Positions 1 to 46,045 are shown, counted from the first letter of the stretch. The stretch: 46,045 nt of DNA from Candidatus Uhrbacteria bacterium GW2011_GWE2_46_68 (GCA_001002765.1 LCMS01000006.1:1-46045), one strand, 5' to 3'. The notes: generated by a model from the letters alone, not told the origin. Numbers and translations are program-made.

Positions 1-230
1 TGATCTCCTCTCGTTCACTACTGGACAGACGTTGATATGAGCATGGTTGCATACGAGGTAACTGTATCACCTCGTTGCACTAGATTATTGACTCCAGGAT
101 AATAAACAAATTTTATTTTTATTTATTTTAAGAGGGGGGGTGCAAGGTGTTTTCTCCGCTATACTCCGAAAACAATTTTATTAAATTTACGGCTTAATTA
201 AGGTATAATTAACAGATTTTACAAATATTT

Positions 231-1376
231 ATGGATAAACTCAAACCCACAATTGAAAATACAGAAATATTAGAGCCAACCCCTGAAATAGCTAGCGCTG
301 ATGTCAAACCGTCGGTCGACCTAATAAAACAAAAAAAGGGATCCGACGCACAGAATATTGAAACAACGCAAAGAAGAATTACAGATGAGATGAAAATTGC
401 CGAAATACGATCATCCTTGGGTGTCGACAAAGGAGGAGAACGCCTGCAAACTTTTGTTAGTGATCTACCAAACAAAGACGGATTTATTGACTTTAGTCAG
501 TTACAAAGAGTTGGGCATGGTGGTACTCACGATGTGTTTATTTATCCTAAGAATCCGTCATTTGTTATCAAATTAAACAGAGGCGCATTAGAGAAAGCGC
601 TTAGCGTAGGCCAATCCGAGCTACCACCGGAAATACGAAAAATGGCTGAACAATATGTTGAAAGCGAAAATAGTAAAAATGAAGAATTATATAAATATTT
701 CGGCCAAGAGCACTGCTTACGTGAAAAGGCATCTATCCAAAAAATAGGCGTTGAACAAGACGGCATGGCACGAAATATTGAAGGAGTTATCACAATTCAA
801 GAAGCGAGTGATATTTTTAAAGACCCAAATAAAAAAGACTTTAGCACTGGTTATACCGAACAAGATCCCACGTTAGAACAAAACAAAGATACATATGGCA
901 GGATGAATAAAGCACTGTTAGGGGATGGTGAATTTTCCGAAGGCGACTTTTTAAAATTTAATGAAAAATTAAAATCAATTTTTGAATTAGCAGATCAAAA
1001 TAAAGACTTTGCAAACTCTGTGCGAGAATTTTTATTAAGATTTAAAGAGTATTTTGAAGCGTCTGGTAATTTTATTGATTTAGTCGGACAGGAAAATGTG
1101 TTATTTCACCAGAAAGACGGCAAATGGACTTTCCAAATTGGCAGTGTTGTAAAAGGAGAAAACAAACAAGTTATGGAACAAGCAATGAGTACGCTGGAGG
1201 AAAATCCACAAACACTAAACCAAGATCAAAAAATGAGAAACCAACTCTTGAATCAATTGGCGCTGATTAGATTATTAAATGCGACGGGTTTAAAAGTCGG
1301 GATTGGCAAAATTGTAGACATACAATTATCTGAAAAACAACTAAAAAACTTGGATGAAATAAAATTCGCTGCCTAA
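231..1376 (+). CDS. Protein kinase-like/aminoglycoside phosphotransferase-like hypothetical protein (cassette 1 ORF)
   Basis: 381-aa ORF; 'RVGHGGTHDVFIYPKNPSFVIKLN' resembles a Gly-rich loop plus VxK strand of a kinase fold; later 'FIDLVGQENVLF' may be a degenerate catalytic segment. Lies upstream of an attC-like site. Confidence 0.6.
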   Translation: MDKLKPTIENTEILEPTPEIASADVKPSVDLIKQKKGSDAQNIETTQRRITDEMKIAEIRSSLGVDKGGERLQTFVSDLPNKDGFIDFSQLQRVGHGGTHDVFIYPKNPSFVIKLNRGALEKALSVGQSELPPEIRKMAEQYVESENSKNEELYKYFGQEHCLREKASIQKIGVEQDGMARNIEGVITIQEASDIFKDPNKKDFSTGYTEQDPTLEQNKDTYGRMNKALLGDGEFSEGDFLKFNEKLKSIFELADQNKDFANSVREFLLRFKEYFEASGNFIDLVGQENVLFHQKDGKWTFQIGSVVKGENKQVMEQAMSTLEENPQTLNQDQKMRNQLLNQLALIRLLNATGLKVGIGKIVDIQLSEKQLKNLDEIKFAA

Positions 1377-1471
1377 AATACAAATAAGGAGTCTTGGCTC
1401 CGGGGCATTCACCCCCAGCCCCTCTGCCCCTACGCCAAGACAAAATAAAATTTGTTCATTACAGAAAAGTG

Positions 1472-1489
1472 GTCTCGCTGAGGCGAGAC
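1472..1489. terminator. Stem-loop (GTCTCGC-TGAG-GCGAGAC) downstream of cassette 1 ORF
   Basis: Perfect 7-bp stem read directly; only A-rich tail on plus strand so terminator role uncertain. Confidence 0.35.
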
Positions 1490-1508
1490 AAAAAGAAAAG
1501 CATACATC

Positions 1509-1609
1509 ATATAACACGGCATATCTGGTTACGGCTTTTTACAAAAGCCTTCACCCATATTTGCCTCCGCTACGCTACGCCAAACATCAGATATGCCGAA
1601 ACGTTAAGT
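1509..1609 (+). other. attC-like integron recombination site 1
   Basis: R'' ATATAAC (1509-1515), L'' CGGCATATCTG (1517-1527), L' CAGATATGCCG (1588-1598, perfect 11-bp complement), R' GTTAAGT (1603-1609, fits GTTRRRY). Confidence 0.75.
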
Positions 1610-1651
1610 GAAATACAACCGCAAAGAATTAAAATTTTTTAACCAAATACT

Positions 1652-2275
1652 ATGGGCATATTTGATTTCTTAAAAAGCAATACAGAAATAAAAGGAGAAA
1701 TCGGCTATTTTGGGCTAACTCAATGGTGGCTTTCAGGATTTAACGAACAGGAAAGAAATCATATATTACAAACTTTTCAGCCACTAGGCGGGAGCGGAGA
1801 ATCTTTAATCAAAGGAGAAATTACAAGTACAAGCCAAACGGCAATAGGGTTACTTTCAGCACTTGCAGGATGGTTTAATAATGAGCAAGATAGAACCATC
1901 GCATACAGAATGCTTAAAAAAGCCGAAGATTTAATTACTGACAAAACAGATATTCTTGATTTACACTTTCTATTTAGTTCAGAAATAGAGATTTACTACA
2001 GACATAGAAACAGAGACCGAGATGCACTCAATGAAGCTATAAAAGCATGCAAACAGCAGATTAAAATAGCACCTCAAGCAGCAAGTGCATTTAAAAAAGA
2101 ATATAAAGATTCTCCGCTCCCCACTCACAAAGGATATGAACAATTAGCAATTATCGAAGAAAAAGAAAAAAATTTTAATTCTGTTATTGATTTGGCAAAG
2201 AAAGCCATGGCACAAGGTTGGAATGGTGATTGGGAAAAAAGAATTGAAAGATGCACGAAAAAAGCAAATCAATAA
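1652..2275 (+). CDS. Hypothetical protein with TPR-like C-terminal helices (cassette 2 ORF)
   Basis: 207-aa ORF lying between two attC-like sites; 'YEQLAIIEEKEKNFNSVIDLAKKAMAQGW' resembles a TPR repeat. Confidence 0.75.
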   Translation: MGIFDFLKSNTEIKGEIGYFGLTQWWLSGFNEQERNHILQTFQPLGGSGESLIKGEITSTSQTAIGLLSALAGWFNNEQDRTIAYRMLKKAEDLITDKTDILDLHFLFSSEIEIYYRHRNRDRDALNEAIKACKQQIKIAPQAASAFKKEYKDSPLPTHKGYEQLAIIEEKEKNFNSVIDLAKKAMAQGWNGDWEKRIERCTKKANQ

Positions 2276-2289
2276 CGCGGTTGTATTTC

Positions 2290-2367
2290 ACTTAACACGG
2301 CATATACGGCTACGCTTCGCTTCGCCCATATTGCTATCACAACATCGTATATGCCGGAACGTTATCT
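2290..2367 (+). other. attC-like integron recombination site 2
   Basis: R'' ACTTAAC (2290-2296, fits RYYYAAC), L'' CGGCATATACG (2298-2308), L' CGTATATGCCG (2346-2356, perfect complement), R' GTTATCT (2361-2367). Confidence 0.75.
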
Positions 2368-2403
2368 GAAATAAATTTTAACACCAGCTAACACCGAACT
2401 ATT

Positions 2404-2658
2404 ATGACTTGGATCGTTTCCATTGGTTTGTTTGCAGCGATTTGTACAACTATCGCTTTTTTACCCCAAGTAGTAAAAACAATAAAAACCAAACAGACAA
2501 AAGATATTTCTTTTTGGATGTATCTCATCTTTCTTATTGGACTTTTGGCTTGGTTAATTTACGGTATTCTTATTAAAGATTTACCTGTAATTATCGCCAA
2601 CACTGCAACATTTTTGTTAGCTGGTTTGGTTTTTATATTCAAAATTAAATACAAGTGA
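2404..2658 (+). CDS. SemiSWEET / PQ-loop family transporter (cassette 3 ORF)
   Basis: 84-aa, three TM helices; 'FLPQVVKTIKTKQTKDISFWMYLIFLIGLLAWLIYGI' is characteristic of SemiSWEET. Confidence 0.85.
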   Translation: MTWIVSIGLFAAICTTIAFLPQVVKTIKTKQTKDISFWMYLIFLIGLLAWLIYGILIKDLPVIIANTATFLLAGLVFIFKIKYK

Positions 2659-2710
2659 ACCAGCCAAATTGCATCACACAACAGTGCCTGGTGCGAAACA
2701 GCGAAAACCC

Positions 2711-2742
2711 ACGACCGCCTAAAAGGGTGGTCGTCGTTTTTT
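2711..2742 (+). terminator. Rho-independent terminator after SemiSWEET gene
   Basis: ACGACCGCC-TAAAAG-GGTGGTCGT followed by CGTTTTTT. Confidence 0.7.
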
Positions 2743-2747
2743 ACTAC

Positions 2748-2775
2748 AACCTATAACACCGAGTATACGGTTCGG
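2748..2775 (+). other. Truncated attC-like half site
   Basis: CTATAACACCGAGTATACGG matches the R''-L'' layout of the two upstream sites, but no complementary L'/R' arm follows. Confidence 0.35.
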
Positions 2776-2856
2776 GCTATTCCTGCTTCACTAAAGCTAC
2801 GGGGGACTGACGCCCAATTGTTTCAAAAAATTTTCAAATTTCTTTCTAAAATGAAG

Positions 2857-2901
2857 ACACGCCCACGTGAACAAGAACGTGTCTTGTTCGTACGGGCGTG
2901 T
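2857..2901 (-). terminator. Strong hairpin downstream of 2908-3312 gene
   Basis: ACACGCCC..TGAACAAGA-ACGTG-TCTTGTTCG..GGGCGTGT inverted repeat; T-rich tail on minus strand. Confidence 0.55.
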
Positions 2902-2907
2902 GAGACG

Positions 2908-3312
2908 TTACCTCCGCTTGGGATCGACGACGAAGTACTTGCTGGCGTAGCCAATGCAGCTGTACACCAGTGCGCGACCGAGCTCCTTGAAGCCCCAGTT
3001 CGTTCCGGTTATGCCAGCGAGGATGACGGGTTCCTTGGGGAGGAATAGCTTGAGGTCAAAGCAATCCTCAAACTCGTGAGTGTCTTCCCAGACCTCTCCG
3101 TTTTCGTTGCCAGTAACGATCAACGTCACGCGGCATACGCCATCGTTCTCGCAGTCGACGCGAATGTAGAACTCCACACCTTCCTTGTAATCGAGATTGC
3201 ACCACAGGTCAGCGCTAACCCTGACCTGAACGTCGTCGATGTTCCCGAAATCCGGCACAGGTTGGCCATAGCCGAGATGTGAAAGAATCCAAGGATTTTT
3301 GTTGGCGTCCAT
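2908..3312 (-). CDS. Hypothetical protein
   Basis: ORF with ATG at 3312 preceded by GAGGAGGAGA on the minus strand; GC3-rich coding. Confidence 0.65.
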   Translation of the reverse strand: MDANKNPWILSHLGYGQPVPDFGNIDDVQVRVSADLWCNLDYKEGVEFYIRVDCENDGVCRVTLIVTGNENGEVWEDTHEFEDCFDLKLFLPKEPVILAGITGTNWGFKELGRALVYSCIGYASKYFVVDPKRR

Positions 3313-3382
3313 GTCTCCTCCTCGTGATTGAATGAACCTCCACACAGCTTGCTATGAGGAAAATCATTTCACTCACAAAAAG

Positions 3383-3405
3383 ACACCAGTTAGCCTGGTG
3401 TTTTT
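3383..3405. terminator. Terminator hairpin next to tRNA-Thr
   Basis: ACACCAG-TTAGC-CTGGTGT flanked by T/A runs on both sides. Confidence 0.6.
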
Positions 3406-3408
3406 TTG

Positions 3409-3484
3409 TGGAGCCGTTGACCGGGATCGAACCGGTGACCTCATCCTTACCATGGATGTGCTCTACCAACTGAGCTACAACGGC
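3409..3484 (-). tRNA. tRNA-Thr (anticodon GGT), CCA encoded
   Basis: Reverse complement GCCGTTGTAGCTCAGTTGGTAGAGCACATCCATGGTAAGGATGAGGTCACCGGTTCGATCCCGGTCAACGGCTCCA folds as a cloverleaf; anticodon loop ATGGTAA. Confidence 0.95.
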
Positions 3485-3539
3485 AGACATAAAGATGCCC
3501 CCATTCTAGTCGAAGCCTAAGGGATGCGTCAACGTTTCT

Positions 3540-4346
3540 TCATTCCTCTTCTTTTGACCCTTCTAAAACTTTTGCTTTTGCCTCCCATTCTCCTATTTTT
3601 TGATTGTCCGGATTTGCTTCTTTGAGTCGTGCGATCCCCTTTTTCATATCTTCCAAAGATTTCACCAAAAAAGCCGCTTCAATGTAGGCATCCAGATACC
3701 GCGGATTGCGCGGACGAATATCCACAGCGCGCCGCACATGGGCAAGCGACACCTGTGGCCGTTCTTCCATAAGTTCAAGCTCAGCCAAGCTCATTTGCAC
3801 ACTGGCATCCTTTTCATTCAAACGCTCGGCGAATTGAAACGTCTCGCGTGCTTGCGAAAGCTGTTTAGTGCGCAGATACAAATGTCCCAATCCTTCATAC
3901 GCTTTAATTTGTTTTGGATGGTGGCTGATGATCTCAATATATTTTTTCTCCGCGGGAATATATTCTTCTTGCCGCACAAGCCCATCCGCTTCTTCCATTA
4001 ACCTCTTCACCACTTCCTCGCTCATTCCTTCTTCTCCCCCTTCGGCCTCTTTGCGCAATTTTTGATAATACTGTTCCAAACTATAAAGTCGTTGCACCAA
4101 ACGACGCCCTGTGCGACTGATGTCTTTTCCCACACGATGCGCTACACGAACTACTCCGCTCACCTTCCCGGATTGCAATCGGGAAAAACGTTGCCACAAC
4201 AAACGCTCTTTTGTTTGTCGTTCTTTTTCCTCTGGAATAGTGTCTACATCCATCACCCGAAGTGTGTTGATTTTCCCAAATAAAATCCATCCAAGGATCC
4301 CCGCACCTGCAAAAGAAAAAATGATTCCCGTCATCCACCAAAACAT
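3540..4346 (-). CDS. TPR-repeat membrane protein
   Basis: N-terminal TM helix (MFWWMTGIIFSFAGAGILGWILF) and TPR-type repeats ('AYEGLGHLYLRTKQLSQARETFQFAERLNEKDA'). Confidence 0.75.
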   Translation of the reverse strand: MFWWMTGIIFSFAGAGILGWILFGKINTLRVMDVDTIPEEKERQTKERLLWQRFSRLQSGKVSGVVRVAHRVGKDISRTGRRLVQRLYSLEQYYQKLRKEAEGGEEGMSEEVVKRLMEEADGLVRQEEYIPAEKKYIEIISHHPKQIKAYEGLGHLYLRTKQLSQARETFQFAERLNEKDASVQMSLAELELMEERPQVSLAHVRRAVDIRPRNPRYLDAYIEAAFLVKSLEDMKKGIARLKEANPDNQKIGEWEAKAKVLEGSKEEE

Positions 4347-4347
4347 A

Positions 4348-5133
4348 TTAAGACGATTGATGTGCTTCCCCTTCCATAGCTTCAATCGCCGCGGAAAGCA
4401 CTTCTTGCATAAGAGTTAATTTGACGCTCGCCCCTCCCACCAATACTCCGTCAATTTCTTTTTCGCGTAAAAACGCGTACGCATTGGCCCCATCCACACT
4501 TCCTCCATAGAGCACGTGAATCTGCTCGTCGCGTATGGAAGGAAAAATTTCTTTCACCCATCCACGGATGGATTGATGCATCACGACCGCATCTTGAGGA
4601 GTAGCGGCCATGCCGGTTCCAATGGCCCATCGAGGTTCGTAGGCAATAAAAAGTTCAGAAGCAGGAGGATATTCTACTCCCGCAAAATCCTGATGTAATT
4701 GTTGTTCCACGATTTCTTGTGTCTTTCCTTGTGCTCGCTCTTCTGCGGTCTCCCCTACACAGAGCACAGGTGTCATTCCGCTGCGAAACACTTGTTGCAC
4801 TTTTTTTCCAATCATCTCATCGGTCTCGCCAAGAGAGTGTCGACGCTCGGAATGCCCAATGAGGACATAAGACACAGCGAGTTCGGATAACATGCGCGAA
4901 GAAATTTCTCCCGTATAGGCCCCTGTCTCTTCCCAAAACATATCTTGCGCTCCAAGCGCGACATGACTGCGGGTAATGATTTTCCGTACATCAGACAAAG
5001 CGACAAACGAGGGACAGATCACAACATGCGGCACAATTTTTTTACCGCGTAAAGCATAAAGCATGCCGCGGGCAAGAGCAACGCTCTCTCGCACTCCCAC
5101 GTACATTTTCCAATTCCCAATAATGGTTTTCAT
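4348..5133 (-). CDS. tpiA: Triosephosphate isomerase
   Basis: Family signatures GNWKMY, YVLIGHSERR, AYEPRWAIGTG, YGGSVDGANA. Confidence 0.96.
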   Translation of the reverse strand: MKTIIGNWKMYVGVRESVALARGMLYALRGKKIVPHVVICPSFVALSDVRKIITRSHVALGAQDMFWEETGAYTGEISSRMLSELAVSYVLIGHSERRHSLGETDEMIGKKVQQVFRSGMTPVLCVGETAEERAQGKTQEIVEQQLHQDFAGVEYPPASELFIAYEPRWAIGTGMAATPQDAVVMHQSIRGWVKEIFPSIRDEQIHVLYGGSVDGANAYAFLREKEIDGVLVGGASVKLTLMQEVLSAAIEAMEGEAHQSS

Positions 5134-5145
5134 ATCACATGAGCC

Positions 5146-6441
5146 TTAGAATTTTATCCGTGCGGAAAAATCCGCGGCTTTCATAAACGCTTCTTGATTG
5201 ACAAAAGGACCGATCGCCGCCACGGTCATATGATGAATCTGAAACATCTCTTGCGCCACTTGCTCCACATCTTTCATACGCACGTTCATGATCTCTTTCA
5301 AATATTCTTCCACTGTTTTGGTTTGTTCACGGTAGAGCAGAGACTGCCCATACCACTCTGCTCTTGCAAAAGAATCTTCCATGGCTAAACGCATTTTCCC
5401 GCGCACATATTCTTTGGCATCCTTGAGTTCGGAAGTGCGAATATTTCCCTTTCGTTTCATCGCACGACATTCATCAAAAATGGTTTTGAGCGCCAAAGGC
5501 AATCGCGATTTATCAAGCCCCGCGCGAATGGTGAGATACCCGGTGTCTTCATAACTTTCAAGCCAAGAGCGGACAAAATAAGCCAACCCTCTGCGCTCGC
5601 GCACGGCGATAAACAGTCGCGAGCTCATCGTGCCCCCCGCTATGATCGCCAATAATTTTGCGGCGCGTAATTTTTTATCATGCAAGGAATACGCGGGAAA
5701 CCCCAAGGCTAATTGGACTTGTTCCGTCTCTTTTTCTTTTACGATAATCCTTGGCTCTTGTTGATCTTTCCATCCGGCAAAGGGAAGGAAACCTTCGGGT
5801 ATTTTTTCTGTCGCTTTCACGCGTCCGAATGTTTCCGAGAGCCAATCCAAAGCGTGCGCATCAATGTGACCGGAAAGACAAATCACCAATTGCGAAGGTT
5901 GATAATACAGATCGCGATACGCCAAAATATGAGAACGTTTCATGGCTTTCATGCTTGTATGTGTGCCGGCGATATCCAAAGCCAAAGTATTTCCCTTGAA
6001 TAACCCCTGCTCCAAAAGATTTTCCACATACGCCATTGGGTTGTCCTCATACATGTTGATCTCCTCAATGATGACTCCACGCTCACGATTCAATTCTTTG
6101 GGATCATAGGTGGAGTGAAACAACATGTCGTGCAAAAGATCGATCGCCAAATGAGTATGTTCATGATCGGCTTTGACGTAATACCCTGTCGCATCCTTTC
6201 CGGTAAATGCGTTAAATTGTGCGCCCACAGAATCGAGCGTGCGACTGATCGCTAGCGTACTGGGACGTCGTTTAGTCCCCTTAAACATGAGATGCTCAAT
6301 AAAGTGAGAGGCGCCCTGAAGCGACACGGGTTCATAGCGCGAACCTACTTTGCAAAAAACCAAAACCGTCACAGCTTTAGTTCCGGCAAAAGGAACGAAA
6401 CAGACGCGCACCCCATTTTGTAACGTTAAATGTTTCGCCAT
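5146..6441 (-). CDS. M16 family zinc metallopeptidase
   Basis: HFIEHLMFKGT (HxxEH motif) and downstream pitrilysin-family residues. Confidence 0.93.
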   Translation of the reverse strand: MAKHLTLQNGVRVCFVPFAGTKAVTVLVFCKVGSRYEPVSLQGASHFIEHLMFKGTKRRPSTLAISRTLDSVGAQFNAFTGKDATGYYVKADHEHTHLAIDLLHDMLFHSTYDPKELNRERGVIIEEINMYEDNPMAYVENLLEQGLFKGNTLALDIAGTHTSMKAMKRSHILAYRDLYYQPSQLVICLSGHIDAHALDWLSETFGRVKATEKIPEGFLPFAGWKDQQEPRIIVKEKETEQVQLALGFPAYSLHDKKLRAAKLLAIIAGGTMSSRLFIAVRERRGLAYFVRSWLESYEDTGYLTIRAGLDKSRLPLALKTIFDECRAMKRKGNIRTSELKDAKEYVRGKMRLAMEDSFARAEWYGQSLLYREQTKTVEEYLKEIMNVRMKDVEQVAQEMFQIHHMTVAAIGPFVNQEAFMKAADFSARIKF

Positions 6442-6442
6442 A

Positions 6443-7840
6443 TTACCAGGTGAACTTTTGTGCGAAATACGCTTCGAGATCGGTGATCGCTATGCGTTCT
6501 TGTTTCATAGTATCGCGATCGCGCACAGTCACGGCTTGATCTGCCTGCGTGTCAAAATCAACCGTCACGCAATAAGGTGTTCCCACTTCATCTTGTCTGC
6601 GGTAGCGCTTCCCGATGGATTGCGTTTCATCATAATCCGTATACCACCGTTTGGTCAGTTGAGATTGTAACTCATGCGCTTTTCCCATCAATGCCTCTTT
6701 TTTGGACAAAGGAAGCACGGCTATTTTGTAAGGCGCAAGTCGAGGATGAAACCGCATGACCACACGTGTTTCTTTTTCTCCTTTGGCGGTTTCGGTTTCT
6801 TCCTCATGATACGCGTTTAACATCGCCATCAGCGTTAACCGCGACAATCCAAACGTAGGCTCGATCACGTGCGGGATAAACTTCTCCCCCGTCTCCGGAT
6901 CGGTATAACACATCTCTTCTCCGCTTGCCTTGCTATGACTTGTTAAATCAAAATCCGTGCGATAGGCAAGACCGAATAACTCTTTCCATCCAAACGGGGT
7001 GTGATACTCAATATCGGCTGTACGCTTGCTGTAAAAAGAAAGTTCGTCTTTTGTATGTTCTCTCACACGCAAATGTTCTCCATCAAATCCCATCTCCTGA
7101 AGCCACTTTTCCATATCCGTAAGCCAACGATCAAATGTTTCGCTCCACTCGCTCTCACGAATAAAATATTCAAACTCCATAAGATCAAACTCAAGCGTGC
7201 GGAAAATAAAATTACCAGGTGTGATTTCGTTGCGAAACGCTTTTCCGACCGACGCAATACCAAACGGTAACCGACGACGCGTCGTTTCGAGCACGTGCGA
7301 AAAGTTCACAAACATGGCTTGCGCGATTTCTCCGCGCAAGTACACGGTATTTTTTTCTCCTTCGGTTTTTCCGATGGATGTTTGGAACAAAAGATTGAAG
7401 GTGCGCGCTGGAGTAAAATCCAAAGATCCGCACGAAGGACATTTCACTTTTTGCTCCACGATAATTTTGGAAAGTTCTGTGGGAGCTAATCCTTCCACCT
7501 TCACCCCCGGTACCTGATCCTCAATCAAATGATCCGCACGATGACGCGCTTTACATGTTTTACAATCCACCATGGCATCATTAAAATTCGCCACATGTCC
7601 GGAGGCTTCCCATACTTTTGAGTTCATCAAAATCGCGGCATCGAGTCCCACCATATCGGTGCGCCCATGCACATACCGAGCCCACCACCAATCGCGCAAA
7701 TTATTTTTCAGTTCAGTCCCCAAAGGTCCAAAATCCCAAGCGTTTGCCAATCCGCCGTAAATGGCCGAGCCCGGATATACAAACCCGCGCTTTTTGGCGA
7801 GAGCCACCAAGGATTCCATGTTCACAGATGATTCATTCAT
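6443..7840 (-). CDS. glyS: Glycine--tRNA ligase
   Basis: GlyRS class II motifs: 'RGFVYPGSAIYGGLANAWDFGPLGTELKNN', 'GKAFRNEITPGNFIFRTLEFDLMEFEYF'. Confidence 0.96.
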   Translation of the reverse strand: MNESSVNMESLVALAKKRGFVYPGSAIYGGLANAWDFGPLGTELKNNLRDWWWARYVHGRTDMVGLDAAILMNSKVWEASGHVANFNDAMVDCKTCKARHRADHLIEDQVPGVKVEGLAPTELSKIIVEQKVKCPSCGSLDFTPARTFNLLFQTSIGKTEGEKNTVYLRGEIAQAMFVNFSHVLETTRRRLPFGIASVGKAFRNEITPGNFIFRTLEFDLMEFEYFIRESEWSETFDRWLTDMEKWLQEMGFDGEHLRVREHTKDELSFYSKRTADIEYHTPFGWKELFGLAYRTDFDLTSHSKASGEEMCYTDPETGEKFIPHVIEPTFGLSRLTLMAMLNAYHEEETETAKGEKETRVVMRFHPRLAPYKIAVLPLSKKEALMGKAHELQSQLTKRWYTDYDETQSIGKRYRRQDEVGTPYCVTVDFDTQADQAVTVRDRDTMKQERIAITDLEAYFAQKFTW

Positions 7841-7850
7841 AAAATCTTTT

Positions 7851-8405
7851 TCAAACGGTCATGATTTCTTCTTCTTTCTTCGTTGCCATATCCTCGATCC
7901 TGGTCGTATATTCTTTTGTCATCTTATCGAGTTCATCGAGCGTTTTAAATTTTTCATCCTCACCTATCTCCTTTGCTTTTTCCATGGCCATGACTTGTTC
8001 GCGCACATTCTCACGCACCCCGCGCGCACTCACCTTTGCTTCTTCTTCGCGTTCTTTCATTTGCTTCACAAGATGTCGGCGATTTTCTTCGGTCATTTGC
8101 GGCAGACTAATACGCACTGTGCTCCCGTCCACGGCAGGATTGATCCCCACATTCGCTTCTCGAATCCCTTTTTCAATTGCCTGGGTCATGGATTTATCCC
8201 AAGGTTCAATCACAAGAGTCTTGGCGTCTTGCGTCATAATCGACGCTACGCTTTTGATATCCATGATGGCACCGTAAGCTTGAATTTTGATATCTTCCAC
8301 AAGGGCGGGAGACGCACGACCGGTGCGTAAAGCATTGAAATCTTTTTGTAAATGATCCACAACGCTTTGAAAATCTTCTTTATGAGACACAAGAAATGCA
8401 TGCAT
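7851..8405 (-). CDS. frr: Ribosome recycling factor
   Basis: 'LRTGRASPALVEDIKI', 'VRISLPQMTEENRRHLVKQMKEREEEAKVSARGVR'. Confidence 0.96.
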   Translation of the reverse strand: MHAFLVSHKEDFQSVVDHLQKDFNALRTGRASPALVEDIKIQAYGAIMDIKSVASIMTQDAKTLVIEPWDKSMTQAIEKGIREANVGINPAVDGSTVRISLPQMTEENRRHLVKQMKEREEEAKVSARGVRENVREQVMAMEKAKEIGEDEKFKTLDELDKMTKEYTTRIEDMATKKEEEIMTV

Positions 8406-8418
8406 ACAAGATGAATCG

Positions 8419-9468
8419 TTAATCGTCTAATTGAATGATGCCCACATACACGCGAGATGTTTCTGTGGGATCAATAACAAGAGTGTTTGGTGTTTTGGTC
8501 GTCTGAATTTTTGATGTGGTCCAGGTGGTTCCGCCATCCTGCGAACGATAAAATATGGATCCCGCGGCATAATATAATTTATTGGCATCATCAGGCGCGA
8601 TTCCAAACGCTCTGATGGAAACTTCTCCGGAGGCGGTAAGCAAAGATACGGGTTCCCATATTTCTCCTCCGTCAAACGAACGCAGTAAACCATAAGCCGT
8701 GGAAGCAATGACCACGCTTGTATTTTGCGTTTGCACCATCCCAAATACTTGATCGGCTTTTTTATAATCATCCAAAGATTCTTCTATGACGTTCCATGTC
8801 GCTCCGCTATCGAATGTTTTCAAAAACCCATCTTTGCTTGTAGACACAAGGATGTTGCGACTATCGGCATTGCTCACCAAAATATCCGTAATGGCCGAGT
8901 CTGAAGAGGTAACCGTACGCCATGTTGCTCCTGCATCTTCACTCTTTAGCACATCTCCGTTTGTCAGCCCTATCCACACGATTTGCGCATTGTACCAATC
9001 AACTGCAATGCGATGGACACTGACCTCGGCACGCGTCTCCACATACACCTCGCTGTCAAAATTGCGTCCGCAATCCACGGTCTTATATAACCTTTGATCC
9101 TTGGCAACATACACGGTGCACACATCGGTCGGATCCACTTCGACATCGCGGATATATCCATCTTTCAGCGCTTCCACTCGCGGCCTCATCCAACTTTGCC
9201 CGCCATCTTCAGTCAATAACAATCCTCGTTTTGATGTCCCCGCATAAAGCACAAGATGATCTTCCGGATCCATTTCCAAAATCGAGACTTCGGTGGAGGC
9301 AAGGGTTCCGAGTCCTTGAGACGTTAATACTAAAGTAGACTGTTCAAAATCTTCCCCACCATTGGTGGAAACAAAAACACCCGCATCGGTTTGTGAAGAA
9401 GAACTGCCGGAGCAACCGAATCCCAATAACACAACACTCGTTAAAAAAAGAAAAAAAGGGAGACGCAT
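8419..9468 (-). CDS. BNR/YCF48-like beta-propeller lipoprotein
   Basis: Signal peptide with lipobox-like LLGFGCSG; repeated SxDGGxTW/SEDAGATW motifs. Confidence 0.85.
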   Translation of the reverse strand: MRLPFFLFLTSVVLLGFGCSGSSSSQTDAGVFVSTNGGEDFEQSTLVLTSQGLGTLASTEVSILEMDPEDHLVLYAGTSKRGLLLTEDGGQSWMRPRVEALKDGYIRDVEVDPTDVCTVYVAKDQRLYKTVDCGRNFDSEVYVETRAEVSVHRIAVDWYNAQIVWIGLTNGDVLKSEDAGATWRTVTSSDSAITDILVSNADSRNILVSTSKDGFLKTFDSGATWNVIEESLDDYKKADQVFGMVQTQNTSVVIASTAYGLLRSFDGGEIWEPVSLLTASGEVSIRAFGIAPDDANKLYYAAGSIFYRSQDGGTTWTTSKIQTTKTPNTLVIDPTETSRVYVGIIQLDD

Positions 9469-9469
9469 A

Positions 9470-9630
9470 AAAAATAAATTTCTAATGTCTAATATCTAAT
9501 GAAGGAGAGGTCTTAATTTCTAATTTCCAATTACTAATTTCTAATGAAGGAAGGGGATATTTTATTCAGACATGGCCGTAAGGCTCACTCATTGGAAATT
9601 AGGAATTAGAAATTGGAAATTCCTACTATT
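9470..9630. repeat. AT-rich intergenic repeat, copy 1 (aatttctaat/attggaaatt units)
   Basis: Many AATTTCTAATTTCC-type units plus GGCCGTAAGGCTCA; inverted copy at 12853-13013. Confidence 0.7.
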
Positions 9631-10579
9631 CAATAAGCAAAATATGTTCGAGGGCTAAAAGAGGATTGAGTGAGGAAAGCGTTTGCTGACGCATCTCTAC
9701 AATAGCTTCCAAAACGCGCTGCCAATATCCTCGATCTTTTTTAAAAGCGGAATTTTTTGTTCCCTCCATACGCGGGGAACATCCAAGCTGCACCAGTAGC
9801 ATATCACGAAGCACGGTTTCCCAGGTGTGGAGAAGATGGTCGAGCATGTCTTGTCGCTTGAGTTCGTCTTTGGGAAGAAGTTCTTGAACAAGACGCAAAC
9901 GATCGGAAAGATCAGCATCAAAGAGTCTCATGGTCGAAGCAAATGCGGTTTCGATTTGCGCGCGAAAGGCGCTGTCCTCCACCAGTCTGATCGCACGCCC
10001 AGGAGCGCCGCCGGATAAAATGGCAAGTTGTTGTGCCTCCTCAAGATCCAATCCGCGTTTACGAAGCGCTGCGATAATTTCTTCTTTCGGGACACTGTGG
10101 AAACGCAAAATCTGACAACGTGATGCAATGGTTGCGGGAACCGATGCAATGGTTGAGGCGCAAAGAATAAAAAGCGTTTTTCCCGAAGGCTCCTCAAGAG
10201 TTTTCAAAAGCGCATTGGCAGCTCCCGCATGAAGAAGATGCGCTTCCTCGATTAAAATCGTTTTCCATCCACCGCAAAGAGCGGTCATGGAAAGCTGCTC
10301 ACGTAAATCTCGAATTTGCTCGACCGAGATCACTGTTTTGTATTTTCCTGTTTTCACGTCTTGCTCGCGCACTATCTCGATCATGTCAGGATGTGTTCCG
10401 TGTGTCCCTGTTCCTTTTTCAAAAAAGGAGGAAAGGAGGGTGCGCGCAATGGTTGTCTTACCCACATGATCGGGGCCGACGAATAAAAAGGCGTGGGAGA
10501 GGCGGTCATTTTCCTTCATGCGACGCAAAACCTCGCAGGCGCGTTTGTGTCCAATGATTCGATCAAAAGTACCGACCAT
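9626..10579 (-). CDS. holB: DNA polymerase III delta' subunit / AAA+ clamp loader
   Basis: 'IIGHKRACEVLRRMKENDRLSHAFLFVGPDHVGKTTIART' Walker A; 'NALLKTLEEPSGKTLFILCAS'. Confidence 0.9.
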   Translation of the reverse strand: MVGTFDRIIGHKRACEVLRRMKENDRLSHAFLFVGPDHVGKTTIARTLLSSFFEKGTGTHGTHPDMIEIVREQDVKTGKYKTVISVEQIRDLREQLSMTALCGGWKTILIEEAHLLHAGAANALLKTLEEPSGKTLFILCASTIASVPATIASRCQILRFHSVPKEEIIAALRKRGLDLEEAQQLAILSGGAPGRAIRLVEDSAFRAQIETAFASTMRLFDADLSDRLRLVQELLPKDELKRQDMLDHLLHTWETVLRDMLLVQLGCSPRMEGTKNSAFKKDRGYWQRVLEAIVEMRQQTLSSLNPLLALEHILLIE

Positions 10580-10774
10580 AATGGGAATAGTATAACACGT
10601 TACCCGCTGTTTCGAATGATGACATATCGTCTTTTAATACATTCTATGAGTAGGGTTTTCTCTTACATACACGTATCTCGTCTCTCTTTTGTATTTTGTC
10701 CTCTTTCCCCATACTCTCCCCTTTAAAGCTCGGTATCTTTTCGCTTACTTTAGCCAAATAACCATGCAGATGGC

Positions 10775-10803
10775 TTGACAAGAAGGCGAAAACATGATAT
10801 TGT
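10775..10803 (+). promoter_or_regulatory. Sigma70-type promoter for candidate small RNA
   Basis: TTGACA (10775-10780), 17-nt spacer, TATTGT (10798-10803). Confidence 0.55.
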
Positions 10804-10809
10804 GGTTTG

Positions 10810-10953
10810 TTCGAAAATAAAAAAGAAAAGAGTTCCATACAACTTCAAAGGGAGAGAGCCGCAGTCGCCGCGGTTAATCAGGCGACGGTTTAGCCAAGAA
10901 CCGATGATTTTGCGCATCTCCATAGGAAATTCGTAAAATCATCGGTTTTTTAT
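10810..10953 (+). ncRNA. Candidate structured small RNA / leader ending in intrinsic terminator
   Basis: Promoter upstream; mutually exclusive stems GTCGCC/GGCGAC and CCGC/GCGG; 3' hairpin AACCGATGATTTTGCG..CGTAAAATCATCGGTT plus TTTTTT; no convincing ORF. Confidence 0.45.
10899..10952 (+). terminator. Rho-independent terminator
   Basis: 13+-bp stem AACCGATGATTTT/AAAATCATCGGTT followed by T-run. Confidence 0.8.
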
Positions 10954-11191
10954 ACTCCCAAAAACGACCGTTTCAGTCATTCGGAGGAGAGAGTCCCGTC
11001 TTTTTGACTCCAATAGGAGAAGGAAAGCGGCGGTTACCAGATGAAGAAACTCGGCCTTGTGCTGACTTTCTTCACACGCGTGGTAGCCATGGTCCACACC
11101 AGCCTTCGGGCAGGTCAATGGATCCAAACCTCCGGATGTCTGCAACGATCGGTTGCATGTTCCTTCCAAGGGATGCGATGCATGGGCACGC

Positions 11192-11291
11192 GTCCCGGAA
11201 AAATGAGGGAAATCCAATGTCGGTAGGGGCAAACGGCCGTTTGCCCAAATGACCGTTCGCCCCTACCGGATTTCCCCCGATTTTCCGGGAC
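11192..11291. repeat. ~100-bp long imperfect inverted repeat upstream of island gene A
   Basis: GTCCCGGAAAAATGAGGGAAATCC...GGTAGGGGC / GCCCCTACC-GGATTTCCCCCGATTTTCCGGGAC, with inner AAACGGCCGTTT palindrome. Confidence 0.7.
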
Positions 11292-11395
11292 ACCGTGTCC
11301 CGTGTTCAAGCCAAGAAACAAACCCCCCGATCGCGCCGATGCAAGACCCAAGTGGTCATTTGCTCGCGCGCGGTCAAACAACACCGGAGTACATC

Positions 11396-12754
11396 ATGGC
11401 GACCACCGCCCCCCGCGCCACCCGCCGCTATGTCCGCCCCACCTCCCCCACCCGGACCCTCGCGAGCGACCCTGCTTGCGAGCTCAAGTTCGTCGACACG
11501 GCCACCGTGGCCATCGGTGACGAGAACGGCATGGACCTGAGCGAGATGGCCCTCGAGAACCTGGGCATCGTGCCCGAGGTCTTCGAGACCGAGACCGCCC
11601 AGCGCGCCCGCCGCGCCAGCCAGGACATGTTCCTGATGGTCGACGAGCTGTCGGATGAGGATGTCTGTGACTCGAGCTTCTTCTCCTTCAACGAGGAGGA
11701 GCCCGACGGCGACCCCGATCCCGAGACCGACACGGACTGCGATGACACCACCGAGGAGATCAAGTTCGAGGGTACCCCCCCGGACGGCCGCGATGCCCTC
11801 CGCTGCGAGCAGATGGCCCGACAGGCTACCGCCGAGGAGCGCGACCGCAATGGCCGCGCCAAGGCCAAGGCCCACCTGGCCAAGCTCGCCCGCCGCGACG
11901 CCGCCCGCCCCGTCCCCACCCCGGTCGTCGAGTCCGCCCCCGCCCCCGCCGAGCCCACCCGCACCGAGAAGCTCGAGAGCCTCCGCGCCGCCTTCACGGC
12001 CGCGGTCATGTCCAAGAACTTCTCCCTCGCCGACGCCCTCAATGCCCAGATCAAGACCCTCGTGGTCGAGATCGAGGCAGAGAAGGTGCAGACCGAGAAG
12101 ATCGAAGCCAAGGCCCAGGCCGTCGAGGAGGCCAAGCAGGCCGAGAAGAGGATCCCGTTCCTCCGCGGCAAGATCACCGAGCTGCGCACCGCCCTGTTTG
12201 CCCCCGGGAAGGAGATCGGAGAGTTGATCGCGATCTGCTCGGGGATCGCCCGCTACGAGTACGAGCTCAACGAGCTCGAGCTCAAGATCGCCCCGATCCT
12301 GGAGGCCCGCGCCCAGGCCGAGGCCAAGCGCCAGGCCGAGATCGCCAGCCGCCCCGCCCCCGCCGCACAGGCCCCCAAGGTCACCCGCCGCTGCAAGGTG
12401 TGCGGGAAGGAGATCAGCGGAGACGTGATGGTCCCCCACTTCGGTGAGATCGAACGGCGCCGTAGCCTGTCCCTCGACCCCAAGATGACGGTCGAACAGG
12501 TGTACGGTGACCTGTTCTTCCACCAGGAGTGCATGGCCAAGAAGGGTGGCATCCAAGGTCGGGCGTACACGCTCGGCCGTGGAAATGTCAACAAGAACCT
12601 CGAGATCTGGTGTGCCGGTCGCGGCCGCAGAGCAGAGGCAGCGGAGGAGCGCAAGCTCAACCGCGAGAACCCCACCCGCGATCGCGACATGTCCCGTCCC
12701 CCCCGCACCTGGTCCTCGGCCCCCCCGGCCAAGGCCTGGCGCCGCACGGCCTAG
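11396..12754 (+). CDS. Hypothetical acidic/coiled-coil protein with C-terminal zinc-binding motif (island gene A)
   Basis: GC3-rich ORF from MATTAPRATRRYV, CGGAG upstream; CKVCGKE...FFHQECMAKKGG suggests a CxxC/HxxC zinc site. Confidence 0.7.
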   Translation: MATTAPRATRRYVRPTSPTRTLASDPACELKFVDTATVAIGDENGMDLSEMALENLGIVPEVFETETAQRARRASQDMFLMVDELSDEDVCDSSFFSFNEEEPDGDPDPETDTDCDDTTEEIKFEGTPPDGRDALRCEQMARQATAEERDRNGRAKAKAHLAKLARRDAARPVPTPVVESAPAPAEPTRTEKLESLRAAFTAAVMSKNFSLADALNAQIKTLVVEIEAEKVQTEKIEAKAQAVEEAKQAEKRIPFLRGKITELRTALFAPGKEIGELIAICSGIARYEYELNELELKIAPILEARAQAEAKRQAEIASRPAPAAQAPKVTRRCKVCGKEISGDVMVPHFGEIERRRSLSLDPKMTVEQVYGDLFFHQECMAKKGGIQGRAYTLGRGNVNKNLEIWCAGRGRRAEAAEERKLNRENPTRDRDMSRPPRTWSSAPPAKAWRRTA

Positions 12755-12777
12755 CCCCCCGCATCCCCCACGTACGA

Positions 12778-12850
12778 GGGCGACAATGACTTTGGTCAAC
12801 GTCGCCCGCCCCTCCGTATGGACGAACGATCGTTCGCCCCCACGGAGGGG
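12778..12850 (+). repeat. Two-hairpin intergenic module, copy 1
   Basis: GGGCGAC..GTCGCCC hairpin followed by CCCCTCCGT-ATGGAC-GAACGATCGTTC-GCCCCC-ACGGAGGGG hairpin. Confidence 0.75.
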
Positions 12851-12852
12851 AA

Positions 12853-13013
12853 AAAATTTCTAATTCCTAATTTCCAATTTCTAATGATTGAGCCTTACGG
12901 CCATTGGAAATTAGGAATTGTCCGGCAAAGCCGGATCCCGCCATAGGCGGGAGAAATTAGAAATTAAGACCCCCCTTCCTTCATTAGAAATTAGGAATTT
13001 GAAATTAGAAATT
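12853..13013. repeat. AT-rich intergenic repeat, copy 2 (inverted relative to 9470-9630)
   Basis: Shares GAGCCTTACGGCC, AATTAAGACC and CTTCATTAGAAATTAG blocks with the reverse complement of 9470-9630. Confidence 0.7.
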
Positions 13014-13183
13014 TACCCCCCCGACGCGCCTAAAGAGTTGTGCACAAAAATGCCCAGCTCCTCGGGCAGGTCCAGATCTTTGGTCAAAACCGGTTCGAGA
13101 TTGACGTTCCCTAGCGTGTTCCTTCCAACAACGGCGGATCAAAGCCCGCCAATCGCGTCACCAACCCCCCAGGAGAAGAAGCC

Positions 13184-13579
13184 ATGACGACCCAGAACAC
13201 CGCCCCCCGCGTCTTTGACAATCCCCGCTACAGCCGCACCGCCCGAGCTGCCATCGCAAAGTGGCACAGGCAGATCTTCCCCGTGGACGGAATCACAGAA
13301 GATATCTTGGTCGCACGCAAGGACCATGACCAGATCCACTTCTTGTTCACCCTGATCCGCGACGTGCTGGAGCACTACCAGGCCCTCCGCCTGGCCGTGA
13401 TCGACAACAGCAAGATGAGCAGGTCCGAGGCGGTCACCGCCGAGGCCGAGGCCAGGAAGCCCCTCGCGATGTTCCGAGACGAGATGAAGGAGGCGCACCG
13501 CGCCGACTGGCAGACCCGCAAGGACCGCCGCCAGTCCGACCACGAGGCCCCGGCCGCCGCCGAGCGTGCGACCGGCTAG
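13184..13579 (+). CDS. Hypothetical protein (island gene B)
   Basis: 131-aa GC3-rich ORF, RBS AGGAGAAG before ATG; C-terminus resembles genes C and D. Confidence 0.7.
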   Translation: MTTQNTAPRVFDNPRYSRTARAAIAKWHRQIFPVDGITEDILVARKDHDQIHFLFTLIRDVLEHYQALRLAVIDNSKMSRSEAVTAEAEARKPLAMFRDEMKEAHRADWQTRKDRRQSDHEAPAAAERATG

Positions 13580-13646
13580 ACCCCCCCCCCGCAGGCTGGC
13601 CATCCCCCTTCGCTAAAGCTTCGGGGGACAAGCCTGCAACGCACGA

Positions 13647-13719
13647 GGGCGACAATGACTTTTGTCAACGTCGCCCGCCCCTCCGTATGGACGAACAATC
13701 GTTCGCCCCCACGGAAGGG
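13647..13719 (+). repeat. Two-hairpin intergenic module, copy 2
   Basis: GGGCGAC..GTCGCCC then CCCCTCCGTATGGACGAACAATCGTTCGCCCCCACGGAAGGG. Confidence 0.75.
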
Positions 13720-13747
13720 ATTTGCTCCCACCAGCACGGAGGAGACG

Positions 13748-13990
13748 ATGAACCCTTTTATCCAAAGACAATCGGCCTTGCCGGTCATCCAAGGACAAAA
13801 GGATGGCAGTCAAATGAACCGACTAAGCCTCGGCTTACTCTGCTCATACGCCCGACTGCCAAGGACACACATTCTTCGGAATCAATATGTCCAGTTCTTC
13901 TCCGGTCTTGTGGGCACATGCCCATGCTCTTTTCCCAAAACGGACGAGGTTCCCTCGCCCGCCCTTCCAACCCCAAGGAGTACCCCATGA
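13748..13990 (+). CDS. Possible small upstream ORF translationally coupled to gene C
   Basis: ATG preceded by GGAGGAGACG; stop overlaps gene C start (ATGA). Composition is less GC3-biased than neighbours. Confidence 0.3.
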   Translation: MNPFIQRQSALPVIQGQKDGSQMNRLSLGLLCSYARLPRTHILRNQYVQFFSGLVGTCPCSFPKTDEVPSPALPTPRSTP

Positions 13991-14835
13991 CCTCCACCCC
14001 CACCGTGAACCTGGGCGGCATCGCTGCCCTCGCAAACTCTTCCCCCTCCACCGGCCGCCCCCAGCTCTCCGGCCAGGCCCGTCCCCCCTCCCGCCCCTCC
14101 AAGGAGCGCGTGGTGGGCGAGACCCCCTGCTACCGGCGGGAAGATCGTGCTGCCCTGTGGACCTGGATCAGCGACATCCTCGACTGGTGTATCGACCCGA
14201 TCGTGAAGATCTTCGGCGAAGACATGGTCAAGGATGAAGTGTTGTCCATGTGGCACACCGAGATCCACCGCGTGACGACCCTCGTCTTCGACACCCTCTC
14301 GATCGAGTACTTCAAGGCCCAGACCGAGGAGCTCGAGATGCTCCGCCGAGCCGCGATCGACCAGGCCGACCGGCAGATGTGCAACTTCCGGGTCGACATG
14401 ACCGCAGTCGCCGAGTACCGAGAGAATGGCGTCTACGTCAACTCGGTCGATGTTGAGGAGCGAGGCATGAGCCCCCGCGTCCGCCAGGCCCTGGCTCAGT
14501 GGATCGAAGCCTGGGGCCGCAAGATCACGGAGACAACCGCGCAGCAGCTCGTGTCCCGCAATGCGGACCGGCGCGACTTGCAGGTGATGTATCGGTACAT
14601 GGTCAATGTCCTCTGGTTCGCCAGGGTCATGGCCGAGATCAAGCTCCGGCTCGCAATCCGTACCAAGAATGAGGAAGTCCGGCTGCAGGCCCTCGACAAC
14701 CTCGATGGAAAGGGTGACCTGCAGAAGGCCTTGCCCAAATTCAACGAAGGAATGAAGAAGATGCGCGAGCTCGACCGCGCCGAGATGGAAACCCGCGACC
14801 AGGGCCAGGAACGGCCCCGACGCCAGTCGGCCTGA
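13987..14835 (+). CDS. Hypothetical helical protein (island gene C)
   Basis: 282-aa GC3-rich ORF, AAGGAG RBS; N-terminal TVNLGGIAALANSS motif shared with gene D. Confidence 0.75.
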   Translation: MTSTPTVNLGGIAALANSSPSTGRPQLSGQARPPSRPSKERVVGETPCYRREDRAALWTWISDILDWCIDPIVKIFGEDMVKDEVLSMWHTEIHRVTTLVFDTLSIEYFKAQTEELEMLRRAAIDQADRQMCNFRVDMTAVAEYRENGVYVNSVDVEERGMSPRVRQALAQWIEAWGRKITETTAQQLVSRNADRRDLQVMYRYMVNVLWFARVMAEIKLRLAIRTKNEEVRLQALDNLDGKGDLQKALPKFNEGMKKMRELDRAEMETRDQGQERPRRQSA

Positions 14836-14857
14836 TCGTCGGCCCCCCACGTACGTA

Positions 14858-14930
14858 GGGTGAGAATGGTTCAACCCCATCTCGCCCACCCCTCCGTATG
14901 GACGAACAATCGTTCGCCCCCACGGAGGGG
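14858..14930 (+). repeat. Two-hairpin intergenic module, copy 3
   Basis: GGGTGAGA-ATGG..CCA-TCTCGCCC (changed sequence, conserved pairing) then CCCCTCCGTATGGACGAACAATCGTTCGCCCCCACGGAGGGG. Confidence 0.75.
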
Positions 14931-14966
14931 AACATAACCACCCCGCTCAACAAGGAGGACACGGGA

Positions 14967-15479
14967 ATGACAATCCCCCGTGTGAACCTCGATGGTATCA
15001 AGGCGCTTAGCGCCACCTCGTCGGGACATGATCGTCCCGCAGGCGCGGCACAAAAGCCGCAGACCCAAGATCGCCGCCCCCCTCGCGATGTGCACAGGGA
15101 GGCAAAGCCCCGAGGCGATAGCCTTATGGGGCAGTGGCTCGGCAGATTCCTCTTTGAGGTAGATCATCGTCAAACGGGCATGGAAGCCCAGTTTGTGATC
15201 TTCTCCCAAGCGCAACGCATGATGCCTGCTCTCTTTACCGAGAGTATGGAAACCCTGCTTGTTGCCGGAGGAATGAGTAATATGGAGTGGCAAGCTCTGC
15301 ACTTCATGTTGATCAAGATGATGGCCCTTTCGCAAAAGGCCAAGATCAAGATGGCAAGGATGGATATCAAGGATGAAGCCGAATTGGCGGCCGAACTCGA
15401 GCGGATCGAAAAGCCGCTCGTTGATTACCTCGAGCGCCTCAAGACGGCGCACGAACGCGATTTTTCCGAGCGCGAGTAA
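14967..15479 (+). CDS. Hypothetical helical protein (island gene D)
   Basis: RBS AAGGAGG then ATG; N-terminal MTIPRVNLDGIKALSATSS; C-terminal EKPLVDYLERLKTAHERDF resembles gene B. Confidence 0.75.
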   Translation: MTIPRVNLDGIKALSATSSGHDRPAGAAQKPQTQDRRPPRDVHREAKPRGDSLMGQWLGRFLFEVDHRQTGMEAQFVIFSQAQRMMPALFTESMETLLVAGGMSNMEWQALHFMLIKMMALSQKAKIKMARMDIKDEAELAAELERIEKPLVDYLERLKTAHERDFSERE

Positions 15480-15492
15480 AAAATCTCGCGCG

Positions 15493-15531
15493 TTTCCCAA
15501 AGAAGTGAAGTTTTCACTTTTGTGGGAAACG
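15493..15531 (+). terminator. Hairpin after island gene D
   Basis: GTTTCCCA-AAGAAGTGAA-GTTTTCACTTTTG-TGGGAAAC inverted repeat. Confidence 0.5.
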
Positions 15532-15567
15532 TTCCTTCCCTCCCAAAACCCATTCCCAGGAGACACC

Positions 15568-15846
15568 ATGTATCCGCTTCTTTCCCTCTACGCCACTTGG
15601 GCGCAGGACGTGAACCGGTTCCTGGCAAATCCGGGACCGGTCACGTTTGTACAAATGTGCGCCACCACGGCCGGATACGAACTGGCCGTGTGTGTGGTAA
15701 TCGGATTTTGCTGCTCATTGGCCAAGAAAAACTACTGGCCGACCCTGATCCGTTGGTGGCTGAAGTGGGGCCTAGCGCTCCCTTTCACCCTCGTCGGGTA
15801 TACGATCGTCGGTAGCATCTGGCTGATCCGAGCGGCGCGTCGCTAA
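15568..15846 (+). CDS. Small integral membrane protein (island gene E)
   Basis: 92-aa, RBS AGGAG; two predicted TM segments (ELAVCVVIGFCCSLA, LALPFTLVGYTIVGSIWLI). Confidence 0.7.
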   Translation: MYPLLSLYATWAQDVNRFLANPGPVTFVQMCATTAGYELAVCVVIGFCCSLAKKNYWPTLIRWWLKWGLALPFTLVGYTIVGSIWLIRAARR

Positions 15847-15875
15847 CTTGTCCCTCCCCTTGCCACGCAAGAATC

Positions 15876-15932
15876 GGAGGGACCCTGTGGAAAGTTCACC
15901 ACGGTGTGATGAACTTCTCACAGGTACCCTCC
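15876..15932 (+). terminator. Long hairpin downstream of gene E
   Basis: GGAGGGACCCTGTGGAAAGTTCA / TGAACTTCTCACAGGTACCCTCC, ~19 of 23 paired. Confidence 0.5.
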
Positions 15933-16001
15933 TTCGTCCCGCCATCGGCGGGACTTCGGAAGGGTTATTCTCCTCCCCTTCATCCCCACAGTAAGGAGAA
16001 T

Positions 16002-16079
16002 AAAATCCACGTCCTTTGATTCTGTCTTGGAAGTGACCAAATGGTCGCTCTCTAAGGCGGAATCAAGGGACGTGGTTTT
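16002..16079. repeat. 78-nt long hairpin with mainly G-U type irregularities
   Basis: AAAATCCACGTCCTTTGATTCTGTCTT..AGTGACC-AAAT-GGTCGCT..AAGGCGGAATCAAGGGACGTGGTTTT. Confidence 0.65.
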
Positions 16080-16390
16080 GTGTTTAATGGGATTCCACCC
16101 CCTTGCCCCCTCTCCGCTTTTCTTTGGCCTGCAAAGAAAAGTGGAAGAAAAGAAACAGGCCGCCCGCCTGCGCTCGCCAGGCCACCTTTGGCACTGCTCG
16201 CCTTGGCTGCGGAACGTCGCTCGCCTCCTGCGGCTGACAGAAAAAACAAATGGTCAGCCTTGGAGGCTTCGCTCGAACCATCCTCGCCACAACAAGCTAA
16301 GCTTGTTGTCGGCTCGCTTATGCCAAGGTGGCTCTGGCGTGCTCGAAGGGCGGGGAAAAAATAATTTGAAAATGAGTCCTATAAGACCTA

Positions 16391-17188
16391 TCACATGACA
16401 AGCGCATCGTCTTTTCCCATAGTTCTTCCCATAGCACCCTCGGTGCCGCGCCAGGCAAGATCAAACAGAGAATGGATGGCATCGGCAATTTCATTATTTT
16501 CAATGACGACCGAGATGGGATGAAACGAAAACGTGTACAAAAACACATGATTGGCGCGCACCGTAATTTCCGCCTTGATCGGCAGCGCCTCCTTGGGAAG
16601 CACACGAACCTCTCCATGAGAAACTGTGGGAATCTTGGAAAGATCGGGCTTATCCATGAGGAGAATGGCACGATGAGGAATATGAAGGGCGTGCAGGGCG
16701 CACAAATGCTCGGTGCGCGCTTTACTCAAAATGGGATGCGTCTCGGTTTCATGCAGGGGAACAATTTGGACAAACGGCCCTGTAAGTCGCAAAAAAATTT
16801 CCCGCGTGGTCAGCATCCCTTCTTCTCCTTCCAAAAAACGAATCTTTGGTTTTTGTCCTGATTGATTATGAAGCGCACTGAAAATCGGAAGCAACTCACG
16901 CATCATGTGTTCTTGTTCATTCAAGGTTTGTTGTTGCAAACGCAAAAGCGCACATAATCGTTCGGGGTGCTCGGCCGCAAACTCCCCCTTTCTTCCTTTC
17001 GCCACCTTACTGACAAGTCCTCGCTCGATCAGAGAATCAATGAGCCCGTAGGCCGTGGCGCGATTGACGCCCGCACGTTTTGCCAAGGTTTGAACCGGAG
17101 CACTGCCAAGCTCAAGGGCTGCCAAGTACATGGCCGATTCTTTTTGTGAAAACCCCAGACGTAAAAGAGAAGAGTGAAGACGCTCCAT
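16391..17188 (-). CDS. TrmB-family transcriptional regulator
   Basis: N-terminal HTH 'LGFSQKESAMYLAALELGSAPVQTLAKRAGVNRATAYGLIDSLIERGLV'. Confidence 0.85.
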   Translation of the reverse strand: MERLHSSLLRLGFSQKESAMYLAALELGSAPVQTLAKRAGVNRATAYGLIDSLIERGLVSKVAKGRKGEFAAEHPERLCALLRLQQQTLNEQEHMMRELLPIFSALHNQSGQKPKIRFLEGEEGMLTTREIFLRLTGPFVQIVPLHETETHPILSKARTEHLCALHALHIPHRAILLMDKPDLSKIPTVSHGEVRVLPKEALPIKAEITVRANHVFLYTFSFHPISVVIENNEIADAIHSLFDLAWRGTEGAMGRTMGKDDALVM

Positions 17189-17191
17189 ATT

Positions 17192-18391
17192 TTATACGCG
17201 GACACTTGTGCGCAAAACTTCCCAGGTTTGCTTGGCTGTGCGCGCAAAAGAAAATTCTTTGGCACGAGCCAATCCTTTTTGTTGCAATGAAACGCGCAGT
17301 GCAGGATCGTCCACTATTTTTGTCAGAGCTTTTGCCCACGCTTCAATATGAGCAGGAGGAACAAAAATTCCCGCCTCACCCATGACTTCATGATATACGG
17401 GAATATCCGAGACGATCACCGGAGTGCCACAAGCGGCCGCTTCGAGATTGGGAATCCCAAATCCTTCATACCAAGACGGTGTGAGATAAGCCGTGGCTTG
17501 ACTTATGAGTATTGGGATTTCTTCCTCGGGCACATAACCCAAAAATCGTATGGAAGATTTGAAAGGAGAGAGTTTGTAAAACGCGTCGATCTCTTCATGC
17601 TTATAGCCGGGGAATCCGGCTAAAACCAATTCAAACGGATCTCCATGTCCGCGCCGTTCTTTGTATTGTTCAAACGCGCGCAAAAGAGTGAGGATATTTT
17701 TTTTGGCTTCCAGACGGCCAACCGAGAAAAAATAATGCGGGGAAAGACGATACGTTTGCACCACAGCATTTTTTTCTTCTGTGGATCGCAGAGTGTAGAG
17801 CGTATGATTTGGAGCCAATGGGGTGACCGTGATTTTTTCGGGCGCCACATGATAGACATCCATCACTTCTTGTTTGGTAAAAATGGAAGGGGTGAGAATG
17901 TGAGAGGCACGCAGTGCCGCACGCCCGGTGACATGATGGAGGCGACGACGAAGAGAGGGTGGATAGACATCCGGCCGACGGAGAAAACCCAGATCATGAA
18001 TCGTCGTTATTGTGGCTTGTTGTTTTTTGACGTCTCGCGGAAAAATAATCGGCAATCCTTGAGAAGGAACAAAAAGCACATGCACCGGTCGTCGCCACAT
18101 TTCCCAACTGACTCTCCCCTGCATCCACCCTCGTGGAAGGCGCCAAGAAAGCACACGAGACTCCCATTGTGGAGGAAGATGCGCCAACACTCCTAGAAGC
18201 GGCGTGGGACTAAACAAAACCACACGCTCTTCTTTTGTCAGCGTGTGTTGTTTCATTTCTTCAATAAGATGAAAAGCATACCATTCCACTCCGGTCTTTT
18301 TTTCTTTATTGGCCGAGGAGGCATCTAATCCATAGATACGCATGCTTTCATCCATCACATGATCGGGATGTAAAAAATCATTTTCCTCCAT
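17192..18391 (-). CDS. Glycosyltransferase family 4 (GT-B)
   Basis: 'FSVGRLEAKKNILTLLRAFEQYK', 'LTPSWYEGFGIPNLEAAACGTPVIVSDIPVYHEVMGEAG'. Confidence 0.93.
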   Translation of the reverse strand: MEENDFLHPDHVMDESMRIYGLDASSANKEKKTGVEWYAFHLIEEMKQHTLTKEERVVLFSPTPLLGVLAHLPPQWESRVLSWRLPRGWMQGRVSWEMWRRPVHVLFVPSQGLPIIFPRDVKKQQATITTIHDLGFLRRPDVYPPSLRRRLHHVTGRAALRASHILTPSIFTKQEVMDVYHVAPEKITVTPLAPNHTLYTLRSTEEKNAVVQTYRLSPHYFFSVGRLEAKKNILTLLRAFEQYKERRGHGDPFELVLAGFPGYKHEEIDAFYKLSPFKSSIRFLGYVPEEEIPILISQATAYLTPSWYEGFGIPNLEAAACGTPVIVSDIPVYHEVMGEAGIFVPPAHIEAWAKALTKIVDDPALRVSLQQKGLARAKEFSFARTAKQTWEVLRTSVRV

Positions 18392-18397
18392 AGATGA

Positions 18398-19405
18398 TTA
18401 GGTTGTGGTAAAAATACTGCGCTTATACGCTTCCAAATTTTCGAGTGCGATCCCTGTACCTTTGACTACGCATTGCTGCGGATCCTCGGCAACAAAAGTC
18501 GGTACACCAGTTGCCTCGGCAATCAAAATATCCAAACTGCGCAACATGGCAGAACCTCCGGAAAGCATGATACCTTTGTCCATGACATCGGCGGAAAGCT
18601 CGGGAGGTGTTTTGTGAAGCACCTCTTTCACGGTCGTGACAATCCCTTCCAATTCATTTTGAATGGCGTCGGTCACATCATCGGAAGTCACTTGAATGAT
18701 TTTAGGAAGACCGGAAATCATATCGCGCCCCTTCACTTCGGTGAATAATTTATCCGGCAAATACATGGCCGCGCCAATATTGATTTTAATATCCTCGGCT
18801 GTGCGCTCTCCAATCGCAAGCCCGTATTTACGACGAATATACTCCATGATCGCTTGATCAAATTTTACTCCACCGATGCGCACCGATTCGGAAGCAACGA
18901 TTCCTCCCAAAGAAATCACGGCCATCTCGGATGTCCCTCCGCCAATATCAATAATCATGTGGCCCGAAGGAGAACCGATGGGAATGTTGGCACCGATTGC
19001 CGCCACAATCGGTTCTTTGATCACATAGGCAGCCTTGGCTCCGGCGGCCATGGTGGCATCGATAACTGCACGACGTTCAGTTGAGGTAATGCCACCGGGT
19101 ACGGCAACCATCACCTCGGGACGCAAGAGGCGAAAATTGCCGAGCGCTTTGTTGATAAAGTATCGAAGCATGGCTTCGGTTGTGCGATAATCCGCAATCA
19201 CTCCATCTTTCAGCGGCCGCCGCGCCACAATAGTGTCGGGTGTACGACCTAACATATCTTTTGCTTCTTTTCCCACGGCCAACACTTTTTTATCCAATCG
19301 CGAAACAGCCACAACACTTGGTTCGTGGATAATGATGCCGCGCTTTGGGACATAGACAAGCACGGTGGTCGTTCCAAGATCAATGCCGATTTTTTTGAGA
19401 AACAT
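18398..19405 (-). CDS. mreB: Rod shape-determining protein MreB (paralog 1)
   Basis: IGIDLGTTTVLVYV, MIIDIGGGTSEMAVISLGGIV, GIMLSGGSAMLRSLD. Confidence 0.93.
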   Translation of the reverse strand: MFLKKIGIDLGTTTVLVYVPKRGIIIHEPSVVAVSRLDKKVLAVGKEAKDMLGRTPDTIVARRPLKDGVIADYRTTEAMLRYFINKALGNFRLLRPEVMVAVPGGITSTERRAVIDATMAAGAKAAYVIKEPIVAAIGANIPIGSPSGHMIIDIGGGTSEMAVISLGGIVASESVRIGGVKFDQAIMEYIRRKYGLAIGERTAEDIKINIGAAMYLPDKLFTEVKGRDMISGLPKIIQVTSDDVTDAIQNELEGIVTTVKEVLHKTPPELSADVMDKGIMLSGGSAMLRSLDILIAEATGVPTFVAEDPQQCVVKGTGIALENLEAYKRSIFTTT

Positions 19406-19586
19406 ATAGTCATCACATTATGAAACGGAACTTTAGACGCCGCAAGGATGGATGGGATGCGCCGTCTTGGAGCACAGAAAAACCACAGATGTATCCTAGA
19501 TACATTGAGGATTTTTCTGTGCGAAGGACAAGCAGACCGCCATCGTTGCGGATGGATAAATTCTGTTTCATGATGCGATGACTATA
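19405..19586. repeat. Near-palindromic ~182-bp interspersed element, copy 1
   Basis: TIR TATAGTCATC...GATGACTATA; inner hairpin GCACAGAAAAACC..ATGTATC-CTA-GATACAT..GGATTTTTCTGTGC; second copy at 40415-40597. Confidence 0.85.
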
Positions 19587-19627
19587 GGTGAACCTCCTTT
19601 ACGTCTCGTATCTTACCTGTCTGTCTC

Positions 19628-21636
19628 CTAATCGAAAAGCACTTCAAAAATTTTGTCTTGATCAAGAATTGTGTTCAATAGATAGGTCTCATTGCCCCAC
19701 TCTAAACGCTCTTCGGAGGGTGTGGCATAAAAAATCGTGTTTCCAAAATCCAATGCAAGGTGAAGGTTGTGATCGCTTGCACCCATTTGTTTGAAAAACG
19801 TCAGTGTATAAGAACCGTTTTCGATCGCTTCGACAACCCCATCAGATAACAAATATTCAAAAACTAAGGTTTGAGTTTCTCCGGGTTCCACCGAAGTAAA
19901 CGCACCAAAGTAGGTAAGCCCAAGATCGGTTCCCACATCAACCACTCCTTCCGATTGAGAAGGATTAAGCAAACGATCATTGACAAGAGACCCCTTGGTA
20001 TCAATAAGCTTCGTTCCAAACGGAACATACAGTCGTGTATAAGTACGGTAACGCGTCGTCTTCCAATCAAAAGAACCCCGGTGAGCATAGATAATGGTCG
20101 TACGACCAATCCAATCCCCTTTGGTATTTTGAAACACTTCGTAAGTCATATCACGATCAACGGCAGGATCAGACTTAAGACTGGCCAAATTGGCGTCAAC
20201 CACCATTTGAGTATCAACGGAAGAGGAAAGAACACGCCCGGCCCATCCGGCTTGAAGCAGGGCTTCTTCCACTTCTTGATCAGCACTGTAAAAAGCCAAT
20301 TGTTTTTGCGAAAAATTTGCGGAAACAATATCAAGGAGCGCGGGCCAATCACTGGCGGGAAGTTCGTACAATCGGTACAAAAGCGACTCAACTACATCAG
20401 CCAAAATCTCTTTGCGTTGAGAGGAAGGGATCCCCTGTCCTGTATATCCCACCTCGACTTGATATTCCATGGCGTCCGCAAAATTTTCGGCCGTAAATGT
20501 CTGACCCGAAACAGTGAGAGGACCGGTCAAAACTAAAATGTCTGAGACAAAAGTAGTGGTCAACCCAATGACTCCATGCACACTCATCGCGGTTGGCACG
20601 GACATTTTTTGCTCCTCGGACAATGATTGTCCCTCGGCAATAAAACGTTCAATAATGTGCAAGGCACTTACGGCAAAATCGGGCGACCAGTTGGCGTCGC
20701 GCATGTACCAAAAAGGAGTGGCATTGTAAGTTTGCAAAGGTATGGGAGCGGCTAGGGATGAAACCGCAAGTTGATCAAGGGCATACACATCTTTTGTTTG
20801 CACCGAGACAAAATCTCCATCCTGCACACGCGCAAGACCATAAGTGCCGATAAATCCTCCTCCCGGACGCAACTCGGTATTATTCAAAAACAAAAGAAGA
20901 AATGTTTTTTGTTCTTCAAGCCCTCCAAATTCGGGAAGAATCGTCGCAAATGTTTGAAGGTTGTGAAGGGATTGGGACGCCTCGTCCAATTGATCGAGGA
21001 GAGTAAGAAACGTGGAAAGAGAGGAAACAAGCCAGAGAGCGCTTCCCCACTGTTGCATTTCCTCGCGCACAATGGAGAGTTGAGCCGATGCCTGAGCAAA
21101 ATCAGAAGACGCCTCACTCAAACGCATAAGCACAGCTCGTTTGGTCTCTCTTGGCACTTCGGCAAATGTGCCTTCAACCTGTGTGGTACTAAGATCAGCT
21201 GACAGTCCGGAAAGTCGCACCATATCTTCCCCCACCCCACAAAGATTTTGAAGAGCTTCAAGCAAATATCCTCCGGCCTCCAAGGTATGTGCAAGACCGG
21301 TCACTTGATCTCCTATCCAAGGGAAGGGAGCCAAAAATCCAAAAAAATCTACCGCATGTTCGGCACGAACCGTTGTCTTTTGTATGGCGTCCAACGCGTC
21401 GGACGCGGCAACAAAATCCCAAACAGCCACGGCTTCTTTTGCGTGCTTCGCTTCTTGCATGATGCTCTGCGTTGTCGCAAATGCCCATCCGGCAAATCCT
21501 ACGCAAGCACAAAGGACGACGAGAAAAAAACTTGCACAAACAACCACGATCATTCGCTTGCGCTTATCGTGTCGTTGACGACGTCTGACAAAAGACGGTT
21601 CTATTTTTTCTAAAAAATTGTAGGAATGCGTCACAC
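19628..21636 (-). CDS. DUF4012 domain-containing membrane protein
   Basis: N-terminal TM, 'LLLFLNNTELRPGGGFIGTYGLARVQDGD' typical of DUF4012; GTG start at 21636 directly follows the upstream stop. Confidence 0.88.
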
Positions 21637-22452
21637 TTAGGAAACGGGTGTGGGAGGCTTCCTCCCATGTTTCCGATAATAGTATAGCGCACTTTGGAGT
21701 TGGATGGAGGTTAGTGGATGAAACAGCTGCTTCAAAAAATTTCCTTCGGCCGTTTCTCGACGATAATAATGAATCATCTGTGCGGCAGGGTGATACACCA
21801 CACGTTTTCCCGCTTGCCAACAACGGCGACACAAATCTTGCTCCTCAAAGTACATAAAAAAAGCCGGATCAAAACCACCCAAGGTTTTCATGAACGACCG
21901 TCTAAGACACATACTGGCTCCAAGCACATAATCCACATCACGCGTCTCTGTGTGATTCCACTCCTCCATCAAATAGGCACGAACCTCACGCCGAGCCCAA
22001 GGCAAGGAACGCAGCAGAGGAAGTCGACGATAAAAAATCACCTGCGGAGTGGCAAAACGAAAACAACTCATCTGAATACTTCCGTCGGGGTGTCGCAATT
22101 GCGGAGCGACAATCCCCACGTCAGGATGCTCTTTGAGGTACTGCACCAAAGTTTCCAATGATCCGGGAAGTACCATGGCGTCCGGATTAAAAATAAGAAA
22201 GTGATCTCCTGTTGCTTGTGCCATCGCTTGATTCATTCCATTACCAAATCCGATATTTTTTTCCTGCACAAGAAGACGGACCGCGGGGAATTCTTTTGCC
22301 ACCCACGGGGCGACACGCCTCTGCGGATTGTTATCAACAACGATCACTTCATACGAAATCTTCGGGGCTGCACGAAAAATCCCTTTGAGGGTTTGTCTCA
22401 AAAGTCCTGGCGTATTGTAGTGCACAATAAGAAGAGACAGTTCGGGAGACAT
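21637..22452 (-). CDS. Glycosyltransferase family 2
   Basis: 'LSLLIVHYNTPGLLRQTLKGI', 'VDNNPQ', 'FLIFNPDAMV', 'VLGASMCLRRS'. Confidence 0.92.
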   Translation of the reverse strand: MSPELSLLIVHYNTPGLLRQTLKGIFRAAPKISYEVIVVDNNPQRRVAPWVAKEFPAVRLLVQEKNIGFGNGMNQAMAQATGDHFLIFNPDAMVLPGSLETLVQYLKEHPDVGIVAPQLRHPDGSIQMSCFRFATPQVIFYRRLPLLRSLPWARREVRAYLMEEWNHTETRDVDYVLGASMCLRRSFMKTLGGFDPAFFMYFEEQDLCRRCWQAGKRVVYHPAAQMIHYYRRETAEGNFLKQLFHPLTSIQLQSALYYYRKHGRKPPTPVS

Positions 22453-22459
22453 AGGGCAT

Positions 22460-23515
22460 TTAGCAAAACCATTTGAGCAAAGCGCGACGAGGAACCCGAC
22501 GTGACCGTTGGATCAGACGACGTTTGCGCCACAGGCGCGGAAAAATAATCCATGGATCAATAAACGCTTTCATGTAGCGCGGTTCAAACAAAAGCACATA
22601 AAAAAATCGAGTAAACTCTCGTGCGATCACCCAAGGACTCATCGCAAAAAATTCCAACCACCCCAAATTTTTTACTAAAAGAAAACCGTGATTACGTAAA
22701 GACCAATAGCGACGAATGCGAGATTGTCCTCGACGCTGTTGCCATCGCTTCCACCACAAAAGTTTCTCTTTGCTGTACATACCACGATGATGATAAGCCA
22801 CGGCTCCTGGAACAAATCGAGCGCCCCACCCCATCCGCTGGAGACGCCAGGACAGATCGATGTCTTCTTTGTATGAAAAAAAATCCGCATCAAAAAATTC
22901 TTGCGCATATCGGATGTCCGCAAGCGCTTGCGCACGATACATGGCAATGGCTCCGGAGATGCCAAATACATCTTGTGAGTCGCGGTATTGTCCTTGATTG
23001 ATCTCCCCGGCTCCTCGATCCCAAAAAAAACATCCACGGGAAGCGCAAAGACCGGTTGAATCTATCACATCGGAGAGGATGGTTTCTTTCCATCCTTCTT
23101 CTCCTGCGGGTTCACGAAAAGCCCGTAAAAGTGTTCCTCCCCACATTCCCACGGTTGGATGCGTCTGTGTGTCACGCAAAAGTTCTTCCACAAATGTGGG
23201 AGAAAAAATAGTGTCTTGATTCACGATAAGAATAAAACAAGAGGACAAATCTTTTTCTTGCCAATGTTCAATCGCATAACGGATGCCTTGATTGTGGGCC
23301 GCTGCAAAACCGAGATTCTTTGGATTGCGTAAAAAAACCGCCTGAGGCATTTGTGCGCGCACAAAATCCTCTATCCCATCACTGGAACCGTTATCAATAA
23401 TGAACAAACGGAAATCTTGTACGGTTTGTGTGCGTAAGGACTTGCACAATTCCGGAAAGACATCCATGCCATTCCATGTCACAACATGAAGAGAAATCGA
23501 AGGGGTGTGGGACAT
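22460..23515 (-). CDS. Glycosyltransferase family 2
   Basis: 'LHVVTWNGMDVFPELCKSLRTQTVQDFRLFIIDNGSSDG', 'ILIVNQDTIF', 'YKEDIDLSWRLQRMGW'. Confidence 0.92.
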   Translation of the reverse strand: MSHTPSISLHVVTWNGMDVFPELCKSLRTQTVQDFRLFIIDNGSSDGIEDFVRAQMPQAVFLRNPKNLGFAAAHNQGIRYAIEHWQEKDLSSCFILIVNQDTIFSPTFVEELLRDTQTHPTVGMWGGTLLRAFREPAGEEGWKETILSDVIDSTGLCASRGCFFWDRGAGEINQGQYRDSQDVFGISGAIAMYRAQALADIRYAQEFFDADFFSYKEDIDLSWRLQRMGWGARFVPGAVAYHHRGMYSKEKLLWWKRWQQRRGQSRIRRYWSLRNHGFLLVKNLGWLEFFAMSPWVIAREFTRFFYVLLFEPRYMKAFIDPWIIFPRLWRKRRLIQRSRRVPRRALLKWFC

Positions 23516-23516
23516 A

Positions 23517-25004
23517 TCAACGTTTTTTTCGTGTCACTTGAAACCCGAGATATTTTCCAAACATAAACCTTGTCTGTGCATCGATCGCGGGAAAAGCACC
23601 GAAAATAATAAAAGTCACGGGGAGTAATGCCCATTGCAATAACATGAACGGCCACTGTGTCCAATGTGTTTGTTGCGGCCGTCTCGGAAGAAGGACAAGG
23701 GAAAGCAAAGCTGAAACAAAAAGACCCACCATGGCTCCTTGCATAAGCATCTCAAGGGTGTACGGCGCGGCTTGCACTAAGGCAGCGGTTTGCCCTTCTG
23801 CGGTCTGAAGCGGTAACCACCCCAATAAAAAAATCAAAAGGGGAGCCGTGGCCCAGGTGTACATCCCTTCCAGATGATTAAAAAGATATTTGAGGCGTTT
23901 GCGCAAAGGAATGGTGTGATCTTTTTGAAACGCTTCCACGATAAAAGGAAGATGCTCCACTCCCCAAGCCCAACGACGTTGCTGTATATAGAGGGCTTTA
24001 AGCGCCTGCCAATAATTATCCCCGACAACCGTATCCATGGACACGGGTAAAAATAAAGGTGTCACTCGATAATCTCCATGATAATGCACGAAAGCTTGCA
24101 TGAAAATACGAGAGTCTTCGCTCACAATATCTTTTTGCCAAAATCCCACATCTTTAAGCATGGTCCAAGGCATGGAATGAGAAGAAAATGTCCATAACCG
24201 TTCGGGGCGCACAAGCTCACTCATAAGCCAAAATGTGGTGCCAAATGCGGCAATGCGCACAGGCGCGGGCGCATGCCAGATATTGTTGGCGAGCAAGGTA
24301 ATCGGTTGATAAGAAGAATGTGTGGGGTTTGGTACGGTACAGTACAAATACGTAAGATAGGAAAAATATTGTTTATGAGCGATCGTGTCCACATCAAATG
24401 CTGTCACAATCACATCTTCATCACGCAGATCGGGGAAACGTTTGGAAAGCTCTTTGGCAATTTGTGATCCTGACCAATGTAGATTGGAACCTTTCCCCGG
24501 AATTTCTCCTGGAAGATCTTTAGGGTGGATCGTGGAAAAGATAGCGCCAAATACTCCGTCAAATTCCCGCTCCAATGTGCGGACATTTTCTTCGAAATGG
24601 GCACGATCACGTTCTTCCCCCGCAAGCACAATAAAACAATGGATGGATGGATACTGATTTTGGGCAAGTGATCGAAGCGTGGCGCGTAAAATCTCCACTC
24701 CTTCTTTATAGGTAGGAAGAAAAATAAGATGACGAATGGAAGCGGCTCTTGGTAGAGAAGAAAGGCGCGCGCCCCAATCAATCTGTGAAGTACGTCGGAC
24801 TTCCACCCAAGCCGCCAAAATATGAATCACATAATAGATGACTCGGTAGAGCCACAGCACGTCAAACAAAATAATCAGTACAATGGCCCAAAGAGGAGCA
24901 AGAAAAGAAAGGATGATTGCAAGACCAAACGTTCCCCAAATCAAAAGACCGGGGATCACCTCCCACCCGCGCATCTTTCCGTAATGATACGTAAGCTCGG
25001 GCAT
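23517..25004 (-). CDS. Membrane glycosyltransferase family 2
   Basis: Multiple TM segments; 'VIVTAFDVDTIAHKQYFSYLTYLY', 'QQRRWAWGVEHLPF' resembles the QxxRW motif. Confidence 0.88.
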   Translation of the reverse strand: MPELTYHYGKMRGWEVIPGLLIWGTFGLAIILSFLAPLWAIVLIILFDVLWLYRVIYYVIHILAAWVEVRRTSQIDWGARLSSLPRAASIRHLIFLPTYKEGVEILRATLRSLAQNQYPSIHCFIVLAGEERDRAHFEENVRTLEREFDGVFGAIFSTIHPKDLPGEIPGKGSNLHWSGSQIAKELSKRFPDLRDEDVIVTAFDVDTIAHKQYFSYLTYLYCTVPNPTHSSYQPITLLANNIWHAPAPVRIAAFGTTFWLMSELVRPERLWTFSSHSMPWTMLKDVGFWQKDIVSEDSRIFMQAFVHYHGDYRVTPLFLPVSMDTVVGDNYWQALKALYIQQRRWAWGVEHLPFIVEAFQKDHTIPLRKRLKYLFNHLEGMYTWATAPLLIFLLGWLPLQTAEGQTAALVQAAPYTLEMLMQGAMVGLFVSALLSLVLLPRRPQQTHWTQWPFMLLQWALLPVTFIIFGAFPAIDAQTRFMFGKYLGFQVTRKKR

Positions 25005-25009
25005 GAAGA

Positions 25010-25690
25010 TTAACGATCAGAAGAAATGTCTTTACGCAAACGATCCAGAACGCGCGAAGCATGTTCTTTTCCTCCCAGTCCAAATGCCAGTCCGCCGGAG
25101 AGTGCCAGCATAGCCACGAGGCCTGTAAAAAGGACGCGGATGAGATCAGGGGCAATTTGTAATTGCACGAGCGCGGCCATAAATGTAAAAATCAAAATGG
25201 CCCACTTGGCCGTGCCCGAAAGAAAATCAGCGGATTCCAATTGTGCGGCGGCCACGGCGGATTTCACCACGCGCTTCACAAAATTTGCGAGCAAAATACC
25301 GGCCAACAAAATGATCACAGAGATCATGACGTTTGGAAGATACCGTACAACTTCTTGCAAATATCCGGTGACCTGATCCCATCCCAAAATATCCGTAGTC
25401 GCGATCAAGGTGACAATAATGCAAAACCATTTCACGATCCACGCAAGCAAACGACCGATATGAAGATGAATACCGATTTTTTCAAAAAACGCCTTGATCT
25501 CAAAATGAGCGGCGAGTTGATCAATTCCGAGCACTTGAACCACCTGGCGAATCACCTTGCTTAAGACAAGCGCCAACAACATGCCTACCAAAAAAACAAC
25601 CACGGCTCCAAGAATCTGTGGAAGATACGCAATCAAGCTTTCCCAAAGCTCCAAAAAAGGTTCTTGAAACATAAGGGGTGAAAAGGTCAT
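25010..25690 (-). CDS. MscS-type conserved TM-helix membrane protein
   Basis: Repeated TM-helix pattern 'LPQILGAVVVFLVGMLLALVLSKVIRQVV' / 'LPNVMISVIILLAGILLANFVKRVV'. Confidence 0.8.
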   Translation of the reverse strand: MTFSPLMFQEPFLELWESLIAYLPQILGAVVVFLVGMLLALVLSKVIRQVVQVLGIDQLAAHFEIKAFFEKIGIHLHIGRLLAWIVKWFCIIVTLIATTDILGWDQVTGYLQEVVRYLPNVMISVIILLAGILLANFVKRVVKSAVAAAQLESADFLSGTAKWAILIFTFMAALVQLQIAPDLIRVLFTGLVAMLALSGGLAFGLGGKEHASRVLDRLRKDISSDR

Positions 25691-25699
25691 AGAAAAAAA

Positions 25700-26092
25700 T
25701 TAAGAATAAGAAAAAGTGATATGAGGTTTTTGTGTATAGGTTGGCATGGCAACGATGCGTGCTGGTTCTACAAGCGCTCGCGTCCATATCTGAATGAGGG
25801 ACTCTTGTGGATCTGCGCTTAAGGCTACCAGGGGGAGATGATGAACATACGCAAAGGTGTTGGCAATCGTGACACTCATGCGACTGGCTGTACAAGACCC
25901 CGGCCCTGTTACAACGATCATCTTGCTTATATGTGCTTGAGAGATATGCCATTGCTCCAATGCTTGTGTGATACAAAGTAATAGCTGTTCGGGAGAAAGT
26001 TCCTCACGTTTTTGCTGGAGGAGAAAGTTGTTTTGTCCTAAACCGATTTCAAAAAAATGAATGTCTTGTGCGCGAATCAATAAAGTAAACAT
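25700..26092 (-). CDS. tsaB: TsaB-like protein (short)
   Basis: 'MIVVTGPGSCTASRMSVTIANTFAYVHHLPLVALSA' matches the TsaB VGxGPGSFTGLR...A region; no C-terminal half. Confidence 0.7.
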   Translation of the reverse strand: MFTLLIRAQDIHFFEIGLGQNNFLLQQKREELSPEQLLLCITQALEQWHISQAHISKMIVVTGPGSCTASRMSVTIANTFAYVHHLPLVALSADPQESLIQIWTRALVEPARIVAMPTYTQKPHITFSYS

Positions 26093-26094
26093 AC

Positions 26095-26703
26095 CTAGGA
26101 GAGACGGTTGATCATAATGATCTTCTCTGCATCCAGAATAGAAGAAAGGAAACGATCCGTCACCTGACGACGATACACAAATTCCTCCTTGGGCATCAAG
26201 GTAAAATTGATCTCATGACCCATTTCTTTTTCAAATTCGCCAATCATTTTTTCCACGGCTTTTTGTTTGATGTCCCCAACGATCAATAAATCGGTACGTA
26301 CATCGGCGAGATTGAGAAACCGCCCGGTGAACGCCAAAAAATCAATCTTCCCTTTTGCATCCATCTCTTGAACAAAATTGTTCTTCAAGAGAACTTGAAT
26401 TTTTTGAAACAGCGCACGCAAATCTTCAAACAGCAAAGAAGAGGTTTCGGCTTGATAATATTTTTTCTTTTCGGAAAGGGCGAGAGTGCGTCCGGGAATT
26501 TGCTTTGCTTTTTTTTCACAGACGATCCCTAAATCCATAAGATTTTGAAGTTCACGACGAACTGAATTGAGTTGAGCATCCACCTTACGCGTCATCTCGC
26601 GCACAAAAAAAGCCTCCTGTGAATATTGAAGAAATAAAGCCAGGAGACGTGCACGCGTCTTTGAACCAAACAACTGTTCAAGTTTGAAATTCTGTTTCGC
26701 CAT
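26095..26703 (-). CDS. HTH transcriptional regulator / MNT-like protein typical of CPR
   Basis: 'MAKQNFKLEQLFGSKTRARLLALFLQYSQEAFFVREMTRKVDAQLNSVRRELQNLMDLGIV' winged-helix; start chosen at 26703. Confidence 0.78.
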   Translation of the reverse strand: MAKQNFKLEQLFGSKTRARLLALFLQYSQEAFFVREMTRKVDAQLNSVRRELQNLMDLGIVCEKKAKQIPGRTLALSEKKKYYQAETSSLLFEDLRALFQKIQVLLKNNFVQEMDAKGKIDFLAFTGRFLNLADVRTDLLIVGDIKQKAVEKMIGEFEKEMGHEINFTLMPKEEFVYRRQVTDRFLSSILDAEKIIMINRLS

Positions 26704-26761
26704 AGATCTTCTCTGAAAAAACCTTGTATTCATGAATGAAAAACCCTGTTCTTATCTCCCA

Positions 26762-26789
26762 TTGCTCCTGTGTTTTTCTTAGGTATAAT
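26762..26789 (+). promoter_or_regulatory. Promoter upstream of 26818 CDS
   Basis: TTGCTC-16 nt-TATAAT. Confidence 0.5.
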
Positions 26790-26817
26790 GTACACAACCT
26801 CCTCTAAACGAGCAACT

Positions 26818-29001
26818 ATGTCTATTCTCCTTAAAGCCGACATTCTTCAAGAAGAACGTCTCTCCCCTACGCACCGTAGTTTTTGTTTTTTTGCTCCTCT
26901 GGCGTTACGTCAAGGGTATGTATTCTTCTTGGCACAGGTGGAAAAAAACATGGAACAAAGTGAACTCTTTTTTGAGACGGTGCAAGAACATTTGGAACGC
27001 TTGGCGGGATCATTTGGAAAAGAAACGAATGCCCAACATCGCTTTGAACAATTTTTGAGCGCGCTCAATGAAACCTGTGCCTCTCGCGTACGAGAAAATG
27101 TATGGGCATTTCCCATTCATCGACTTTCCGCGGTTGTGGGCATGGCCTCCGGAAATGTGATGTATCTTTCCGGAACCGGGGACCCCACGGCTTTGTTCCT
27201 TCACAAAAAACCATCCTCACAATATCAAGTCTACGATCTCTCTCGTAACATCCGCACAGAACAAGCTCTTCCTACATGGGAAAAAGTTTTTGCCGTTGTG
27301 TTGGATGGGGAGTTGCACCCGGGAGATGCGTTTTGTTTATCCAACCAAGATCTTCGACGCGCCATGAAAGCCGATGATCTTCACACCATTCTTGCCACAC
27401 TCCCTCCCACAGGAGCCATCGAGGCTATTCGCCAACATTTTCCTCTTGAAGCTCCTTTGTGCCTTTTTATTTTGCAAGCTACAGAAACGGATCTTTTCGG
27501 ATCACGTTCTCCTTCAGCCAAACCTCGTTCTGAACTTTCCCTTCAACAATTAGGACACACACGCAAGCAAACCGATGCCTATCTGCAAGATCAAACACCT
27601 CATACTGTCTCCTATCTCTGGCGTCTTTTCCGTCAATGGCTCTTTCCTTCCAAAACAAAATTTTCTCAACAGCTCACGCGTTTTGATCCTTTCATTCGTT
27701 TTCTTTGGCGCCTACTCCTGTGCATACTTCGCGTAGGTATTCGTATGACTATTGGATGCCCTAAAGATTTTGCTCGACACAGTTACCGACTCACAAAAAA
27801 AGATATACGTGCTTCCACCTGGCGCTCCTTACGCGAACAAAGCTTTGATCAATGGTTTCGTGTAAAACGTCTCTTCCACCGTCTTCCGCACACAACAAAA
27901 TATCTTGTCTTGGCTATAGTGCTCACCTGTCTTGCGTTTGGTATGGGTATTGTGTGGAGACAACACACTCAAGCTTTGTCTGAAGCTGAAATGACTTATC
28001 TTTCTCAAGTCTCCTCGATCCAAGCCATTCTTGATCGCGCAGAAAGCGCTCTTATTTATAAAGATGAGGAACAAGCGAGAGCCCTTTACACACAAGCGAC
28101 CGAAGCTTTGTCAGCTCTTCCTATTGAAACCGTGGAAGAGCAACAAGCCCGTGCGCGCCTTCAAGAACAAGTGCAAAGCGGCATGGATACTTTGCATCAT
28201 ATTGTCTATGTTCCGGATCCGCCCATTTTAGGCGATCTTTCCTCCTTGGAGGGCGCACCGGAAGCCTTATCCCTCCTTCTTTCCGGAGACGCAGTAACCG
28301 TACTTGGCTCTGATCATAAATGGTATAACCTTCAAAAAACACAAAAAACTTTTACGGTCATCCATCAAGGAACACCGTCTGAAATATCTTCTCCTGTGGC
28401 AACCATGATCGGGACCACTCTTGCTTTTCTTGATACGCGACCGGGCATAACTTTGATTACCGAGGACATGGCAACAGCATCTTCTCTTACTTTTTCTGAA
28501 GATCAAACTGTACGCGCGATTCATGGATATGGAGATCGTCTGTACCTCCTTGTCAAAGAAAAAGGAGACGCTGTCATTCTTCGATCTTCTGCAAGTGGTG
28601 ACGGTGTGAGCACCCCTTCTTCTTGGATAAAAACAAAAACGACCAATTTGGGAATGGCTGTGGATTTTGCCATCGATGGCACCGTGTATGTACTCCTTCA
28701 AGACGGATCCATCGTTCAGTTTGTGGGCGGTAATGAAGCCGCGTGGCATCTGGGAACCGTGGAACCCATCGTCCAAAACGCCCAAGCGATTTGGACGGAC
28801 ATTGATAGCTCATACCTCTATATCCTTGAACCTTCTCAAAAACGTCTATTGATTTTTGAAAAAGAAACCGGAGCTTTTGTCGTACAATATGTCTCTGATC
28901 TCCTCTTGGAATCCACAGCTTTTTCTGTTTCCGAAGATACACGCAGTATTTACTTCCTTTCCGGATCGCGTGTGTATACCATGGCCGCAAGCCATCTCTA
29001 A
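26818..29001 (+). CDS. Hypothetical protein: PP2C-like N-terminal region, TM helix, extracytoplasmic propeller-like C-terminus
   Basis: Long plus-strand ORF; TM 'YLVLAIVLTCLAFGMGIVW'; C-terminal repeat-like strands. The 26770 start would sit in the -10 box. Confidence 0.75.
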   Translation: MSILLKADILQEERLSPTHRSFCFFAPLALRQGYVFFLAQVEKNMEQSELFFETVQEHLERLAGSFGKETNAQHRFEQFLSALNETCASRVRENVWAFPIHRLSAVVGMASGNVMYLSGTGDPTALFLHKKPSSQYQVYDLSRNIRTEQALPTWEKVFAVVLDGELHPGDAFCLSNQDLRRAMKADDLHTILATLPPTGAIEAIRQHFPLEAPLCLFILQATETDLFGSRSPSAKPRSELSLQQLGHTRKQTDAYLQDQTPHTVSYLWRLFRQWLFPSKTKFSQQLTRFDPFIRFLWRLLLCILRVGIRMTIGCPKDFARHSYRLTKKDIRASTWRSLREQSFDQWFRVKRLFHRLPHTTKYLVLAIVLTCLAFGMGIVWRQHTQALSEAEMTYLSQVSSIQAILDRAESALIYKDEEQARALYTQATEALSALPIETVEEQQARARLQEQVQSGMDTLHHIVYVPDPPILGDLSSLEGAPEALSLLLSGDAVTVLGSDHKWYNLQKTQKTFTVIHQGTPSEISSPVATMIGTTLAFLDTRPGITLITEDMATASSLTFSEDQTVRAIHGYGDRLYLLVKEKGDAVILRSSASGDGVSTPSSWIKTKTTNLGMAVDFAIDGTVYVLLQDGSIVQFVGGNEAAWHLGTVEPIVQNAQAIWTDIDSSYLYILEPSQKRLLIFEKETGAFVVQYVSDLLLESTAFSVSEDTRSIYFLSGSRVYTMAASHL

Positions 29002-29006
29002 AAAAC

Positions 29007-29040
29007 AAAAATCGAGCTCCGGAAAGGAACTCGATTTTTT
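29007..29040. terminator. Bidirectional terminator between converging genes
   Basis: AAAATCGAG..TCCGGAAAGGA..CTCGATTTTTT. Confidence 0.8.
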
Positions 29041-29045
29041 GATAC

Positions 29046-29453
29046 TTACTTGACGACAACGCTTCCACCGGCCGTCTCGATTTTCTTCTTGATCTCTTCG
29101 GCTTCTTCTTTGGAAACATTTTCCTTGAGCATCTTTGGGGCGCTATCCACAATATCCTTTGCTTCTTTAAGTCCGAGGCTTGTAAGCTCACGAACAGCTT
29201 TGATGACATTGATCTTGTTGTCACCCGCACCAGTCAACTCCACATTGAAAGAAGTTTGTTCTTCCACAGGAGCAGCGGCGGCACCACCCGCAGCCATCAT
29301 CATGGCAGGAGCGGCGGCACTTACACCGAACTTCTCTTCCAAAATCTTCACGAGCTCGGCAAGGTCAAGAACTGACATTTTTTCGATCGACTCAACCAAA
29401 GGTTGAAACTTTGCAGGGACCTCTACGGCCACCTTATTTGTCTCTTCTGACAT
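29046..29453 (-). CDS. rplL: 50S ribosomal protein L7/L12
   Basis: '[56 protein letters not shown]'; start at MSEETNK (29453). Confidence 0.96.
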
Positions 29454-29475
29454 ATAGGAAAAGATAACGATTAAA

Positions 29476-30000
29476 TTAAGAGATTTTCTGATCCTTGATC
29501 GCCTGCAGGGCGTACAAGAACCCACGCAAATTACCCGAAAGCACACGGACAAATCCGGAGACCGGGGCATTGAGAGACCCGACCACCTTTGCAAGCAATT
29601 CTTGTTTGGAAGGAAGTTTTGCCAATTGGATGACCGAGGAGGCATCCACTGACTTTCCTTCCAAAATCCCGCCGACCATTCGGACCGATTCTCGATCCTT
29701 GAAAAACTCATGAATCAACTTTGCCGGTGCAACTTCATCTCGAAGGCCTACAGCCGTCAAAATGCTTCCCTCTAAAATATGCTCATCGACTTCGATGCCC
29801 ACATCTTTGAGTGCGCGCAACAACAAGGTCTTTTTAGTAACCATGAGCTCCACCCCCTGATCTCGGCCCTTGCGACGCAAAGCGTCAGCATCCTCCATGG
29901 TGTAGCCGGAGACCGCAGTGAAAACAGCGGATTTCATCTTGCCAAATTTGCCCGCGAGATCATCAATCATTTGCTGTTTTTGTTCTCGCGTTTTTGACAT
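29476..30000 (-). CDS. rplJ: 50S ribosomal protein L10
   Basis: '[60 protein letters not shown]'; adjacent to rplL. Confidence 0.95.
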
Positions 30001-30077
30001 AGAACGACCTTTTTTATCCCCCCTTTACTCCGCTTAAACGGGGTTTGGAGGATCTTTATACTTATTTTTTAAAGAAA

Positions 30078-30103
30078 AAATCTGCGAACCCTAGCCGCAG
30101 AAA
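30078..30103 (-). terminator. Attenuator-like terminator in L10 leader
   Basis: Minus strand TCTGCG-GCTAGGGTT-CGCAGATTTTTT. Confidence 0.65.
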
Positions 30104-30195
30104 ACGATCCACCATGACCCAATCATGATGATGATACCTCGACGGGACTTATGCTTGAAACAGCCCGTTTTCTACGGTGTTCTTTAGTTGTGGCC
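30104..30195 (-). ncRNA. Ribosomal protein L10 leader
   Basis: Minus strand CACCGTAGAAAACGGGCTGTTTCAAGCATAAGTCCCGTCGAGGT resembles the conserved L10-leader core; upstream of rplJ. Confidence 0.75.
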
Positions 30196-30252
30196 TTAGA
30201 ATACTCAAAACAAAGAAAATCGTCAACTTAAAAAATGTCGGTGTCAATCGTC

Positions 30253-30804
30253 TTATCCGAGAATCTTCTCTGCCGCTTCTTTTTGTAAAAGCGTCAGTTC
30301 TCTGGCTTCTTTCAATGTTAGTTTCTCTTCCCAATCACGTTCCAATTTCTTTTTGACCCAAGCTTGCGCTTCTTCATAAGTGGCGCGCGAAGCTCCCCAA
30401 TAAAAAAACAATGGGATCATTTCAAAATGAGACATGGCGTCTGCATTGGCAATAATTTTTTCCTCCAAAGTCTGTGGCAGATCTTCTTTGAAAGCACGGT
30501 GGCGACGAATGCATGAACACACGTGATTGATAATTTCCAAAGAGACGTGGTGCTCCCCCAAAATCTCACGAGCGTACCGCTCACCCAACATATGATGATG
30601 TTCATCACCTTTCTCTCTTTGGCGACCGATGTCATGAAGATACGCCGCAAGCTCCACCACTTCCTTGTCCGCATGAAGTATGTCTGCAAGATGAAGGGCA
30701 TGACGCACAACAGATTCGATGTGATACTTGTAGTCGAGCTCGTCTGCGGTATTTTGTACGAGTTGTTTTACGGATTCGATGGTGGAGCGCATGGGTAAGT
30801 GCAT
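30253..30804 (-). CDS. HD-domain phosphohydrolase
   Basis: 'AYLHDIGRQREKGDEHHHMLGERYAREIL' HD motif; alternative start at 30792. Confidence 0.88.
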   Translation of the reverse strand: MHLPMRSTIESVKQLVQNTADELDYKYHIESVVRHALHLADILHADKEVVELAAYLHDIGRQREKGDEHHHMLGERYAREILGEHHVSLEIINHVCSCIRRHRAFKEDLPQTLEEKIIANADAMSHFEMIPLFFYWGASRATYEEAQAWVKKKLERDWEEKLTLKEARELTLLQKEAAEKILG

Positions 30805-30916
30805 AAAAATGATGATGTATTATTATACATGTTGTTGATGAAATATCGAAAAAAAGCTAGGGTGATCTTGGTTGTTTTTCGACCAAAACCGTTCCTTTCA
30901 CCACACGAGGTATCCC

Positions 30917-32113
30917 ATGGAAAACGGAAAAAACGTCCTTACCGCTCCCGACTCTCTTTCCCAACTGTTCATCCCCCCTCTCGTATTGCAAACGCTTCCA
31001 CCAGAGACAGCACTGGTACTTTGCGCCCTTCCTCTTGCTCGTCACGACAATATGCTCATCGTAGCGGTCGCGGATGTGGAAAACGTTGATGCCATCGAAC
31101 AGTTGAAGCTGGCCACCGGGCTTGACGTCTTTCCTCTTCAGGCAGACAAGGGCGACTTGGAAAAAATGGTTGAGCAATACTATGACCCAACCTATCCTGA
31201 AAGAAAGTTAGAGGAAGAAAAGTATCAGCAAAGGATAAGCAGGCTACATGTCGATCTATGCAAAACAGGCGGTACGATGGATCGTGCGGAAAAACTGTTT
31301 CGACTGATCATCTTTAACGCACTACGCACGCACACAAGCCTGATCACCTGGAAGATTCTGGCAAATGGGAAATTGGATATCCTCTACCGCATCAAGGGGA
31401 ACGATCACGTGGCCATGAGACCACCTATGTTGATGGTAGATGACTTGCTACGTCATGTGAGCAAAGAGGCTTCCATCCCCGAAGGTTCCGAAGAAGAAAT
31501 GCTCTTTGGCACGATCGCATTGAAAGACGAGGATCAGCAATGGCCAACCATTGCGATTGCAGTAGATCAAACGATAGTCGTGCAAAAGACAAGCGTGGAA
31601 CCACTGAATGCGGAACAAATCGAACGGGTGGATGCCAGGTTGCAGGGCATGTCATTCGCTTCTCCGGAAGACAAGCTTGTAGAAATCATCCTCCTTGGGG
31701 CGTGTATCTGCGAGGCAACAGAAATCCTTATCGAAAAGTCTTCTTCGCATCTTTTGCTCGTCTTTCATCTAGAAAATGGACAAAAAAGACTTGTGATGGA
31801 AGCTCCAGCGACCATGTTCCTTCCCGTTCTTTGCAACTTCATGGTTCGTGCAAGACAGATGTCGGATCCGAATTTTTTTCAAAGAATCTTCCGCCGCAAG
31901 ATAGCAGAGCCCCCTCTTGCCGAACAAGTACACGGATCTTTCTTCTTTGATGATATGGAGGGAAATCGCCACAGGCTTTTTTATGAAACAAGAAGTTTCT
32001 GTGGCAGAAGATTCTTGAAGCTTGTTGTGAACAAAAAGCAGGCGGATTGGAGAGAATTCTTCGGTCACGAAATGTCCGCTTCTCCTGTCCATGACGATGA
32101 GGATGATCGCTAG
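30917..32113 (+). CDS. GspE/PilB-like N-terminal (MshEN) protein lacking ATPase core
   Basis: 'FIPPLVLQTLPPETALVLCALPLARHDNMLIVAVADVENVDAIEQLKLATGLDVFPLQADKGDLEKMVEQYY' resembles MshEN; no Walker A motif in the ORF. Confidence 0.65.
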   Translation: MENGKNVLTAPDSLSQLFIPPLVLQTLPPETALVLCALPLARHDNMLIVAVADVENVDAIEQLKLATGLDVFPLQADKGDLEKMVEQYYDPTYPERKLEEEKYQQRISRLHVDLCKTGGTMDRAEKLFRLIIFNALRTHTSLITWKILANGKLDILYRIKGNDHVAMRPPMLMVDDLLRHVSKEASIPEGSEEEMLFGTIALKDEDQQWPTIAIAVDQTIVVQKTSVEPLNAEQIERVDARLQGMSFASPEDKLVEIILLGACICEATEILIEKSSSHLLLVFHLENGQKRLVMEAPATMFLPVLCNFMVRARQMSDPNFFQRIFRRKIAEPPLAEQVHGSFFFDDMEGNRHRLFYETRSFCGRRFLKLVVNKKQADWREFFGHEMSASPVHDDEDDR

Positions 32114-32299
32114 TCTCCTCAAGGACGATCATTTGATCGTTACCCCTGTGAGCAGTTCGTTCAAACGGGATGATAAACACGCGCGCTTCCAAACAATGAA
32201 GGAAGCGCTTTTTTATTTGTGAGGTCAAGTCTGGCTTCTGACTTTTTTGGAAAGTCCGATGCCTCTAGCAAAGCCGGACAAGCAGGCACGACTTCCAAA

Positions 32300-34255
32300 T
32301 CAACGATGTGCAAACCACCAAGAAAAAATATCACGCGCAATAGGGGTAGCGACTAATGATCCTTCTCCTCCCTCCTCAATCATCACCACCACGGCAATCT
32401 CTGCATCACTGTAGGGACCAAATCCAATAAACCATGCATGGGTCGGACGATCTCCCGGGGTCTGTGCAGTCCCCGTTTTTCCGGCAACCGGATAAACCAA
32501 GGAACTCAAGAGACGCGCGCTTCCACTTGTCACAGCTTGTCGCATCCCTTCCTTAACCACCCGCAGTGCAGTCATGTCCAAATCCTCAATCGGTTCGGAG
32601 GAAAAAAAGAATGTTTCTTCACCTCCACCCCCAAAGACAGCCGACTCCACAAGATGTGGAATGACACGATTCCCCCCATTGGCAATTGTACAAACGGCAG
32701 ACGCCATCTGAAGCGGTGTCACCAACAAGTCCCCCTGGCCAATTGCCAAATGATATGTATCCCCCACATACCAACGTTCTCCTTTTTCCTCTTCTTTCCA
32801 TGCTTTGGAAGGTAAAAATCCATCTGCTTCTCCACTTAAATCAATCCCTGTGGGAAATCCGAATCCGAAACGCGCTGCATAATCGGTAATTTTTTCCACT
32901 CCAAGCCCCGTAAACGTATCGTATCCTCCTCCGATAATATAAAAATATGTGTTCACTGACTCGGCGATGGCTTTGCGCACATCAGTAACTCCATGACCTC
33001 CTGCCTTCCAATCAGGAAAAAACCACTCGGAAATACTCAATCCTCCTGTGGAAAGGAAACTGGTATGTTCGTTGACAAGTCCCTCAGCCAGAGCCGCATA
33101 CGCGACAAAAGGCTTAAACGTAGAACCTGATGGAAACTCACCGGAAACGGCACGAGGGAAAAGTGGTTGATCCAAATCTTGTGCCAGCACCTCATATTGT
33201 TCAGTTGTAATGCCGCTTGCAAACAAATTGCTGTTATAAGCGGGAAGGCTTACGAGCGCCCGCACGGCCCCACTGGTAGAATCCATCACGATTGCTGAAG
33301 CACGTGAAGCCCCAATCTCCGAAAGTGTCTGTTGAAGGGTTTGTTCGATAAATGCCTGAAGAGCGGAATCGATAGAGATCGTCAAAGAAGCGCCGGCCAC
33401 AGGATCTTGTTTTGAGAGAATCAAAAGTTCATGACCTCGTGCATCCACTTCCACAGAATATTCTCCGGGTACTCCGCGCAGGAGTGATTCGGCGCTTTGC
33501 TCCACTCCGGTTTTACCCACCTCATCGATAATCTGATACCCCTGATGAGTCAAGGAAACAAACTCATCTTCACTGATTTTCCCCATATACCCGAGCACAT
33601 GAGAGAGGGAAGAAAAAGAAGAAGGATACGAGCGCATGGAAGAAATATGCAATTCAAACCCTGACAAAGAAGCAAGATCAATCGCCAACCGCATCGCTGT
33701 CTCATAGGGAATATGTGAACGTACAGAAACGGGATCAAAGGGCGTCCTGGCATAGGTGGTTAATAACAGATCAATATCCGCTCGATGGACACCGATAAGC
33801 GAAGTGGCTTTCATAAGGACTTCTTCACGCAAAGTGAGATCTGCCGGAATATCTGCCAAGGTCATAATCACCTCAAAATCCGGTACATTTTCCACAAGGA
33901 GAACTCCCTTGTGATCATAGATGACCCCCCGAGGAGGAACGAGCACATGAGTGCGCACGCGATTCCCTTCTGCCAAAGAGCGATAAGATTCTCCTTCTAT
34001 AATTTGGAGATAAGCGGTTTTCCCAATAAGAAGGAGAAAAAAACAAAGACCAATAATGCCCGCTACATTCCAGCGCCTGTGTGAAATGGATGCTCCGACA
34101 AAAACACCTTGTGACATGTTTGAAAAATGATTTTCCGGATCACGAGAAACCGTGTCGACTTCTGTGGTTGTATACGAAAGCATCCCAAGTGTTCCCTCTT
34201 GGATGGGAAATAGTTCGGGAGATGAGCGGGAAGAAGAACGTCTAAACCAACGCAT
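32300..34255 (-). CDS. mrdA: Penicillin-binding protein 2
   Basis: 'GEFPSGSTFKPFVAYAAL' (SxxK), 'AESVNTYFY' (SxN), 'VAGKTGTAQTPG' (KTG). Confidence 0.94.
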   Translation of the reverse strand: MRWFRRSSSRSSPELFPIQEGTLGMLSYTTTEVDTVSRDPENHFSNMSQGVFVGASISHRRWNVAGIIGLCFFLLLIGKTAYLQIIEGESYRSLAEGNRVRTHVLVPPRGVIYDHKGVLLVENVPDFEVIMTLADIPADLTLREEVLMKATSLIGVHRADIDLLLTTYARTPFDPVSVRSHIPYETAMRLAIDLASLSGFELHISSMRSYPSSFSSLSHVLGYMGKISEDEFVSLTHQGYQIIDEVGKTGVEQSAESLLRGVPGEYSVEVDARGHELLILSKQDPVAGASLTISIDSALQAFIEQTLQQTLSEIGASRASAIVMDSTSGAVRALVSLPAYNSNLFASGITTEQYEVLAQDLDQPLFPRAVSGEFPSGSTFKPFVAYAALAEGLVNEHTSFLSTGGLSISEWFFPDWKAGGHGVTDVRKAIAESVNTYFYIIGGGYDTFTGLGVEKITDYAARFGFGFPTGIDLSGEADGFLPSKAWKEEEKGERWYVGDTYHLAIGQGDLLVTPLQMASAVCTIANGGNRVIPHLVESAVFGGGGEETFFFSSEPIEDLDMTALRVVKEGMRQAVTSGSARLLSSLVYPVAGKTGTAQTPGDRPTHAWFIGFGPYSDAEIAVVVMIEEGGEGSLVATPIARDIFSWWFAHR

Positions 34256-34271
34256 ACATGGCCAAGGTATC

Positions 34272-34793
34272 TTAAGAAATTTTTGGAATGAAAAAAATCA
34301 TGGCAAGAAAACGCCTAATCTGCTTGGCACTAAAAAACAAAAAGGTGATGAGGAAGAAAAAAAGAGGAATATGGACGAGAAACGCAAAAAAAATTTCTTT
34401 CCACAACACAGATTCAGGATGAAAAAACCAAACAATCCCCCAGACTCCCACACGCGCCATCCAAAGAACGCCAAAAGAAAAAAAGGCATTGGCAAGGAGC
34501 CCATAGTACGACCGATGAGAGAAAAAATATTGGGATCCAAACCAAGCGGCTGCCGTTGCCAAAAGAAGAGGTATTGTCTCGCACGGCACAAGGCCTTGAC
34601 GCAAAAAATCCAATACTAAACCATACCCGGCAATCCATCCGATTGCTTGGCGCACATGATGATGTTGCAATACATAAACGCTCACACCAAAAACACAAGG
34701 AAGGAACATCCAAGGAAAAGGAAGGGAGTGTAGAAAAGCAAGTTCAAAAACGACCAAAAAAAACCAAAGACCTATTCCAAAAAACCACTTCAT
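34272..34793 (-). CDS. mreD: MreD-like membrane protein
   Basis: Multi-TM protein between mreC and PBP2 gene; ATGA overlap with the mreC stop. Confidence 0.65.
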   Translation of the reverse strand: MKWFFGIGLWFFLVVFELAFLHSLPFPWMFLPCVFGVSVYVLQHHHVRQAIGWIAGYGLVLDFLRQGLVPCETIPLLLATAAAWFGSQYFFSHRSYYGLLANAFFSFGVLWMARVGVWGIVWFFHPESVLWKEIFFAFLVHIPLFFFLITFLFFSAKQIRRFLAMIFFIPKIS

Positions 34794-35593
34794 ATACCCT
34801 CTTTTAAGAGCAGCACGGAAACAAAACGAATCGTACGTGCATCCACCCAAGGCTCCACAATAGCTTCTTGAAAAGGAGCAGACGTCTCCCCTTTTACCTC
34901 GGTGACAATCCCCACAAACAATCCACTGGGAACCGAGGACTCCAAACCGGACGTCACCACCATTTCCTGCGCTTCCACTTGTTCGTTTTGAGGAATGTAT
35001 CTGATCATCACCACTTGATTGCCTTCTCCCTGTGCAATACCGATCGTCTGTGTTTCGTTTAACAAACTCACAGCCGTAGCGCTGGTGGTATTGGTAAGAG
35101 GGGAAACTGTGGCGGTAGTTGGAGTCAATGCAATAATTTTTCCAATATAAACCCCCTGTCCGGTAATAACAGGAGCTCCCGTATACAGTCCATCCACACT
35201 CCCTCGATCAATGACAAAACTCGTGGAAGTAGACGCAATCGCACGACTAATCACTGACCCGGTTACATACTCATAGGGTTGGCGATCCAAAAAATTGAGC
35301 AGCTCTCTTAATTGTGTGTTTTCCTCCTCCAGTAAAAGATTTTGCGCATACCCTACGGCATAGGCATCTCGTTGTGCCTCCAAAGTTGCCAATTCTTCAG
35401 GGGTGATGATCGATGCTTTGGACCACCACTGTGTACGTTGGAAAACCCAGGTTCCAGCCTCGACAAAAAGATGCTGGATCTTTTGAGGCCAACGCATAAA
35501 AGGCCAAGGAGCAAAAAAACTTCCCACCCAAAAGAAAATAAAAAAGCCTCCCAAAATGAGTGGCAAACCGCGTCGCACTTGAGAAAAGCGCAT
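34790..35593 (-). CDS. mreC: Rod shape-determining protein MreC
   Basis: N-terminal TM, coiled coil, 'GSVDGLYTGAPVITGQGVYIGKI'. Confidence 0.92.
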   Translation of the reverse strand: MRFSQVRRGLPLILGGFFIFFWVGSFFAPWPFMRWPQKIQHLFVEAGTWVFQRTQWWSKASIITPEELATLEAQRDAYAVGYAQNLLLEEENTQLRELLNFLDRQPYEYVTGSVISRAIASTSTSFVIDRGSVDGLYTGAPVITGQGVYIGKIIALTPTTATVSPLTNTTSATAVSLLNETQTIGIAQGEGNQVVMIRYIPQNEQVEAQEMVVTSGLESSVPSGLFVGIVTEVKGETSAPFQEAIVEPWVDARTIRFVSVLLLKEGI

Positions 35594-35599
35594 AAAAGA

Positions 35600-36652
35600 T
35601 TACAAAAGATCACTTTGACGAGAGGAAGGAAGGGCAATGTCTTTGAGTAACGCTTCATTTTCGAGCAATGCTCCGGCTCCACGCACCACGGCAGTAATAG
35701 GATCGTCTGCCACACGCACGGGAATGGAAGTTTCGCGCGCAATCAAGGTATCGAGTCCGCGCAATAAAGCACCTCCGCCGGTTAAGACAATACCGCGCTC
35801 ATAAATATCCGCGACAAGCTCGGGAGGAGTCACCTCTAACGTAGCTTTTATATTTTCAAGAATTGTGGCAACAGAACGTTGCAACGCTTCGCGAATTTGT
35901 GCATCGGTCACGATCAATTCTTTGGGAAGCCCGCTTAAAAGATCTCGTCCGCGCATTTCTATCTCAAGCGGCGCTTCCGGTTCCATGGCTGTCCCTATAC
36001 GAATTTTTAATCGTTCTGCCACACGCTCACCCAAAAGAAGATTAAACGTATCACGTGTGTATTGAATAATATTTTTATTCATCTCATCTCCGGCAATATC
36101 CAATGACTTCCATGTCACCACCCCAGCGAGACTCATCACGGCAATCTCGGTTGTTCCTCCTCCAATATCCACGACCATCATACCGACAGATTCCGCAAGA
36201 GGAAGTCGTGAGCCCAGTGCCGCGAGCATAGGATTTTCCACCAAGAATACTTCGCGCGCACCTGCAGACAAAGCAGCGTCTTCGATCGCCTTTCGTTCGA
36301 CCTCGGTTGTTTCCAAAGGCACCCCCATAACAACACGTGGTCTTGGTACGATCGTGAAAGACTCTGCGTGCACTTTATCGATAAAATACTTGAGCATTTT
36401 CTCCGTGACTTCAAAATCCGCAATCACCCCCTTGGTGAGAGGTTTAATAATTTGAATATGAGGAGGAGTTTTCCCCAGCATGTCTTTTGCTTCGGTTCCA
36501 ACCGCAAGAATTTGATCATTGCGTGTATTCAAAGCCACCACAGAGGGTTCATGAATCACAATGCCATTTTCTCGCACATACACAAGTGTATGTGACGTCC
36601 CCAAATCAATTCCCAAATCTTTTGAAAAACGTCCGAACAATTTATTGAACAT
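35600..36652 (-). CDS. mreB: Rod shape-determining protein MreB (paralog 2)
   Basis: 'DLGIDLGTSHTLVYV', 'MVVDIGGGTTEIAVMSLAGVV', 'GIVLTGGGALLRGLD'; directly upstream of mreC. Confidence 0.95.
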   Translation of the reverse strand: MFNKLFGRFSKDLGIDLGTSHTLVYVRENGIVIHEPSVVALNTRNDQILAVGTEAKDMLGKTPPHIQIIKPLTKGVIADFEVTEKMLKYFIDKVHAESFTIVPRPRVVMGVPLETTEVERKAIEDAALSAGAREVFLVENPMLAALGSRLPLAESVGMMVVDIGGGTTEIAVMSLAGVVTWKSLDIAGDEMNKNIIQYTRDTFNLLLGERVAERLKIRIGTAMEPEAPLEIEMRGRDLLSGLPKELIVTDAQIREALQRSVATILENIKATLEVTPPELVADIYERGIVLTGGGALLRGLDTLIARETSIPVRVADDPITAVVRGAGALLENEALLKDIALPSSRQSDLL

Positions 36653-36724
36653 AAAAAAAGAAAGGTGTAGACCTTTCCATTCTACTCAAGGAAAAAAACA
36701 CGAGCAAGCCAAAGATGGATACAA

Positions 36725-37132
36725 TTATTGTTCATCTTTTTCCGCTTCCACAGGACGTGTCTGTTTCAAACTCAAAAAAAGAAATTCGACAAAAGAAACA
36801 AAAAGTATGAGAAGAACCATAAGCCACCAAGTCCATAATCGAAGGGAAAGCAACAAAAGAGCGACGAGGATGAGCAGGGTAAACAAAACACTGTGACGAA
36901 GGGATCGTATGACATGGCGAGAGAGAAGAACATCCTTTTGTTTCCATGCTCGTAAAAGCGTTCCCGTGATCGTTAGTGTACCTGCAAGCGCAAGAGCAAA
37001 TGTGGCATAAAAAAGAAAAAATCCTATGATCTCGGTTTTCAAAGGATTGATAAAAAAAAGAACTCCTCCCCATGTAAACCAGGCGATTAAAGTCGCGCCC
37101 CCCATCCAATAGAGAAATATACGAAAGGTCAT
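36725..37132 (-). CDS. Four-TM hypothetical membrane protein
   Basis: MTFRIFLYWMGGATLIAWFTWGGVLFFINPLKTEIIGFFLFYATFALALAGTL..., operon-like spacing. Confidence 0.7.
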   Translation of the reverse strand: MTFRIFLYWMGGATLIAWFTWGGVLFFINPLKTEIIGFFLFYATFALALAGTLTITGTLLRAWKQKDVLLSRHVIRSLRHSVLFTLLILVALLLLSLRLWTWWLMVLLILFVSFVEFLFLSLKQTRPVEAEKDEQ

Positions 37133-37473
37133 AGTGTGTCTATTGTACCATCCTGGAAACCATTTGTAGGAGGAAGATTGTGAAGAATCTGAATGCGCAC
37201 ACGACTGATGTGTGTTTGTGGCAACTCTCGCTTTAAAAAAGAAAGTAATGTTTCTTCTTGTTGTCTCACAAACTCTCCCAAGGCAGAAGAACGACATCCG
37301 ATAACCAACACGGTTCCCGTGAGCGCCAATGTTCTGGCCTCGGTTTTTGCCGCCGACGGCAATACAGAAAACAAAAACTCATCTGACTTCATGACGATCA
37401 AACTTGTAGTCACCTGCCGCGTCACATGCGCGCGATCAAGGGCGGAGGGTAAAAGATGTTTAAGTGAAAACAT
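37129..37473 (-). CDS. DUF721/DciA-like protein
   Basis: 'MFSLKHLLPSALDRAHVTRQV...ALTGTVLVIGCRSSALGEFVRQQEETLLSFLKRELP'. Confidence 0.6.
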   Translation of the reverse strand: MFSLKHLLPSALDRAHVTRQVTTSLIVMKSDEFLFSVLPSAAKTEARTLALTGTVLVIGCRSSALGEFVRQQEETLLSFLKRELPQTHISRVRIQILHNLPPTNGFQDGTIDTL

Positions 37474-37477
37474 ACTG

Positions 37478-40408
37478 TTAATCGCGCCATTCACAAATAT
37501 CCGCAAAATCACATGTCCGACAATGAAAACCGGGTTTTGCATCAAACGCTCCTCTACACAAAGCTTCCAGTCGCTCTAATAAATTTTCCTTTGCTTGTTC
37601 CAATTGTTTTTCCGTTCCCAAAAAAGTCACTCGGGAATGATCTTCAAGATAATGATACGTAAGCGCTACAGGCGTAAGTCCTAAAACTTCTTGTACAGCC
37701 ATTTGATACAAAAGCAATTGTTCTTTTTGTTCTTTGGTGATGTCTTCCTCATGTTTTGGTTTCCCTGTTTTATAATCCACGATCTCCACTCCTTCCCCTT
37801 TTGCGTCAATGCGATCGATCCGTCCTTTCAAAACATAAGCCCCCAACTTGTAAGTAAACTCTTGTTCCACAAAACAAGGATGTGGTCGCTCTTGTTCCAA
37901 AATTTTGTGATAAGTCATGAGACTTGCTCTCCCCTGTTTGCGGTACTTTTCGCGCTCTGTATCATCATGATACCAATCATCCAACCATCGTTCCTCATAG
38001 ATCTTGAGCAATTCCTCAAGACTCACCGGAAGAGATGCGGACAAGACCTCTCCACCAAACAATGTTTCTTGAGTATGTGCATTTCTCTCGATCCATAATT
38101 CAAAAAAACGACAAAGGGTTTCGTGCATGGTTCTGCCAAAAGAAGAAGAAGCTCTTCCCAAAATGGGTACACGAAGAAGGTGAGCATATTTATATTGCAA
38201 CGGACACGTTTGATAAGCGGCAAGTTGTGTATACGAAAAATGAGAAGGAAGAACAAAGGTCACGGGATTATCCTTATCTTCTGAAGCGATGAATGAGAAA
38301 AGAGAAGAACGTGGAAGAGAAGAGTGAGCAGGAGGGGTCTCATATCCCAATTCCTTCAAAAAACGCGAGAAGCGTCGTTTCCTTGCGCCGCCATAATCTT
38401 CCGCCGACGTCAAAAACAATCCTCTCTTTGCTCGTGTCATGGCCACATATAACAATCGGCGCTCCTCGGCCAAATGCCCATCTTCTCCAAGGATGACATC
38501 GCGATCCAAGGCAGTGGGAAGCGGAATGGCATCGCGCCTCGCTATGGTTGGAAAACGTTGTTCGATCAAATGCACGACAAACACATAAGAAAACTCCAAC
38601 CCCTTGGATGCATGTACGCTCATTATATGCACCACGTCAGGCCCCGCTTCGGGATCGGACGATAAACTTCCCTCTTCACCCGCTTTTAACTCTTCCCCAA
38701 ATTCCAAAAGAAAATCATGCAAAGAAAAAGAGGGGCTCCGGCCTTCAAACCCGCGAATGCGATCGTAAAATTTTTGTAAACATTGATAGGATTCTTTTTG
38801 TACAGATTCGTGTAGCAAAGAAAGTGCTTGCACATACCCGATTTCCCGTAGCGCAGTCACAAATAATTCCGAGGCTTTTTTTGTTCGCATCGCTATTTGG
38901 AATTGTCCAAGTTTTTGCATCAATGCCTCCACGGTTTCCGCCTCTCCTTGAGGAAGTGAGGAAAGCAGACGAATGCTCTGACAAATCTGAAATAAACTGA
39001 CACCGCGACGATGCGCTTCCCGACAAATCAAAGAGAGCGTCTCACAAGAAAGCGCGTGTAAAGGCCAGGATAAAAATCGATAAAAAGAAACGCTGTCGTG
39101 AGGTTGATCCATCACCCGTAAAAGGGAAAGGGCATCCACAATGACAGGCTTGCGATATAAACCGCGCAGGGCATGAAATTGATAAGGAATTTTTTCACGC
39201 TCGAGCGCCTGAATAAAAGGTAAAGCCGAATCGTTGGAACGTACGAGAATGGCAAACTCCCCAAACGAACGTTCTAAATCTTCTTTTCGCAACGAAAGGA
39301 TTTTTTCTACGACCTGTCGCGCTTCATCTTCTTCCCTCGCACAATGAATGTGTTCAATCACTCCCGGGTGTTCTTGATGCGCCACCAATTTTTTGGAAAG
39401 GGTACCGTCTTGTCTCGCCTCTAGGCGATGCGGATTATTTTGTTGAATCAAGGTATAGGCATGATCCAAAATGGCTTGAGAAGAACGATAGTTTTTAATA
39501 AGCGCAACTTTTTTCGCGTTTTGGTAATCTGTTTCAAACGCAAGAATATTGGCAAGCGAAGCCCCACGAAACTTGTAAATTGCCTGGTCATCATCTCCCA
39601 CCACAGTGAGATTATTCCTTGGAGATGCCAACAATTTTATAAGCTCATATTGCGTATGATTCGTGTCTTGAAACTCATCAACTAAAACAAAACGATATTG
39701 ATTTTGAAGATGATGAAGTACACGGGGGCGCTGACGCAAAAGCATCAAGGTGTGTAAAAGGAGATCTCCAAAATCAACACAATCTTGCTCGTGCAAGATC
39801 TGCTGATAGGTATGATAAGCCCCTGACAATTCTTCCAAACGGCTCACTTCACTTGTTGTAACGTCATCCCCGCCTGTCTTGTCCATGTTCGCTCGTTTTC
39901 CCTCGACATAGGCAAGATAATCCTCGGGAGAAACGGCATTGTCTTTGGCTCGAGAAAAATGTGTGAGCAATGCGCGAAGATACTTCGAGGGGTTTCCAAG
40001 CGGTCGATAATAATCCAACTTAAAACGATCAAATTGTTGACGCATCAAAAGCCACGTATCAAGCTCATTTAACAAACGTGTGTCAGGAGAAAGCCCCATC
40101 TCCACTCCGTGTTCGTGCAATACTTTTTCACAAAAGGAATGAAAAGTGGAAACTTGCAGATTGATATATCCATAAGGCAAGAGACGATCCACACGTTCTT
40201 CCATTTCTCCGGCCGCTTTATCGGTAAACGTAAGCGCTAAAATTTCCTCGGGTTTTGCCAAACCTTCCGTAATAAGCCAAGCAATACGGTGAGTGATCAC
40301 CATGGTTTTTCCCGTCCCAGCACCAGCCACAATCAAAAGCGGCCCTTCCCGATGAGTAACGGCTTGTTGCTGCTCTTTATTAAGAGATGAGAGTAAAGAG
40401 GAATCCAT
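37478..40408 (-). CDS. UvrD/PcrA-type helicase with C-terminal PD-(D/E)XK nuclease
   Basis: 'LNKEQQQAVTHREGPLLIVAGAGTGKTMVITHRIAWLI', 'LVDEFQDTNHTQYEL', 'VEIVDYKTGKPKHEE', Cys-rich C-terminus 'CRTCDFADIC'. Confidence 0.93.
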   Translation of the reverse strand: MDSSLLSSLNKEQQQAVTHREGPLLIVAGAGTGKTMVITHRIAWLITEGLAKPEEILALTFTDKAAGEMEERVDRLLPYGYINLQVSTFHSFCEKVLHEHGVEMGLSPDTRLLNELDTWLLMRQQFDRFKLDYYRPLGNPSKYLRALLTHFSRAKDNAVSPEDYLAYVEGKRANMDKTGGDDVTTSEVSRLEELSGAYHTYQQILHEQDCVDFGDLLLHTLMLLRQRPRVLHHLQNQYRFVLVDEFQDTNHTQYELIKLLASPRNNLTVVGDDDQAIYKFRGASLANILAFETDYQNAKKVALIKNYRSSQAILDHAYTLIQQNNPHRLEARQDGTLSKKLVAHQEHPGVIEHIHCAREEDEARQVVEKILSLRKEDLERSFGEFAILVRSNDSALPFIQALEREKIPYQFHALRGLYRKPVIVDALSLLRVMDQPHDSVSFYRFLSWPLHALSCETLSLICREAHRRGVSLFQICQSIRLLSSLPQGEAETVEALMQKLGQFQIAMRTKKASELFVTALREIGYVQALSLLHESVQKESYQCLQKFYDRIRGFEGRSPSFSLHDFLLEFGEELKAGEEGSLSSDPEAGPDVVHIMSVHASKGLEFSYVFVVHLIEQRFPTIARRDAIPLPTALDRDVILGEDGHLAEERRLLYVAMTRAKRGLFLTSAEDYGGARKRRFSRFLKELGYETPPAHSSLPRSSLFSFIASEDKDNPVTFVLPSHFSYTQLAAYQTCPLQYKYAHLLRVPILGRASSSFGRTMHETLCRFFELWIERNAHTQETLFGGEVLSASLPVSLEELLKIYEERWLDDWYHDDTEREKYRKQGRASLMTYHKILEQERPHPCFVEQEFTYKLGAYVLKGRIDRIDAKGEGVEIVDYKTGKPKHEEDITKEQKEQLLLYQMAVQEVLGLTPVALTYHYLEDHSRVTFLGTEKQLEQAKENLLERLEALCRGAFDAKPGFHCRTCDFADICEWRD

Positions 40409-40414
40409 AGGGAC

Positions 40415-40597
40415 TATAGTCATCACGTCATGAAACGGGACTTTAGACGCCGCAAGGATGGATGGGATGCGCCGTCTTGGAGCATAGAAAAACCGCAGAT
40501 GTATCTAGAGATACATTGAGGATTTTTCTGTGCGAATGACAAGCAGACCGCCATCATTGCGGATGGATAAATCCTGTTTCATGATGTGATGACTATA
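40415..40597. repeat. Near-palindromic ~183-bp interspersed element, copy 2
   Basis: About 12 differences by eye from 19405-19586; same TIRs and inner hairpin. Confidence 0.85.
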
Positions 40598-40631
40598 TTG
40601 TACAACAAAATGATAAGAAAAAACCCACCCC

Positions 40632-42821
40632 TCATTCTTCGTCAAAAGGGGTGGGCGGCGTGGTGCCGAAACGTACATAATAACCAGCGCGGTTATCAAG
40701 AAACAATCGCAGACGATCGGCAAAAACTTCCAAGGGTTCATCCGCGTGTGCCCATGCCAGGATATCTTCCTCCGCGTACTGGCGGAAAATCTCGGCCAAA
40801 TCATCTCCCTCTTTTTCGAAAATGAATGACCAATCCAGTTCACTCATCAAGGGGATATGCAATCGATCCCAAGGAGCACGATAATCGTCCGCAAATTTGA
40901 GAATCAAAGAGACATAGGTCGTCGTCTCTCGTTCCAGCACGGTTCCGGTGAGCATAAATCGAATCCAACGATCCTCGCCCATGACCTCAAGCACAAAGGT
41001 GCGCCACACAGGAAGAGAAATGTCCAAATGATCAAACCCTTGCTTATCATACAATTCTCCGAACACTTCCTGTGCCCACCACTGCCGATTCCTCGGGTTA
41101 TCCAAAAGTTCGTGTACATCTTGTAGGGGCAAACGCATGAGTGCTTTGAGAACCAGGTGCACTTGACCACGTACATCTTCCAAAGACTTTGAATTTTTTG
41201 GAATCAATCTCGCTATCCAATTTTTCAAATCATTCGCGGAAAGGAAATCGAGGAATCTTTCCACCAGATTACCGGTAAGCGTCAATGTACGGTCATCAAT
41301 CAGTGTTCTCAAAATCTCTTTATCCACCATAATGAAACTCAAAAAGGTATCAAGACAAGGTCCGCGTCTTTCCAAAGGAATCCGTGCCAACCCGCGTGCA
41401 ATCATAACCAAAGGAATGGCACCTTCTTTGATCATGGCGTGCATTGTGGCCGCATCCACTTCTTCCCATGGAAGCGCTTCGGCGATATTTTTGTACATCT
41501 CTGCTCGATTCCTGGTGCCTCTTGGAATTTGCATGCTCAAAACCACATCATTTCCTATGGCGTAATCCAGGGCTTCTCTGGGGCTGATGATGATCTCACC
41601 GTAGCGAGCATCCAGAAAAACCTTGGCTTGCATATCTATCGTTGGCCGTTTGTCCCATTGGGACATCTCTTTTAGAAGATCATACAGGTGATCCCTGATC
41701 ACTTCCTTCAACGTCTCGGAGATTCCCGGAGCCAAAAGCGCGATACGATCCATGACGCGGGAAACAGCCTCGTTCCGTTCGAAACGGGACAAGATTTGAA
41801 GTCCTTGCGCATATTCATAGACGCGTACAGATACGACAGCAGACAATGGACGCCCCAACAGAGCAAGTAAAGCCTGGGTAGTAAACCATGCTTCAACAAA
41901 ACTCGAAGGACCGCGTACAGAATCACCCATCTCCCCTTCTTCCACTGCGCTGCGCGCAATACGGCAAGACCTCAGGGGCAATGCCTCAAGTGCCTGAAGC
42001 CAAAGATCATGATGATGCAAAATTCTTTCTGTTCCAGAAAAAAACTCACGCCACCACATTTCGTTATACAAATCCACATTGACTTGCAGTTTGGAAAAAT
42101 CGGGTTCCAACCTTCTCGCTTTCGAGGCGAGATGCTGCACCGATTGCACCGTCAGAGGCAAAAATGTTCTACCGCAACGGACGGGTGAAACTCGCGTCTT
42201 CAACTCCTGAATCTTCAAAAACCACGATTTCGCTTTTTCCTGCGATGCCACGATCAAATCACGGAAAAACAAGGCGACCGAACGTTGCCAAACGATCCCG
42301 GCCACGAATGTTTCCCCTGACGCTTGACCTCGTTGCTTTGCAATCTCTCGCCGTGCCAACTGATCGATCGCTGTCTTTTCCCATTCTTCAAAAGCAGCAG
42401 CAGAGAGGGTCATCCCGGGTCGCCAGCCCAAAGAAAGAAAATGATCCGTGGAATCGATTACACGTCGCACAAAATCTTCAGCCGCCTCTTGCATGGAGTT
42501 ATACCTCAACACCAGTCCGGCTTGAATCAAGGGGTCGGCCACGGCCATCAAACGCGATTGGTCCGCAAGCGTGATAAAAGACTGCTCATGCTTTTGCGCC
42601 AATCGTTGCAAGACAGGCATCAAACCAAAACCGATCAACAGCCCAACCGGATATCCTCGCCACATCACTGCACCGTGATTGGTGCGTGTTTCCTTGTGAT
42701 TGATCTTGTCGTCAAGGGCATCCAAAAAACCGCGGAAAGGAGTAAAAATACCAAACGTCTTGTCGACTTCCGGCCGAGGAACAAGGAAGTACATTTCTTC
42801 ATTGGAAGGAACAAACGTCAT
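40632..42821 (-). CDS. Large hypothetical helical protein
   Basis: 729-aa ORF with no motif recognised by eye; start preceded by a G/A-rich tract. Confidence 0.8.
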   Translation of the reverse strand: MTFVPSNEEMYFLVPRPEVDKTFGIFTPFRGFLDALDDKINHKETRTNHGAVMWRGYPVGLLIGFGLMPVLQRLAQKHEQSFITLADQSRLMAVADPLIQAGLVLRYNSMQEAAEDFVRRVIDSTDHFLSLGWRPGMTLSAAAFEEWEKTAIDQLARREIAKQRGQASGETFVAGIVWQRSVALFFRDLIVASQEKAKSWFLKIQELKTRVSPVRCGRTFLPLTVQSVQHLASKARRLEPDFSKLQVNVDLYNEMWWREFFSGTERILHHHDLWLQALEALPLRSCRIARSAVEEGEMGDSVRGPSSFVEAWFTTQALLALLGRPLSAVVSVRVYEYAQGLQILSRFERNEAVSRVMDRIALLAPGISETLKEVIRDHLYDLLKEMSQWDKRPTIDMQAKVFLDARYGEIIISPREALDYAIGNDVVLSMQIPRGTRNRAEMYKNIAEALPWEEVDAATMHAMIKEGAIPLVMIARGLARIPLERRGPCLDTFLSFIMVDKEILRTLIDDRTLTLTGNLVERFLDFLSANDLKNWIARLIPKNSKSLEDVRGQVHLVLKALMRLPLQDVHELLDNPRNRQWWAQEVFGELYDKQGFDHLDISLPVWRTFVLEVMGEDRWIRFMLTGTVLERETTTYVSLILKFADDYRAPWDRLHIPLMSELDWSFIFEKEGDDLAEIFRQYAEEDILAWAHADEPLEVFADRLRLFLDNRAGYYVRFGTTPPTPFDEE

Positions 42822-42889
42822 GAAACCTCCAAAAGTTGGAAAGGTTGATGAGCGCAGGAAAAATATTTTTTCCTTCGATCACCAAAAAT

Positions 42890-42919
42890 AGAAAGGCCCG
42901 ACCGGTCAGCCGGCCGGGC
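42890..42919 (-). terminator. Terminator downstream of 42934 gene
   Basis: Minus strand GCCCG-GCCGG-CTGA-CCGGT-CGGGC then CTTTCTATTTTT. Confidence 0.65.
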
Positions 42920-42933
42920 ACGTCATACCCGTT

Positions 42934-43827
42934 TTACAAATCGAGACCATCCGCCACATCTTGGGTGGCAGAAGCGGCATCTTCCGCCTCAAGCAACGGA
43001 GCCGCGCGAAGCGCGGCACGACGCTGGGTATAGCATCGCCGTGCTTCATCCAACTCATCATCATCCACCTCGATCCGGTAATCCGAGATCTCCTCAAACG
43101 AATCAACCTCGATCCCGTATCGCCCAAAGATCTCCACTACCTCACCGGAGAGCGTTGTGTCCTCCCCATCTGCATACTCCCCATCGTGTAGATCCTCATC
43201 ATCATTGGCATCAAACGGACGATGGACGAACATCACTGCTGAAATGATTACCTCGCGCAGACTGCGCCCGGTACCTTCCACATCTTCCTCAAGCATATCT
43301 CCCCAATCTTCCCGATCCTTGAGCTTGGCAGCCCAGGAAAGAAGGACGAAGTGGGAAAACCGCTCCCGATCTTCCGTATCAAATGCATCACTCAACATGG
43401 CATCAAAAACGATATCCGCCTCCGCGATCATGGCGATCGCACTGGGCAGATCGCCTTGTGCACGCACAATGTCCACAAGCGCTGAAGCTGTGAATTGCGC
43501 TCGCACCATCTCCGCGCTTGCCTCATCGTCTCCGACAAGGCCGATGACAGCATCGAGTGCCTGTGCCCGTCCAAAACGGGAAAGCCCTGTAGCGTTATCA
43601 GAGGAAAGGATCCTCAAAGCTGTATTTGGATCAGTTCCCACCGCCTCTTTGATCTCGGAAACCGTCTTTGCATCGACCCGATTTCCGCTGTCATCAATAG
43701 GATCGCGTCCGGAAGACACGGCCCCCAGAACCGACAGTATCTCTCCGGCTGACCGACCGCCATTTGCAAGGGCGGCCGGGACATATTCGCGAAGATTGAT
43801 GAGTGAAGTGCTCCTCTTTTTTGCCAT
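42934..43827 (-). CDS. Hypothetical protein
   Basis: 297-aa ORF; N-term 'INLREYVPAALANGG'; acidic C-terminal region. Confidence 0.75.
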   Translation of the reverse strand: MAKKRSTSLINLREYVPAALANGGRSAGEILSVLGAVSSGRDPIDDSGNRVDAKTVSEIKEAVGTDPNTALRILSSDNATGLSRFGRAQALDAVIGLVGDDEASAEMVRAQFTASALVDIVRAQGDLPSAIAMIAEADIVFDAMLSDAFDTEDRERFSHFVLLSWAAKLKDREDWGDMLEEDVEGTGRSLREVIISAVMFVHRPFDANDDEDLHDGEYADGEDTTLSGEVVEIFGRYGIEVDSFEEISDYRIEVDDDELDEARRCYTQRRAALRAAPLLEAEDAASATQDVADGLDL

Positions 43828-43836
43828 GGAATCCTC

Positions 43837-44241
43837 CTAGCTCTCGGAAAGAGTGAGTTTGTGGGACATCTGGTGATCCCTGGAGGCCTGCGTCAGAAGG
43901 GCAAGGACCTTGCTCCTCATAGGCTTGAGTTCTCCAAGGGCCTTGAGAATCTCTTGGCTCCCTGGGGTCGGAAATTCCCGACCATCCACCATCGTGGTCG
44001 TAGGCACGAGATCGGCGGCCTTCTTATCGTACTTGATGTGGCCGCTCACCATAGCGGCGATATCCTCAGCCTCATACAAGCTCAAGATGTCTGCACCACT
44101 CCTTGCGACGAGATCCAGAAGATTCGTGACGAGAGCAGACCGGCTGTCCACGATCTCGCCGGATTCTCCGATCCTGACATAGGAGTTGAGGGCAAAGACG
44201 AAATCAGAAAAGTTCACACGCTGTTGCTTGGCGCTTGCCAT
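43837..44241 (-). CDS. Hypothetical protein
   Basis: 134-aa ORF 9 nt upstream of the 297-aa gene; N-term 'RVNFSDFVFALNS'. Confidence 0.75.
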   Translation of the reverse strand: MASAKQQRVNFSDFVFALNSYVRIGESGEIVDSRSALVTNLLDLVARSGADILSLYEAEDIAAMVSGHIKYDKKAADLVPTTTMVDGREFPTPGSQEILKALGELKPMRSKVLALLTQASRDHQMSHKLTLSES

Positions 44242-44306
44242 GGTCGTTGGTCTCCTTGTGAAAAGAACGTTTCATGAGGGAGAACCGATCCCCTCAATGA
44301 CCCAAC

Positions 44307-44335
44307 AACCTAAGCGTTTTGGACCAAAAAGTCAA
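44307..44335 (-). promoter_or_regulatory. Promoter for 44241/43827 genes
   Basis: Minus strand TTGACT-17 nt-TAGGTT. Confidence 0.4.
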
Positions 44336-44336
44336 G

Positions 44337-44364
44337 AAAAAACCACTCTTTCTTGAGTGGTTTG
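44337..44364 (-). terminator. Terminator downstream of J-domain gene
   Basis: Minus strand AACCACTC-AAGAAA-GAGTGGTTTTTT. Confidence 0.8.
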
Positions 44365-44376
44365 CGTCAAAATCCC

Positions 44377-44898
44377 TTATTTTTGGACCAATTTTATCCA
44401 AAGATCTCCGGACTCTCCTCCCTTGGCCCCATTGGCTCCCAGATGCGGTAATCTCGCCAAAATTTCCCCTGGCGGTACGCGCAAAAGGAAACTCTCCTTC
44501 TTTCCCGGAATGGTCAGAGACACCATGCCTCCACGCTCCAAAATGGAAGAAGAAACTTCGACAACCATGAGCACATCGGCTCCACGCTGGGATTCCACAG
44601 GCGCATGTTCACGCAGAAGATCAAGAACGCTTTGCGCTTCCGTATTCAGTTGGAAAAATCCGAGCACACTTTCGATAGGCTCAAACTGACGATCGTAACG
44701 GCGGCGCTTACGCACATCTCGCAACACCTCATAGGCTTCGCCGACTTCCCGAAATCGCGCTTCAAACCCCGGGTCATCCGGATGACGATCGGGGTGAAAC
44801 TCGGCTGCCAGTCGCCGATAAGCCTTCTTGATGTCCTGGGGAGTTGCGTTATGTGCCACTCCCAGGACGTTGTAATACGTCTTGGGTGTGGTTGGCAT
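44377..44898 (-). CDS. J-domain (DnaJ-like) co-chaperone
   Basis: '[36 protein letters not shown]' with HPD motif; short C-terminal substrate-binding-like segment. Confidence 0.92.
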
Positions 44899-44927
44899 GG
44901 AAAAGAACCTCCAAAAAAGGGTGCTTC

Positions 44928-44956
44928 ACCGTACGAGGAAAAACACCTTTTGTCAA
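44928..44956 (-). promoter_or_regulatory. Promoter for J-domain gene
   Basis: Minus strand TTGACA-17 nt-TACGGT. Confidence 0.45.
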
Positions 44957-44967
44957 TCGAGGTGATG

Positions 44968-45010
44968 GGGGCAAACGGCCATTTGCCCCTTACCGACCGT
45001 TTGACCCTAC
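44968..45010. repeat. Copy of the GGGGCAAACGGCC-TTTGCCC hairpin repeat
   Basis: GGGGCAAACGGCCATTTGCCCCTTACCGACCGTTTGACCCTAC resembles 11226-11270. Confidence 0.6.
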
Positions 45011-46017
45011 AAAGCAATCCTTGTTCCCACAAACTTTTTTCGCTGAAAACACGCCTTCACATTTGCGATATTTTTTCCGTTAAGAATCGCTACTTCAATC
45101 CCCGCCCGTGCGGCAAGGCGTGAGGCAATGGGATCAAAAGGTGCATTCATACCCGGTTTCCATTCACCCCCGATCAATGCCTGATATTCCTTCCAAGTCA
45201 TCTCGGGCAAAGCTTTTGCACTTGGATCTTTGCGTGGGTCAGCTGTATACACATAATCAATATTGGAAAAATTAAACACTTGGCTTGCCCCTAAACGTTT
45301 GGCAAGACACACGGCCACATAATCGGTAGACCATCCGGGTTTCCATCCGGCCGCCACTAAAAGAGGGTATGCGCTTTTTTGAGGAACCTGGTGCGGATTT
45401 TTGAACACGCGTGGATGCGCGATCCCTCGAAATATCGTCCGTAATAAATGCCCGTTTAATCTCGTGGCATGAATCCCCAGCCAATCAAGATCATCACGTG
45501 TGAGTGTTCCTATTTCCCCCGCAGCCTGTTGATATTTTCTGCATACACTTCCTCCCCCCACCACCACAGCAAATTTTTTTCCTTTTTTTATTTCGTGCAA
45601 AAGAAGTGTGCGAAGAGATTTGAGAAACAAAACATCAATTCCCTCGGGCGGAACCACAAGCGATCCGCCAATTGAAAGAACGATAACCACGTTTGTTCCC
45701 CACCCCACAAGCCAAAGCAGCATAGCAGCCAAAAGAGCCGGAACAAATCCTCGCACATCAAATCCGTCAATGACACTACTTACGATCCAAAGCATGAAGG
45801 CGTTTAAAACAAAAACAAAAAGCCCCAAGGTGATGATCGTAACGGGTAAAGTGAGAATAAAAAGAAGGGGTCTTACAAAAGCATTCACTAGCCCCAAAAT
45901 AAATGCGGCCAACAATGCATATCCAAATGAGGTTACTTCAAAACCAGGAACGATCATCGCGATTGCCATAAACGCAATGGCATTGATGATCCAGCGAAAA
46001 AGAAATGTCGTCATCAT
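45007..46017 (-). CDS. Phage holin-4-superfamily-like membrane domain fused to UMP kinase-like (amino acid kinase) domain
   Basis: N-term 'NAIAFMAIAMIVPGFEVTSFGYALLAAFILGLVNAFVRPLLFILTLPVTIITLGLFVFVLNAFMLW'; C-term 'VVIVLSIGGSLVVP...FAVVVGGGSVCRKYQQAA...DPRKDPSAKALPEMTWKEY'. Confidence 0.85.
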   Translation of the reverse strand: MMTTFLFRWIINAIAFMAIAMIVPGFEVTSFGYALLAAFILGLVNAFVRPLLFILTLPVTIITLGLFVFVLNAFMLWIVSSVIDGFDVRGFVPALLAAMLLWLVGWGTNVVIVLSIGGSLVVPPEGIDVLFLKSLRTLLLHEIKKGKKFAVVVGGGSVCRKYQQAAGEIGTLTRDDLDWLGIHATRLNGHLLRTIFRGIAHPRVFKNPHQVPQKSAYPLLVAAGWKPGWSTDYVAVCLAKRLGASQVFNFSNIDYVYTADPRKDPSAKALPEMTWKEYQALIGGEWKPGMNAPFDPIASRLAARAGIEVAILNGKNIANVKACFQRKKFVGTRIAL

Positions 46018-46045
46018 ATAAATAGGTTAAAACGAATTCTCCAAT

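Follow-up and report, generated by a model that had tools for sequence, protein, structure and literature searches.

Results

Hairpins at the mreB and helicase genes

The window, i.e., the whole analyzed stretch of 46,045 nucleotides from Candidatus Uhrbacteria bacterium GW2011_GWE2_46_68, carries two long hairpins, one at the start of mreB and one at the start of a UvrD-type helicase gene (Table 1). A reading of the window from sequence alone (below, the sequence-only reading) had described them as near-identical near-palindromes with about 12 differences and a compensatory base-pair change, abutting minus-strand gene starts, and these observations hold in full: the copies lie where they had been placed, 11 substitutions and one indel distinguish them, the pair A19429:T19562 of copy 1 becomes G40439:C40573 in copy 2, copy 1 overlaps the ATG of mreB, and copy 2 stands 6 bp before the ATG of the helicase gene (40406–40408). 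The 22-bp terminal repeats had on average 0.00 matches in 100 shuffles of the window. We denote the plus and minus strands of the window copies as strand B and strand A, respectively; thus, strand B is antisense to both genes. For strand A, the folding energy is about −82 kcal/mol in either copy (z about −10.9 relative to shuffles). An open reading frame within the element was considered and rejected, as indels occur in the loop and the reading frame differs between the copies.

Table 1. Hairpin copies, their parts, and adjacent genes in the window
Feature	Position	Strand	Remarks
mreB	18398..19405	-	PF06723 MreB_Mbl, 3e-132; ATG 19403-19405 overlaps the end of copy 1
Hairpin copy 1, 182 bp	19405..19586	+	Plus strand is strand B, the fold under selection; R2 covariance-model match 19429-19561 (+), 111.0 bits
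Copy 1, left terminal inverted repeat TATAGTCATCACATTATGAAAC	19405..19426	+	
Copy 1, conserved 5' internal motif GATGGGATGCGCCGTCTTGGAG	19451..19472	+	Family consensus GATGRGATGCGMMGNNCTGGAG
Copy 1, conserved 3' internal motif CGAAGGACAAGCAGACCGC	19522..19540	+	
Copy 1, right terminal inverted repeat TATAGTCATCGCATCATGAAAC (minus-strand reading)	19565..19586	-	
Probable mreB ribosome-binding site AAAGGAGG	19593..19600	-	Putative, from sequence inspection
UvrD-type helicase with PD-(D/E)XK nuclease domain	37478..40408	-	PF00580, 1.2e-80; PF13361; PF12705
Hairpin copy 2, 183 bp	40415..40597	+	Same orientation as copy 1; R2 covariance-model match 40439-40572 (+), 111.3 bits
Copy 2, left terminal inverted repeat	40415..40436	+	
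Copy 2, conserved 5' internal motif	40461..40482	+	
Copy 2, conserved 3' internal motif	40533..40551	+	
Copy 2, right terminal inverted repeat	40576..40597	-	

The entire 182-bp hairpin separates the probable mreB ribosome-binding site from its ATG (window positions 19403–19600), and the insertion probably cut this good site off from the start codon. In some T4 genes, a hairpin has been reported to bridge the ribosome-binding site and the start codon; similar bridging was considered here and is possible for mreB only, though it gained no further support.

A multicopy family in Patescibacteria

The genome containing the window (1.06 Mb, 30 contigs) holds eight full copies and one 78-bp internally deleted copy retaining both ends. 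The copies end in TATAG...CTATA, and in four of the nine, mreB included, the start codon of the neighboring gene overlaps the element end (GACTATATG). Copies in relatives are 182–184 bp long and have covarying stems. Scanning with a covariance model built on the central 99 nt identified the core in 28 of the 286 genomes of the class; a model of the structure derived from 57 copies was positive in 20 of the 380 genomes from the phylum, and several of these have 5–8 copies. Since some assembly contigs end inside copies (G011 C27, C45, C87; G051 C8, C12), the copy numbers of draft genomes are minimum values. Genuine matches to the core motif occur only in Patescibacteria, while motif matches outside this group and in one viral contig have neither the partner motif nor the outer stem and were dismissed as chance. 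No Rfam family (release 15) reached its gathering score, and none reached E ≤ 0.5 on 14 element loci; among the papers searched, none dealt with repeats or structured RNAs in Patescibacteria.

The core is enclosed by unrelated terminal stems, and its elements fall into two size classes of approximately 120–140 and 157–185 bp. Strand B is predicted to form a long hairpin whose internal loops are purine-rich and conserved; in the short class, this strand reads as outer stem, GATGRGATGCGMMGnnCTGGAG, stem, GAG / YGAG internal loop, apical hairpin, stem, CGAAGnnCnAGCAGATCGC, and outer stem. Deletion derivatives lose the interior and keep the ends, yet between subfamilies the core is better conserved than the arms and ends. 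Such derivatives include L014 1471–1548 (78 bp), L044 1448–1567 and L058 988–1107 (120 bp each), L054 1034–1145 (112 bp), and L037 1501–1554 (54 bp), the 120-bp form being present in two genera. In genome G222, copies L069, L095, L097, and L105 have partly missing outer arms and an intact core, and their cores are identical or nearly so.

Covariation and the strand under selection

Covariation was observed in 41 of 64 pairs of the full-length elements. In the set of 57 diverse copies, both partners have changed in a compensatory manner in 38 of the 44 pairs, a level reached in 0 of 500 shuffles, the covariation score is 0.682 as compared to 0.193 for shuffled and at most 0.152 for slid controls, and standard pairs occupy 92.7% of pair cells.

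If only double-stranded DNA mattered, G·T and A·C mismatches would be expected to be equally frequent. We aligned the arms of 111 elements without a folding model and counted isolated mismatches: read on strand B, G·U prevails over A·C, 82 vs. 32 contexts counted as unique, with related copies not fully independent (p = 3e-6). Polarized singletons yield 38 (G·U) vs. 21 (A·C), with A>G as many as C>T, and therefore cytosine deamination does not explain the bias. The B-strand alignment has 19 (G·U) vs. 6 (A·C) pair columns, and an independent set, drawn almost entirely from other classes and selected by a model itself tolerating wobble, has 30 vs. 9 (p = 0.001); the bias was non-significant in the first, narrower full-length alignment. 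As G–U is favored on strand B only, the fold of one strand is selected, either as RNA or as single-stranded DNA, the two not being separated by the bias, since G–T is more stable than A–C in DNA as well. Strand A had been considered as the RNA due to its C(UACG)G tetraloop and sense orientation to mreB, and was rejected, as the wobble counts favor strand B.

Empty sites and the TA target

The flanks of eight insertions from one genus were joined and queried in the three genomes of this genus, and for all eight at least one empty ortholog was found. In the clearest alignments, the empty site has a single TA (L032/L155, L040/L157, L059/L178) or CA (L062, L020) vs. TATAG...CTATA in the filled site, a pattern that fits TA duplication and insertion 3' of TA alike. 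The comparison with empty sites proposed in the sequence-only reading, which had asked about TA, thus returned TA (or CA) once per clearest empty site. The repeat targets TA and turns over between species; it is not a conserved leader.

Short-class copies upstream of tRNA genes in related Uhrbacteria

A tRNA gene lies within 80 nt of 16 of the 79 motif-defined elements, always 3' of strand B and in 13 cases in sense, and in 12 of the 79 a sense tRNA starts 0–6 nt past the hairpin, as compared to approximately 0.1 if placement within non-coding DNA were random; part of the set was retrieved by searches with tRNA-adjacent copies, so that these counts are inflated, while the orientation ratio next to protein-coding genes (see below) should be unaffected. 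Short-class copies with strand B in sense 0–6 nt upstream of tRNA genes are L080, L117, L118, L124, L125, L244, L282, L290, L294, L347, L348, L363, and L365, and the tRNAs behind short-class copies are of the Met, Lys, Arg, Ser, Gly, Asn, Gln, and Leu isotypes.

Some of these leader copies have a −10-like box upstream. The ortholog of one tRNA-Asn locus in a congener has no element, with a similar −10 region and the leader end retained, and hence the insertion was placed between the promoter and the tRNA. Leader similarity is 73% within one genome vs. 66% for the same isotype across genomes, which suggests spread or homogenization within genomes rather than plain inheritance.

As a general feature of the family, the tRNA-leader position was rejected: in 45 loci, nearly all of other classes, only one tRNA was found within 100 nt, and it was antisense; the pattern is therefore clade-specific. 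It was not seen for the two copies in the window. Between co-directional protein-coding genes, strand B of the short class is antisense in 17 of 19 cases according to simple ORF calls, opposite to the tRNA case.

Candidate mobilizing enzymes

A transposase with matching terminal repeats, suggested as a target of search by the sequence-only reading, was looked for and not found, nor was any longer element carrying these ends. No gene recurs next to the copies; the shared ORFs mostly corresponded to the translated element or to ordinary genes. Among 20 element-bearing genomes, DDE_3, the usual domain of TA-type transposases, is present in one and absent from the genome of the window, DDE_Tnp_1 is present in three, and reverse transcriptase domains in 17, missing in the copy-rich G051 and G222; with such distributions, IS630, DDE_Tnp_1, and reverse transcriptase were each rejected as the common partner. 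Two adjacent reverse-transcriptase fragments lie at G000:C5:67167–67771 in the genome of the window.

Y1_Tnp genes were found in 14 of the 20 genomes, with eight matches in the genome of the window and none in the copy-rich G023, G018, and G080. In the genome of the window, the RAYT-like Y1 genes L220, L222, L223, and L224 have a GGGGTCAGGTC-like sequence upstream and/or GACCTGACCCC downstream. The linkage to RAYTs was rejected, as these genes are flanked by GGGGTCAGGTC...GACCTGACCCC and not by the hairpin considered here. The replication-strand bias of the copies, considered as a test of single-stranded DNA transposition, is weak (32:17).

Discussion

Comparison with known repeats

Correia/NEMIS, ERIC, and RUP repeats are palindromic MITEs with a TA target. 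They resemble the family described here in the size of 100–200 bp, intergenic position, inverted repeats, a stable hairpin in the transcript, and frequent location of copies near gene starts (PMC10969869; PMC2229807). Judging by these descriptions, the present family is set apart by a core conserved throughout the phylum with changing ends, covariation in the majority of pairs, selection for wobble confined to one strand, and the tRNA-leader subset, and no IS630 transposase was found for it. REP/REPIN sequences with RAYT are similar in being dispersed imperfect palindromes that probably fold as single strands, and Y1/RAYT-type genes occur in most carriers of our element (PMC3116915; PMC3733652). 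In contrast to REP/REPIN, the element is longer (120–185 bp) and forms one collinear hairpin, its long class has TA at both ends, the RAYT genes are not flanked by it, and Y1 genes are found in most, not all, carriers. bcr1 of the Bacillus cereus group is a small multicopy mobile repeat reported to have a conserved transcript fold and compensatory changes; by description, it is similar in mobility, copy number, and the covarying fold, while its host is unrelated. The Rfam structured RNA families (release 15) share with the element a conserved fold, covariation, and purine-rich internal loops, but none matches its sequences.

The sequence-only reading had offered a MITE, a REPIN-like element, or a mobile structured RNA as candidates. 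The multicopy nature, TA target, empty congener sites, and covariation agree with this set, whereas a matching transposase was not found and RAYTs of the genome lack this hairpin. The conserved fold with covariation above controls, characteristic of Rfam-type RNAs, is observed, as is the TA at the site and once in the empty site, typical of IS630-type MITEs, while no autonomous IS630 element sharing the ends was found.

Alternative explanations

The earlier reading had named its own counterevidence, namely that only two copies exist and no covariation is seen; the multicopy family and strong covariation are decisively the opposite. A recent segmental duplication or an assembly artifact without a family, compatible with just two copies in the window, is hardly conceivable, as many genomes carry copies with different flanks. 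A role of the hairpin as an RNA leader regulating mreB and the helicase gene in cis, as had also been suggested, is in agreement with the start codons adjoining both copies and the likely mreB ribosome-binding site beyond the insert. However, conservation upstream of orthologs with a sense-strand fold was not found: insertion sites of the family are empty in congeners (for the mreB and helicase sites, no congener offers a comparison), and copies occur before, after, and between unrelated genes. Moreover, the strand whose fold is selected is antisense to both genes, and therefore the leader idea, which we consider highly improbable, fails. The copies at mreB and the helicase gene are best read as having survived in permissive non-coding gaps.

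An ordinary TA-specific MITE of the IS630/Tc1 type, with a DDE transposase reading double-stranded terminal repeats and the hairpin a mere by-product of long inverted repeats, would account for the 22-bp repeats, the TA target, the intergenic position, and the retention of both ends by the 120-, 112-, 78-, and 54-bp derivatives. Still, we regard it as fairly unlikely, given the single DDE_3-containing carrier, other than the genome of the window, the divergence of ends and conservation of the core between subfamilies, and covariation with a one-strand wobble bias, which it does not predict. Selection of the fold on one strand would fit a single-stranded DNA element mobilized by a Y1/HUH enzyme (RAYT or IS200/IS605-like), whereby strand B is transposed and inserted 3' of TA without true target duplication, in accordance with the TATAG...CTATA ends vs. 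one TA in empty sites, the frequent Y1_Tnp genes, and the weak replication-strand bias. At the same time, the RAYTs of the genome have their own flanking ends, three copy-rich genomes have no Y1 match, and the bias is far below that expected for strict lagging-strand insertion; we regard this explanation as unlikely.

Proposed explanation

The family is multicopy, intergenic, TA-targeting, and subject to species turnover, and tolerates G–U wobble on one strand only. The explanation we favor, with a fair though limited degree of confidence, is that the hairpins belong to a non-autonomous mobile element recognized via folded strand B (RNA or single-stranded DNA), with a short form at tRNA leaders; hence, we probably deal with an undescribed mobile element rather than a switch for two neighboring genes. 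A trans-acting enzyme would recognize folded strand B through the conserved core and place new copies at TA sites, and hence the outer arms could diverge while the core and pairing persist. With folded strand B as the recognition unit, one would understand why the core is conserved and the outer arms are free, why wobble is confined to one strand, and why the copies occupy TA sites and turn over. In related Uhrbacteria, a shorter form of this fold would have colonized tRNA-gene leaders in the sense orientation, where transcription and subsequent release by RNase P may be presumed.

More tentatively, and with rather modest expectations, one may suggest a phylum-wide mobile RNA element of Patescibacteria, whose strand B is transcribed, and the folded RNA recognized and copied; in Uhrbacteria, it would target, or survive best, before tRNA genes, with the tRNA promoter producing the RNA and RNase P freeing its 3' end. 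If true, this would be a bacterial counterpart of retroelements settling upstream of tRNA genes. Patescibacteria are tiny and for the most part uncultured; their genomes are very small and gene-dense, and repeats have been little studied in them. A phylum-wide fold of one strand, with changing ends and, in one clade, placement exactly before tRNA genes, would represent an undescribed class of structured RNAs or a new mode of movement of small elements.
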